Below are positions 1-44,947 of a DNA stretch of 44,947 nucleotides, piece after piece. Made by a program: the position numbers and the translations under genes. Source of the DNA: Salinimicrobium sp. (GTDB lineage: Bacteria; Bacteroidota; Bacteroidia; Flavobacteriales; Flavobacteriaceae); contig JAGXIM010000108.1 of NCBI GenBank assembly GCA_024635665.1, positions 1 through 44,947 on the forward strand. Direction: 5' to 3'. The notes under the pieces are model-generated. The model saw only the letters and a program-made list of their open reading frames with translations. It did not search any database and was not told the origin of the DNA. Numbering within the stretch: the first letter of the stretch is position 1; each line of letters begins with the position of its first letter.

Positions 1-83
1 ACTCACTTTCAGTTTAGCACGGACACTTTTTCTTTTCTTTTTAAGCGTTGGAAATCAATCAATTAGAAATTAAATGAAAAATA
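1..83. repeat. Terminal direct repeat, identical to 44865-44947 (circular-closure overlap)
   Basis: Exact 83-bp identity (ACTCACTTTCAGTTTAGCACGG...AAATGAAAAATA) between the first and last bases of the window. Confidence 0.95.
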
Positions 84-106
84 ATTCAAAAAAACATCTT
101 CAAAAG

Positions 107-137
107 TTTGCAGATACAAATTATCTTCGTATATTTG
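107..137 (+). promoter_or_regulatory. Host-type Bacteroidetes promoter (TTTG-N19-TATATTTG)
   Basis: TTTG at 107-110, 19-nt spacer, TATATTTG at 130-137; matches the TTTG-N19-TAnnTTTG consensus; upstream of CDS at 180. Confidence 0.75.
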
Positions 138-179
138 TAGAGTAATAATTAATTAATAACAATTTAAAACGAAGAAATT

Positions 180-572
180 ATGAACTTTCAAGTAACAGAA
201 ACATTTAGCAACGGAACTTCTAACGAATTAGGAACTTTCGCAACAGAAACAGAAGCAAGAAACTTTTTTGCAGAACAACTTAAAGAAGATGGACACAAGC
301 CAACTGATATGGAAAGTTGGGATTTAGAGTTGAACAAATTAACTTTTGATGAAGATGGTGATATGGAAGATATTGAAACTATCGAAAGCCAAACTCTTTA
401 TAATGAAGGAACTATTGATAGAAAAAACTACAAAGGCGAAAGTGCTATCAACTACGGATTTGAAAGCGTTTGGAATGCTGAAAAACAACAAGTAGAATAT
501 ACTTTCTACTTCCAAGGAGAAAAAGAAGAAGGAACTGTTTTAGAATCTGAACTTCAAAACTGGTATTTCTAA
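180..572 (+). CDS. Hypothetical strongly acidic protein (130 aa)
   Basis: ORF with good upstream promoter; many D/E residues; no family recognised. Confidence 0.8.
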   Translation: MNFQVTETFSNGTSNELGTFATETEARNFFAEQLKEDGHKPTDMESWDLELNKLTFDEDGDMEDIETIESQTLYNEGTIDRKNYKGESAINYGFESVWNAEKQQVEYTFYFQGEKEEGTVLESELQNWYF

Positions 573-790
573 TGGATAGGCAAGAACTTGGAAAGAAAAT
601 CGAAACCCTACGCAAAGAGTGTGGGGTTTCGACTTACGAACTGGAACAAAAAGGAATACATCCTTCCTTGCCTGCAACTATTGAAAAAGGTCAAAAAGGA
701 TACTCAATGGATAGTTTAATTAAGTATCTGAACGCAATTGATGAAGATATTTTTTTGAGCGTGGGGAAAAAAGAAAAGAAAAAGACTTAG
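572..790 (+). CDS. Small XRE-like helix-turn-helix protein
   Basis: Start overlaps upstream stop (TAATG); LGKKIETLRKECGVSTYELEQKGIHPSLPATIEKGQKGYSMDSLIKYLNAI resembles an HTH fold. Confidence 0.7.
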   Translation: MDRQELGKKIETLRKECGVSTYELEQKGIHPSLPATIEKGQKGYSMDSLIKYLNAIDEDIFLSVGKKEKKKT

Positions 791-978
791 AGGCACAGAC
801 TATCGAATTACCACTTCGGTAGCACTTGCACACAACGATTTGGCTATGAAATGTAGCGGAATTGAAACACTAAACTATCGAATGAGAACTAACTTAAATA
901 TAATTACAAACCTTACGGTAAGCACTGCAACCGCTATTTTTTATAGCCTTTGTTACCTGCCGTTTTTATCACTGAACT

Positions 979-1467
979 ATGAGCAAAAGACTTGAAATAT
1001 TAAAAAACTCTTTGATTAAAAAAGAGCAAAAATTTGATGATAAACTGCAAAACCATATTGATACGGTTAAGCAAGCGAACGGACAGCCTTTAAATGACAA
1101 AAGGAATGGACAAGCAACTTTGAATAAATGGGATAGGCAAAATGAATCTTTGCGAAACCTAAAGGATAGTATTCAAAAAACAAAAGATGCTATTGAAAGA
1201 GAAGAGGGTAAAATAATGGACGTTGAGCAAACGAATAAAGTTATACCTGCTGAAATATTGGAATTGGTAGAAAAAGGCGAATTGAACCAATGGCGTAAAC
1301 ACCCTAATACTTTCTTTGTTCCTGATGTAGATAAGGCTCGTATTGTTTGGGATAACAAAAGAAAAGTAGTTGCTCACAGATACGCTCACTTAATTACTGA
1401 ACAGGAACAACGGACTAAATTTGTTCGCTTGTATAATGGACTGAACTCTGTCTTAAATGGCAGGTAA
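979..1467 (+). CDS. Hypothetical protein, coiled-coil N-terminus
   Basis: 162-aa ORF, Lys/Glu-rich helical N-terminal half. Confidence 0.7.
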   Translation: MSKRLEILKNSLIKKEQKFDDKLQNHIDTVKQANGQPLNDKRNGQATLNKWDRQNESLRNLKDSIQKTKDAIEREEGKIMDVEQTNKVIPAEILELVEKGELNQWRKHPNTFFVPDVDKARIVWDNKRKVVAHRYAHLITEQEQRTKFVRLYNGLNSVLNGR

Positions 1468-1540
1468 CTACCGTATATACGCAACTCCTATTGCGCATAT
1501 TCTGCTAAAAAAATAAATGATCAATTAAATACAATCCCCT

Positions 1541-2128
1541 ATGGCCAACTTACTACCAAATATAAAACTTCATTTCCCCGGGACCAGCAAGGTTTTGGCG
1601 AGGCTGTTTTTTAGAACTGTTTTGGAGACGGTACGGTTCAAAACTAATATCAGAACCCCTTCGGCTGTCTTACCCCTCAGCTTTATGTACCAGGGCAATA
1701 TGTTCTGGCAAAAAGGCAAACCATTTTTGTTTAACAATGAGGTTAGCAAATATGCACCGGAAGAAATACTTTGCCTGGGACGGATAGAATTCAGGGAATT
1801 GTACTGGAAGATCCTGTTTGCTTCCGAAATTTTAAATTACAATCCCGGTGAAGCTGCCGGGGATCTCAATCATTTGGTAAATTCCTTGGATTATTATGTT
1901 TATGGTTACGCTTTTAATGAGTCAAATCTTGGTGGCCTTGAAAACAAAATAAAAGAAAAGCTGGATATTCCCGCCCTGGAGAATTCACTTAACCAGGCGG
2001 TGCGCATTGAAGATTACGAAGCGGCGGCAGATATCAGGAATAAAATTGAAGCCAAAGGTCACGACATTGTGGAATGTCACGGCAGACTTATTATAAGGCT
2101 TGGAGAAACTAATACTAAACAAATATAA
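1541..2128 (+). CDS. Hypothetical protein with C-terminal UVR-like motif
   Basis: LENSLNQAVRIEDYEAAADIRNKIEA resembles the UVR motif of UvrB/UvrC/McsA. Confidence 0.75.
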   Translation: MANLLPNIKLHFPGTSKVLARLFFRTVLETVRFKTNIRTPSAVLPLSFMYQGNMFWQKGKPFLFNNEVSKYAPEEILCLGRIEFRELYWKILFASEILNYNPGEAAGDLNHLVNSLDYYVYGYAFNESNLGGLENKIKEKLDIPALENSLNQAVRIEDYEAAADIRNKIEAKGHDIVECHGRLIIRLGETNTKQI

Positions 2129-2139
2129 AATTATTTTGT

Positions 2140-2565
2140 ATGTTTGTAAATGACAGAACGATTGAGGAGAAATCCAAAATCAATTTATTTACAATAAGGA
2201 ATCGCCCGTTATGGGTGAGCAACTCCGAAAGGCTTGCCAGTCCGATCCTCGATCGTTCTGTCAGCCCTAAGGCGAGCGGTTCCGCTTACAAAAAACTTTT
2301 CGACATGACAGAAGAAAGGAACTTTGTACCGGAAGACAGGATCACTGTCACCGTTACGCCCGCACAACTTAAGCTGCTGGAACTCTTAGACCACACCAAC
2401 GCAGCAGATTTCGCCCACCACGTTAAAGAAGTCCACGAACTGGGGACTTATTTCGTAACCAGTAAGGATCTGGTAAACCTCTCAGCTTCACTTCACGTTC
2501 ACTGGCTTTATGAGGCAATCTACGCCATCGCCCAGGAACAATCCATTAATTTAAAATCAGCGTAA
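2140..2565 (+). CDS. Hypothetical phage protein
   Basis: 141-aa ORF; 3' end is duplicated at 3111-3205. Confidence 0.7.
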   Translation: MFVNDRTIEEKSKINLFTIRNRPLWVSNSERLASPILDRSVSPKASGSAYKKLFDMTEERNFVPEDRITVTVTPAQLKLLELLDHTNAADFAHHVKEVHELGTYFVTSKDLVNLSASLHVHWLYEAIYAIAQEQSINLKSA

Positions 2566-2575
2566 TTATGAAAAC
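2481..2575 (+). repeat. 95-bp direct repeat, copy 1 (3' end of ORF 2140-2565)
   Basis: About 92/95 identical with 3111-3205. Confidence 0.95.
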
Positions 2576-3107
2576 AATTGAATTTCTTTACCAGGAAACC
2601 ACCATTCATTTTTTAGTTAATCCATTAGATAAAAATGTAATGATCAATGCCACAGAAATGGCGAAACCATTTAATAAAAGAATTGATGTTTTTTTAAAAA
2701 CACAACAAACAAAAGAGTTTATTGAACTACTTAAATTTCCACCTGTAGGTGTAAATTTAGACCCAATTTCAAAGGAAAATATTATCCAAACTAAAGGTCG
2801 TTCTGGAACATTTTTTCACAGAGAATTAGCAATTGAATTTGCTATGTGGTTAGATCCTATTTTTAAAAGATGGATTATTAATAAAATAGATGAAGTTCTT
2901 TTTGGTAATTACAAGCAACATTGGGATGCCCACGCTGTTCAAGAAATGGCAAAAGTAGAAATGGAAACATTAAAAGAAAAAATGTTGACCAACCCATCTA
3001 TTGAGACAAACAGAGCATATTTTGAAGCTGAAAAAAGAATGAAAGATGCTAAGAATGTAAAGAATAAAGCTATTCGTCATCAATATAAGTTGTTTGACGT
3101 TAACTAA
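2568..3107 (+). CDS. KilA-N domain protein
   Basis: VMINATEMAKPFNKRIDVFLKTQQTKEFIELL...TKGRSGTFFHRELAIEFAMWLDPIFKRWIINKI is a characteristic KilA-N sequence. Confidence 0.9.
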   Translation: MKTIEFLYQETTIHFLVNPLDKNVMINATEMAKPFNKRIDVFLKTQQTKEFIELLKFPPVGVNLDPISKENIIQTKGRSGTFFHRELAIEFAMWLDPIFKRWIINKIDEVLFGNYKQHWDAHAVQEMAKVEMETLKEKMLTNPSIETNRAYFEAEKRMKDAKNVKNKAIRHQYKLFDVN

Positions 3108-3110
3108 CAT

Positions 3111-3205
3111 CTCAGCTTCACTTCACGTTCACTGGCTTTATGAGGCGATCTACGCCATCGCCCAGGAACAATCTATTAATTTAAAATCAGCTTAATTATG
3201 AAAAC
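3111..3205 (+). repeat. 95-bp direct repeat, copy 2
   Basis: Non-coding copy of the 3' end of ORF 2140-2565, directly after the KilA-N stop codon. Confidence 0.95.
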
Positions 3206-3752
3206 CAAAAATGAAAAACACGAAACTTTCTTAGAATTTGATGGAAAGAAAATTTTATTTCTTTCGGTAGATGGTACTTACTGGATTGCCCTTAAACCAA
3301 TTTTAAACGCATTGAAAATGGATGCGGACAGGGTGATAAAAACCACTAAAAACGACCCTTTTTTGGGGGGCTACACGTCGATTCAGGCCGTGCAGGTATC
3401 AAAAAACGGCATTATTCAGGGTAGAAATATGACCTGCTTGCCAGAAAAATACATTTATGGATGGATCTGTTTTCTTCGTGGAGAAAGTGAAGAACTTCAA
3501 AAATATAAAGAAACCTGTTACAATTTGCTCTACGATCATTTTCACGGCGTAATCACCAACCAGAAAGAATTGCTTCAAACTAGATCCTCTATAAGTACCC
3601 GCATTCACAACTTACAATCTGAATTAAAGGAAGAAGAGGATCGTTTTAAGCAAATTGGAGAATTGAAACAGCAATTGACTGCTATCAATAAGAAATTAAA
3701 TTCGAATGATAAGGAGTATGCCAAGGAGCCGGATCTATGGCAGCAAGAATAA
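3198..3752 (+). CDS. Phage antirepressor (P22_AR_N-like) with C-terminal coiled coil
   Basis: WIALKPILNALKMDADRVIKTTKNDPFLGG...QGRNMTCLPEKYIYGWICFLRGESEELQKYKETCYNLLYDHFHG. Confidence 0.85.
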   Translation: MKTKNEKHETFLEFDGKKILFLSVDGTYWIALKPILNALKMDADRVIKTTKNDPFLGGYTSIQAVQVSKNGIIQGRNMTCLPEKYIYGWICFLRGESEELQKYKETCYNLLYDHFHGVITNQKELLQTRSSISTRIHNLQSELKEEEDRFKQIGELKQQLTAINKKLNSNDKEYAKEPDLWQQE

Positions 3753-3967
3753 TACGATTTTTGCACTTAAACGAACTGGAATGTCAGTTCATTCAGATTC
3801 AAGAAAAGCATCCAATTTTAGGACCTGCATGGGCTATATGGCCCATGCAGGTATCAAAAAAGGAACAAAAAAGACCATTTTTTGGGGGTCTGCACGTCGA
3901 TTCAGCACGTGCAGGTGGCAAAAAACGGCATTATTCAGGGTAGAAATATGACCTGCTTTCCATAAAA
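3753..3967 (+). pseudogene. Truncated/frameshifted antirepressor N-terminal fragments
   Basis: Frames encode FALKRTGMSVHSDSR, HPILGPAWAIWPMQVSKK, then DHFLGVCTSIQHVQVAKNGIIQGRNMTCFP*; the last segment is a close nucleotide copy of 3357-3447. Confidence 0.8.
3823..3852. repeat. Perfect 12-bp inverted repeat
   Basis: ACCTGCATGGGC-tatatg-GCCCATGCAGGT. Confidence 0.9.
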
Positions 3968-3975
3968 CATATTGC

Positions 3976-4005
3976 TTAAACTACCACCAAATGGTGGTAG
4001 TTTAA
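3976..4005. terminator. Hairpin downstream of antirepressor region
   Basis: TTAAACTACCACCA-aa-TGGTGGTAGTTTAA, 14-bp arms. Confidence 0.65.
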
Positions 4006-4018
4006 CTCCTTTATATAG

Positions 4019-4043
4019 AAGCCGGGGATCTCTCCGGCTTTTT
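4019..4043 (+). terminator. Rho-independent terminator
   Basis: AAGCCGG-ggatctct-CCGGCTT followed by TTT. Confidence 0.85.
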
Positions 4044-4058
4044 CCATCACAAAATTCT

Positions 4059-4087
4059 CAATACTCAATTCTCACATCTCAATACTA
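4059..4087. repeat. CAATACTCAATTCT/CACATCTCAATACTA motif, copy 1
   Basis: Same words recur at 42252-42287 with an insertion. Confidence 0.7.
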
Positions 4088-4140
4088 TCATCCCAAATAA
4101 GCCCCTCTCCTGCCTCCTTTCCTTTATTTGGCCTAATGGG

Positions 4141-4158
4141 TTTATCGCGTTAGCGATA
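4141..4158. repeat. Hairpin TTATCGC-gtta-GCGATAA
   Basis: Perfect 7-bp inverted repeat. Confidence 0.7.
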
Positions 4159-4220
4159 ATGCAAGCACTTCCTTTATTTTTATTTCTTTGGGGGTTCAGG
4201 CTGCGTACTCTCTTGTACTA

Positions 4221-4241
4221 GTCAACGGCGTAGCCGTTGAC
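4221..4241. repeat. Hairpin GTCAACGGC-gta-GCCGTTGAC
   Basis: Perfect 9-bp inverted repeat. Confidence 0.85.
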
Positions 4242-4407
4242 CTGCTTTCCCCCTTGACCCCCATTTACAAGAAAGAATCAATAGTGCTTATGTGCAAAAC
4301 TACATATATAATACTATTTATTTAAAAACACCTTAAGGATATATAGTAAAAGACTGTGCTTTTGTGCGCTTTCTCGCTAAGCCCTTATAAACCCTCGTTT
4401 TTTTGAT

Positions 4408-4447
4408 GCACGATTTGCGCACGATTTGCGCACGAACCGCACGATTT
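4408..4447. repeat. GCACGA iteron-like repeats upstream of P1
   Basis: GCACGATTT at 4408, 4419 and 4439; GCACGAACC at 4430. Confidence 0.7.
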
Positions 4448-4500
4448 AACATATTTAAGCGGATATGCAGAGAAAATGACTCCAAAATACCATTCCCGGA

Positions 4501-4536
4501 TGTCCTTTTCTGATTCAAAACACTGGATTATACTTG
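4501..4536 (+). promoter_or_regulatory. Late-module promoter P1
   Basis: TGTCCTTTTCT (4501-4511) - N16 - TTATACTTG (4528-4536); ATG at 4541. Confidence 0.8.
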
Positions 4537-4540
4537 TAAA

Positions 4541-4993
4541 ATGCTGCAAACCCGGAATTCAAATCTCATTGTCAATATTTGCGAGGTGCAACTCAAGAGC
4601 GCACACGGATCTACATTTCCCGCCCTTGCCGAAATATATACCAGCCTGTCCAAGATCAAGTGGAGTTCTTCCCCATCCACTACCAATGACGGGACCCTGT
4701 ACAAAAATAAACTCAGCATCATATATCCCGGACTTTCACAATCCCAATTTTTGGAACTGGATAAATTCATTCGTGGCCTTTACCAGGTTCGCGTGATCAC
4801 AGATGCCGGGGAGCGGTACCAGTTGGCGGGTGATGAAAACCCGATGGAAGTGGAGGCCAATTTCAACGGCGGTGCCACCGAGATTAATTTTTACCATTCA
4901 GCAATAGAACCCATTCAATATTTAGGCAATTCTGCCGAAGAAGCTGCGGCCGAAATTGGCTTCCCTTATTACTTAACTTTTAACCTGGCGTAA
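4541..4993 (+). CDS. Phage structural protein, first gene of fibre module
   Basis: 150-aa ORF directly after P1; overlaps next gene start. Confidence 0.75.
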   Translation: MLQTRNSNLIVNICEVQLKSAHGSTFPALAEIYTSLSKIKWSSSPSTTNDGTLYKNKLSIIYPGLSQSQFLELDKFIRGLYQVRVITDAGERYQLAGDENPMEVEANFNGGATEINFYHSAIEPIQYLGNSAEEAAAEIGFPYYLTFNLA

Positions 4994-7047
4994 TGGCATA
5001 TCCGGAAAAAATAACCTATAAAGAAAAATATAATTTAAGGCCCATTGTGGATCCAGACGGCCAATTCTCTGCTGAAGATGCCAACCAGTTAAAGGAAAAA
5101 TTCAACAAAAACGCCTTGTTTCACGGAGTCTATCCAAACCTTTCTACCCTGCAGACAGCTTTTCCTGATCCACAGGTGGGCGCGTTCGCTTATATGCTGG
5201 ATGGCAGCCATTATAAATGTGTAAGTGTAGGCTGGAAAAAGAGCCCAGGTATTTCCCCTTATGATTTAGCCGTTCAAAACGGATATGTGGGAGATTTGAC
5301 TTCCTGGCTTGCCAGTTTGGTTGGTCCACAAGGACCGGCGGGAAGTGATGGCTCCGGCACAACAGCATCCACCGAAATAATATCCTTTTCCACCAATTAC
5401 CAAAGCGGATTGACTTTCAGTCCCGCCTCGACTTTCAAGGAAAACGGAACACTTAAAAATGATTCTAGGCCAATCACTGCCGCTGCAGCAGACCCAACTT
5501 ACGACAGGTTTGACCTTTGGGCGATAGACTTGACCTTAGACCAAATTATCCTGATAAAAGGAACTGCGTCCGCAAATCCAGTTACGCCAGATTATGACCC
5601 GCTGACACAATTGCCAGCCAATATCATTTCCGTGAAAGCAGGGGCCATCGCTCCTGAAAACGTTGTGGGCATCACCATTTATGCCGAAGGCGGGGAATGG
5701 CCCACCGCGGGAGTTGCTGCATCAATACAATATCAAAACACAGAAAGTCCTGCGTCGGGAATTTATGCCGTTAAAACCACGATCCCGCTCAACCAGGGGC
5801 AGGTAGTGCCTTTTACCGCGCCTGTTCCAAAAACCTGGGAGGAGGGGATGGAAATAAGTTATAAACTTAAAAATATAGTAGGAGGTGTCTATCAGTGGCT
5901 TATTCAAGGCACGGACAGTAAAGGCAGGGCGAAAAGCCTTTTCATTAATGCGCCTTTCAACTACTCGGTTTCCTCTACTGTGTATCAACCTTTGTCGGTT
6001 GTAATTCCTTCGGGACTTGCCAGTATCACCAAGGTAAGTATCTACAGTGTCAATAACGGACTTCAATTCTTTCTTGACGATGTAAAACTCGTCACCGGCG
6101 GCGGTGCTGTTACAGGAGATTACGCCACTGTGGGTTATGTGGATGCTAAAGATGCGGAAACACTTGCGGCTGCTAAAGCCTATTCAGATAGTTTAGTTAT
6201 TGGCGGTGGTTCAGGCAACTGGAAAGAAAACGAATACCTCACCATCACAGAACTGCTCGCAAACCAAGCCAGCCAAAATGCAGGGAAATTACAGCACATA
6301 TTGGATGCTTCCATAGACGCTACCGTTACTACAGGATGGGCAACCTATGAACTTTTAGGAGCAAAAACAGGCGTACTTGGAGATTACCGGAAGTTGAGCG
6401 AGAAGGAGAGTATGGATGTTGCAGCGGTTGGGGCTTCAACAACAGAACAAACACTAACAGATGCATCAACTTTATCTTGGGATTTGTCAACCCAACAATT
6501 AGCCTATTTATTAGCAACTTCAGCGGTTGGAAACACCAGAACACTTCCTAATTCAATTATAGCTTCAGGGCAAGATTCAGGGAATTATCAGTTGTTTTTT
6601 AAGCAGGATGCTACAGGTGGTAGAATTATTTTATTTGAGGATAGCTTTACGGTATTTGGGGATTTCAATTTACAAGCAAATGGAGTAACGGTTATTTCAT
6701 TGGTTACACGGGGAACGGATAGTGTGGTTGTTTTAACTGCGGAAGTAGCTACAAATGCACCTCAAAACCTCACGGGAACAGAACTTGAAATGTCGCAGCC
6801 TTTGGGGAATGTGTACAATATAGCCGCTCCAAGCGCATCACTTTCTTATACGACCATAAACCCCGTAATTAACGGGAACAACAGTTGCTTTATCAATGCT
6901 GCAAGTGAACCAATTGTGTATGAAACAGATGGAACAACCCCCGCCACCAAAATAGCAGGGGCAACTTTTGTGGCAAGTACACCTATGGAAATGGTAGTAG
7001 AGAGTAAAGACGGTTCAACAATAAGATATTTCTTTTTAGAATTATAA
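4993..7047 (+). CDS. Tail fibre-like protein
   Basis: Short collagen-like GPQGPAGSDGSG, repetitive beta-rich C-terminus, fibre-module position. Confidence 0.75.
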   Translation: MAYPEKITYKEKYNLRPIVDPDGQFSAEDANQLKEKFNKNALFHGVYPNLSTLQTAFPDPQVGAFAYMLDGSHYKCVSVGWKKSPGISPYDLAVQNGYVGDLTSWLASLVGPQGPAGSDGSGTTASTEIISFSTNYQSGLTFSPASTFKENGTLKNDSRPITAAAADPTYDRFDLWAIDLTLDQIILIKGTASANPVTPDYDPLTQLPANIISVKAGAIAPENVVGITIYAEGGEWPTAGVAASIQYQNTESPASGIYAVKTTIPLNQGQVVPFTAPVPKTWEEGMEISYKLKNIVGGVYQWLIQGTDSKGRAKSLFINAPFNYSVSSTVYQPLSVVIPSGLASITKVSIYSVNNGLQFFLDDVKLVTGGGAVTGDYATVGYVDAKDAETLAAAKAYSDSLVIGGGSGNWKENEYLTITELLANQASQNAGKLQHILDASIDATVTTGWATYELLGAKTGVLGDYRKLSEKESMDVAAVGASTTEQTLTDASTLSWDLSTQQLAYLLATSAVGNTRTLPNSIIASGQDSGNYQLFFKQDATGGRIILFEDSFTVFGDFNLQANGVTVISLVTRGTDSVVVLTAEVATNAPQNLTGTELEMSQPLGNVYNIAAPSASLSYTTINPVINGNNSCFINAASEPIVYETDGTTPATKIAGATFVASTPMEMVVESKDGSTIRYFFLEL

Positions 7048-7048
7048 T

Positions 7049-8650
7049 ATGGGATTAAGGGAATTACATAGAAGAAGATTTTTAACCGTGGCCGAACCTC
7101 CCGTTTCGCCCGCAAATACCTTTATTGGTGGTGTAGCAACTTCCATACCTACCAAAGCGGCACTGGCGACAAAACTAGGGATTTTAGAAGGTGATATTTC
7201 TTATTTTGCGGTCGTTGGGAGTGATATAGAAGCCACAATAGATGTTGATTACGTTATTCTAGGCAGTACTTTTGCGGATGATGTGGACATTACGGATTAT
7301 AAAGATACGGGGAAGGTTACATCAGTGGACGGGTTTGCTTTTTCACATCTTAGCAGCCAAGGAACTTCAAAATTAAAGAATATTGTCCTCCCGAACGCCA
7401 CGTTTGTGGATCGCTACGCATTTTCTTATTTGAACGCCATCGAAAAAATAGAGTTAAATTCCCTGATAACTCTTAATGGTGATAATCATTTTAAAAATTC
7501 CGGGGCTAAAATTTACATACCATCCATAGTAAGTATTGGAAATAATACCACTTACAGTACCATCTTTGATAATACTACGGCACGCAAAACGACTGTTTAC
7601 CTACCACCTTCCTTCGCTACGGTCAACGGAGGTGGGGAAGAACCCGATATAGCTAGCGCTAGAAGTCAAGGGGCAACAATTAACTATATTCAAAACCAAA
7701 CCGCCCCGAACCAAATCACGGATTTAAGTGTTAACACTGTTTTCGCCACCGCCTTACAGCTTAATTTCACGGCTCCTATAGGCAGTATTAATGCTATCGG
7801 ACATTACCAAGTATATGCTAACGGGTTTTATAAAGGTTTTATCACACCTGGCGGGTACGTAACAGGATTAAAACCTGCCACGGATTATTCGATAGAGGTC
7901 AAACCCGTGGATATTTACTACAATAAAAGCACATCGAATATTGTTGCACAGACCACAGCAATATCAGAACCTTACCCTGTTTCCGAGATTGTTTCCTATT
8001 ACAAAACAGAGAGCAATGTTTTGGATAGTTGGGGAACAAATAACGGAACAGCAAATGCAATCGCTTATGCATCCGGATTGGTAGGTCAAGCGGCTGTAAT
8101 GAACGGCACAACAAGTGAAATATTGATACCAGACAATGATTCATTGAGTTTTAACGGGGTTTCCGCAGATAAACCTTTTAGCATGACTCAAGTGATTAAA
8201 TTTTCAAGTAATGGGGATAGGTGCTTGTTTATGAAGGGTACTCTTTCAGATAGGGAATATGACGGATTTTTATTAGCCTCAAATAAGTTAGCGTTTAGGA
8301 TTTTCGACAAAACTGCTACCTCTGCTATTTATATTCAATGTAGTATTGACTTCACACCAACACTAGGTAGTTATTATGTAATTCATTGGATGTATTCCGG
8401 TAATAGATTGAATACAGGAATGAATATTTATGTGGAGGAAGTCAAAGGAACTCAAATACTTTCATCCGCAGGAACATTCACAGGAATGGGAAATAAAAAC
8501 CTTTCTCTTGGATTGGGAAAAATTCCTGGATATAGTTCTTTGAATTTAAGCGGAAGCTTGGAAGAAAATATTATATGGAAAACCGAATTGAGTGAATCGC
8601 AAGTTTCCGGAGTAGTTTCTAAAATTAGAACAGGGCAGTCATTAATATAA
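7049..8650 (+). CDS. Tail-associated adhesin: BspA-like LRR + FN3 + LamG-like domains
   Basis: VTSVDGFAFSHL...LKNIVLPNATFVDRYAFSYLNAIEKIEL (LRR_5-like); PNQITDLSVNTVFATALQLNFTAP...TGLKPATDYSIEVKPVD (FN3); C-terminal concanavalin/LamG-like domain. Confidence 0.8.
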   Translation: MGLRELHRRRFLTVAEPPVSPANTFIGGVATSIPTKAALATKLGILEGDISYFAVVGSDIEATIDVDYVILGSTFADDVDITDYKDTGKVTSVDGFAFSHLSSQGTSKLKNIVLPNATFVDRYAFSYLNAIEKIELNSLITLNGDNHFKNSGAKIYIPSIVSIGNNTTYSTIFDNTTARKTTVYLPPSFATVNGGGEEPDIASARSQGATINYIQNQTAPNQITDLSVNTVFATALQLNFTAPIGSINAIGHYQVYANGFYKGFITPGGYVTGLKPATDYSIEVKPVDIYYNKSTSNIVAQTTAISEPYPVSEIVSYYKTESNVLDSWGTNNGTANAIAYASGLVGQAAVMNGTTSEILIPDNDSLSFNGVSADKPFSMTQVIKFSSNGDRCLFMKGTLSDREYDGFLLASNKLAFRIFDKTATSAIYIQCSIDFTPTLGSYYVIHWMYSGNRLNTGMNIYVEEVKGTQILSSAGTFTGMGNKNLSLGLGKIPGYSSLNLSGSLEENIIWKTELSESQVSGVVSKIRTGQSLI

Positions 8651-8656
8651 ATAAAT

Positions 8657-8788
8657 ATGATTTTAATAAATATAGGGTTTAAACACGCAAGGAATAAAAT
8701 CAAAAATTCCAGTTTAGCAACTTTAACAAGTCAAGTGATTAGCAATGACAATCCTGTAACAAGTAATAACGAACCTGTAACAATATAA
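8657..8788 (+). CDS. Small hypothetical protein (43 aa), absent from ORF track
   Basis: ATG-TAA frame MILINIGFKHARNKIKNSSLATLTSQVISNDNPVTSNNEPVTI filling the gap between two fibre genes. Confidence 0.55.
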   Translation: MILINIGFKHARNKIKNSSLATLTSQVISNDNPVTSNNEPVTI

Positions 8789-8790
8789 AT

Positions 8791-9858
8791 ATGGCATTAG
8801 AATTAAACAATGTAGGATGGTATTTTGCAGAAAATTACGCAAACTTACAGCTAGCGATTGACGCTATTCCCGCTACTGGTGGAACTCTTATTTTATCAAA
8901 TAAAGTTTATGACCTATCGGCATCACCATTAGTCATAGATAAGCCTATTACCATTATCGGTCAAGGTGGGGAAGATACTTATTTGCAACATTATAAAACG
9001 CTTTTATATAGTAATTCCGCTACCGCTGATATGGTAACGGTAAACCATCCTAGTTTTATGATGAGTGGTGTTGGATTTAAAAATACCAATGCGAATGTAA
9101 CGGCAGGGAGTGGTTTAAAAATAGATATAAGAGGAACACACCCGACCAATAATGGATTGTTTCCTGATGGTGTAGGTTCAAATTTCAATTTAAGGGAATG
9201 CACTTTTAATGGGTTTTACAGAAATGTGGATATTGTTAATGCTTTTGAATGGAACATTACAGATTGTATGTCGCAAAACAGCAAAGAAGCGGGAATCCAC
9301 GTAGCATCAGAACAATTGCCAGATGGAGGGGATGGAAACATTACGGGTTGCCAAATATTATCAGGAAAATATGGGGGTGGGAACGCTATACTTCAAAACA
9401 GTTCAGGTGGGCTGAAAGTAACTAACACTAAAATAAATCAGGGCAGACACGCTAACGCTGGAAAGTTTGTAGATACCATTGTTTTTTTGGGGGATTATGC
9501 CAATACCCCTGTAGGAGTTCAGGCATCAACAGTTATATTACTATTGTCAGGATTGTCCATTGAGAATTTCACAGGCTATGCAGTGAATATTGATGGACTC
9601 CCCGCTGTCAATATTTCAGATTGTCAAATTGATTCATATATAACGACACCCGGCATATTTAATTTCACTAACTGCACCCGGGGAATTATAGGCGGTATAA
9701 CAGCTATAAAAAGGGGTACAACAGCAAATTTCGCATCGTTCACGGGTTGTTCTGACTGGGAAATATTAAACAGTATGACAGCAAGTTGGGGAGCTTCTGC
9801 GTATTCCTTTACAAATTGCACTAATATGAGGAAAGCTGCTGATACCGTAGTTATTTAA
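8791..9858 (+). CDS. Tail spike, right-handed beta-helix (pectate-lyase-like)
   Basis: YANLQLAIDAIPATGGTLILSNKVYDL...PITIIGQG then repeated coils (GCQILSG, ITDCMSQNSKEAGIHV). Confidence 0.8.
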   Translation: MALELNNVGWYFAENYANLQLAIDAIPATGGTLILSNKVYDLSASPLVIDKPITIIGQGGEDTYLQHYKTLLYSNSATADMVTVNHPSFMMSGVGFKNTNANVTAGSGLKIDIRGTHPTNNGLFPDGVGSNFNLRECTFNGFYRNVDIVNAFEWNITDCMSQNSKEAGIHVASEQLPDGGDGNITGCQILSGKYGGGNAILQNSSGGLKVTNTKINQGRHANAGKFVDTIVFLGDYANTPVGVQASTVILLLSGLSIENFTGYAVNIDGLPAVNISDCQIDSYITTPGIFNFTNCTRGIIGGITAIKRGTTANFASFTGCSDWEILNSMTASWGASAYSFTNCTNMRKAADTVVI

Positions 9859-9870
9859 ATTAATTATGAT

Positions 9871-10362
9871 ATGAAAACACTATTCTTTTTACTCATCACA
9901 TTAAGCCTGTCAGCTCAAAAGAAGATGGTGCTTATCGAAGGATTTCAAGGGCATGAAATTGAAGTTCCTGATAGTGTAGCAAATGCAAGTGTTAAAGAAT
10001 TTTATTGGTACGCAAATAAAAGTCGAGTAGACTATGAAACGAATTTACATTTTCTAAAATCAGTGATTGTAGTGGACATGAATAAATCCAAAATGTACTA
10101 CTACGATAAAGGTGTGATTTATTTAAATTCATACTTAAATGATTATCCAAACTTTAAACGAGTAGTAATCTTTCACGCAATCTTGCATCATGTTTACGGA
10201 GTTCCTAAAACAAAAGGCAAAAGCCTTGATGTAATGAATGAGCATTTTTATGTAGATGATTGGTCGGAAGGAAAATATAAAAATAGAAGAACTCGTAAAA
10301 CAGATATTAAAGATGCAATGGCAGAATTTGAAATACATAAACCCTTAAATACTAAAAACTAA
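9871..10362 (+). CDS. Secreted zincin-like protein with degenerate active site
   Basis: Signal peptide MKTLFFLLITLSLSAQ; VVIFHAILHHVYGVPKTKGKSLDVMNEHF resembles HExxH..G..H...MN with E replaced by A. Confidence 0.6.
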   Translation: MKTLFFLLITLSLSAQKKMVLIEGFQGHEIEVPDSVANASVKEFYWYANKSRVDYETNLHFLKSVIVVDMNKSKMYYYDKGVIYLNSYLNDYPNFKRVVIFHAILHHVYGVPKTKGKSLDVMNEHFYVDDWSEGKYKNRRTRKTDIKDAMAEFEIHKPLNTKN

Positions 10363-11027
10363 TGAAAAAATCCCTTTTAATTTTATTGATGATTCTTACA
10401 GCTTGTACTAATACTCCTGTAGAAAATGTTGAGCCTATTGATAACAACGTAAACACTTGGACTGATGGTGTAATTCCTTATGGCTTTGAAGATAATGTGC
10501 CAGATGCACAGAAGGCTATTATACTTGATGCAATGGCAACCTATGAGAGCTTCTTAAATGTAGATTATGTAGAATATTCCATTGAAGATTTACTGAAATT
10601 AGAAAATGGATTACTGATTAAATATACGGGTGCGGTTCAAAGTTCTGTATATCCTTCTGGAATGCCAGAATACATTTCAGACTTTAGGGTAGGAGATATA
10701 AGATGGTTTGAAGAGAAAGATGCTTTGCACGAATTAGGTCATAATCTAGGCAGAGAACACGAACAACAATTAGCAAACGCTTTAGAGTATTTGATTATTG
10801 ATTATGATAATATCGCTGATGGGTGGAAACGGAATTACGAGCTAGGAGAAACTATCTTTTTAACTCCATTCGATTATAACTCAAATATGATTTACGGTAG
10901 TTACGATGCTAGTAAAGACCAAAGCAAACCCGTAATGACCGACTTAGAAGGAAACACTTTTGAACCAAGTGAAACACTAACAGAATTAGACAAACAGAAA
11001 TACATAGAGCTTTACGGCAAAAAATAA
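10362..11027 (+). CDS. Astacin-like zinc metalloprotease, predicted lipoprotein
   Basis: Lipobox LTAC; ALHELGHNLGREHEQ = HExxHxxGxxHE; possible Met-turn SNMIYGSYD. Confidence 0.85.
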   Translation: MKKSLLILLMILTACTNTPVENVEPIDNNVNTWTDGVIPYGFEDNVPDAQKAIILDAMATYESFLNVDYVEYSIEDLLKLENGLLIKYTGAVQSSVYPSGMPEYISDFRVGDIRWFEEKDALHELGHNLGREHEQQLANALEYLIIDYDNIADGWKRNYELGETIFLTPFDYNSNMIYGSYDASKDQSKPVMTDLEGNTFEPSETLTELDKQKYIELYGKK

Positions 11028-11033
11028 ACAATT

Positions 11034-11528
11034 ATGAAAAAATTCTTGTTCAACATCAATTCAACTTCCTTTTTTCCGAGGTGGAAAAATGGAAAGTATT
11101 CCAAGTTCGAAGTATTCTATGTACTAATGGCCCTCACCGCCATACCACTTGCAGCAGCTATAGTCTATGAAGGTTCCAATCATCTTGGCTATGGATCCCT
11201 TTCTAAATGGGTTAGTATCCCTTTTCTCATCTTTTGGGCTCAGTACATTGTGTTTGCTTTGATAAAGAGTAAGATCCCCTTTGAAGTTGAAGATCACTTC
11301 TGGAAGACACAGCTTTGGCGGTTTATGGATCCCGGCTACAACTTTCAAAAGTCTCTTCATCCTAATCCCATCAAAAGGTTTAAGTACTTGAAGCTTAAAT
11401 GGCTTATGGAAACAGGTGTTACAGCTGATTATACTTTACACAATTCACCTTGGATTCAAAAGGGTAGGATAATTATACTACTTGGAGCTGTTCTTATAGG
11501 AGTTTTGATAGGACTCTATATCCTATGA
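11034..11528 (+). CDS. Membrane protein, hypothetical
   Basis: Three apparent hydrophobic segments; overlaps next gene (ATGA). Confidence 0.75.
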   Translation: MKKFLFNINSTSFFPRWKNGKYSKFEVFYVLMALTAIPLAAAIVYEGSNHLGYGSLSKWVSIPFLIFWAQYIVFALIKSKIPFEVEDHFWKTQLWRFMDPGYNFQKSLHPNPIKRFKYLKLKWLMETGVTADYTLHNSPWIQKGRIIILLGAVLIGVLIGLYIL

Positions 11529-12073
11529 TCACCGATAAAGAAATACAAGCTTATTGGAACTGGTATGACTGGTTTATTATCCGATGGAACTGTGTTTCCT
11601 TCTTTGGATTTCCACTTATACCATTTGCATATATTTTAAAATACTGGTTTAATGTAAAAGGTTTATGGCTTCTTAATGATACGCCAGACGGTGATTTCGG
11701 CAGTAAGTCAGAACTTAAAAAAGCAGGCAGAAAAGAAGGAAGAACATTAAGCAATTTTATTTGGTGGTGGCGGAGAAACCACAGCCGAAATTTCGTCGAA
11801 AAGTTTACCCCTGAATGGAACGGTGGGGAAGTTGATGAATTTAGAATTTTAGCACACGATATTCCTTTAGGAGCGCATAGGTTTGAATGGTGTACAAAAG
11901 CAGGTTTCCACGGTATTAATTACGTCGCCTATAGGATTAACGGAAAAGTAGAATGTAGGTACTCCGCAGCCAGTGATGAGTTTGAAAAATCAATGGGTAG
12001 TGGAGGCAATGAATACAGATTAAGAATAAAAAACCCTTTATATATATTAAAAAACCGATTTTATAAATTATAA
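11525..12073 (+). CDS. Hypothetical phage protein with N-terminal hydrophobic segment
   Basis: 182-aa ORF in lysis cluster. Confidence 0.75.
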   Translation: MITDKEIQAYWNWYDWFIIRWNCVSFFGFPLIPFAYILKYWFNVKGLWLLNDTPDGDFGSKSELKKAGRKEGRTLSNFIWWWRRNHSRNFVEKFTPEWNGGEVDEFRILAHDIPLGAHRFEWCTKAGFHGINYVAYRINGKVECRYSAASDEFEKSMGSGGNEYRLRIKNPLYILKNRFYKL

Positions 12074-12081
12074 TCCCCCCA

Positions 12082-12696
12082 ATGTTCTACTCACTAAAAC
12101 TCATATTCTTTAAAGTTTACGTCAACCTGCTTATATTTTCAGAAAGCGCTGGCGATCCTATACACAGACTAGAAAGCTTAGTCAGAGTACTCACTTATAT
12201 TGCACCTGTAGCCTTTATTATAGGTGTTCTGGATCTTTGGTACCAGGATAATAGCACTTTCACATTATCAGCAGTAGGATTTGTTTTCGCTAATGCTATT
12301 ATAGGAATGATTGCTCATTTTGTGAGAAAGGATTTTAATTGGGAAGTTTTTCTAACAAAGACAATGAAGATGGTTCTTATCATCTCCGGAGTTTATTTTA
12401 TACTGGAACTTATGATTTCTCCTATTGGTGATAATACTATCACCGATGGGTTTAGATCTACTATTCAGGTATCGACACTTCTATGGCCAGGAGGAAAAAT
12501 CTTAAAGAATTTCTTTATTTGGAGCGATGGAGAGCACCCGCCAAAATGGGTAATGGAAAAGTTATACAATTTTCAAAAGAACGGTGATCTCAATGCTTTC
12601 TTGAATAAATCTGAAAGAGACGAGCATAGACATTACCAGAACGAGAATGATAGCGAACAGGAACCACCGAGGTACAATAAAAACAATCGAAGATGA
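12082..12696 (+). CDS. Holin-like membrane protein
   Basis: Several TM segments and a charged C-terminal tail, immediately before the endolysin. Confidence 0.55.
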   Translation: MFYSLKLIFFKVYVNLLIFSESAGDPIHRLESLVRVLTYIAPVAFIIGVLDLWYQDNSTFTLSAVGFVFANAIIGMIAHFVRKDFNWEVFLTKTMKMVLIISGVYFILELMISPIGDNTITDGFRSTIQVSTLLWPGGKILKNFFIWSDGEHPPKWVMEKLYNFQKNGDLNAFLNKSERDEHRHYQNENDSEQEPPRYNKNNRR

Positions 12697-13304
12697 ATCA
12701 ATTACAGCTTTTTCAAAAAAGAAATTATCTGGTTCCTGATGGAGTCATAGGAAAAAATACGTTACGAAAAATGAAAGAGGTATTTTTCATTTCTTCTGAT
12801 GCTAAGCTAGCGCATTTCGTTGGACAGATGGCTCACGAGTCTAAGAATTTTACAGCTTCAGTTGAGAATCTTAACTATTCTGAAAGTGGACTACTAAAAA
12901 CATTTAGGAAATACTTCAATAGGGAAACAGCTGCTTTATATGCCAGAAACCCGGAGAAAATAGCTAATAAAGTTTATGCTAATAGAATGGGTAATGGGAA
13001 TGAAGCAAGTGGTGATGGATGGAAACATCGTGGACGTGGCCCATTGCAAATAACAGGAAAAAATAATCAAGAACAGTTTGCAAATAAAATATGTGATTTA
13101 AGAATACTTGACAACCCTGCTATAATAAGTGAAGCGTATTATTTTGAATCGGCCTTATTCTTTTTCGATGAAAATAATTTATGGCACTTATGTGAGGAAG
13201 TGGATAATCAAAGTATCATCAACCTCACAAAACGAATCAATGGCTGGGTGAATGGCCTTCAGGACCGCATTTACCTGACCAATAAATATTATGGGATGCT
13301 ATGA
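12693..13304 (+). CDS. Endolysin, GH19 chitinase-like
   Basis: LAHFVGQMAHESKNFTASVENLNYS...NGNEASGDGWKHRGRGPLQITGKNNQEQFA. Confidence 0.9.
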   Translation: MNQLQLFQKRNYLVPDGVIGKNTLRKMKEVFFISSDAKLAHFVGQMAHESKNFTASVENLNYSESGLLKTFRKYFNRETAALYARNPEKIANKVYANRMGNGNEASGDGWKHRGRGPLQITGKNNQEQFANKICDLRILDNPAIISEAYYFESALFFFDENNLWHLCEEVDNQSIINLTKRINGWVNGLQDRIYLTNKYYGML

Positions 13305-13642
13305 AATTTGAAGCCAAAGACATCCTATATATTGCCCTGCTGTTTGCAGCGGGTTACTTGATCTTTAATTTAAATTCTGAATTGGCTGGAGCCAACAAAT
13401 CAATTAACACGCTGAATGTGGAATTGGAAGATCAGAAGGCCGTGAATATGGAAGCCTATAGCATTTTAGAGGATAAAATCAACTCACAGGTTGATTTGAC
13501 CGAAAAACTGCAAGTTGATATCAATTCCCTGGAGAATTCAAAGAATATCATTTATTTTAAAGCCAATGAAAAAAAGACTGTTATTAACCGTGTTCATAAT
13601 GCTGATAGCCTGGCCGGTATTATCTCAAGAAGATACCGTTAA
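13301..13642 (+). CDS. Rz-like i-spanin
   Basis: N-terminal TM (ILYIALLFAAGYLIFNL) then coiled coil; follows endolysin. Confidence 0.65.
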   Translation: MKFEAKDILYIALLFAAGYLIFNLNSELAGANKSINTLNVELEDQKAVNMEAYSILEDKINSQVDLTEKLQVDINSLENSKNIIYFKANEKKTVINRVHNADSLAGIISRRYR

Positions 13643-13934
13643 ACTTCCGTTTGATATTGCGAAGCAGGTAGCCCTGGATCTGGTTGAACTGGATGAACTC
13701 CGGGCCACTGATTTAATCAATACGATTATAATCAGCAAATATAAGTCTGCAGACCAATTACAGAAACAAACAATATCAGACCAGGACCAGCAATTGCAAC
13801 TGATATTGAAGAACCTTGGCATCACGGAATCCCAATTAAAAGCTGAAAAAGCAAAGAAACCGGGATGGTTCCGGCAATTCGTGATCCTACTGGCAGCAGG
13901 CGGGGTTGGATATTTGATTGGCGCAGCAAATTAA
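13566..13934 (+). CDS. Rz1-like overlapping partner (signal peptide and C-terminal TM)
   Basis: ATG at 13566 gives MKKRLLLTVFIMLIAWPVLSQ; +1 frame relative to the Rz-like gene, 77-nt overlap; C-terminal FVILLAAGGVGYLIGA. Confidence 0.65.
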   Translation: MKKRLLLTVFIMLIAWPVLSQEDTVKLPFDIAKQVALDLVELDELRATDLINTIIISKYKSADQLQKQTISDQDQQLQLILKNLGITESQLKAEKAKKPGWFRQFVILLAAGGVGYLIGAAN

Positions 13935-13953
13935 TTTTATTTTAAGACCCATA

Positions 13954-13970
13954 TTTAACATTATGTTAAA
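13954..13970. promoter_or_regulatory. Operator-like palindrome
   Basis: TTTAACAT-t-ATGTTAAA, 8 nt upstream of TATATTTG (13978-13985). Confidence 0.6.
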
Positions 13971-13977
13971 AAAATGC

Positions 13978-13985
13978 TATATTTG
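13978..13985 (+). promoter_or_regulatory. -7 element TATATTTG of host-type promoter
   Basis: Exact TAnnTTTG upstream of GTG start at 14003. Confidence 0.55.
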
Positions 13986-14002
13986 TTAAAACCCCGCCCA
14001 CT

Positions 14003-14536
14003 GTGAACAAACAGCTGATTCCCTTCCCTCTCCCTGAGCATTTGAACGAATTTGTGATTTCCCAGCTCAACACTCCGGTTCAGGAACTGGAAGATGGAAG
14101 CCACACAAAAGCCCTGCATATTAGACGGGACAGTAAATTTGGGAAGTTGATCCATCGCTGCCTTAAAAAAACCAACAAACCTGCATTTGCCAAAGAAGGT
14201 TTTACGATGTTCCTGGCGGTTTCAAATTATGCCGGGGATCATGACAAAGCTGTTCCCGGGGGAAAATATTCGTTTTTATGCCTTGGCGAGGAGGAAATCA
14301 AAGAAATCATTTCGGTTTTTGACACCTGGTTCAAGACCTGCCTGATCCATTTTGTTGATGGGGCCGTTTTTGCGCATACCTTCAATGGGAAAACCAAGGG
14401 AATCGTTCACGCGAGCATCATTGAGTTTATGAATTATTATAAAATTTCCAACTCAAAAACAAAATTTGACACCTTTGTCAAGTATTACGATCGCAAAAAA
14501 AAGGCGAAACGTCAGCAATTACAGCGCTTCACGTGA
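14003..14536 (+). CDS. Hypothetical phage protein (GTG start)
   Basis: 177-aa ORF with own promoter-like region. Confidence 0.75.
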   Translation: MNKQLIPFPLPEHLNEFVISQLNTPVQELEDGSHTKALHIRRDSKFGKLIHRCLKKTNKPAFAKEGFTMFLAVSNYAGDHDKAVPGGKYSFLCLGEEEIKEIISVFDTWFKTCLIHFVDGAVFAHTFNGKTKGIVHASIIEFMNYYKISNSKTKFDTFVKYYDRKKKAKRQQLQRFT

Positions 14537-14656
14537 TTTATCGAACATGTGTCCTTTTTGTTTTGGCGTTTTTAGGGCTTTTTGGTCAGATTTTGTCCAA
14601 ATAACATCATAAAATGCCTTTCAAAATTTTCCTAATCTCATTCTTCCAATAATCCG

Positions 14657-14692
14657 TGTCCTTTTCTTTATAACTCCCAGTGCTTATTATTG
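14657..14692 (+). promoter_or_regulatory. Late-module promoter P2
   Basis: TGTCCTTTTCT (14657-14667) - N16 - TTATTATTG (14684-14692). Confidence 0.8.
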
Positions 14693-14715
14693 AATCTCAT
14701 TACTAAAGTAGAACA

Positions 14716-15606
14716 ATGTTCACGCATTCAGATTCTGATATTATTTCTTCAAAATGGGCCATCAGTGAACAACACGCACAAGCGTGGCTGTTAATGGTTG
14801 CCCAAATTCTCCAGGGAAAACAATTAAAACAATCCAAATCTACCATCACCAAGGAATCGCAAATTGAAAGCCGCCGCTATATTGTTGACGGAAATGGGGA
14901 TTATATAAACAGGAATGAACATCCCAATACGCCAGAGGGCAGTATAGGCGTTATTCAAATTGCCGGGCCTATGTTGAAATATGGTTCCTGGTGCAATTGG
15001 GGATCTGATGAACTCGTTTTTTTTGCTGAACAGTTTGACCGTGATCCCAATATTATTGGACAAATCTGGCTGATGGAAACCCCCGGGGGAACTATGACCT
15101 CTATTGCCCCATATTTGGAATTCCTAAAGAAAAAATCAAAACCTGTTATTGGCCTTGCCGATATTTGCGCCAGTGCCGGCCTTTATGTAGGTGTTGCGAC
15201 AGATAAGCTATATGCCCGGAACAATATTTCTGCAATGTTCGGGAGTGTTGGGGTAATGGCCACAATTGTTGATTATACCGAATATCTAAAAAAAATGGGG
15301 GTAGAAGAACATGCTATCTACTCTAGTGTGTCTTCATTTAAAAATAAAAGTTCCAAAGAAGCCCTTAAAGGCAACTATGAGGAATTTAGAAAAGAACACC
15401 TGGATCCGCTCGCGATTCAATTTCAGAATTTTGTTAAACAATCCCGCCCAAACTTACAGACAGACGTGGAAGGCATCCTAGAAGGAAAAATGTTCTATGC
15501 TGAAGCAGCAGAGGAATATGGGATTATTGATGGAATAAAAGATTTTGAAGAAGCAGCTGAACAGGTTAAGTTTCTGGCAGGTGCCAGATCATTTATGTTT
15601 CAATAA
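14716..15606 (+). CDS. S49-family (SppA/ClpP-like) prohead protease
   Basis: GVIQIAGPM...ETPGGTMTSIAPYLEFLKKKSKPVIGLADICASAGLYVGVATDKLYARNNISAMFGSVGVM. Confidence 0.9.
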   Translation: MFTHSDSDIISSKWAISEQHAQAWLLMVAQILQGKQLKQSKSTITKESQIESRRYIVDGNGDYINRNEHPNTPEGSIGVIQIAGPMLKYGSWCNWGSDELVFFAEQFDRDPNIIGQIWLMETPGGTMTSIAPYLEFLKKKSKPVIGLADICASAGLYVGVATDKLYARNNISAMFGSVGVMATIVDYTEYLKKMGVEEHAIYSSVSSFKNKSSKEALKGNYEEFRKEHLDPLAIQFQNFVKQSRPNLQTDVEGILEGKMFYAEAAEEYGIIDGIKDFEEAAEQVKFLAGARSFMFQ

Positions 15607-15624
15607 CCAAATACTTAAAAACCA

Positions 15625-17796
15625 ATGAAAAAGTTAGCAGCAATGTTCCCGCTGATTTTTGCCTTCCTGAACATCAACATGGAAGACAAATTGAAAGCCA
15701 AGGAAACCCTGGAATTGTCCGCAGAGGACAAAGTTAAACTGGATGCGGCCGCGAAAATTGAAGGCTTCGCAGAAAAGTTTATGACAGATTACAACACGGC
15801 TCTTGCCGGTGAGGACACCGATAAGGCATTGGAGCTTGTGAGTGCCTATATGAAAGAGGTGCAAGCTGAAGATCCCGATGCTGAAAAACCAACGGGAAAA
15901 GAAGCTCCTGAAACAACTGCATCTACAGATGTGCAAAAACTAATTTCACGCCAAACCAAAATGGAAGCGGAGATGAAAGTTATAAGGGCCGAAAACGAAA
16001 AAATGGCCAATAAGCCGGAAACCGATGAAACGGTTGAAAAAATTAAAGGAAGTGCAATGAAGAATTCAAAAATCGGGCATTCCAAGACTCACTTGTTTGC
16101 GAGCAATGACGCCTGGAATGAATTTGCGGGCAGGCCTTGGAACGAGGCAGCCAAACAGGCAATGGCCGGGGAAGCTATTACAGCCGTAACCAACTGGACA
16201 GAAACCGCCAACATCGATAAATTGAACTCGGATATCCAGGCTTATTTCCGTAAAGATCCTATGTTGGTTCATTCTACCCTGTTAGACGGGTTGCAAATGA
16301 AGAAATATGTGGAGCTTGTAAGTGGGGTAAGTGATGAATATGTTTACACTACCATTGCAACAGGTGAAATCACTCAGTCTTTAAAATCCAAGTTCTTACC
16401 AAAAAACAAAGCGAAGTTTGAGGCTGAAATTGGAAAAGTAAGAGATATCCAAATAGACATGTTGTTTAAAGGATATGAGTTGAAAAAACTTGAAAAATCT
16501 TACCTAAAAAACATTGCTTCTTTGGGAATTACAGATTCCAATCCGCATAAACTTATATATGTGAATTATGTGGTTGCCGAAATTATGAAGCGCGCACGTA
16601 AGGAGGATAAAATAGTGATGGGACGTGGAGTTTACTTCAGTGATCCGGACAGAACTACTCCTGCCAGCTTTATGAACAACTTTGACGGGTTCATTAAATT
16701 GATCCTTAGGGCAAGGGGCACTAAATTTAACCCATTTAAAGTTGGTAAGCCTACCGCGCAAAATATTTACGATTATGTAAATACCATGTGCGAGCTCTTG
16801 CCGCATGACGTGAAGATCCTGCCCGAATTGCAATATGTTCTTTCCCCATTCTGGAAACGTAAATACCTCGAAGCCAGGAAGAATATTTATGGAGGAAATA
16901 CCAATTATACAGGTGATACCGATACAGTAGATAATTTTGCCAATATAGAACTGGTTACTTATGACCAACTGGAAGGCGAAGAATTGATGTACATCACCAC
17001 AAAAGATAATGAGTATGGTTTGACCGATAAGCCGGGAGAAGATGGATTTATCCAGTTTCAAAAAGGTGGGGAAGATCCAAGGGATATTAAAGCTTTTGGA
17101 GATTACAAACTGTCCACATTTATTGCCGTATTTGGACGTAAACAATTAGATCTGGCAGCAGACAGTTTTGAGAACCAATTGTTTTTCTCTAACGATGTGG
17201 AAGCATTGACAACTACTTACGTACCGGTTGCCGCAGATGATGCCACACCTTCACTTGCTATTCACAATTCCCTTGTGATAGGAGCAAATAATACACAGGC
17301 CACAGACATCACCAATTTTGATGATGCAACTGTTGGATCCAGGGTTTATATCACCGGAAACAAGGATACTTTGATTTCTACTGTTAAAAATAATGCGAAC
17401 ATTATTCTTGCCGATGGAGATTTTCCTTTGAACAATGGATCCTTACTAGTGCTTCAGGCATTGGCAGGAGGAAAATTCATTGAGATAAGCCGGAAAGTTG
17501 CCGGAGCCGCTGCGCCTGTTGTAGAGATAGCACTTGCTGCTGATGCCACTACCGCTGATGCCGCTGATGGTACTTCATTCGTGACCGTTGCCAACACTGT
17601 TGCAACTGCCATTACAAACATTGAGAATGCCGTTGTTGGAGAGCAATACACGATTAAAGGTGGATCTGCTACCAATGCGACTACCATAGCCAACGCAGGG
17701 AATTTCTTCCTGTCTGCTGCTATAACCCTTAATGTGGGTGTATATATCACTGTAGAATTTAACGGAAGCAAGTTCATAGAAGTTGCCCGAGGATAG
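15625..17796 (+). CDS. Major capsid protein with N-terminal scaffold-like region and two C-terminal repeated beta domains
   Basis: Follows protease; coiled acidic N-terminus; large central domain; two tandem AIT(N)-G-Y-G-KFIE(I/V)xR modules at C-terminus. Confidence 0.75.
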   Translation: MKKLAAMFPLIFAFLNINMEDKLKAKETLELSAEDKVKLDAAAKIEGFAEKFMTDYNTALAGEDTDKALELVSAYMKEVQAEDPDAEKPTGKEAPETTASTDVQKLISRQTKMEAEMKVIRAENEKMANKPETDETVEKIKGSAMKNSKIGHSKTHLFASNDAWNEFAGRPWNEAAKQAMAGEAITAVTNWTETANIDKLNSDIQAYFRKDPMLVHSTLLDGLQMKKYVELVSGVSDEYVYTTIATGEITQSLKSKFLPKNKAKFEAEIGKVRDIQIDMLFKGYELKKLEKSYLKNIASLGITDSNPHKLIYVNYVVAEIMKRARKEDKIVMGRGVYFSDPDRTTPASFMNNFDGFIKLILRARGTKFNPFKVGKPTAQNIYDYVNTMCELLPHDVKILPELQYVLSPFWKRKYLEARKNIYGGNTNYTGDTDTVDNFANIELVTYDQLEGEELMYITTKDNEYGLTDKPGEDGFIQFQKGGEDPRDIKAFGDYKLSTFIAVFGRKQLDLAADSFENQLFFSNDVEALTTTYVPVAADDATPSLAIHNSLVIGANNTQATDITNFDDATVGSRVYITGNKDTLISTVKNNANIILADGDFPLNNGSLLVLQALAGGKFIEISRKVAGAAAPVVEIALAADATTADAADGTSFVTVANTVATAITNIENAVVGEQYTIKGGSATNATTIANAGNFFLSAAITLNVGVYITVEFNGSKFIEVARG

Positions 17797-17803
17797 TCAA
17801 AGG

Positions 17804-17826
17804 CTCCCGGGAAACCGGGGGTTTTT
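17804..17826 (+). terminator. Terminator-like hairpin after capsid gene
   Basis: CCCGG-gaaa-CCGGG followed by ggTTTTT. Confidence 0.7.
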
Positions 17827-17849
17827 ATTAATCTTAATACATAAAAAAG

Positions 17850-18683
17850 ATGTCATTTATAAAAGTAAATATCCCAAAAACCAATATTGCCGGTGCCGGA
17901 GCGGCGCAGGGAAAAAACACCAATATTGTTTTATTTGATTGGGCAGATGTTCTAAGTACCCCTACCAGGGACAGTAAAGGAATAAAAATGGTGGGGAGTT
18001 TTGTCTTCAAGTCAGGGAAATATGCGATCAAGATCTATGCTACTTCCAGCTCCATTTCCTTACCGCGTTCAAGCGAGGGAGAAGAAGATTCCATGTCCTT
18101 CCAGGCATTGCCTGAATTCACTCATCCGGGTTCCCCAGTTGAGTTAGAAGAATTTTTAGCTAATATGACCAACCGAGCAGTCGGTTTGGCTGTAGAAGTT
18201 GGAGATTGTGACGGAAGTGAAGCTCCTTATTACAAGGTATATGGAAGCCGCTGCAACCCTTTGAGCCTTATGGTGGAAGGGACAGATAACAATGAAGGTG
18301 TAAAAGACCTTATCAAATTTCAGCAATTCAGAAGAAGTCAGAGCTTACCTGGTAGATACTACAGTACTTTCACTTTTGATGAAGCGACCCTTGTTGATGT
18401 TGATGCTGTAGCTGTAGATGTTGCCGCAGGAAGTGGTGAATACCAACTTCAGGACAACACTGTGCCAACCGCGATCACCGATCTTACAAATGCAGAACAA
18501 AATGGCACTTATACCTTGATAGGTAGCGGTGGCACCAACCCTGCAACGATCGCGAGCGGCGGGAACTTTATCCTTGCCGGTGCAGCCGGGTGGACAGGAC
18601 TTGCCGGTGCCAGGATCACGCTTAAAGCATTCGAACAGGCCGCAGGCGTGTTTGTGTTCTTTGAGCATAGCAGGAGCATATAA
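17850..18683 (+). CDS. Minor capsid/decoration-like protein with one copy of the capsid beta domain
   Basis: C-terminus TAITDLTNAEQNGTYTLIGSGGTNPATIASGGNFILAG matches the capsid C-terminal modules. Confidence 0.7.
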   Translation: MSFIKVNIPKTNIAGAGAAQGKNTNIVLFDWADVLSTPTRDSKGIKMVGSFVFKSGKYAIKIYATSSSISLPRSSEGEEDSMSFQALPEFTHPGSPVELEEFLANMTNRAVGLAVEVGDCDGSEAPYYKVYGSRCNPLSLMVEGTDNNEGVKDLIKFQQFRRSQSLPGRYYSTFTFDEATLVDVDAVAVDVAAGSGEYQLQDNTVPTAITDLTNAEQNGTYTLIGSGGTNPATIASGGNFILAGAAGWTGLAGARITLKAFEQAAGVFVFFEHSRSI

Positions 18684-18713
18684 GAAGTTTGTTTGATTCG
18701 TTAGTTAGTTAGA

Positions 18714-18747
18714 AAATCCGCTTTCAGCAATGAGAGCGGATTTTTTT
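18714..18747 (+). terminator. Rho-independent terminator
   Basis: AAATCCGCTTTCA-gcaa-TGAGAGCGGATTT followed by T-tract. Confidence 0.9.
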
Positions 18748-18756
18748 GTGGATTCA

Positions 18757-18793
18757 ATTCGTGCGTAATGAACCTGATTCGTGCAATTCGTGC
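18757..18793. repeat. ATTCGTGC repeats upstream of P3
   Basis: ATTCGTGC at 18757, 18777 and 18786; reverse complement GCACGAAT resembles the P1 iterons. Confidence 0.65.
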
Positions 18794-18917
18794 GTTTTGC
18801 TGTGCGTAAAGAACCCCTTTGGATACAGGCGTTAAGCGTTCATATTTACTTTTCTGCACGATTGCACAGTTTTTTAACCACTTTTAGAGAGGGGTATGTG
18901 TGGCTTGTTACCTTAAC

Positions 18918-18953
18918 TGTCCTTTTGTTACCTCGATCTAAATGCTATGTTTG
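18918..18953 (+). promoter_or_regulatory. Late-module promoter P3
   Basis: TGTCCTTTTGT (18918-18928) - N16 - CTATGTTTG (18945-18953; TATGTTTG matches TAnnTTTG). Confidence 0.75.
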
Positions 18954-18987
18954 ATATTGAAGATATAAAACATCAAAAAACAGCATT

Positions 18988-19938
18988 ATGAGCCACAAGA
19001 ACCGCGTAATTGATTTCATTAAATTTGACCGCAGCCTCACCGGGGCAAAACAACTTTACAATTCCCTTCCAAACAAATCTTTATCCTTCCTTGGCAGCTT
19101 TAACAGGATGCGGGACACTGAAGCAGATCGTAAACTGGTAGCCTACCACTTATGCAAAGCTGTAGGACTTGAGGAACGGCAAATGCTGGCGCTTTGGGGA
19201 ACTAAGGTGCAATCGCAACCGGAAGAAGAAAAAGAGCAGCCTGAGATGGTTGTGGTTGATTTCCCCGGTACTCCATTGGAAAAAATTCTTTCATTAAATC
19301 CTGCCACAGCCTCCTGGAAAGAAATTCAGGAATTAGCGGGCGCATTGTCTGATGATAGTGAGCGCGATCCTAAAGGCCGTAAAAAGGTGGACCTCCTTGC
19401 CTTTATTAAATCGGAAAGGGAACTGGCAATTGTGGAGACTTCAAAGGAAGTTCCGATAGAAGTCAAGAAAACAATAAAACTTCGGGAACAATTCCCATTT
19501 TTAAGGGAGAAAGATTGTCCGGATATTTTAAAACTTTTGGTAAACGAGATGATCACCGCTTATGAAAAATATAAGGCAGGCAGAAGCCAGTTGTTCAATT
19601 CGCTTACCGCTGAAGAGGAAGCCTTGTTGTCCCGTGATATAGTCGATAATTTTATCGAAAACAAAGAGGCTTTTGCCGAATTGGAGCATTATAAAAACAA
19701 CGGGCAGATCCTTGGCGCACATCCAATCTTTGAAGCGCAAAAAATCAAGGAAGAACTGGATGCATTAAATGCCGAAGAACTGAGTTTGAAAGCCAGTGCC
19801 CTTCGAAAAAATATTTCTACCAACAAGAAGAAATCGGAAGCAGCAGATAATGTGGAAGACCAGGCAAAGTATGATGCCGCTGTGGAATTATATAGCTGGC
19901 AATCACAATATGTAAAATCATTGCTCAAGAAAAAATAA
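18988..19938 (+). CDS. Hypothetical phage protein, first gene of terminase module
   Basis: 316-aa ORF after P3. Confidence 0.8.
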   Translation: MSHKNRVIDFIKFDRSLTGAKQLYNSLPNKSLSFLGSFNRMRDTEADRKLVAYHLCKAVGLEERQMLALWGTKVQSQPEEEKEQPEMVVVDFPGTPLEKILSLNPATASWKEIQELAGALSDDSERDPKGRKKVDLLAFIKSERELAIVETSKEVPIEVKKTIKLREQFPFLREKDCPDILKLLVNEMITAYEKYKAGRSQLFNSLTAEEEALLSRDIVDNFIENKEAFAELEHYKNNGQILGAHPIFEAQKIKEELDALNAEELSLKASALRKNISTNKKKSEAADNVEDQAKYDAAVELYSWQSQYVKSLLKKK

Positions 19939-19941
19939 GCA

Positions 19942-20268
19942 ATGCATTCCAGAGAAGTGATATTGAATGAACTGGATAGCCAGCTTCTTGCAGATGTGAG
20001 AAAGCTGGCTTCTCGCAATTTTGGTCCCAGTGATATTGCATTGAAACTGGGAGTGAACAAATCCAGTTTTCTGAATATCTGGCGGGACAAGAAATCTACT
20101 ATTAGGGAAGAATATGAAGCCGGGAGATTATCAATTCAGTATAAAAAAATGAAGGCCTTGAATAAAGAAATTAAAGGCGGAAATATTACGGCTATCCAGA
20201 TCCACGATAAAATGCTTTTGGAAACTGAATTTGAAACCAAGAAAAAAGAAATATTCGGACTTGAGTAA
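19942..20268 (+). CDS. Small HTH protein (terminase small-subunit-like)
   Basis: FGPSDIALKLGVNKSSFLNIWRDKKSTIREEYEAGRL. Confidence 0.65.
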   Translation: MHSREVILNELDSQLLADVRKLASRNFGPSDIALKLGVNKSSFLNIWRDKKSTIREEYEAGRLSIQYKKMKALNKEIKGGNITAIQIHDKMLLETEFETKKKEIFGLE

Positions 20269-20272
20269 GATC

Positions 20273-20902
20273 ATGGAGAAAATAGCAGAAGGCGAACATT
20301 ATCAACTATTGGAACAATGGTCGGGTGATGAGAGCGTGGTCCTTCCGGATGAAATTCACGATTATGTGAAACAACTGGAATATGCCAGGGGTTTTATATA
20401 TTCCGGCGCTTCCCCCAATAACGCATCCAGAAAATTAAAGGTTCATTTTCCCGATCTTTCTATGAAGCAGGCGAAATCCCGAGTGCGCGATGCCGTGGAG
20501 TACTTTTATATTGATGGGGACTTAAAAAAGGATGCTTACCGCCAGATTCATTACGAAAAGCAAATGCAGGCGGCGCAGCTTGTTTTGGAGACCGCCAGAT
20601 CTGCAGCCGATATAAAGATAGCTTCCGAAATTTGGGAGCGTGCCGGAAGGGCAAAACAATTGCACCTGCCGGATGCCGAGGAATTTCCAGAAGGAATGTT
20701 TGAACAAAAATGGAAGATCTATTCTCTGGACACTTCAGATGTTGGACTTCCAGAACTGGCAGACCGGAACCAACTGGGTGCAATGATAGACAGCTTCAAT
20801 GTTACGGAAGCGGAAAAGATTCGTTTAAAACAAGATGCCGGAGTAGAACCCCGCGAAATATTGGATTTCAATGGCCAGAAAGAGAGCGCTCCCGAAGAAT
20901 GA
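20273..20902 (+). CDS. Terminase-associated protein (possible small subunit)
   Basis: In-frame ATG at 20273 just after the upstream stop; overlaps the large terminase start. Confidence 0.65.
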   Translation: MEKIAEGEHYQLLEQWSGDESVVLPDEIHDYVKQLEYARGFIYSGASPNNASRKLKVHFPDLSMKQAKSRVRDAVEYFYIDGDLKKDAYRQIHYEKQMQAAQLVLETARSAADIKIASEIWERAGRAKQLHLPDAEEFPEGMFEQKWKIYSLDTSDVGLPELADRNQLGAMIDSFNVTEAEKIRLKQDAGVEPREILDFNGQKESAPEE

Positions 20903-22583
20903 AATAGATGTTGAATTGCGGTATGCCAACTGGCTTTCCCAAACGATATTAATGCTGCAGCCCAAAAACTTGGGTTTGGTGGCAGGCCGTGGAGCCGCAA
21001 AAACCACTGATATTTTTTCCCAACGCCTTCAGGATATTTCTTATGATATGCCCGGCTGTTATATTGCCATTTCCAGTGATACTTTTATGAATGCCAGGAA
21101 GAACGTTGTGCCTTCTTTAATTGAGGGTTGGAAGCGGAATGACTGGCAGGAGGATTATCATTTTGTCATTAATAGAAAACCGCCTTCTCATTTCGATAAA
21201 CCTTACAAAGCGCCAATTGAATGGAAGGACTCCATGACCATCCACAACGGTACGCACTATAAAATCATTTCACAGGACAGGCCTTCCGGTGGTGCAGGGG
21301 ATTCTTATCAGCATGTAGGCGGTGATGAAGTAAAATTCCAATCGGAAAAGAAAATAAACAAGCTTACGCCCGCGGTTCGTGGTGGTGAAATCAAATACCG
21401 GAATTCCCCGTATTATGGAGGCAGGACTTTTATGACGGATATGCCCAACACAAACCACGGGGAACACGACTGGATTTTGCGGATGGAAAAGAACATGAAC
21501 GTGGAACAAATAACGCTGATGCTTCATTGTGCTTTTACCATTAACCAGATCAAGATCGAGCTTTACCACGCGGAGAATTCCAAGGATGCCAAAAAATATG
21601 AGAACACAAAAAACAAGCTTGATCGCTGGATAGAGCGGTTCAGGTTGCTTAGAAAAAATTCGACATTCTTTTATATTGCCAGTTCCCTTGTGAACGCTGA
21701 TTTTTTAGGCTTCGATTATTTTAAGGAGCAGCTGGAGACCATGATATTTTCGGAAGTAGCATCTTCCATTTTTTCAATCACTCCAAAACTGGAAAAAGGA
21801 AAGCAGTTTTATCCCACGCTTTCCCAAAAGAACTTTTATAAAGATGGTTTCAATTATTCCAGGGTAGATCAAATTGCCTGGGAAGAAGAGATCGAGGAAC
21901 TATCCCTGGACCTAAAATATATAAATCACGAACAAGCCATTGAGGGCGGCCTTGATACCGGGAATATGTGTTCATTGGTTACCGGTCAGGACCAGGGGAA
22001 GGCGAATCGGATCTTAAAAGAGTTTTATACCATTCCGGGTACCACCCAGCAATGGATTCCGGAACTGGGTGAGAAATTTGTCGAGTTCTATAAATACCAT
22101 CGGGAAAAACATTTGTTGCTTTATCCGGATAGGTCCACGCATCAATATAAAAAGGTGGGGGAAGACCATGCTTCAAAATTCAAGAAAGCGGTTGAGTACG
22201 ATAAGAAAGGAAATTCGACAGGCTGGACGGTGACCATAATGAATGAAGGTCAGGAGACCATAAGTCAGCAAGCGGAATTTGAACTGGCATTTATCATGCT
22301 GGAGGGATCACATCCGGAACTTCCGGAAATATTACTGGATCAGCACAACTGCAAATGTTTGAAGTCTTCAATGGAAGGAGCAGAGAAAATCCTTCGGGTC
22401 ACTCCAAACGGGGATAAATCAATTCACAAAAATAAATCTTCAGAAAAATTACCGGAAGAGCACCTTCCAATGCGCTCCACAAACTTCAGTGATGCGTTCA
22501 AGTATTATATATGTCGGCCGCACTATTTTGAGAAAATCGCAGGTTACAGGATCCAATTCACCGGATTGCCAGGGGTACGATAA
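20871..22583 (+). CDS. terL: Terminase large subunit
   Basis: Walker A-like LVAGRGAAKTTD, Walker B-like HVGGDEVKF, terminase size and position. Confidence 0.85.
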   Translation: MARKRALPKNEIDVELRYANWLSQTILMLQPKNLGLVAGRGAAKTTDIFSQRLQDISYDMPGCYIAISSDTFMNARKNVVPSLIEGWKRNDWQEDYHFVINRKPPSHFDKPYKAPIEWKDSMTIHNGTHYKIISQDRPSGGAGDSYQHVGGDEVKFQSEKKINKLTPAVRGGEIKYRNSPYYGGRTFMTDMPNTNHGEHDWILRMEKNMNVEQITLMLHCAFTINQIKIELYHAENSKDAKKYENTKNKLDRWIERFRLLRKNSTFFYIASSLVNADFLGFDYFKEQLETMIFSEVASSIFSITPKLEKGKQFYPTLSQKNFYKDGFNYSRVDQIAWEEEIEELSLDLKYINHEQAIEGGLDTGNMCSLVTGQDQGKANRILKEFYTIPGTTQQWIPELGEKFVEFYKYHREKHLLLYPDRSTHQYKKVGEDHASKFKKAVEYDKKGNSTGWTVTIMNEGQETISQQAEFELAFIMLEGSHPELPEILLDQHNCKCLKSSMEGAEKILRVTPNGDKSIHKNKSSEKLPEEHLPMRSTNFSDAFKYYICRPHYFEKIAGYRIQFTGLPGVR

Positions 22584-22780
22584 CAACATTGCTCCTAAAA
22601 TGCTCAACTTATGGCCCTGATTTCCCTCGCAAATTCTGTAAATCTTTGAAAATCAATAATTAAACCCCTTTGGCAAGGCGTAAATTTATTTTTATCGCAC
22701 AGAATAGGCCGCCACGCTCAGGGGCGTTATGGTAATTACCCTCTGTTACCCTTTTTAGAGATATGATTCTGCTGTTTCCG

Positions 22781-22816
22781 TGTCCTTTTCTTATTGCGGG
22801 GCCTTCGTTAATATTG
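22781..22816 (+). promoter_or_regulatory. Late-module promoter P4
   Basis: TGTCCTTTTCT (22781-22791) - N16 - TTAATATTG (22808-22816); ATG at 22822. Confidence 0.8.
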
Positions 22817-22821
22817 AAGTA

Positions 22822-23085
22822 ATGAAGCTCAATACATACACTATCGAGGAAGCGATCACCCTTATGAGGAACCTCTCTAAGTTCCATAAGACCTTCAGCA
22901 TTAAATTCAGGAAGATAGGAGGGGGGGATAGCATTATAAGTAAATGCAGTCTTAGGCCGATGGCTACCACTGCATCAGATAAATTCGGGGCGTATAAGCT
23001 CCAGCTTACCAACGAGGAAAACAACACACAGCGCAGCTGCTACATCCCACTAATTAAAGAGGTCAACGGAATAAAAGTCGATTAA
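22822..23085 (+). CDS. Hypothetical protein (revised start, MKLNTYTIEEAITLMRN...)
   Basis: In-frame ATG 5 nt after the P4 -7 box; the 22780 GTG start would lie inside the promoter. Confidence 0.75.
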   Translation: MKLNTYTIEEAITLMRNLSKFHKTFSIKFRKIGGGDSIISKCSLRPMATTASDKFGAYKLQLTNEENNTQRSCYIPLIKEVNGIKVD

Positions 23086-23086
23086 T

Positions 23087-24457
23087 ATGACAGGACACAG
23101 ATTATCTAATAACGAATATCTAGGAGTATCAAACGGCAAAGCGAACTACTTCCAGATCCAGGGTAGGGATGCAACCGGTTCCAATGCTTCAAAAAGTACT
23201 GAGGACTTCAATGCCTGGAAAGAAAACACATTGAATCTTGGGGATTATAAGGTTATCCCATTTGGATCCAACAATGATATCCCTAATGAATTACAGGAAA
23301 CAATCTTCCCTAATCACTTAGCGCCCGGCGTACTGGATAGGAAGGTTGAGCTGTTGTTTGGTCAGGGGCCTTACCTGTATCAGCTTAAACCGGACGGAAA
23401 ACAATTCTCCCGAATCCCTGTAGAAGATGCGAACATTCAAGCCTGGTTAGATTCTATAGATTACGAAACATCCTTAATAAAGAATGCTACCGAGTACTAC
23501 TATGCCGAGCAGATTTATACCAAGATACGCCGCGGGATGGGAGCACGTATAGGCAGGACGGACGTATCTGCCGCCGGGGTTGAAACATTGAGCAATGTCA
23601 ATTGTAGGCTCGCATATAAGCGAAGTGATGCCAAGAAAACACCTACACATGTGATCGTAGGGGACTGGAAAAACTCAACAGATAAAAAAGATTTCGAGGT
23701 TTTTCCTATCTGGGACAAGAATACACCAGACCGCTACCCAATATCCATTCATATCACCGGCTTTAAATCCTTTGGATTGCCGCATTATGTGCTTCCTAGC
23801 ATCTATGGCACGCTCAATTGGATCCGTAGATCTACCATAGCGCCAAAGATCATTGAAGCTTTTACCAATAATTCCTTGAATATCCGCTTTCATATCACAT
23901 CCCCACAGAAATTTTGGGATGATCAGCGTGCAATTATGATGAAAAACTGCACCGCTCAGAAGATTAAGTTCACCGAGAAAATGATGCAGGACCTTGAAGA
24001 TAAGATATTCGATGGCCTTTCTGATGTGCTTTCAGGGGTTGAAAATGTTGGGAAATTCTGGCACAATAAGACAGTGCAGTCCTTTATTGGCGGAAAAGCC
24101 GTTGAAGAAGGCTGGAAGATCAGCCCAATTAAACAGGAGGTAAAAGAGTATGTGGATGCCCAAATTGCAGTGGCCAATAAGTCTGATTTTGCCGTACAGG
24201 CCGGATTGAGGTTGCACGCCGCCCTTGCTTTTGTGGGTGCCGATGGTAAAAGCGATTCGGGAAGCGAACAATTGTACGCCTACCTGATCCATCAACTCAC
24301 TGCCTTGCCAATAGCCGAACTTTTTGTTTGCAAGGGCCTTAACGATCTTATAAAGCACAAATTCAACACCAATATAAGGGTTGGGTTCTACCAGGTCCAG
24401 GCGCAAAAACAGGAAGATACATCAGAATCCAAAAGGGTTAAAAACACCACCGTATAA
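23087..24457 (+). CDS. Portal protein
   Basis: 456-aa ORF after terminase; FGSNNDIPNELQETIFPNHLAPGVLDRKVELLFGQGPYLY style portal N-terminus. Confidence 0.75.
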   Translation: MTGHRLSNNEYLGVSNGKANYFQIQGRDATGSNASKSTEDFNAWKENTLNLGDYKVIPFGSNNDIPNELQETIFPNHLAPGVLDRKVELLFGQGPYLYQLKPDGKQFSRIPVEDANIQAWLDSIDYETSLIKNATEYYYAEQIYTKIRRGMGARIGRTDVSAAGVETLSNVNCRLAYKRSDAKKTPTHVIVGDWKNSTDKKDFEVFPIWDKNTPDRYPISIHITGFKSFGLPHYVLPSIYGTLNWIRRSTIAPKIIEAFTNNSLNIRFHITSPQKFWDDQRAIMMKNCTAQKIKFTEKMMQDLEDKIFDGLSDVLSGVENVGKFWHNKTVQSFIGGKAVEEGWKISPIKQEVKEYVDAQIAVANKSDFAVQAGLRLHAALAFVGADGKSDSGSEQLYAYLIHQLTALPIAELFVCKGLNDLIKHKFNTNIRVGFYQVQAQKQEDTSESKRVKNTTV

Positions 24458-25398
24458 TGAAAATACTATTCAATAAAGCCGAAGCCGGTCAAGATGAAGT
24501 TAAAGCCCTTCTGGGTTTTATGAATGCCGATATCACCTACAAAAACCTTGAACCAGATATTGAACTCAACACACCTTACCTGGTACATTTTATTGGGCAG
24601 TCGGTTTATGATAAAATTGCGACCTTTTACGAATCTCCCCAAACTGCTGAAGGATTTGAAGTTTTAAAACCTATCCTGAAATGTGCCCAGCTTTATATTC
24701 TGCTAATAGCATATTTGGAATATGCCTCAAACGGTGACCTTAACCACGGCAATAATGGACGTAAAGCCATATTTGCCGCCAATGAAAAAACGCCATGGGA
24801 CTGGCAAATCAAAGCAGATAACGGAGCCTTGGAGCGCAGGGCATATAAAGCGCTTGATTTGCTTATTGATTTGCTTACCAGTGCAAAATATGATGAATGG
24901 ATAACCAGTGAGCCTTATAAAGCGGCAAAGGCCCTGTTCATTCCCACTACCAATTCATTTCAAAAAATCTACCCCATTAACCACAGCGGACAGTTGTTTT
25001 ACCGCCTCGTGCCATTTATGGCCGATATTGAACAGGAAAACATCCTTGCGATCCTTGGGGAAGTAAAATACCTCGAATTGAAAACCGGGATTCCAGCTAC
25101 TATTCCTAAAATCGATTTTAACCTACTGACTTCCTATTGCCGAAAAATAACAGCATACCTGGTTATTGATCGCGCCTGGAGCATCCTTCCGGAAGAAATG
25201 TTGGGGGAACCCGTGAATTACAAGCTTACCGACACTGCCCGCGCAGACCTTCGGGAAAAACGCTCCATTGCGCATTTAAAACGTGTTCAGGTATATGAAC
25301 GTGACCTTCAAAGCATCCTTGCACGCCTTGATCTGGAAGTTTTTTCGGTAGATCAAACCCACGGCATCAACCCGGAAAACAAATATTTGAACCTCTAA
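24457..25398 (+). CDS. Head-tail connection protein, putative
   Basis: Overlaps portal stop; position downstream of portal. Confidence 0.55.
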   Translation: MKILFNKAEAGQDEVKALLGFMNADITYKNLEPDIELNTPYLVHFIGQSVYDKIATFYESPQTAEGFEVLKPILKCAQLYILLIAYLEYASNGDLNHGNNGRKAIFAANEKTPWDWQIKADNGALERRAYKALDLLIDLLTSAKYDEWITSEPYKAAKALFIPTTNSFQKIYPINHSGQLFYRLVPFMADIEQENILAILGEVKYLELKTGIPATIPKIDFNLLTSYCRKITAYLVIDRAWSILPEEMLGEPVNYKLTDTARADLREKRSIAHLKRVQVYERDLQSILARLDLEVFSVDQTHGINPENKYLNL

Positions 25399-25409
25399 CC
25401 AAACAACTA

Positions 25410-25709
25410 ATGAACAAATTCAAACAATTCTTTAAAGCTATCTGGCATTTCTTTCTGAAACTCACCCCAAAAGGGCGGGAAAATCTTTATTATCAGGCAG
25501 CGCTTGACAATATGAAAGGTGTAAATGAGGAGAAACAACTCATAAAAAGTAAATTAAAGCAGGAAATGGACAGCTTCCTGAACCAAAAGAATATCAGGAA
25601 ATTGACTGTATCTCAAAAAGAACTGCTTTTGCAGGATAAATTCGGAAAACCAATGAAATACTTCGGTTTTAAATTGCATCCGGAATCTAAAAAACTGATC
25701 AATGCATAA
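25410..25709 (+). CDS. Hypothetical phage protein
   Basis: 99-aa ORF between structural genes. Confidence 0.65.
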   Translation: MNKFKQFFKAIWHFFLKLTPKGRENLYYQAALDNMKGVNEEKQLIKSKLKQEMDSFLNQKNIRKLTVSQKELLLQDKFGKPMKYFGFKLHPESKKLINA

Positions 25710-26550
25710 AATCAAATTCGGAAAAATAGAGCTCGATTTCCCTGAAAGCATTTCAGAAATGACAGAACCTCAATTCCGTTATTTCTCGTTTTTGGAAATG
25801 AACCGCCAACTGGGAAAATTGACCATGGAAGAACTGGAGGTGCTATTCGTGTATTTTGCAATGAACATGCTCCGGGCTTCAGAAACTCCTTTGGTGGTTG
25901 AAAATGTCACCAATCTCAGGAAATTGGTACAGCCTTATTTCACCACTCAAACTGTAAAGGGAAAAAAATATACCATCCTGGACCTCAATTTTGTATCGAA
26001 TTTGATCCCTGTCATTGAAATTAAAGGCACAAAACTATATGGTCCAGATGCGGCGCTCCAGGATTGCAGCTATGAACAGGTTTTTGTTCACGGACAAAAT
26101 GCATTGCTGGATTTTTCAAATGATAGGGATGAAGGGTATTTGGATCAGTTGGTTGCTGTTTTATACCGCCCCATGCACAAGGGAAAACGTGTTAAATTCA
26201 ATGCCGAAACCTATGAAGAGCGGTTGGAGCTTGTAAAGCAATTGCAGCCTGAAATAAAGTTTGCCGTGTACCTGTTCTTTGCCAGCTGCCATAAATTCAT
26301 CACCACGGCCAACAATCTCAATATAGGCGGTGGTACCAGTATAGATGTGGCCCAATTGTTCAAGCCGGACCCTTCACAGGGAAAAGCCAAGGGAATAGGT
26401 CCTGCGGGCATCATCTTCACCATTGCCGAAAGCGGTGTTTTTGGAAATGCCAGGGAAACCGCCGGGGAAAATGTTTTCACGATATTATCACGAATGGTGC
26501 AATTGCACGAACAATATTTAGAACAAAAACGAAATGCTAAACGCAAGTAA
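25702..26550 (+). CDS. Hypothetical phage structural/assembly protein
   Basis: 282-aa ORF overlapping neighbours. Confidence 0.7.
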   Translation: MHKIKFGKIELDFPESISEMTEPQFRYFSFLEMNRQLGKLTMEELEVLFVYFAMNMLRASETPLVVENVTNLRKLVQPYFTTQTVKGKKYTILDLNFVSNLIPVIEIKGTKLYGPDAALQDCSYEQVFVHGQNALLDFSNDRDEGYLDQLVAVLYRPMHKGKRVKFNAETYEERLELVKQLQPEIKFAVYLFFASCHKFITTANNLNIGGGTSIDVAQLFKPDPSQGKAKGIGPAGIIFTIAESGVFGNARETAGENVFTILSRMVQLHEQYLEQKRNAKRK

Positions 26551-26989
26551 ATTAAAAAGCTTTCTGGAATTGGCAAAGCAGAATGTGCCGGAGATCAAAC
26601 AATCTTTCAGGGTGATCCAGGATGAAGATGTGGCCAAATTCACCAGGGCAGTCACCTCCAGCGGTGGGAATATCGTGATCGTTGGCGTATTGCCCTCCAT
26701 GGGCCTTGATTTCCAAAACCTCGATAACTTTCGCCACAACAATAAAATGCAGCTATTTATACTTCAAAAATACGATACCACGAGTGGGGAAGAGGCTTTG
26801 ATGCAATTGTTTGATGATATCTCCGCCGTGGTTTTAAAGTTTGAAGCCTGGATGTTCCTTGAAAGCGATAAATTTCCCTGCCCCCCAATATTCAAGGAAA
26901 TAAAGTTTGAAACCTTCACCGCAGATCCCGTGAGCAATTACTTTGGGTTTTGCGGCTATATGATACAATTCCAATTAAAAACAAAATAA
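26534..26989 (+). CDS. Hypothetical phage head-tail/tail protein
   Basis: 151-aa ORF overlapping the upstream gene. Confidence 0.7.
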   Translation: MLNASKLKSFLELAKQNVPEIKQSFRVIQDEDVAKFTRAVTSSGGNIVIVGVLPSMGLDFQNLDNFRHNNKMQLFILQKYDTTSGEEALMQLFDDISAVVLKFEAWMFLESDKFPCPPIFKEIKFETFTADPVSNYFGFCGYMIQFQLKTK

Positions 26990-27060
26990 CCCCAATGAAA
27001 TTTCTGAAACACGTTATACAGATTCGTTCGCCGGTGCCTCACCGCCCGCGTACGTCTGTC

Positions 27061-27087
27061 AAAAACCACCTCTACGGTGGTTTTTTT
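27061..27087. terminator. Bidirectional terminator
   Basis: AAAAACCACC-tctac-GGTGG-TTTTTTT, directly abutting P5. Confidence 0.9.
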
Positions 27088-27088
27088 A

Positions 27089-27124
27089 TGTCCTTTTCTC
27101 ACTTCAATTCTTCCGTTATACTTG
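27089..27124 (+). promoter_or_regulatory. Late-module promoter P5
   Basis: TGTCCTTTTCT (27089-27099) - N16 - TTATACTTG (27116-27124); ATG at 27131. Confidence 0.85.
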
Positions 27125-27130
27125 TAGTAT

Positions 27131-27499
27131 ATGATTGGAAGATCCCACAATAACGGCCTCATTGAAAAAGCTTTTGTAGAAAATATCCTCCGGGAAGAAG
27201 CCGATAATATTTATCGCGCCCAGGACAGGGTTTTGAGCAAGGCAGGAAACAACAAAAAAATCAATCTCACTCGGTATTCCCGCTCCTTTTCGGTTTCCAA
27301 TATGAACCTTAAACTCACCCACAATATCCAGGAACGCTTTATAGATATGAAGCGTACCCGCTATGGGAAACAAAAACCCATTTCCGTGCATAATACCATT
27401 ATTTACGGCCATTGGAACAATATAATATTCCGCTCCAAGGTGGAACTCACCAACGCATTGCGCAGCCAAATGGCGCTGCAACTTAACCTCGAAATATAA
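27131..27499 (+). CDS. Hypothetical tail protein
   Basis: First gene after P5; stop/start overlap with tape measure. Confidence 0.75.
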   Translation: MIGRSHNNGLIEKAFVENILREEADNIYRAQDRVLSKAGNNKKINLTRYSRSFSVSNMNLKLTHNIQERFIDMKRTRYGKQKPISVHNTIIYGHWNNIIFRSKVELTNALRSQMALQLNLEI

Positions 27500-30400
27500 T
27501 GGGAAAGAAAATCACAGATGAAAAGCTGAATGTTGAGATGTCCATTAATGGGGTCAATAAGACACAGGCAGAGATCAGTAAGATCCAAACCTCTGTTAGG
27601 GGCCTTAAAAATGAAAATGAAGATCTGGCCGCCGCCAAGCGCAAACTTATAGTTGAAGGCAAACGGGAATCCCAAACCTACAAAGACCTCACTTCGCAAC
27701 AGCAAAAGAACAAGGTTGCTATTGATGGCTATACCAAAGAACAAAAGAAACTGCAAACCCAGTTAGGCCTTACCGGCCTTACTATGCGGCAGTTGGGAAA
27801 ACACCAAAATTCCCTAAAAGCCCAAATGAACAATTTTGTGCCAGGCACGCCGGAATGGAAGAAACTCAATGCCGAATTGCAGGAAACAAATGCCCGTCTT
27901 GGAAAAGTAAGAGGGGAAATGAACCAGACCGGGGGCGTGATGGGACGGATGAAAAAAAGCCTTGGAGGTTTTGGTTCCCTCTTATTGGGTGGCGCCGGGA
28001 TAATGGCTGCCTGGAACGGATTGAAGAAACTCGTTACCGTTAACGCTGAATTGAGCGACTCACAGGCAAACGTCCGGAAAACCACCGGCCTTACAGATGA
28101 AGCCGTTGGAAAACTCACCAAGACCCTGAAAACCTTCAATACAAGGACTCCCGTAACCGAATTACTGGCGCTGGCAGAAGAAGCCGGGCGCCTTGGAAAA
28201 ACATCGGTGCAGGATATTGAAGCCTTTGTGCGTACCGCCGATAAAATAAGCGTGGCCCTTGGGGATGACCTTCAGGGGGATATCAACGAAAATGTGCAGC
28301 TTATTGGGAAATTGGCCACTCAATATAAGGTGGCCGAAAAATACGGCGGCGACTTCGGGAAGTCCATGGAGCGTGTGGGATCTGCCGTGAACGAAGTAGC
28401 GGCTTCTGGCGCCAACCAGGCAGGCTTCCTGGTAGATTATTTGAAGCGCCTGAGCGGGATTTCCGCACAAACCAATATTTCTGCCGATGCGCAATTGGGT
28501 TATGCAGCCGCACTGGATGAAGCTGGGCAAAGCGTGGAAGTTTCCGGTACCACCATGTCCAAGATCATTGTGGATATGTATAAAGATGCCGATCAATACG
28601 CGAAAATTGCCGGGGTTTCCACAGCCGAATTTTCGAATCTGTTAAAAACCGATGCCAACGAGGCCCTTCTTGTATTCCTGGAAGGATTGAATGGCAACAA
28701 TGAAGGTTTTGAGCAAATGACCAAGAAAATGGAAGGCTTAAAATTGGAGGGTGCCCGCTCTGTGGCCGTTCTTTCTTCCCTTGCAGCAAATACGGATAAT
28801 GTTCGGGCAAAACAGGAAATTGCCAACAAAGCAATTGTGGAAGCCACTTCCCTTACCGAAGAATTCAACGTAAAAAACAACAATCTCGCAGGAAACCTTG
28901 AAAAAATAGGAAATGCATTTTCCAATTACTTCAAGAATTCCGAATTTACGGGCTGGCTTACCGATGTTACCGCTGGTTTCCTTCAATTAATAGGCGTTAC
29001 AAAAACATCTGCAGAAGCATTTACCATTGAAACCAAGGCAAAAGCGGACAATGTACAGGCCAACCGCGCCCTTGCTGAAACAAGTTCAAAATTACTGGAT
29101 GAATATGAATCCCTTACCAAAGAGGGAGTAAAACCTACCATTGAATCCAAGGAAAGGCTGGATGAAATTACCTACACCCTCAGGAAAAACCTTGGGGAAT
29201 CGGTAGTTGCCATAGATAAAGAAACCGGAGCCTTGATATTGAATACCGGTGCCGTTAAAAAACAGATCACCGCAAAAAGACTGGCCGCCAATGCTTCTGC
29301 AAGTGAACTGGCCTCAGATTTGGTAGGAAACAAACAGGCACTGGAAAGCCTGAAAAAAGATAAAGCACGGGTCGAGAAGGATTTGGCTACAGCAAAACGC
29401 CTTGTTTCAGAAAATGATATGGCTGCAGAAAAGGCAGCAAAATACAATCCTGCCGGTTTTAAAGCTCAGGAAATTCCAGAGAGTATTTCAAACCGGAACA
29501 AGGAATTGAAAAAACTGATAGATCTCAACAAAGAAATCGCAACTCAGGAACAAAGGAAAATAGAAATTTCGGATGCCTTGAAGAAATCCTATTTTGACCC
29601 TGCAGATGTGGCGGATATCCTTGCCCCCGATCCCGTTGAAAATCCGGACGGTACAACTCTTACCCCAGAGGAAGAAGCTGCCTTGTTAAAAGCTTCAGAA
29701 AAAAGGGCGAAAGATGCCGTTGCAATTGAAGCCCGAAGACAAAGTGATTTAAAAAGTTTGGAGGATAAATACATTCAGGACAAACAAGACCGTCTGGCCG
29801 TTGGATATGTTGCCCAGGCAGAACTGGACAAGGCCCGTGCAATTGAAAAAGCGGAAGGTTTAATGGCCGGAAATGAAGCCATGGATTTAATTAATGCCGA
29901 GCATGATATTAAAATTCAGGAAGCAAAAGACAAGCAGGAGCAGGATGAACTCCAACGCTTGACAAAATTCCACGATCAAAAACAAGTCCTTGAAGATGAA
30001 CTGGCAATGCAAAAAGCGGAAACCGATCTTGAAAAGGCGGTTCTGGCAGAAGAATTGAGATTTGAAAAGGATCAGGAGAAGCTGCAGAAGGATTTGGAAG
30101 CCCTTTTGTTGACGGAAGCCGAAAAAAACCAGTTGGTTGAACTGCTTACCGAAAATCATGAAGCCATTATTGCTGAAATAAAACAGAAAGCCGCCGACAA
30201 ACAAATTGTTGCGGACAGGGAAATTTATGACAATAAAATTGCGCTTATCAACCAAAGCCTTGATGCCTCCATTCAGGCGGTAGGGGCAGAATCTAAATTA
30301 GGCCAGGGCTTATTGCTCATAAAACAAATTCTTGCCGCCAAGGAAATGGCCATTGAATTAGGTTTGTTCACTGCCAAAACTTCTATGGCCGCATCCGGGG

Positions 30401-30987
30401 CAACTGTTGATATTGCCGCAGGAACCGCAAAATCTGCCGCTGCAGCACCCTTCCCCGCCAACCTTCCGTTAATTATAGGATTCGTGGCCTCCATTGCAGG
30501 TATTATTTCGACTATAAAATCAGCCGCAACCAAAGGAAAATCGAGTGTGAAAGGTTTCGAGGACGGTTTTTACAGCGATGTGACCAGGACAGATGGAAAA
30601 CGTTTTAATGCCCGTAATATGGGTAGAAGCGGTACCCAAATAGTGAACGAACCTTCCTACTTTTCAAACAACGGCGGTTTCCTCACCGGGGAAGGCGGTC
30701 CCGAAATGATTATTGATACCAATGTTTTTAGAAGGTTGGACCCAAAAATCATCAATAACATCATGAATGTCCGGGACAACGTGAAAGGATATGAAAACGG
30801 CAGCTATCCAAACCAAACTGGGGGAAGCAGTGATCCTGAACTTAAAATGATGATCGCTGGAATGATGAACCTATTGCAAAATCCTCCTTCTCCAAACATA
30901 GTTTGGGGTTATGACCAGGCAGAAAAAAACAACGATTTACAAATAGAAATAACAGCCTCTAAAAACAACGGAAAACTCACCCCATGA
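27499..30987 (+). CDS. Tail tape measure protein
   Basis: 1162 aa, long helical/coiled N-terminus, TMP-like central region (TVNAELSDSQANVRKTTGLTDEAVGKLTKTLKTFNTRTPVTELLALAEEAGRLG). Confidence 0.9.
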   Translation: MGKKITDEKLNVEMSINGVNKTQAEISKIQTSVRGLKNENEDLAAAKRKLIVEGKRESQTYKDLTSQQQKNKVAIDGYTKEQKKLQTQLGLTGLTMRQLGKHQNSLKAQMNNFVPGTPEWKKLNAELQETNARLGKVRGEMNQTGGVMGRMKKSLGGFGSLLLGGAGIMAAWNGLKKLVTVNAELSDSQANVRKTTGLTDEAVGKLTKTLKTFNTRTPVTELLALAEEAGRLGKTSVQDIEAFVRTADKISVALGDDLQGDINENVQLIGKLATQYKVAEKYGGDFGKSMERVGSAVNEVAASGANQAGFLVDYLKRLSGISAQTNISADAQLGYAAALDEAGQSVEVSGTTMSKIIVDMYKDADQYAKIAGVSTAEFSNLLKTDANEALLVFLEGLNGNNEGFEQMTKKMEGLKLEGARSVAVLSSLAANTDNVRAKQEIANKAIVEATSLTEEFNVKNNNLAGNLEKIGNAFSNYFKNSEFTGWLTDVTAGFLQLIGVTKTSAEAFTIETKAKADNVQANRALAETSSKLLDEYESLTKEGVKPTIESKERLDEITYTLRKNLGESVVAIDKETGALILNTGAVKKQITAKRLAANASASELASDLVGNKQALESLKKDKARVEKDLATAKRLVSENDMAAEKAAKYNPAGFKAQEIPESISNRNKELKKLIDLNKEIATQEQRKIEISDALKKSYFDPADVADILAPDPVENPDGTTLTPEEEAALLKASEKRAKDAVAIEARRQSDLKSLEDKYIQDKQDRLAVGYVAQAELDKARAIEKAEGLMAGNEAMDLINAEHDIKIQEAKDKQEQDELQRLTKFHDQKQVLEDELAMQKAETDLEKAVLAEELRFEKDQEKLQKDLEALLLTEAEKNQLVELLTENHEAIIAEIKQKAADKQIVADREIYDNKIALINQSLDASIQAVGAESKLGQGLLLIKQILAAKEMAIELGLFTAKTSMAASGATVDIAAGTAKSAAAAPFPANLPLIIGFVASIAGIISTIKSAATKGKSSVKGFEDGFYSDVTRTDGKRFNARNMGRSGTQIVNEPSYFSNNGGFLTGEGGPEMIIDTNVFRRLDPKIINNIMNVRDNVKGYENGSYPNQTGGSSDPELKMMIAGMMNLLQNPPSPNIVWGYDQAEKNNDLQIEITASKNNGKLTP

Positions 30988-33086
30988 TAGAAATTGTACA
31001 GGTACCAGATAGATTCCGTGTTATTGCCGATGGCAACGACACCCTCATTAAACTTCAGGCCAGCTTAAGCGGCAATTATTTTGTTCGGGCAAAAATATAT
31101 GTGGATGATCTTCCGGATCCTTTCCTGGTGCAGGGATGGAGCAAGGATGATGCTGGCCTGTGCGAATTCAATTTAAAGCATTTATACTATTCGTATTTTG
31201 TCAATACGTTTTCTTCTGCAATTACCACGGGTTTCAACCCAAAGCCGGGTTTGTTCAAAAAAATAAAGATCATTGCCGAAGAATATTTGGTGGGCGGGAC
31301 GGTTCCCGTTGCCACCTTGAGCCTGCCGGAATTTTATTTGATCAAAAACCTAAGGCCCTATAAATTTGAAGATTCAAAAACGGTTTCATTTTTGGATTTG
31401 CCACAGGAAAACATCAATGTGGACAGAGAATCAGGCTTTGTGTTTCCCCTATTTTTGAAATCGGGCGCTGCACTTACCGTGGACATATTGGATGAATTGG
31501 GGGCGGTATTATACACTACTCAACTTCTGAATTACCAAACACAGCTCACCCAATATGAACTGCTGTTTTCAGACTATGACCTTTCTGCAAATCAATATGT
31601 TTTTATCAGATTTACAACTTCCCAGGATGCGGTTCAAAAGAAACTGATTTTTGTGGATGCCAATATTTTTCCGCCCAAAAACATCTTTTACGAGAATAAT
31701 TCGGGCTTTTTTGTTACCGCCTGCCTTACCGGGAGAAAAGCACTTGAACATTCACTTTCGCCAAAAAGCTACACCCAACTGGACGGCACCGATATCACTT
31801 ATGAAGTGGAAGACACCCGCGAACTCGAATTGAGCAGCGGTTTTGGATATAAGGATATCACATCACTTATCCATTCCATTGCCACAAGTGTAGATGTGCG
31901 CATCCAACTGGACGGATTTTGGGAACGTGTAAAAAGTGGTACCACCAAGATCACCCGTTTTATAGATAATCAATTTATATACGGAGATGCCCTCAGGTTT
32001 TCAAGATTGAACATTCCAAATTTCACCAATGAGAACGCTTATGCCCTTATTCCCGAAATAGTGGATATTTCCATCTCCGGGGATGAAAACTCTCAACTCG
32101 AAATTTTACCCGGCCAGTTTTTCACCGCCTATTCTGCTGTGCAACCAGCCACCCGCATCCGCATTCGGGAAGTGCCAATAAACGGATTGTTGAGTTATGA
32201 AGACGGCACGGGAATAATAGCACTATCAGATATGGCAGCAAACGATCCTTCCATTTTGCCTTATGATATCTTATTAGCCGATTTGATTCGGGTATTATAT
32301 GACCCAAACCAAAGGGCTGCCGGTTCCCCCTTGGATTCCCTCGATTTCCAGATGGGGCCCAGTGAAGTTTGGAGCAACGTGGCACAACTCAATTTTAATG
32401 TAACCGATATTTTGGATGCCGATCTTCCGCCAGAGATTATTGTAAATTCCCTTCAATATGCCGCGCTGGATGCCAGCGATAACGGATTTGCTTATATAAA
32501 TGCCGTGATAAACGTAGCTGACGGGCACGGCCTCACAATTCTTTGGACAGTAATAGGCAGTGCTCCCATCACATTCGACAGCAATTCAGTAGAAAAACCC
32601 ACCATCACCCTCACCGGGGCAGCAGATGATACGGTTTACCAGATCAAGGTCACTGCCACCGATACCACAAATGGCCTTTTTGCCGAGAAAACCGTCAATA
32701 TAAGTACGAGTTCTTATAGTGTAAAAGTCTTAAAAACAGAATATGCGCCTGTTTCTACCACAAAAAAGGTGGACATCAATTTCTCCGGAGGGCAGGCATT
32801 TGGCACAGTAACTTTTAAACGAACGGTGTACCTTCCTTTTTCTGTTCTTGGCGTAGATGGCTGGGTAATATATAATTATCAGCTCCCACAGGAAGAAATA
32901 TTGTATGGCGGAATCCAGACGGCCCTTACAATTGTTCTGGATGCTGCAGGTGCTGCCACCATACCCTGCCAGCTAAATAGTTCATCTCCGCTTTCTGTTG
33001 GCATTATCATAGAAATTACCTCTGTGGATGGTGTCCAGATCATAGACCCCGTAAATAATACAGTAACCGCAACTCATCATATATAA
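30984..33086 (+). CDS. Tail protein with Ig/PKD-like C-terminal region
   Basis: ATGA overlap with tape measure; VADGHGLTILWTVIGSAPITFDSNSVEKPTITLTGAADDTVYQIKVTATD. Confidence 0.75.
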   Translation: MIEIVQVPDRFRVIADGNDTLIKLQASLSGNYFVRAKIYVDDLPDPFLVQGWSKDDAGLCEFNLKHLYYSYFVNTFSSAITTGFNPKPGLFKKIKIIAEEYLVGGTVPVATLSLPEFYLIKNLRPYKFEDSKTVSFLDLPQENINVDRESGFVFPLFLKSGAALTVDILDELGAVLYTTQLLNYQTQLTQYELLFSDYDLSANQYVFIRFTTSQDAVQKKLIFVDANIFPPKNIFYENNSGFFVTACLTGRKALEHSLSPKSYTQLDGTDITYEVEDTRELELSSGFGYKDITSLIHSIATSVDVRIQLDGFWERVKSGTTKITRFIDNQFIYGDALRFSRLNIPNFTNENAYALIPEIVDISISGDENSQLEILPGQFFTAYSAVQPATRIRIREVPINGLLSYEDGTGIIALSDMAANDPSILPYDILLADLIRVLYDPNQRAAGSPLDSLDFQMGPSEVWSNVAQLNFNVTDILDADLPPEIIVNSLQYAALDASDNGFAYINAVINVADGHGLTILWTVIGSAPITFDSNSVEKPTITLTGAADDTVYQIKVTATDTTNGLFAEKTVNISTSSYSVKVLKTEYAPVSTTKKVDINFSGGQAFGTVTFKRTVYLPFSVLGVDGWVIYNYQLPQEEILYGGIQTALTIVLDAAGAATIPCQLNSSSPLSVGIIIEITSVDGVQIIDPVNNTVTATHHI

Positions 33087-33089
33087 CCT

Positions 33090-34976
33090 ATGCGATCATT
33101 AAAGATTATTGTCAATAATATCGAATTGGACCACGTTCGTGAAGATGCACAGATCCACAATGAGAACAGTTCTTTTTCTGATGCCATCAAGGTGCAGCAT
33201 ACCACCCGTCCTATCAGGATCGTTGAAAATACTGCGGCCATCACTGCTTTAGGGGAATTTTCTATTGCCACTGCAAAAAAAACGAAGTATTTCCCTTGCC
33301 AAATAGTTATTGGTGCAACCAGGTACACAGGGATTCTCACGCAACTGGATAAAATTAGCGGCTTCAGGAAATGCGACCTGAAATTTGGGAGCGCCATTAA
33401 TAATATCATGGATAAAAAGATAAGCTCCTTTTTTCCTGCTTATAGTGTGATCAATGCCGAATTTCCCGTGGCTTATAACGAAGAAGCTGTAGATGAATTT
33501 GGTAACCAGCCGGATTGGGTTGCCCAGGCCGATTTTTTGGCCGGAAAAATATTCCCGGAAGTGATGTGGCAATTGCCAAGAATGGGCTATAGGTATAAAT
33601 TCGGTTCAGATCTGAAACCGGAAGATGCTCATTTTGGCTTCAGGAGATATATTAATGGCCGTGGCCTTGATGGCCTTGATGTCAATTCCATTATTTCAAA
33701 TGCGAGTTATTTTGCGATGCACAACAACAATGTTTTGAGCCCTCAGGTATTTTTTCTTGCTCCTTTGTTTTATGCCTTTCAAAGCATTGGCTATAAATTA
33801 CAGGGAAACGTGGTTGTGAGCGCATTTTTTAAACGCTTGCTTCTGCTTAGTTTCAACGATAATATGGTGAAGATTTCAAGAAAACCGCCCGGAGTGCAAC
33901 TGGATATATCCGTTACTACATGGGTACGGAAAACAGTATATGGCTTTTCAAATTATCCCTACCAGAGCTATGTAAAGGAAGTTATATTCAACCCTCCTAA
34001 TGCCGGAGATTATATTTTGAGGTATGATATGAACATCCTTTTTGCAGGCAATAATCCGCTTGCTTATGGAATTGAGATCTTTCAGGGCGGACAACTCACT
34101 GCAGCCCAAGCCGGAAGTATGTTTCCAGGCCGGTTTGAAGGGAAATTATATTTCACAGTGGAAGAAGGACAGGAGAATGCACCGATCACCTTTGTCTATT
34201 ACAATTTCAATAAGATTATGCCGGAAGCCGGGTATGAAATAGGATGGCTTGAAGACCTGCCGGAACAGGATTTTTACGATATGCACCCAACAGTAGATTT
34301 CAGTAGATATATTCCGGACTGGACCGTAATCGATTTTTTGAATAAGATCCAGAAACAGTTCAACTTAAAAATTGATTTTGATGATATTGAAAAAACCATT
34401 TCCCTCAATTTTAATGTTGAAGATTATTTAATTGGAGGAAAATCTGTCGCTATCCATAAATCTTTGGAAATCGCTGAAATCAAGAACGTGGAATCAGAAA
34501 GTTATGTGCTCAAATATGAAAATGACATTGATAAAACCAGTTTTATTTCACTCAAGGAAGGCGCTGTTAAAGAAGAAAACACCACCGAAATTGAAACCGC
34601 TTTTAAATTTATTCCTTACGGTCGCTTGACCTGTGAACTCTCAAAAGAAACGGAAGACAAGGCCGGAGTTGGCCTGATGATTTACGATCCTATTAACCAG
34701 CCTGATATTTCAGAACATTATAACAGTAAAACCCTGAGTATTCCCGGAGCTGGTGGCATTTTTGAAACCTATCACAAACGCTGGCTTCTTTTTAGATTGA
34801 GTTCCGGGAACGTGGTTTTAAAAGGTCCGTTCTCAAAAACAGAACTGCACCAGGTAAGTAAATTGATGAAGGTAATTATCGACAATCAAAAATGGCTGGT
34901 GAAAGCTATTGACTACAAAGAAAATTCAAACGCCCTTTTTGAAACGGAATTGGAGCTGGAGAGTATTACATTTTAA
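33090..34976 (+). CDS. Distal tail / tail-tip protein, putative
   Basis: 628-aa ORF at end of tail operon. Confidence 0.65.
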   Translation: MRSLKIIVNNIELDHVREDAQIHNENSSFSDAIKVQHTTRPIRIVENTAAITALGEFSIATAKKTKYFPCQIVIGATRYTGILTQLDKISGFRKCDLKFGSAINNIMDKKISSFFPAYSVINAEFPVAYNEEAVDEFGNQPDWVAQADFLAGKIFPEVMWQLPRMGYRYKFGSDLKPEDAHFGFRRYINGRGLDGLDVNSIISNASYFAMHNNNVLSPQVFFLAPLFYAFQSIGYKLQGNVVVSAFFKRLLLLSFNDNMVKISRKPPGVQLDISVTTWVRKTVYGFSNYPYQSYVKEVIFNPPNAGDYILRYDMNILFAGNNPLAYGIEIFQGGQLTAAQAGSMFPGRFEGKLYFTVEEGQENAPITFVYYNFNKIMPEAGYEIGWLEDLPEQDFYDMHPTVDFSRYIPDWTVIDFLNKIQKQFNLKIDFDDIEKTISLNFNVEDYLIGGKSVAIHKSLEIAEIKNVESESYVLKYENDIDKTSFISLKEGAVKEENTTEIETAFKFIPYGRLTCELSKETEDKAGVGLMIYDPINQPDISEHYNSKTLSIPGAGGIFETYHKRWLLFRLSSGNVVLKGPFSKTELHQVSKLMKVIIDNQKWLVKAIDYKENSNALFETELELESITF

Positions 34977-34977
34977 T

Positions 34978-35004
34978 ATTCCCCCTAACCCCCAAAGGGG
35001 GAAT
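34978..35004. terminator. REP-like palindrome, terminator-like
   Basis: ATTCCCCC-taacccccaaa-GGGGGAAT. Confidence 0.75.
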
Positions 35005-35017
35005 GTTATTATTTTAC

Positions 35018-35025
35018 TATATTTG
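35018..35025 (+). promoter_or_regulatory. -7 element TATATTTG
   Basis: TAnnTTTG match 23 nt before ATG at 35049. Confidence 0.5.
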
Positions 35026-35048
35026 GGTATGACTAAACAAATTCCCTT

Positions 35049-35438
35049 ATGACTTCTGAAGCGCAAAAATACATAAGAGTACTTTTAAAAGAAGATCCTA
35101 GAAAATTCTTTGAGGTAAATGAAGATCATAAAAATGGAATTACTGGTGCAATTTTTAATGAAATCGCGTTAACCTCTGAAGAAATAATAAACATTCAAAA
35201 TTTTATTAAGAATGGTTCTCCGGAAATATTTATTGAATTCCGTTCCAATTGTCTTCCTATGCCTTCTGTTGTTTTTCTTCCCTACGCTGCTTTCGATAAA
35301 TGGCCGTCTTCTCCAGACGGAACGAGTGAAAATAGATTGAAGTTTAGACTTAAAAAAGCTGAACTGGAAGAAAATTATGAAGAGTGCCAGGAAATAATGA
35401 AATTTGCAAATGCAAAAGGTTGGAATTTAAAGAACTAA
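35049..35438 (+). CDS. Hypothetical protein (moron)
   Basis: 129-aa ORF between two REP-like palindromes. Confidence 0.75.
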   Translation: MTSEAQKYIRVLLKEDPRKFFEVNEDHKNGITGAIFNEIALTSEEIINIQNFIKNGSPEIFIEFRSNCLPMPSVVFLPYAAFDKWPSSPDGTSENRLKFRLKKAELEENYEECQEIMKFANAKGWNLKN

Positions 35439-35450
35439 GATTAAAACAAC

Positions 35451-35472
35451 TCCCCCTTTGGGGGCAGGGGGG
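35451..35472. repeat. REP-like palindrome
   Basis: CTCCCCCTTTGGGGGCAGGGGG. Confidence 0.75.
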
Positions 35473-35473
35473 A

Positions 35474-36652
35474 TCACATTTTAAGTTTTCCGTCCAGAAA
35501 TTCCCCACTCACTCCGCCGCTCATGGGCGTGTATTTTTGAGTCATTGCAATATCGCTATGCCGGGCGTGATCCCTTACGTGAATAGCAGGAACCCCGGCA
35601 CGAAGTAAATTTGTGATCCCAGTATCTTTAAGACTGTATAAATGATATTGGGAAGGCAGATTCATTTTCTTTTTTAGCCGGGTCCACTGATCACTGAAAA
35701 ACTTTGGCTTGGTTCTTTTCATTCCCGTATTCAGGCCATTTTGAGAAAACAGAAAATCACTATTATGAGCTCCATTCAAATGAGTGATCAGGTAGGGGAG
35801 AAGTTCCTCCAGGATAGTTACCGTTTGGGAATTTCCATTTTTTGAAACTTCGGGACGTACCAGGATCAGTCTTTTGCTCAAACTTATATCACTCACCAGC
35901 ATTTTGCTCATTTCGGTACGGCGAATCAAACCGAAATACATCATTGCACAGGCCACGGAATAAGGATGATCATTTAATTTCAGGTAATCAAAAATTTCTT
36001 TGAGATCCTTATCCGGAATAACCGTTCTTTTTTTCTCGCCCTTTGGTTTTTTCTGTAGTCCCGCCACAGGATTCACATTAATATGATCTTTCCTTATCAA
36101 GTATTTTGAGAAGACGCTCATAAATCCGAGGTAATTATTATAGGTCCTGGGGGAGTTGTTTCTGTCAAAATAAATATGATCGAGAAATCCGCCCACCAAT
36201 TGCCGGTTAAACTTAAGACAGAACATATCTTGTTGATCACGTGTTTTCAGGTATTTTTCCAAATTACTCAGGTAGCTTCGGTAAGCCCGAAGAGTATCTT
36301 CCCTAAGGGAATTATCTTTCACCTGCTTATCAATTTCCTTTAGATATTTTTTAATAACATCCTTCAGCATAACAAAAGAGTTGGAGGCTTCATCTTCTAT
36401 AAACTTATTCCATCCACGGTCCAGTTTCCGGTTAATTTCATAACATATTCTTTTTGCGAACCGCTCGCGTTCCCTTTGGTTAGCCATTGGCCTTACCCGA
36501 TGCTGAATTCTTTTAAGATTTGGATAATTACTGGTAGGATCCACCACATAATATTCAATGCGCCAGTTCCCTTTTTTGCCCTTTTTTATTTCGGCAGGTA
36601 CAAAATCTACTATCGGAATTCTGGAGGTGGTGTTGTTTTGAGAATTTCCCAT
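35474..36652 (-). CDS. int: Tyrosine recombinase / phage integrase
   Basis: C-terminal LYSLKDTGITNLLRAGVPAIHVRDHARHSDIAMTQKYTP; start probably MGNSQNN at 36652 (ORF extends to 36724). Confidence 0.9.
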   Translation of the reverse strand: MGNSQNNTTSRIPIVDFVPAEIKKGKKGNWRIEYYVVDPTSNYPNLKRIQHRVRPMANQRERERFAKRICYEINRKLDRGWNKFIEDEASNSFVMLKDVIKKYLKEIDKQVKDNSLREDTLRAYRSYLSNLEKYLKTRDQQDMFCLKFNRQLVGGFLDHIYFDRNNSPRTYNNYLGFMSVFSKYLIRKDHINVNPVAGLQKKPKGEKKRTVIPDKDLKEIFDYLKLNDHPYSVACAMMYFGLIRRTEMSKMLVSDISLSKRLILVRPEVSKNGNSQTVTILEELLPYLITHLNGAHNSDFLFSQNGLNTGMKRTKPKFFSDQWTRLKKKMNLPSQYHLYSLKDTGITNLLRAGVPAIHVRDHARHSDIAMTQKYTPMSGGVSGEFLDGKLKM

Positions 36653-36703
36653 TTTTTTTTTACGGTTAGCGTTACCAACCATAAAAAAGTCCTGGACTAT
36701 GAA

Positions 36704-36720
36704 TGTGCCATATTTGTGAC
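36704..36720. repeat. attP-like direct repeat, copy 1
   Basis: TGTGCCATATTTGTGAC, 15/17 match with 36863-36879. Confidence 0.65.
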
Positions 36721-36738
36721 ACATTTTTTACAAATTTC

Positions 36739-36769
36739 CCGTAAACCCAGTGTATTACAGGGTTTACGG
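36739..36769. repeat. Inverted repeat, candidate attP core
   Basis: CCGTAAACCC-agtgtattaca-GGGTTTACGG, just upstream of the integrase. Confidence 0.7.
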
Positions 36770-36862
36770 AATAATCGTAGCGAGAACGAGATTTTAAAAA
36801 TCCCTTAAACTTTTTTATTTTGTGGTAAACAGCGGGTTTGCAAGGCCTATGTTACATCTTAG

Positions 36863-36879
36863 TGTGCCAAATTCGTGAC
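36863..36879. repeat. attP-like direct repeat, copy 2
   Basis: TGTGCCAAATTCGTGAC. Confidence 0.65.
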
Positions 36880-36890
36880 GGCGCAAGGCT

Positions 36891-36918
36891 CAAAAAAATA
36901 AGCGCTGGTGGGCGCTTA
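36891..36918 (-). terminator. Terminator of the leftward repressor operon
   Basis: Minus strand TAAGCGCC-accA-GCGCTTA followed by TTTTTTT. Confidence 0.75.
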
Positions 36919-36937
36919 CAGATATTCAGGAAGCAGC

Positions 36938-37069
36938 TTACTTCTTTTTTTTTCTGTTTTCGGCCATTTTTTTGGCTGCTTCATCCAATCCCTTCTGCAC
37001 TTTTTTGTTCGTATCGTAATCGGCATCCGGCAGATCTTTATCGATTAATTTTTTCCTTTTCTCCATCAT
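36938..37069 (-). CDS. Lys-rich 43-aa protein, absent from ORF track
   Basis: MMEKRKKLIDKDLPDADYDTNKKVQKGLDEAAKKMAENRKKKK; overlaps the repressor 3' end. Confidence 0.6.
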   Translation of the reverse strand: MMEKRKKLIDKDLPDADYDTNKKVQKGLDEAAKKMAENRKKKK

Positions 37070-37406
37070 TTAATAAAATTTTAATCTTTTCTTTTATTTT
37101 AGGCCTGTCCAAATACATCAACAGGAGTTTTTCAAATGGATCCTGCGTATATTCAGAGGCAACTTCTTTCACTTCGTTCTCATTTCGACTGACTTTAACC
37201 ATTTCCCCCTCACCAGAAATGAGCCACTGCGGATTTAAGTTTTTATAAGTGCGTAAAATAGTTTCCAGTATATCCGATCCTATTGAAGCCTTACTTCTTG
37301 ATTGTTTACCAATATATCCTTTAGGCCTACCAATGCTAACATCGAAGGCGTTTTGACTTATGCCTTGATGCTCGATAAATAGGGATATACGGTCTATTGT
37401 TTTCAA
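37038..37406 (-). CDS. XRE-family phage repressor
   Basis: MKTIDRISLFIEHQGISQNAFDVSIGRPKGYIGKQSRSKASIGSDILETILRTYKNLNPQWLISGEGEM; divergent from the early operon; TTG start. Confidence 0.85.
   Translation of the reverse strand: MKTIDRISLFIEHQGISQNAFDVSIGRPKGYIGKQSRSKASIGSDILETILRTYKNLNPQWLISGEGEMVKVSRNENEVKEVASEYTQDPFEKLLLMYLDRPKIKEKIKILLNDGEKEKINR
37250..37268. promoter_or_regulatory. Operator-like repeat O3 inside repressor gene
   Basis: TGCGTAAAATAGTTTCCAG, 17/19 match with O1. Confidence 0.65.
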
Positions 37407-37420
37407 TTAATTTATTTTTA

Positions 37421-37458
37421 TGAGTAAAATAGTTTGCAGTGAGTAAAATAGTTCGTAT
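37421..37458. promoter_or_regulatory. Tandem operator-like repeats O1/O2
   Basis: TGAGTAAAATAGTTTGCAG (37421-37439) and TGAGTAAAATAGTTCGTAT (37440-37458). Confidence 0.8.
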
Positions 37459-37463
37459 TATTG
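37433..37463 (+). promoter_or_regulatory. Early rightward promoter
   Basis: TTTG (37433-37436) - N19 - TATTATTG (37456-37463). Confidence 0.75.
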
Positions 37464-37522
37464 TAGTAGCAAACTAATATAAAAGTAATACAAAAAAAAG
37501 AAACCCTCAATAATAGATACCT

Positions 37523-37795
37523 ATGATTAATAAAACCCAAAAAAAAGCACTTCTAAAAAGCCTGGGAAAAAAGCACATTCACAAAGTTATGATCTATGCC
37601 GAAGAGAATGAAGTGCTAAAAGATACTCAAGAACCTTTTTCCCATTCTACATTTTCGGCAGTCATTAATGGGAGGCTTGATCATCCGGTTATTGAAAATG
37701 TCATTTTCGCCGCTGCATCCTATCACTATGCCCTCTCGCAAAAAGAAGCCACAGCCCGCCTTGATTTCGTAAACAAAATAAATAAAAATGGATAG
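37523..37795 (+). CDS. Early DNA-binding-like protein (Cro position)
   Basis: 90-aa ORF, first gene rightward from the switch. Confidence 0.75.
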   Translation: MINKTQKKALLKSLGKKHIHKVMIYAEENEVLKDTQEPFSHSTFSAVINGRLDHPVIENVIFAAASYHYALSQKEATARLDFVNKINKNG

Positions 37796-37997
37796 GATGG
37801 ACGAACTACAAGCCATTGAAGACCAGATCGCGCTGAGACGTGGTAACCACCAATTATATGTGCTGCTTATGATTTGGATAAGCCTTGGCGGTGCAATCCT
37901 CTCTTATTACGAGATGAAAAGTTTTGATACTGAACAAACAAAAACCACTATTGAAAATATGGAAATAAAAAACCCCGAAGCGGTAACTCCGGGGTAA
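37788..37997 (+). CDS. Small single-TM protein
   Basis: LYVLLMIWISLGGAILSYY hydrophobic segment. Confidence 0.65.
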   Translation: MDRMDELQAIEDQIALRRGNHQLYVLLMIWISLGGAILSYYEMKSFDTEQTKTTIENMEIKNPEAVTPG

Positions 37998-38036
37998 AAC
38001 ATAACAATTAATCATCTCTTAAAACTCCTAATCATT

Positions 38037-38630
38037 ATGAAAGACAAAAGTACAACTCCTGACCATATCTCGCAACAGCTTATTGCAGGGATCAATTTAA
38101 AAAATGAAACAGATATCGAATTCTTCGGGATCAAAAAAAATAAAACAGTACAATTCCTGCAAGCGGGAAGGGTACATTATTTCAGGGAATTGCCCGCGAA
38201 ATACTTCGTTTTGCTGCACAAAAAAATGAATTCCGATAAACCGGCCCTCCAATATTTCAGCAAATTTGACTATTCCTTAACACGTAAAGTAGAATTATAC
38301 ACCTATTTCTTATACGGGTACCTGGACCATACGCCCGACATTATTTCGGGAATGCTACAGGTTTCCGAAAATTTCAGGGATTCACCCCACTGCCCCTCCC
38401 TGGCTTTCTCTGGTAAAGACATGACAATCGATGGTGTAAGCTTGACCCTTCGTGAGCTCACGATCATCGACATGTCTGCCCGGGAATGTACCGATTATGA
38501 GATCGCGTGCGAACTCAACATTACCAACTCCACATTGGACTGGCACAAACGCAACCTTTTCATCAAGACCAAAACCCAAACAAAACTGGGCGTGGTGATG
38601 AAGGCTTTTATGAACCATATAATCCACTAG
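38037..38630 (+). CDS. Transcriptional regulator with LuxR-type C-terminal HTH
   Basis: LTLRELTIIDMSARECTDYEIACELNITNSTLDWHKRNLFIKTKTQTKLGVV. Confidence 0.8.
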   Translation: MKDKSTTPDHISQQLIAGINLKNETDIEFFGIKKNKTVQFLQAGRVHYFRELPAKYFVLLHKKMNSDKPALQYFSKFDYSLTRKVELYTYFLYGYLDHTPDIISGMLQVSENFRDSPHCPSLAFSGKDMTIDGVSLTLRELTIIDMSARECTDYEIACELNITNSTLDWHKRNLFIKTKTQTKLGVVMKAFMNHIIH

Positions 38631-38633
38631 AAG

Positions 38634-38879
38634 ATGAACTATTTCACCATAACAAGTACCAAGGAGATTATAGAATCTGTCGAAAAATTTTTTAAATCGC
38701 GCGCCTTTTCAACAGGCCGGAGTTTAAAACTAAAAGCGGTCAATCACCATGACACCTATTCAGTGGCAGCAATAGAACCATCCGAAAAAGATGGAAAAAT
38801 AAAACCCGAGGATATTTTCTGGCTTGGCCGATGGGCTGCCTTTGATACTGCAGAACTAAACCAAAAAACTGAACAATGA
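38634..38879 (+). CDS. Hypothetical early protein
   Basis: 81-aa ORF overlapping next start (ATGA). Confidence 0.7.
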   Translation: MNYFTITSTKEIIESVEKFFKSRAFSTGRSLKLKAVNHHDTYSVAAIEPSEKDGKIKPEDIFWLGRWAAFDTAELNQKTEQ

Positions 38880-39082
38880 AATTACGATCACGTACAATCA
38901 CCGATATACAAAACGAAATCATCCGTACCAGGGGAAATCTGGAAGCGATCAACCGCCCTCCTTTTTCTGAAGAGGACCGGGCTATACTGGAGCCTAAATA
39001 TAAAGCCGATTTGGATAGGCTAAAGGCAGAGGAACAGCTCTTTAATACTCCCGTGATAGAACCCCAAACTGTTACAGGATAA
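38876..39082 (+). CDS. Hypothetical early protein
   Basis: 68-aa ORF, ATGA overlap. Confidence 0.7.
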   Translation: MKLRSRTITDIQNEIIRTRGNLEAINRPPFSEEDRAILEPKYKADLDRLKAEEQLFNTPVIEPQTVTG

Positions 39083-39125
39083 GAACAACCAATCAATCTA
39101 AAAAAACGCTCAAGCACTATAAAAA

Positions 39126-42100
39126 ATGAAGCACTTTCCCCCAGAATTAACAAAAGAAATATTAGATAAAGCTACCCTTGCCAATGTTCTGAAGGACTAT
39201 CATCATTACCACAAGAAAAAAGGATCTCAATTTGTCATGGACTGCCCAAAGTGTGGCACTCCAGATAAACTTGAATTTTCGGAATCCAAGAATGTGGCCA
39301 AATGTTTTAAATGTGATATAGGAGTAAAAACCCCGGTGAATTACCTTACCAAATTCCAAGGCCGCAGCTATCTCGAGGCTCTTGTAGAACTTGCCAGGAT
39401 CGAGGGGATCTCTACCATTGAGAAGGACGAAGTGAAAAAACCCGCAAAAAAAACTAAAAAAGGAAAAACCCAGCGCGAGCGATATGAAGAGGCTGAAGTT
39501 CCTTACGTGCAAAAAATGCTGTCTGAAAGCGGACTTACCACTGAGGATGTAAAGGCCATGGTGCTGGTAGATGATGACACTCAAAAAGAAGTGGAAGTGT
39601 ACCAGCAAGGAACGGTGGACAATGCTTTTGCCATTACCCGGGGCGATGATGTTATTATTCGCTATTACGATCTTGATGGCCGCCCAATGTATTATTACAA
39701 ACACGATCGAAAAGGGAACGCTACCGGGGCCAGGAAGGAATTTTATCGCGTGCGGTACCAGACTCCGGAACTTCACCCGGACAAAAATGGAAATCCGGTT
39801 AAATACCGCTCTCCTTATGGCAGCGATACGAAGATCTATATCAATAAATGGGTTCGGGAGAAGTATAAAAAAGCTTCAAAGATCACTACGCTCTACCTTC
39901 AGGAAGGCGAGAAGAAAGCCGATAAAGCCACTAAACATGGAATGATCTCCCTTGGTATCATGGGAATTCACAATATTGCCTATAATAAGCGCCTTCCGCC
40001 GGAAATCGAATTGATTATTAAACGCTGTCAGGTGGAGAATGTAGTATTTGTCCTGGACAGTGACTGGCAAAACCTGTCCAATAAGATTGACAGCACTTCC
40101 CCTGCAGATAACCGTCCGAGGTCATTCTTTAGGGCGGTGGTCAATTTCAAGAACCATTTTTATGCCTTCACCAACAATGACATCCACCTCCGGATATTTT
40201 TTGCCCATGTAAATGATGGTCCGCATGGTGATAAAGGAATAGATGATTTGCTGGCCAATTCCCTGAAAGGAAAAGAGGACACGCTCAAGGACCTATGTAA
40301 TACGGCCATACTGGAGCCTAAAGGGGATGCGAAATGGCTGCAGTTTTACAACATCACCACGGTTTCGGAATATAAGATCATGCAATACTGGCATCTTACA
40401 GATAAGGATGCATTTGCCAACCATTACAAAGAGCGCCTTAAGGATCTGCCGAAGTTTAAATTCAAGGGCATCGAGTGGCGGTTTAATGAGCAGGGAGTAT
40501 TGGATCTTGCCCAGCCGCTTATGGATCACGAGCAGTTTTGGAACGAAGAGATTAATCATAATTCCGAAGGAAGGGTGATCTCCAAGAAATATACCTTTAA
40601 TCATAAACGCTGCTATACGTTTTTGCAACATCGCGGTTATTTCAGACTGGATCAGCCTAAAAACACGTTTATCTGGATCCACCTTGACGGCAATGTGGTT
40701 AAAAAAGTGGAACCCCACCAGATAAAAGATTATGTGATAGACTTCACTTCCCAACTCAATAATGAGGATGTGGAGAATATGTTGTACCGCGGCGGAAAGC
40801 AATATTTAGGAGCTGATAGCCTTGGTAATTTACGATATAGCGCGCTACAGCTTCACGAGCCTTCCAAAAACATGCAATACCTGTATTTTGCCGAAAATTA
40901 CTTCAAGGTCACCGATGAAGGCATTGAAATGGAAGAGCTTAAAAACCTAACCGGACAGGTGTGGCAGGATAATATCAAGGATTTCAAGCCCAGCCTGATG
41001 CCTAAAATGATCGAGGAAGTTCACCAGATAGATGCCGCCGATATAAAAGATGATCCCGAACTGGAAACCTATAAAGGAGAGTATTTGATCGATTTTTCTG
41101 AAGATGCCATGAAGTGTGATTTCCTTCATTTTCTTTTGAATACTTCAATTTTCTTCGGAAAAAACTACGGCCTGCACCAAGCTTCCTGGGCAGAAAAATT
41201 TGAAACCTCCCGCCATTTTCTTTCAAAGGTCACCGCTTTTGGATATATGTTGCACCGGTTCAGGAACCCCAACAGCGAACGGGCAATTATAGGAATGGAC
41301 GGCCAAATGAGCGAGGTTGGAAAAAGCAACGGTCGCTCCGGAAAATCATTGTTCGGGGTTGCATTGGAGCAGCTGGCACCCACGGTGACCATTCCGGGGA
41401 AAAAGAAAGATCTGCTGGATGACAAGTTCCTTTTTGAAGAAGTGGATTCCAGGACGGGCATCATATTTTTTGATGATGTGCGCGTGAATTTCGACTTTGA
41501 ATTTTTATTCCCATACATCACCGGGAAATTTACCCTTGAGAAAAAAGGCATCGGGAAAATGACCCTGCCTCGGGAGTTCGTTCAAAAGTTCTTTATAGCC
41601 ACCAACCACGCCCTTAGCGGTGATGGGGGGAGCTTTGAGGACAGGCAGTTCCTGATAGGATTTAGTGACTGGTACAATCAGCACCATAAACCGGTAGATG
41701 ATTTTAAGGTGATGTTCTTTGACGAATGGGACGAGCCGCAATGGAACCGCTTTTACAACTTCGCTGCGCTGGCCCTGCACCTGTATTTTAAACACGGCCT
41801 TATTGCCGCGCCAACAGAAAAACTGATCAACAGAAAACTTCGCCAGGAAATTGGGGAAAGCTTCCTGGACTGGGCCGAAGAATATTTCTCCCGGGAAGCA
41901 AATGTGAACAACCGCATCTACAAACAATTCATTTACGATGGACTTGCCACCGCTCCCGAATGCAAAATCCACGGAGACGGGTTCATCACCAAATTTCCGA
42001 TGCAGCGAAAGTGGTGTAGCATTGCCACCTTCAAAAACAAGATGAAAGCCTATTGCCGCTTTAAGGGATGGGAATTCAACCCCAGTGCCAAACCACAGCC

Positions 42101-42236
42101 CGGCAGGGATATTAAAACCGGAGGAAAGGAATTTATAGAAGTATTCATTCCCGCCTGCGAAATGGAGAATTTGAAAAAAGAAAATTTTGAAGCCTCCCAG
42201 GAGAATGATAACGAGGATGATATTCCTTTTACATAA
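39126..42236 (+). CDS. Primase-helicase fusion (CHC2 zinc finger, TOPRIM-like, P-loop ATPase)
   Basis: CPKCGTPDKLEF...AKCFKC zinc finger; ITTLYLQEGEKKADKATKHGMISLG; Walker A-like SNGRSGKSLFG; Walker B-like GIIFFDDV. Confidence 0.9.
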   Translation: MKHFPPELTKEILDKATLANVLKDYHHYHKKKGSQFVMDCPKCGTPDKLEFSESKNVAKCFKCDIGVKTPVNYLTKFQGRSYLEALVELARIEGISTIEKDEVKKPAKKTKKGKTQRERYEEAEVPYVQKMLSESGLTTEDVKAMVLVDDDTQKEVEVYQQGTVDNAFAITRGDDVIIRYYDLDGRPMYYYKHDRKGNATGARKEFYRVRYQTPELHPDKNGNPVKYRSPYGSDTKIYINKWVREKYKKASKITTLYLQEGEKKADKATKHGMISLGIMGIHNIAYNKRLPPEIELIIKRCQVENVVFVLDSDWQNLSNKIDSTSPADNRPRSFFRAVVNFKNHFYAFTNNDIHLRIFFAHVNDGPHGDKGIDDLLANSLKGKEDTLKDLCNTAILEPKGDAKWLQFYNITTVSEYKIMQYWHLTDKDAFANHYKERLKDLPKFKFKGIEWRFNEQGVLDLAQPLMDHEQFWNEEINHNSEGRVISKKYTFNHKRCYTFLQHRGYFRLDQPKNTFIWIHLDGNVVKKVEPHQIKDYVIDFTSQLNNEDVENMLYRGGKQYLGADSLGNLRYSALQLHEPSKNMQYLYFAENYFKVTDEGIEMEELKNLTGQVWQDNIKDFKPSLMPKMIEEVHQIDAADIKDDPELETYKGEYLIDFSEDAMKCDFLHFLLNTSIFFGKNYGLHQASWAEKFETSRHFLSKVTAFGYMLHRFRNPNSERAIIGMDGQMSEVGKSNGRSGKSLFGVALEQLAPTVTIPGKKKDLLDDKFLFEEVDSRTGIIFFDDVRVNFDFEFLFPYITGKFTLEKKGIGKMTLPREFVQKFFIATNHALSGDGGSFEDRQFLIGFSDWYNQHHKPVDDFKVMFFDEWDEPQWNRFYNFAALALHLYFKHGLIAAPTEKLINRKLRQEIGESFLDWAEEYFSREANVNNRIYKQFIYDGLATAPECKIHGDGFITKFPMQRKWCSIATFKNKMKAYCRFKGWEFNPSAKPQPGRDIKTGGKEFIEVFIPACEMENLKKENFEASQENDNEDDIPFT

Positions 42237-42251
42237 AAGCTATGAAAATGA

Positions 42252-42287
42252 CAATACTCAATTCTAAATACTCACATCTCAATACTA
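42252..42287. repeat. CAATACTCAATTCT/CACATCTCAATACTA motif, copy 2
   Basis: Shares words with 4059-4087. Confidence 0.7.
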
Positions 42288-42300
42288 AATACTAAAACCC

Positions 42301-42552
42301 ATGCAAACAATTCCTGCCACAATTATTTTAAGACCAGCAGATTTCTGGGATGTTTTTTTCTCGGCTCACAAAAAGCGTATTGGCCAGCCATTTTGGTTAA
42401 AGAGCCTTGAAACCGGGAAATTCGACAATAAAGCCTACCTGGTCAGCGAATTGACCAATAGCCAGGAGCTCAAGGGCTGGGTAGAAAACAAGATGGTTTT
42501 TGTTCCCGCCAGTGATATTGATATCCAGGCAGAAAAAAGACAAACAGCTTAA
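42301..42552 (+). CDS. Hypothetical early protein
   Basis: 83-aa ORF. Confidence 0.7.
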   Translation: MQTIPATIILRPADFWDVFFSAHKKRIGQPFWLKSLETGKFDNKAYLVSELTNSQELKGWVENKMVFVPASDIDIQAEKRQTA

Positions 42553-42554
42553 CC

Positions 42555-42731
42555 ATGGCAAAACACGTCCACATTCCCTTCCCCGGCGGGCATATTACAT
42601 GGAGCGGGAAAAATGCGCCCACAGCTAAAGAATTAGCAGTCTTTGAAAAACTGATAGCAGCTGCCCGAAAATACTGCAGGTGTAAAACCAAAACCAAAGT
42701 AGTGCTTCACGCCGCCGCTGAAGTAGAATAA
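42555..42731 (+). CDS. Hypothetical 58-aa protein, absent from ORF track
   Basis: MAKHVHIPFPGGHITWSGKNAPTAKELAVFEKLIAAARKYCRCKTKTKVVLHAAAEVE, 2 nt after the previous stop. Confidence 0.65.
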   Translation: MAKHVHIPFPGGHITWSGKNAPTAKELAVFEKLIAAARKYCRCKTKTKVVLHAAAEVE

Positions 42732-42807
42732 ACCGCTCAAAAATGCAGCGAGTGCGGGAAATTAACCGATAGACAAATAGAAATTTAATAATCAATAATT
42801 CAAAATT

Positions 42808-43116
42808 ATGGCTAGAAAGTATTTTTTTAAGCTCGGTGGGAGCTACGCAAACGCAAACAAGATGGATGCAGAAATAAATGAATTTATATCAACCCTGGAT
42901 GCTTCTTTAATAAATAGTGAATTTGATCTTAAAAAATTCAAACAGGGCATAACGGATAAGGTGGAGGAGATCCACCGTAGCCATCCCCGCTGCAAAAACA
43001 TTCCTTTAACGATTTGGAGTTTTTCAAAAGTTGATGAATCCCTTACCTGCGGTTGCACTCGTGGAACCATCTATGATATTAACCAGGAATTTAAAACCCC
43101 TCAAAATGAAAATTAG
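42808..43116 (+). CDS. Hypothetical early protein
   Basis: 102-aa ORF, overlaps next start. Confidence 0.7.
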   Translation: MARKYFFKLGGSYANANKMDAEINEFISTLDASLINSEFDLKKFKQGITDKVEEIHRSHPRCKNIPLTIWSFSKVDESLTCGCTRGTIYDINQEFKTPQNEN

Positions 43117-43768
43117 ACCAATATTATTCGGCACGCCAATGGTCCAGGCCATTTTGGAAGACAGAAAAACCCAGACCAGGAGAATCATAAAGCCACAGCC
43201 TACAGAAGGCACCTATAATAAACTTATTTATGCTGGCCAAGAATTAACATTGAACGCTTTCAGGAATTATGCAAAATACCAGGTTGGTGACATTCTTTGG
43301 GTTCGGGAAGGATTTTGTGTTGCAAAAAATTGGGATCACTGGAATCCGGCATCATTGCCTGAAGGGGTTGATTTTAATTACAAAGCCGATTGTAATGATG
43401 ATTATATCCCAAAATTCCTACATAGGGGAAGATGGCGCCCTTCCATTCATATGCCGAAAATAGCTTGCAGGATCTTCCTAAAAGTTACCAATGTGCGAGT
43501 GGAAAGGCTTCAGGATATTTCAGAAGAAGATATTAAAGCCGAAGGAGTGAAAGTTGAGCCGGATTTTGTATTAGGTGAAAAAAATAGTCCTGTTTCTTTT
43601 TTGCCAGATGGTTGTTTTGCCAATGGCGGAAAACCTTCAGTCAAACAAATATTTTTTGCTCATTGGGCTTCTTTATGGGCGAAAATCAACGGAAAAGAAT
43701 CCTGGGAAGCCAACCCGTGGGTTTGGGTGTATGATTTTAAGCGAGTGGAAAAACCTGAAAATTTTTAA
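43106..43768 (+). CDS. ASCH-like phage protein
   Basis: MKIRPILFGTPMVQAILEDRKTQTRRIIKPQPTEG...GDILWVREGF...RIFLKVTNVRVERLQDISEEDIKAEG; true start ATG at 43106. Confidence 0.8.
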   Translation: MKIRPILFGTPMVQAILEDRKTQTRRIIKPQPTEGTYNKLIYAGQELTLNAFRNYAKYQVGDILWVREGFCVAKNWDHWNPASLPEGVDFNYKADCNDDYIPKFLHRGRWRPSIHMPKIACRIFLKVTNVRVERLQDISEEDIKAEGVKVEPDFVLGEKNSPVSFLPDGCFANGGKPSVKQIFFAHWASLWAKINGKESWEANPWVWVYDFKRVEKPENF

Positions 43769-43771
43769 GCT

Positions 43772-43957
43772 ATGCCAAACATCACCAAACAATTTCACAT
43801 AGACATTACTCCAGAGCAGTATTTAAGTGCCTGTTCAAAAGAAGAATTATTGGAACTGGATCTCTTGCTGGATAAATATTTAAAAATTTACAGGATACTG
43901 GACAAGGAGAAACTTCAAGAAAACTCGGAGGAAAAACCGCTTCCAACCAGAAGCTGA
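43772..43957 (+). CDS. Hypothetical small protein
   Basis: 61-aa ORF. Confidence 0.65.
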   Translation: MPNITKQFHIDITPEQYLSACSKEELLELDLLLDKYLKIYRILDKEKLQENSEEKPLPTRS

Positions 43958-44163
43958 AGTCTTTCGACACCCTGGAGGAAGCGGTCGCGAAAATAAAAGA
44001 ATTCAGGGAGACTCCGGTTTATTACAATGAAGATGGCCGGACGGATCACCCGATTCAAAAAGGGAATGTCCCGCGAATGAGAAACCCTCCGCCTCCCCCA
44101 CCACCCCGTGCAAGACGAATTGGAGATGAGAGAAGCGCCAGCCAGCCAAACAAGGATAAGTAA
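43954..44163 (+). CDS. Probable small protein with non-canonical CTG start
   Basis: Frame KSFDTLEEAVAKIKEFRETPVYYNEDGRTDHPIQKGNVPRMRNPPPPPPPRARRIGDERSASQPNKDK; CTGA overlap with upstream TGA. Confidence 0.4.
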   Translation: MKSFDTLEEAVAKIKEFRETPVYYNEDGRTDHPIQKGNVPRMRNPPPPPPPRARRIGDERSASQPNKDK

Positions 44164-44194
44164 CAGTTCACCCTTAAATTCAAAATTCAAAACT

Positions 44195-44290
44195 ATGTTT
44201 TTAACCAAAAAATCAACCCCAATGAAATCATTTTACAAGGCCCTGTTATGGGTAGCACTGTGGTTTGCCATGGCCCTTATAGCGGGGTGA
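44195..44290 (+). CDS. Putative 31-aa membrane miniprotein
   Basis: MFLTKKSTPMKSFYKALLWVALWFAMALIAG, one hydrophobic segment. Confidence 0.35.
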   Translation: MFLTKKSTPMKSFYKALLWVALWFAMALIAG

Positions 44291-44292
44291 AA

Positions 44293-44315
44293 TCCCCCCG
44301 GCCCCCAAAGGAGGA
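44293..44315. repeat. REP-like palindrome
   Basis: TCCCCCCGGCCCCCAAAGGAGGA. Confidence 0.6.
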
Positions 44316-44341
44316 ATAAATAAAAGTAAAAATTAAAAATA

Positions 44342-44797
44342 ATGAAATATATTATGTTTTTATTGCCTTGGATGTCTTTTGCTCAAGGCTTTATCAGTAC
44401 CGGAATTGATGCCAGGAACGCAGTATTTGGAAGTGAAGTCAATGAAGCAGCATACGACGGAATTTTGAATGCGGGATTTAGATCTGATGATTTTCAGATC
44501 CAGGCTTCGTATGAAAATTTCAAAGCAATAGATTTTTATTCTTTCGGGATAAAATCTGGAATGGTGTTGAACCATAAAGGGAACGTGAATTATTTGCCTT
44601 TATTGGGAATAAGCTATATCCAGAGGAATGTTACCTGGACGAAGAGGTTGAATGTTTCCGTTTCACTTTCGGCACAAATAGAATATCATATCCAGAGAGT
44701 TTTCTTTTATATAAGAAATGAAGGGAGATATCGGGGAGATCTAAAGCAGATTGTTTTTAGTGGTTATGTGGGAATGGGTGTTGATATATTTAAGTAA
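44342..44797 (+). CDS. Secreted, outer-membrane beta-barrel-like protein
   Basis: Signal peptide MKYIMFLLPWMSFAQG; alternating beta-strand pattern, C-terminal VFSGYVGMGVDIFK. Confidence 0.65.
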   Translation: MKYIMFLLPWMSFAQGFISTGIDARNAVFGSEVNEAAYDGILNAGFRSDDFQIQASYENFKAIDFYSFGIKSGMVLNHKGNVNYLPLLGISYIQRNVTWTKRLNVSVSLSAQIEYHIQRVFFYIRNEGRYRGDLKQIVFSGYVGMGVDIFK

Positions 44798-44803
44798 CGT
44801 TGA

Positions 44804-44834
44804 GTATAAACGGTCGTTTTAATGCCGTTTATAC
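44804..44834. repeat. Hairpin GTATAAACGG-N11-CCGTTTATAC
   Basis: Perfect 10-bp inverted repeat just after the last CDS, followed by TTGTTGTGTGTC. Confidence 0.8.
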
Positions 44835-44864
44835 ATTGTTGTGTGTCTGGTGCGGATTAAAAGC

Positions 44865-44947
44865 ACTCACTTTCAGTTTAGCACGGACACTTTTTCTTTT
44901 CTTTTTAAGCGTTGGAAATCAATCAATTAGAAATTAAATGAAAAATA
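44865..44947. repeat. Terminal direct repeat, identical to 1-83
   Basis: Exact 83-bp identity with window start. Confidence 0.95.

Follow-up and report, generated by a model that had tools for sequence, protein, structure and literature searches.

At the middle promoters of phage T4, which carry a MotA box and work by sigma appropriation, the -35 contact is supplied instead by a DNA-binding protein of the phage and the -10 box is retained; a second factor, AsiA, is needed to remodel sigma. In phage Mu, the late promoters lys, I, P and mom are served by host polymerase together with activator C, whose binding site adjoins or covers the -35 box (PMC4461284). Primary sigma promoters of Bacteroidota read TTTG-N19-21-TAnnTTTG. 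Their sigma-A -7 box TAnnTTTG has been placed at -12 to -5, and leaderless mRNAs amount to only 5.5% in F. psychrophilum (PMC9723704). The open papers searched on phages of Bacteroidota gave no description of the late promoter treated here or of its control.

The DNA analysed here (the window) is a contig of 44,947 nt that corresponds to IMG/VR UViG_3300033553_000697. The same sequence occurs at 1-85 and 44888-44947, and these identical ends indicate that the genome is circular or has terminal redundancy. The phage is temperate; its genes encode a tyrosine integrase, a head protease and a tape-measure protein. Megablast of the window against known phages gave no match; its portal is 52% identical to that of Cellulophaga phage Ingeline and 39% to that of Flavobacterium phage laban6-1, and the common portal, capsid, terminase and other late genes make it Duneviridae-like. 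The features relevant to its late transcription are the following.

107-137, + strand: ordinary sigma-A promoter (for contrast), TTTG-N19-TATATTTG, ahead of early genes.
4501-4536, + strand: putative late promoter P1, ahead of the module for tail fibres and lysis (4541-13934); transcription is predicted to begin with the A of ATG 4541.
13955-13985, + strand: putative promoter of gene 14003, with palindrome TTAACATTATGTTAA at 13955-13969 and -7 box TATATTTG at 13978-13985.
14003-14536, + strand: proposed late activator gene, 177 aa, GTG start, PHROG 21888 (function unknown), immediately upstream of P2.
14550-14558, + strand: sixth TGTCCTTTT, without a -7 box, 14 nt past the stop of gene 14003.
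14657-14692, + strand: putative late promoter P2, ahead of the module for the head protease and major capsid (14716-18683); gap to the ATG 23 nt.
18918-18953, + strand: putative late promoter P3, packaging module 18988-22583; near-consensus -33, TTTG-N18-TATGTTTG.
22781-22816, + strand: putative late promoter P4, portal/adaptor module from its ATG at 22822 to 26989; a leader of about 1 nt is predicted.
27089-27124, + strand: putative late promoter P5, neck, tape-measure and tail module from 27131; predicted leader about 2 nt.
38037-38630, + strand: LuxR/GerE-domain regulator in the early region, a rival activator candidate.

The five copies of a 36-nt element reported in the initial annotation are all exact at P1-P5, with five on the + strand and none on the - strand, and the strict pattern was absent from 300 Markov-1 sequences of equal length. 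No further exact copy was found in the host MAG (2.16 Mb), where allowing up to 2 mismatches returned a single additional site, with 2 mismatches, on another contig; a search of 11 further genomes from the genus of the host likewise gave no exact match. Relatives conserve the motif in the form TGTCCTTTT-N19-TAnnnTTG, the CT/GT after TGTCCTTTT and the Y before TA being conserved no further than the close relatives of the window phage. The early promoters of the type TTTG-N19-TA at 107-137 and 37433-37463 are present as originally described; a tandem repeat, TGAGTAAAATAGTTyG, lies over an early promoter at 37420-37465 and is operator-like. P5 is located directly 3' of a hairpin and T-run. The sixth TGTCCTTTT had been overlooked earlier. 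It recurs, without a -7 box and at the end of the gene 14003 homologue, in Ingeline (L108, 33305), in B. thetaiotaomicron phage BT-TP2 (L111, 6028) and in relatives, close ones among them (L035, L008, L010, L011 and L051); possibly it is an autoregulatory site.

The downstream part of the element was found to be the host sigma-A -7 box (TAnnTTTG or TAnnnTTG) in all five promoters, which bears out the likeness originally noted. With this box placed at -12 to -5, TGTC falls at -40 to -37, and TTTT spans -35 to -32. TGTCC is thus no plain substitute for the -33 box, as the TTTT of TGTCCTTTT fills the -33 place and TGTC is situated directly upstream of it. None of the five promoters carries TTTG 19-21 nt upstream of the -7 box: P1, P2, P4 and P5 have TTTT, and in P3 a change of C to G creates a TTTG 18 nt ahead of TATGTTTG, so that P3 reads TTTG-N18-TATGTTTG with a near-consensus -33. 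Compared with primary sigma promoters of Bacteroidota, P1-P5 therefore share the -7 box, whereas TGTC and lineage-specific bases stand in place of the -33 TTTG in P1, P2, P4 and P5. A set of 44 TGTCC-type sites displayed sharp boxes and a near-random spacer, of which only the columns not used in picking the sites, by parts of both boxes, are informative. The predicted +1 is A in 75% of sites, and in 24 of the 44 an open-frame ATG starts 4-7 nt past the final base of the -7 box, in 17 of those 24 exactly at the predicted +1. On this basis the mRNAs from P1, P4 and P5 would be nearly leaderless; predicted leaders are present at P2 and P3, and leaders are likewise present at TGTCACA-type promoters.

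Absence of the motif from related phages had been named beforehand as evidence against the element and was looked for; the motif proved to be present at module starts in many of them. Among 51 dereplicated relatives with portals 25-63% identical, the late strand holds 62 cases of TGTC-N24-TAnnnTTG and the opposite strand 7 with this spacing. Other spacings on the late strand gave 13 cases at 23 nt (partly the TGTCTTAA dialect) and otherwise 0-8. A test that made no use of TGTC, based on 7-mers repeated upstream of -7 boxes, had its maximum at offsets of 27-29, and this only for the late strand (23-25 cases, against 2 on the other strand), and this position agrees with the TGTC-N24 peak. Within each phage a single dialect is repeated, either TGTCCTTTT, TGTCCTCTTAA, TGTCCATTT, TGTnACA or TGTCTTAA, with TGTTACA, TGTAACA, CGTCACA and TATCACA as additional dialects. 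In Ingeline all five equivalent places have TGTCCTTTT together with a -7 box, and Christiangramia and Kordia prophages, BT-TP2 and a P. gingivalis phage have TGTCCTTTT at some equivalent module starts. Laban6-1, 6H and the Aquimarina and Muricauda phages are without TGTCCTTTT, and TGTCACA (in laban), TGTCTTAA (in 6H), TGTCCATTT or TGTCCTCTTAA fills the same intergenic place. In P2 of the close relative L008/L035, 11 of 19 spacer bases are changed and neither TGTCCTTTT nor the -7 box differs; between lineages, only the upstream half of the element varies. Polaribacter phage Leef_1 (Helgolandviridae) has TGTCCTTTT ahead of six genes, with weak -7 boxes. Judged by sequence, the same late switch would thus operate in differing dialects across many related phages of Bacteroidota. 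In a further genome, G462 (IMGVR_UViG_3300018475_000190), a terminator-like hairpin and T-run lie within the promoter spacer at 7879-7914, 14290-14325 and 42494-42529, where terminator and promoter seem to overlap.

In a gene-by-gene survey of the 51 window proteins against six other complete genomes (Ingeline, laban, 6H, BT-TP2, Pg019b and Leef_1), only late-module proteins, integrase, primase and protein 14003 are common to all six. The late proteins in this set include the small unknown protein encoded at 22822-23085, the first gene of P4. As the family is too divergent for direct alignment search, with few conserved stretches, subfamilies were used. Homologues were found in Duneviridae-type phages and, by profile, also in BT-TP2 and P. 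gingivalis phages. They are present in 36 of 40 records, the 4 misses being shorter records of 26-36 kb. The homologue adjoins the first late promoter in most inspected relatives, and in most inspected loci a TGT element follows within about 150 nt of its stop; in Bacteroides-type phages the site past the homologue is often without a clear -7 box. The PHROG 21888 profile matches 35 of 46 homologues (E=1e-6 for the window protein). No Pfam family and no recognisable DNA-binding family was found for protein 14003, and PDB sequence and fold searches gave no match. An AlphaFold2 model (pLDDT 84, pTM 0.79) consists of an alpha/beta front followed by three C-terminal helices, the predicted C-terminus being helical and terminating in a long basic helix. 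A fold search with this model returned one confident match, a 157-aa protein of Leef_1, which fits Leef1_39 on the grounds of equal length and a family profile match at E=1e-8.

Co-occurrence and adjacency make protein 14003 the best activator candidate, short of proof. The motif dialect tracks the tree of the activator candidate as well as that of the portal, hence the trees do not single out protein 14003, and as its gene lies within the late region, next to genes for capsid or lysis, it could instead be an assembly factor. A strict-motif scan of 2.9 million viral contigs identified gene 14003 homologues in 6 of the 24 contigs examined; divergence, chance motif matches or incomplete records are possible reasons for their absence from the rest. 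The palindrome TTAACATTATGTTAA was considered as a conserved operator and rejected, as Ingeline and G413 also have palindromes and the sequences differ. Perfect palindromes of differing sequence lie in the promoter region of the activator-candidate gene at 13955-13969 of the window, upstream of 32734 in L108 (26 bp, Ingeline) and upstream of 1486 in L221.

The LuxR/GerE-domain protein encoded at 38037, one of two activators suggested in the initial annotation, might instead read TGTC and activate the late promoters, with gene 14003 serving otherwise. GerE is a genuine DNA-binding domain with matches in 24 of 40 records, relatives of the protein occur in Ingeline, laban, 6H and Leef_1, and the early region is a natural place for the gene of a late activator. 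However, no relative is present in BT-TP2 or the P. gingivalis phage (GerE is lacking in BT-TP2 and Pg019b), and none was detected in G436, G437 and G439, all of which have TGTCC sites. Most TGTC dialects are also without the inverted repeats usual for LuxR dimers, and the LuxR protein could instead control gene 14003, in the promoter region of which a palindrome lies. We therefore regard this alternative as unlikely. The other suggested activator, the KilA-N protein (2568), was encountered among the compared phages only in Leef_1 and one other locus, and both it and the P22_AR_N protein (3198) were rejected as hardly conserved. Near-identical stretches of 60 bp precede these two genes (2508-2567 and 3138-3197), a partial duplication.

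It is still less probable that both boxes are recognised, with no separate activator, by a polymerase in modified form or by a phage sigma-like factor that escaped detection. Two fixed boxes at rigid spacing do resemble a sigma promoter, and protein 14003, being without a known fold, could itself be such a factor. Conversely, the -7 box is that of host sigma-A (TAnnTTTG at -12 to -5, PMC9723704), the change between lineages is confined to the upstream half, and the window proteins searched yielded no domain of a sigma factor or of an RNA polymerase. That TGTC serves as an operator for a repressor, or as some other DNA site, for example for packaging or replication, merely beside ordinary promoters is very improbable: the 14550 copy is conserved though it lacks a -7 box, but the exact spacing to the -7 box, the strand bias and the missing -33 TTTG are what an activator site would show, and the copies head late modules and no early gene.

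We thus consider it likely that the five elements are activator-dependent late promoters with protein 14003 as the best activator candidate; DNA binding, activation, timing and start sites are what we infer. The -7 box TAnnnTTG at -12 to -5 would be read by the RNA polymerase of the host, carrying the primary sigma factor of Bacteroidota. With the -33 TTTG absent or weak at the late promoters, the -33 contact would be taken over by a phage protein, most plausibly the product of gene 14003-14536, which would occupy TGTC (-40 to -37) together with neighbouring bases and recruit or activate the polymerase. As this would occur at all sites, the five modules would be switched on together, and every phage lineage would possess its own activator/site pair. 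The coordinated late transcription by host sigma and a phage activator proposed in the initial annotation is supported by the host -7 box, by the retention of the element at module starts in many relatives and by the lack of a sigma factor or polymerase among those window proteins that were searched.

A close parallel is Mu C, in that a few dispersed late promoters would be turned on together by one phage protein, and several late promoters with a common site next to the -35 box were indeed found. However, no Mor/C domain was detected by Pfam in protein 14003 and its relatives (46 homologues). The present system further differs in its Bacteroidota host with a TTTG/TAnnTTTG promoter, in its lineage dialects and in the many transcripts that would be leaderless. 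By analogy, late control would work like Mu C, with an activator outside the Mor/C family by domain test. The proposal also resembles the T4 middle promoters (PMC6755090) in that a -35-type contact would be replaced and the downstream box kept; no MotA or AsiA match was found in the window phage. The Duneviridae phages Ingeline, laban6-1 and 6H share the late genes, the promoter geometry and a 14003 homologue beside a late promoter, whereas laban has TGTCACA and 6H TGTCTTAA in place of TGTCCTTTT, and the regulon is unannotated in their records.

We lean, with some reserve, towards the broader view that protein 14003 founds a new activator family with a fold outside the PDB, which takes over the -33 contact from the unusual sigma factor of Bacteroidota and co-evolves with the lineage-specific sites in several phage families of gut, oral, freshwater and marine Bacteroidota, giving partly leaderless late mRNAs. 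The promoter code is readable from sequence alone, late modules can be recognised by the element in phages ranging from those of Cellulophaga to those of Bacteroides and Porphyromonas, and one unannotated gene, 14003, can be named as the likely master switch. The dialects provide natural variants for testing how an activator replaces -33 recognition by the Bacteroidota sigma factor, and matched activator/promoter pairs could serve as expression tools in gut Bacteroides.
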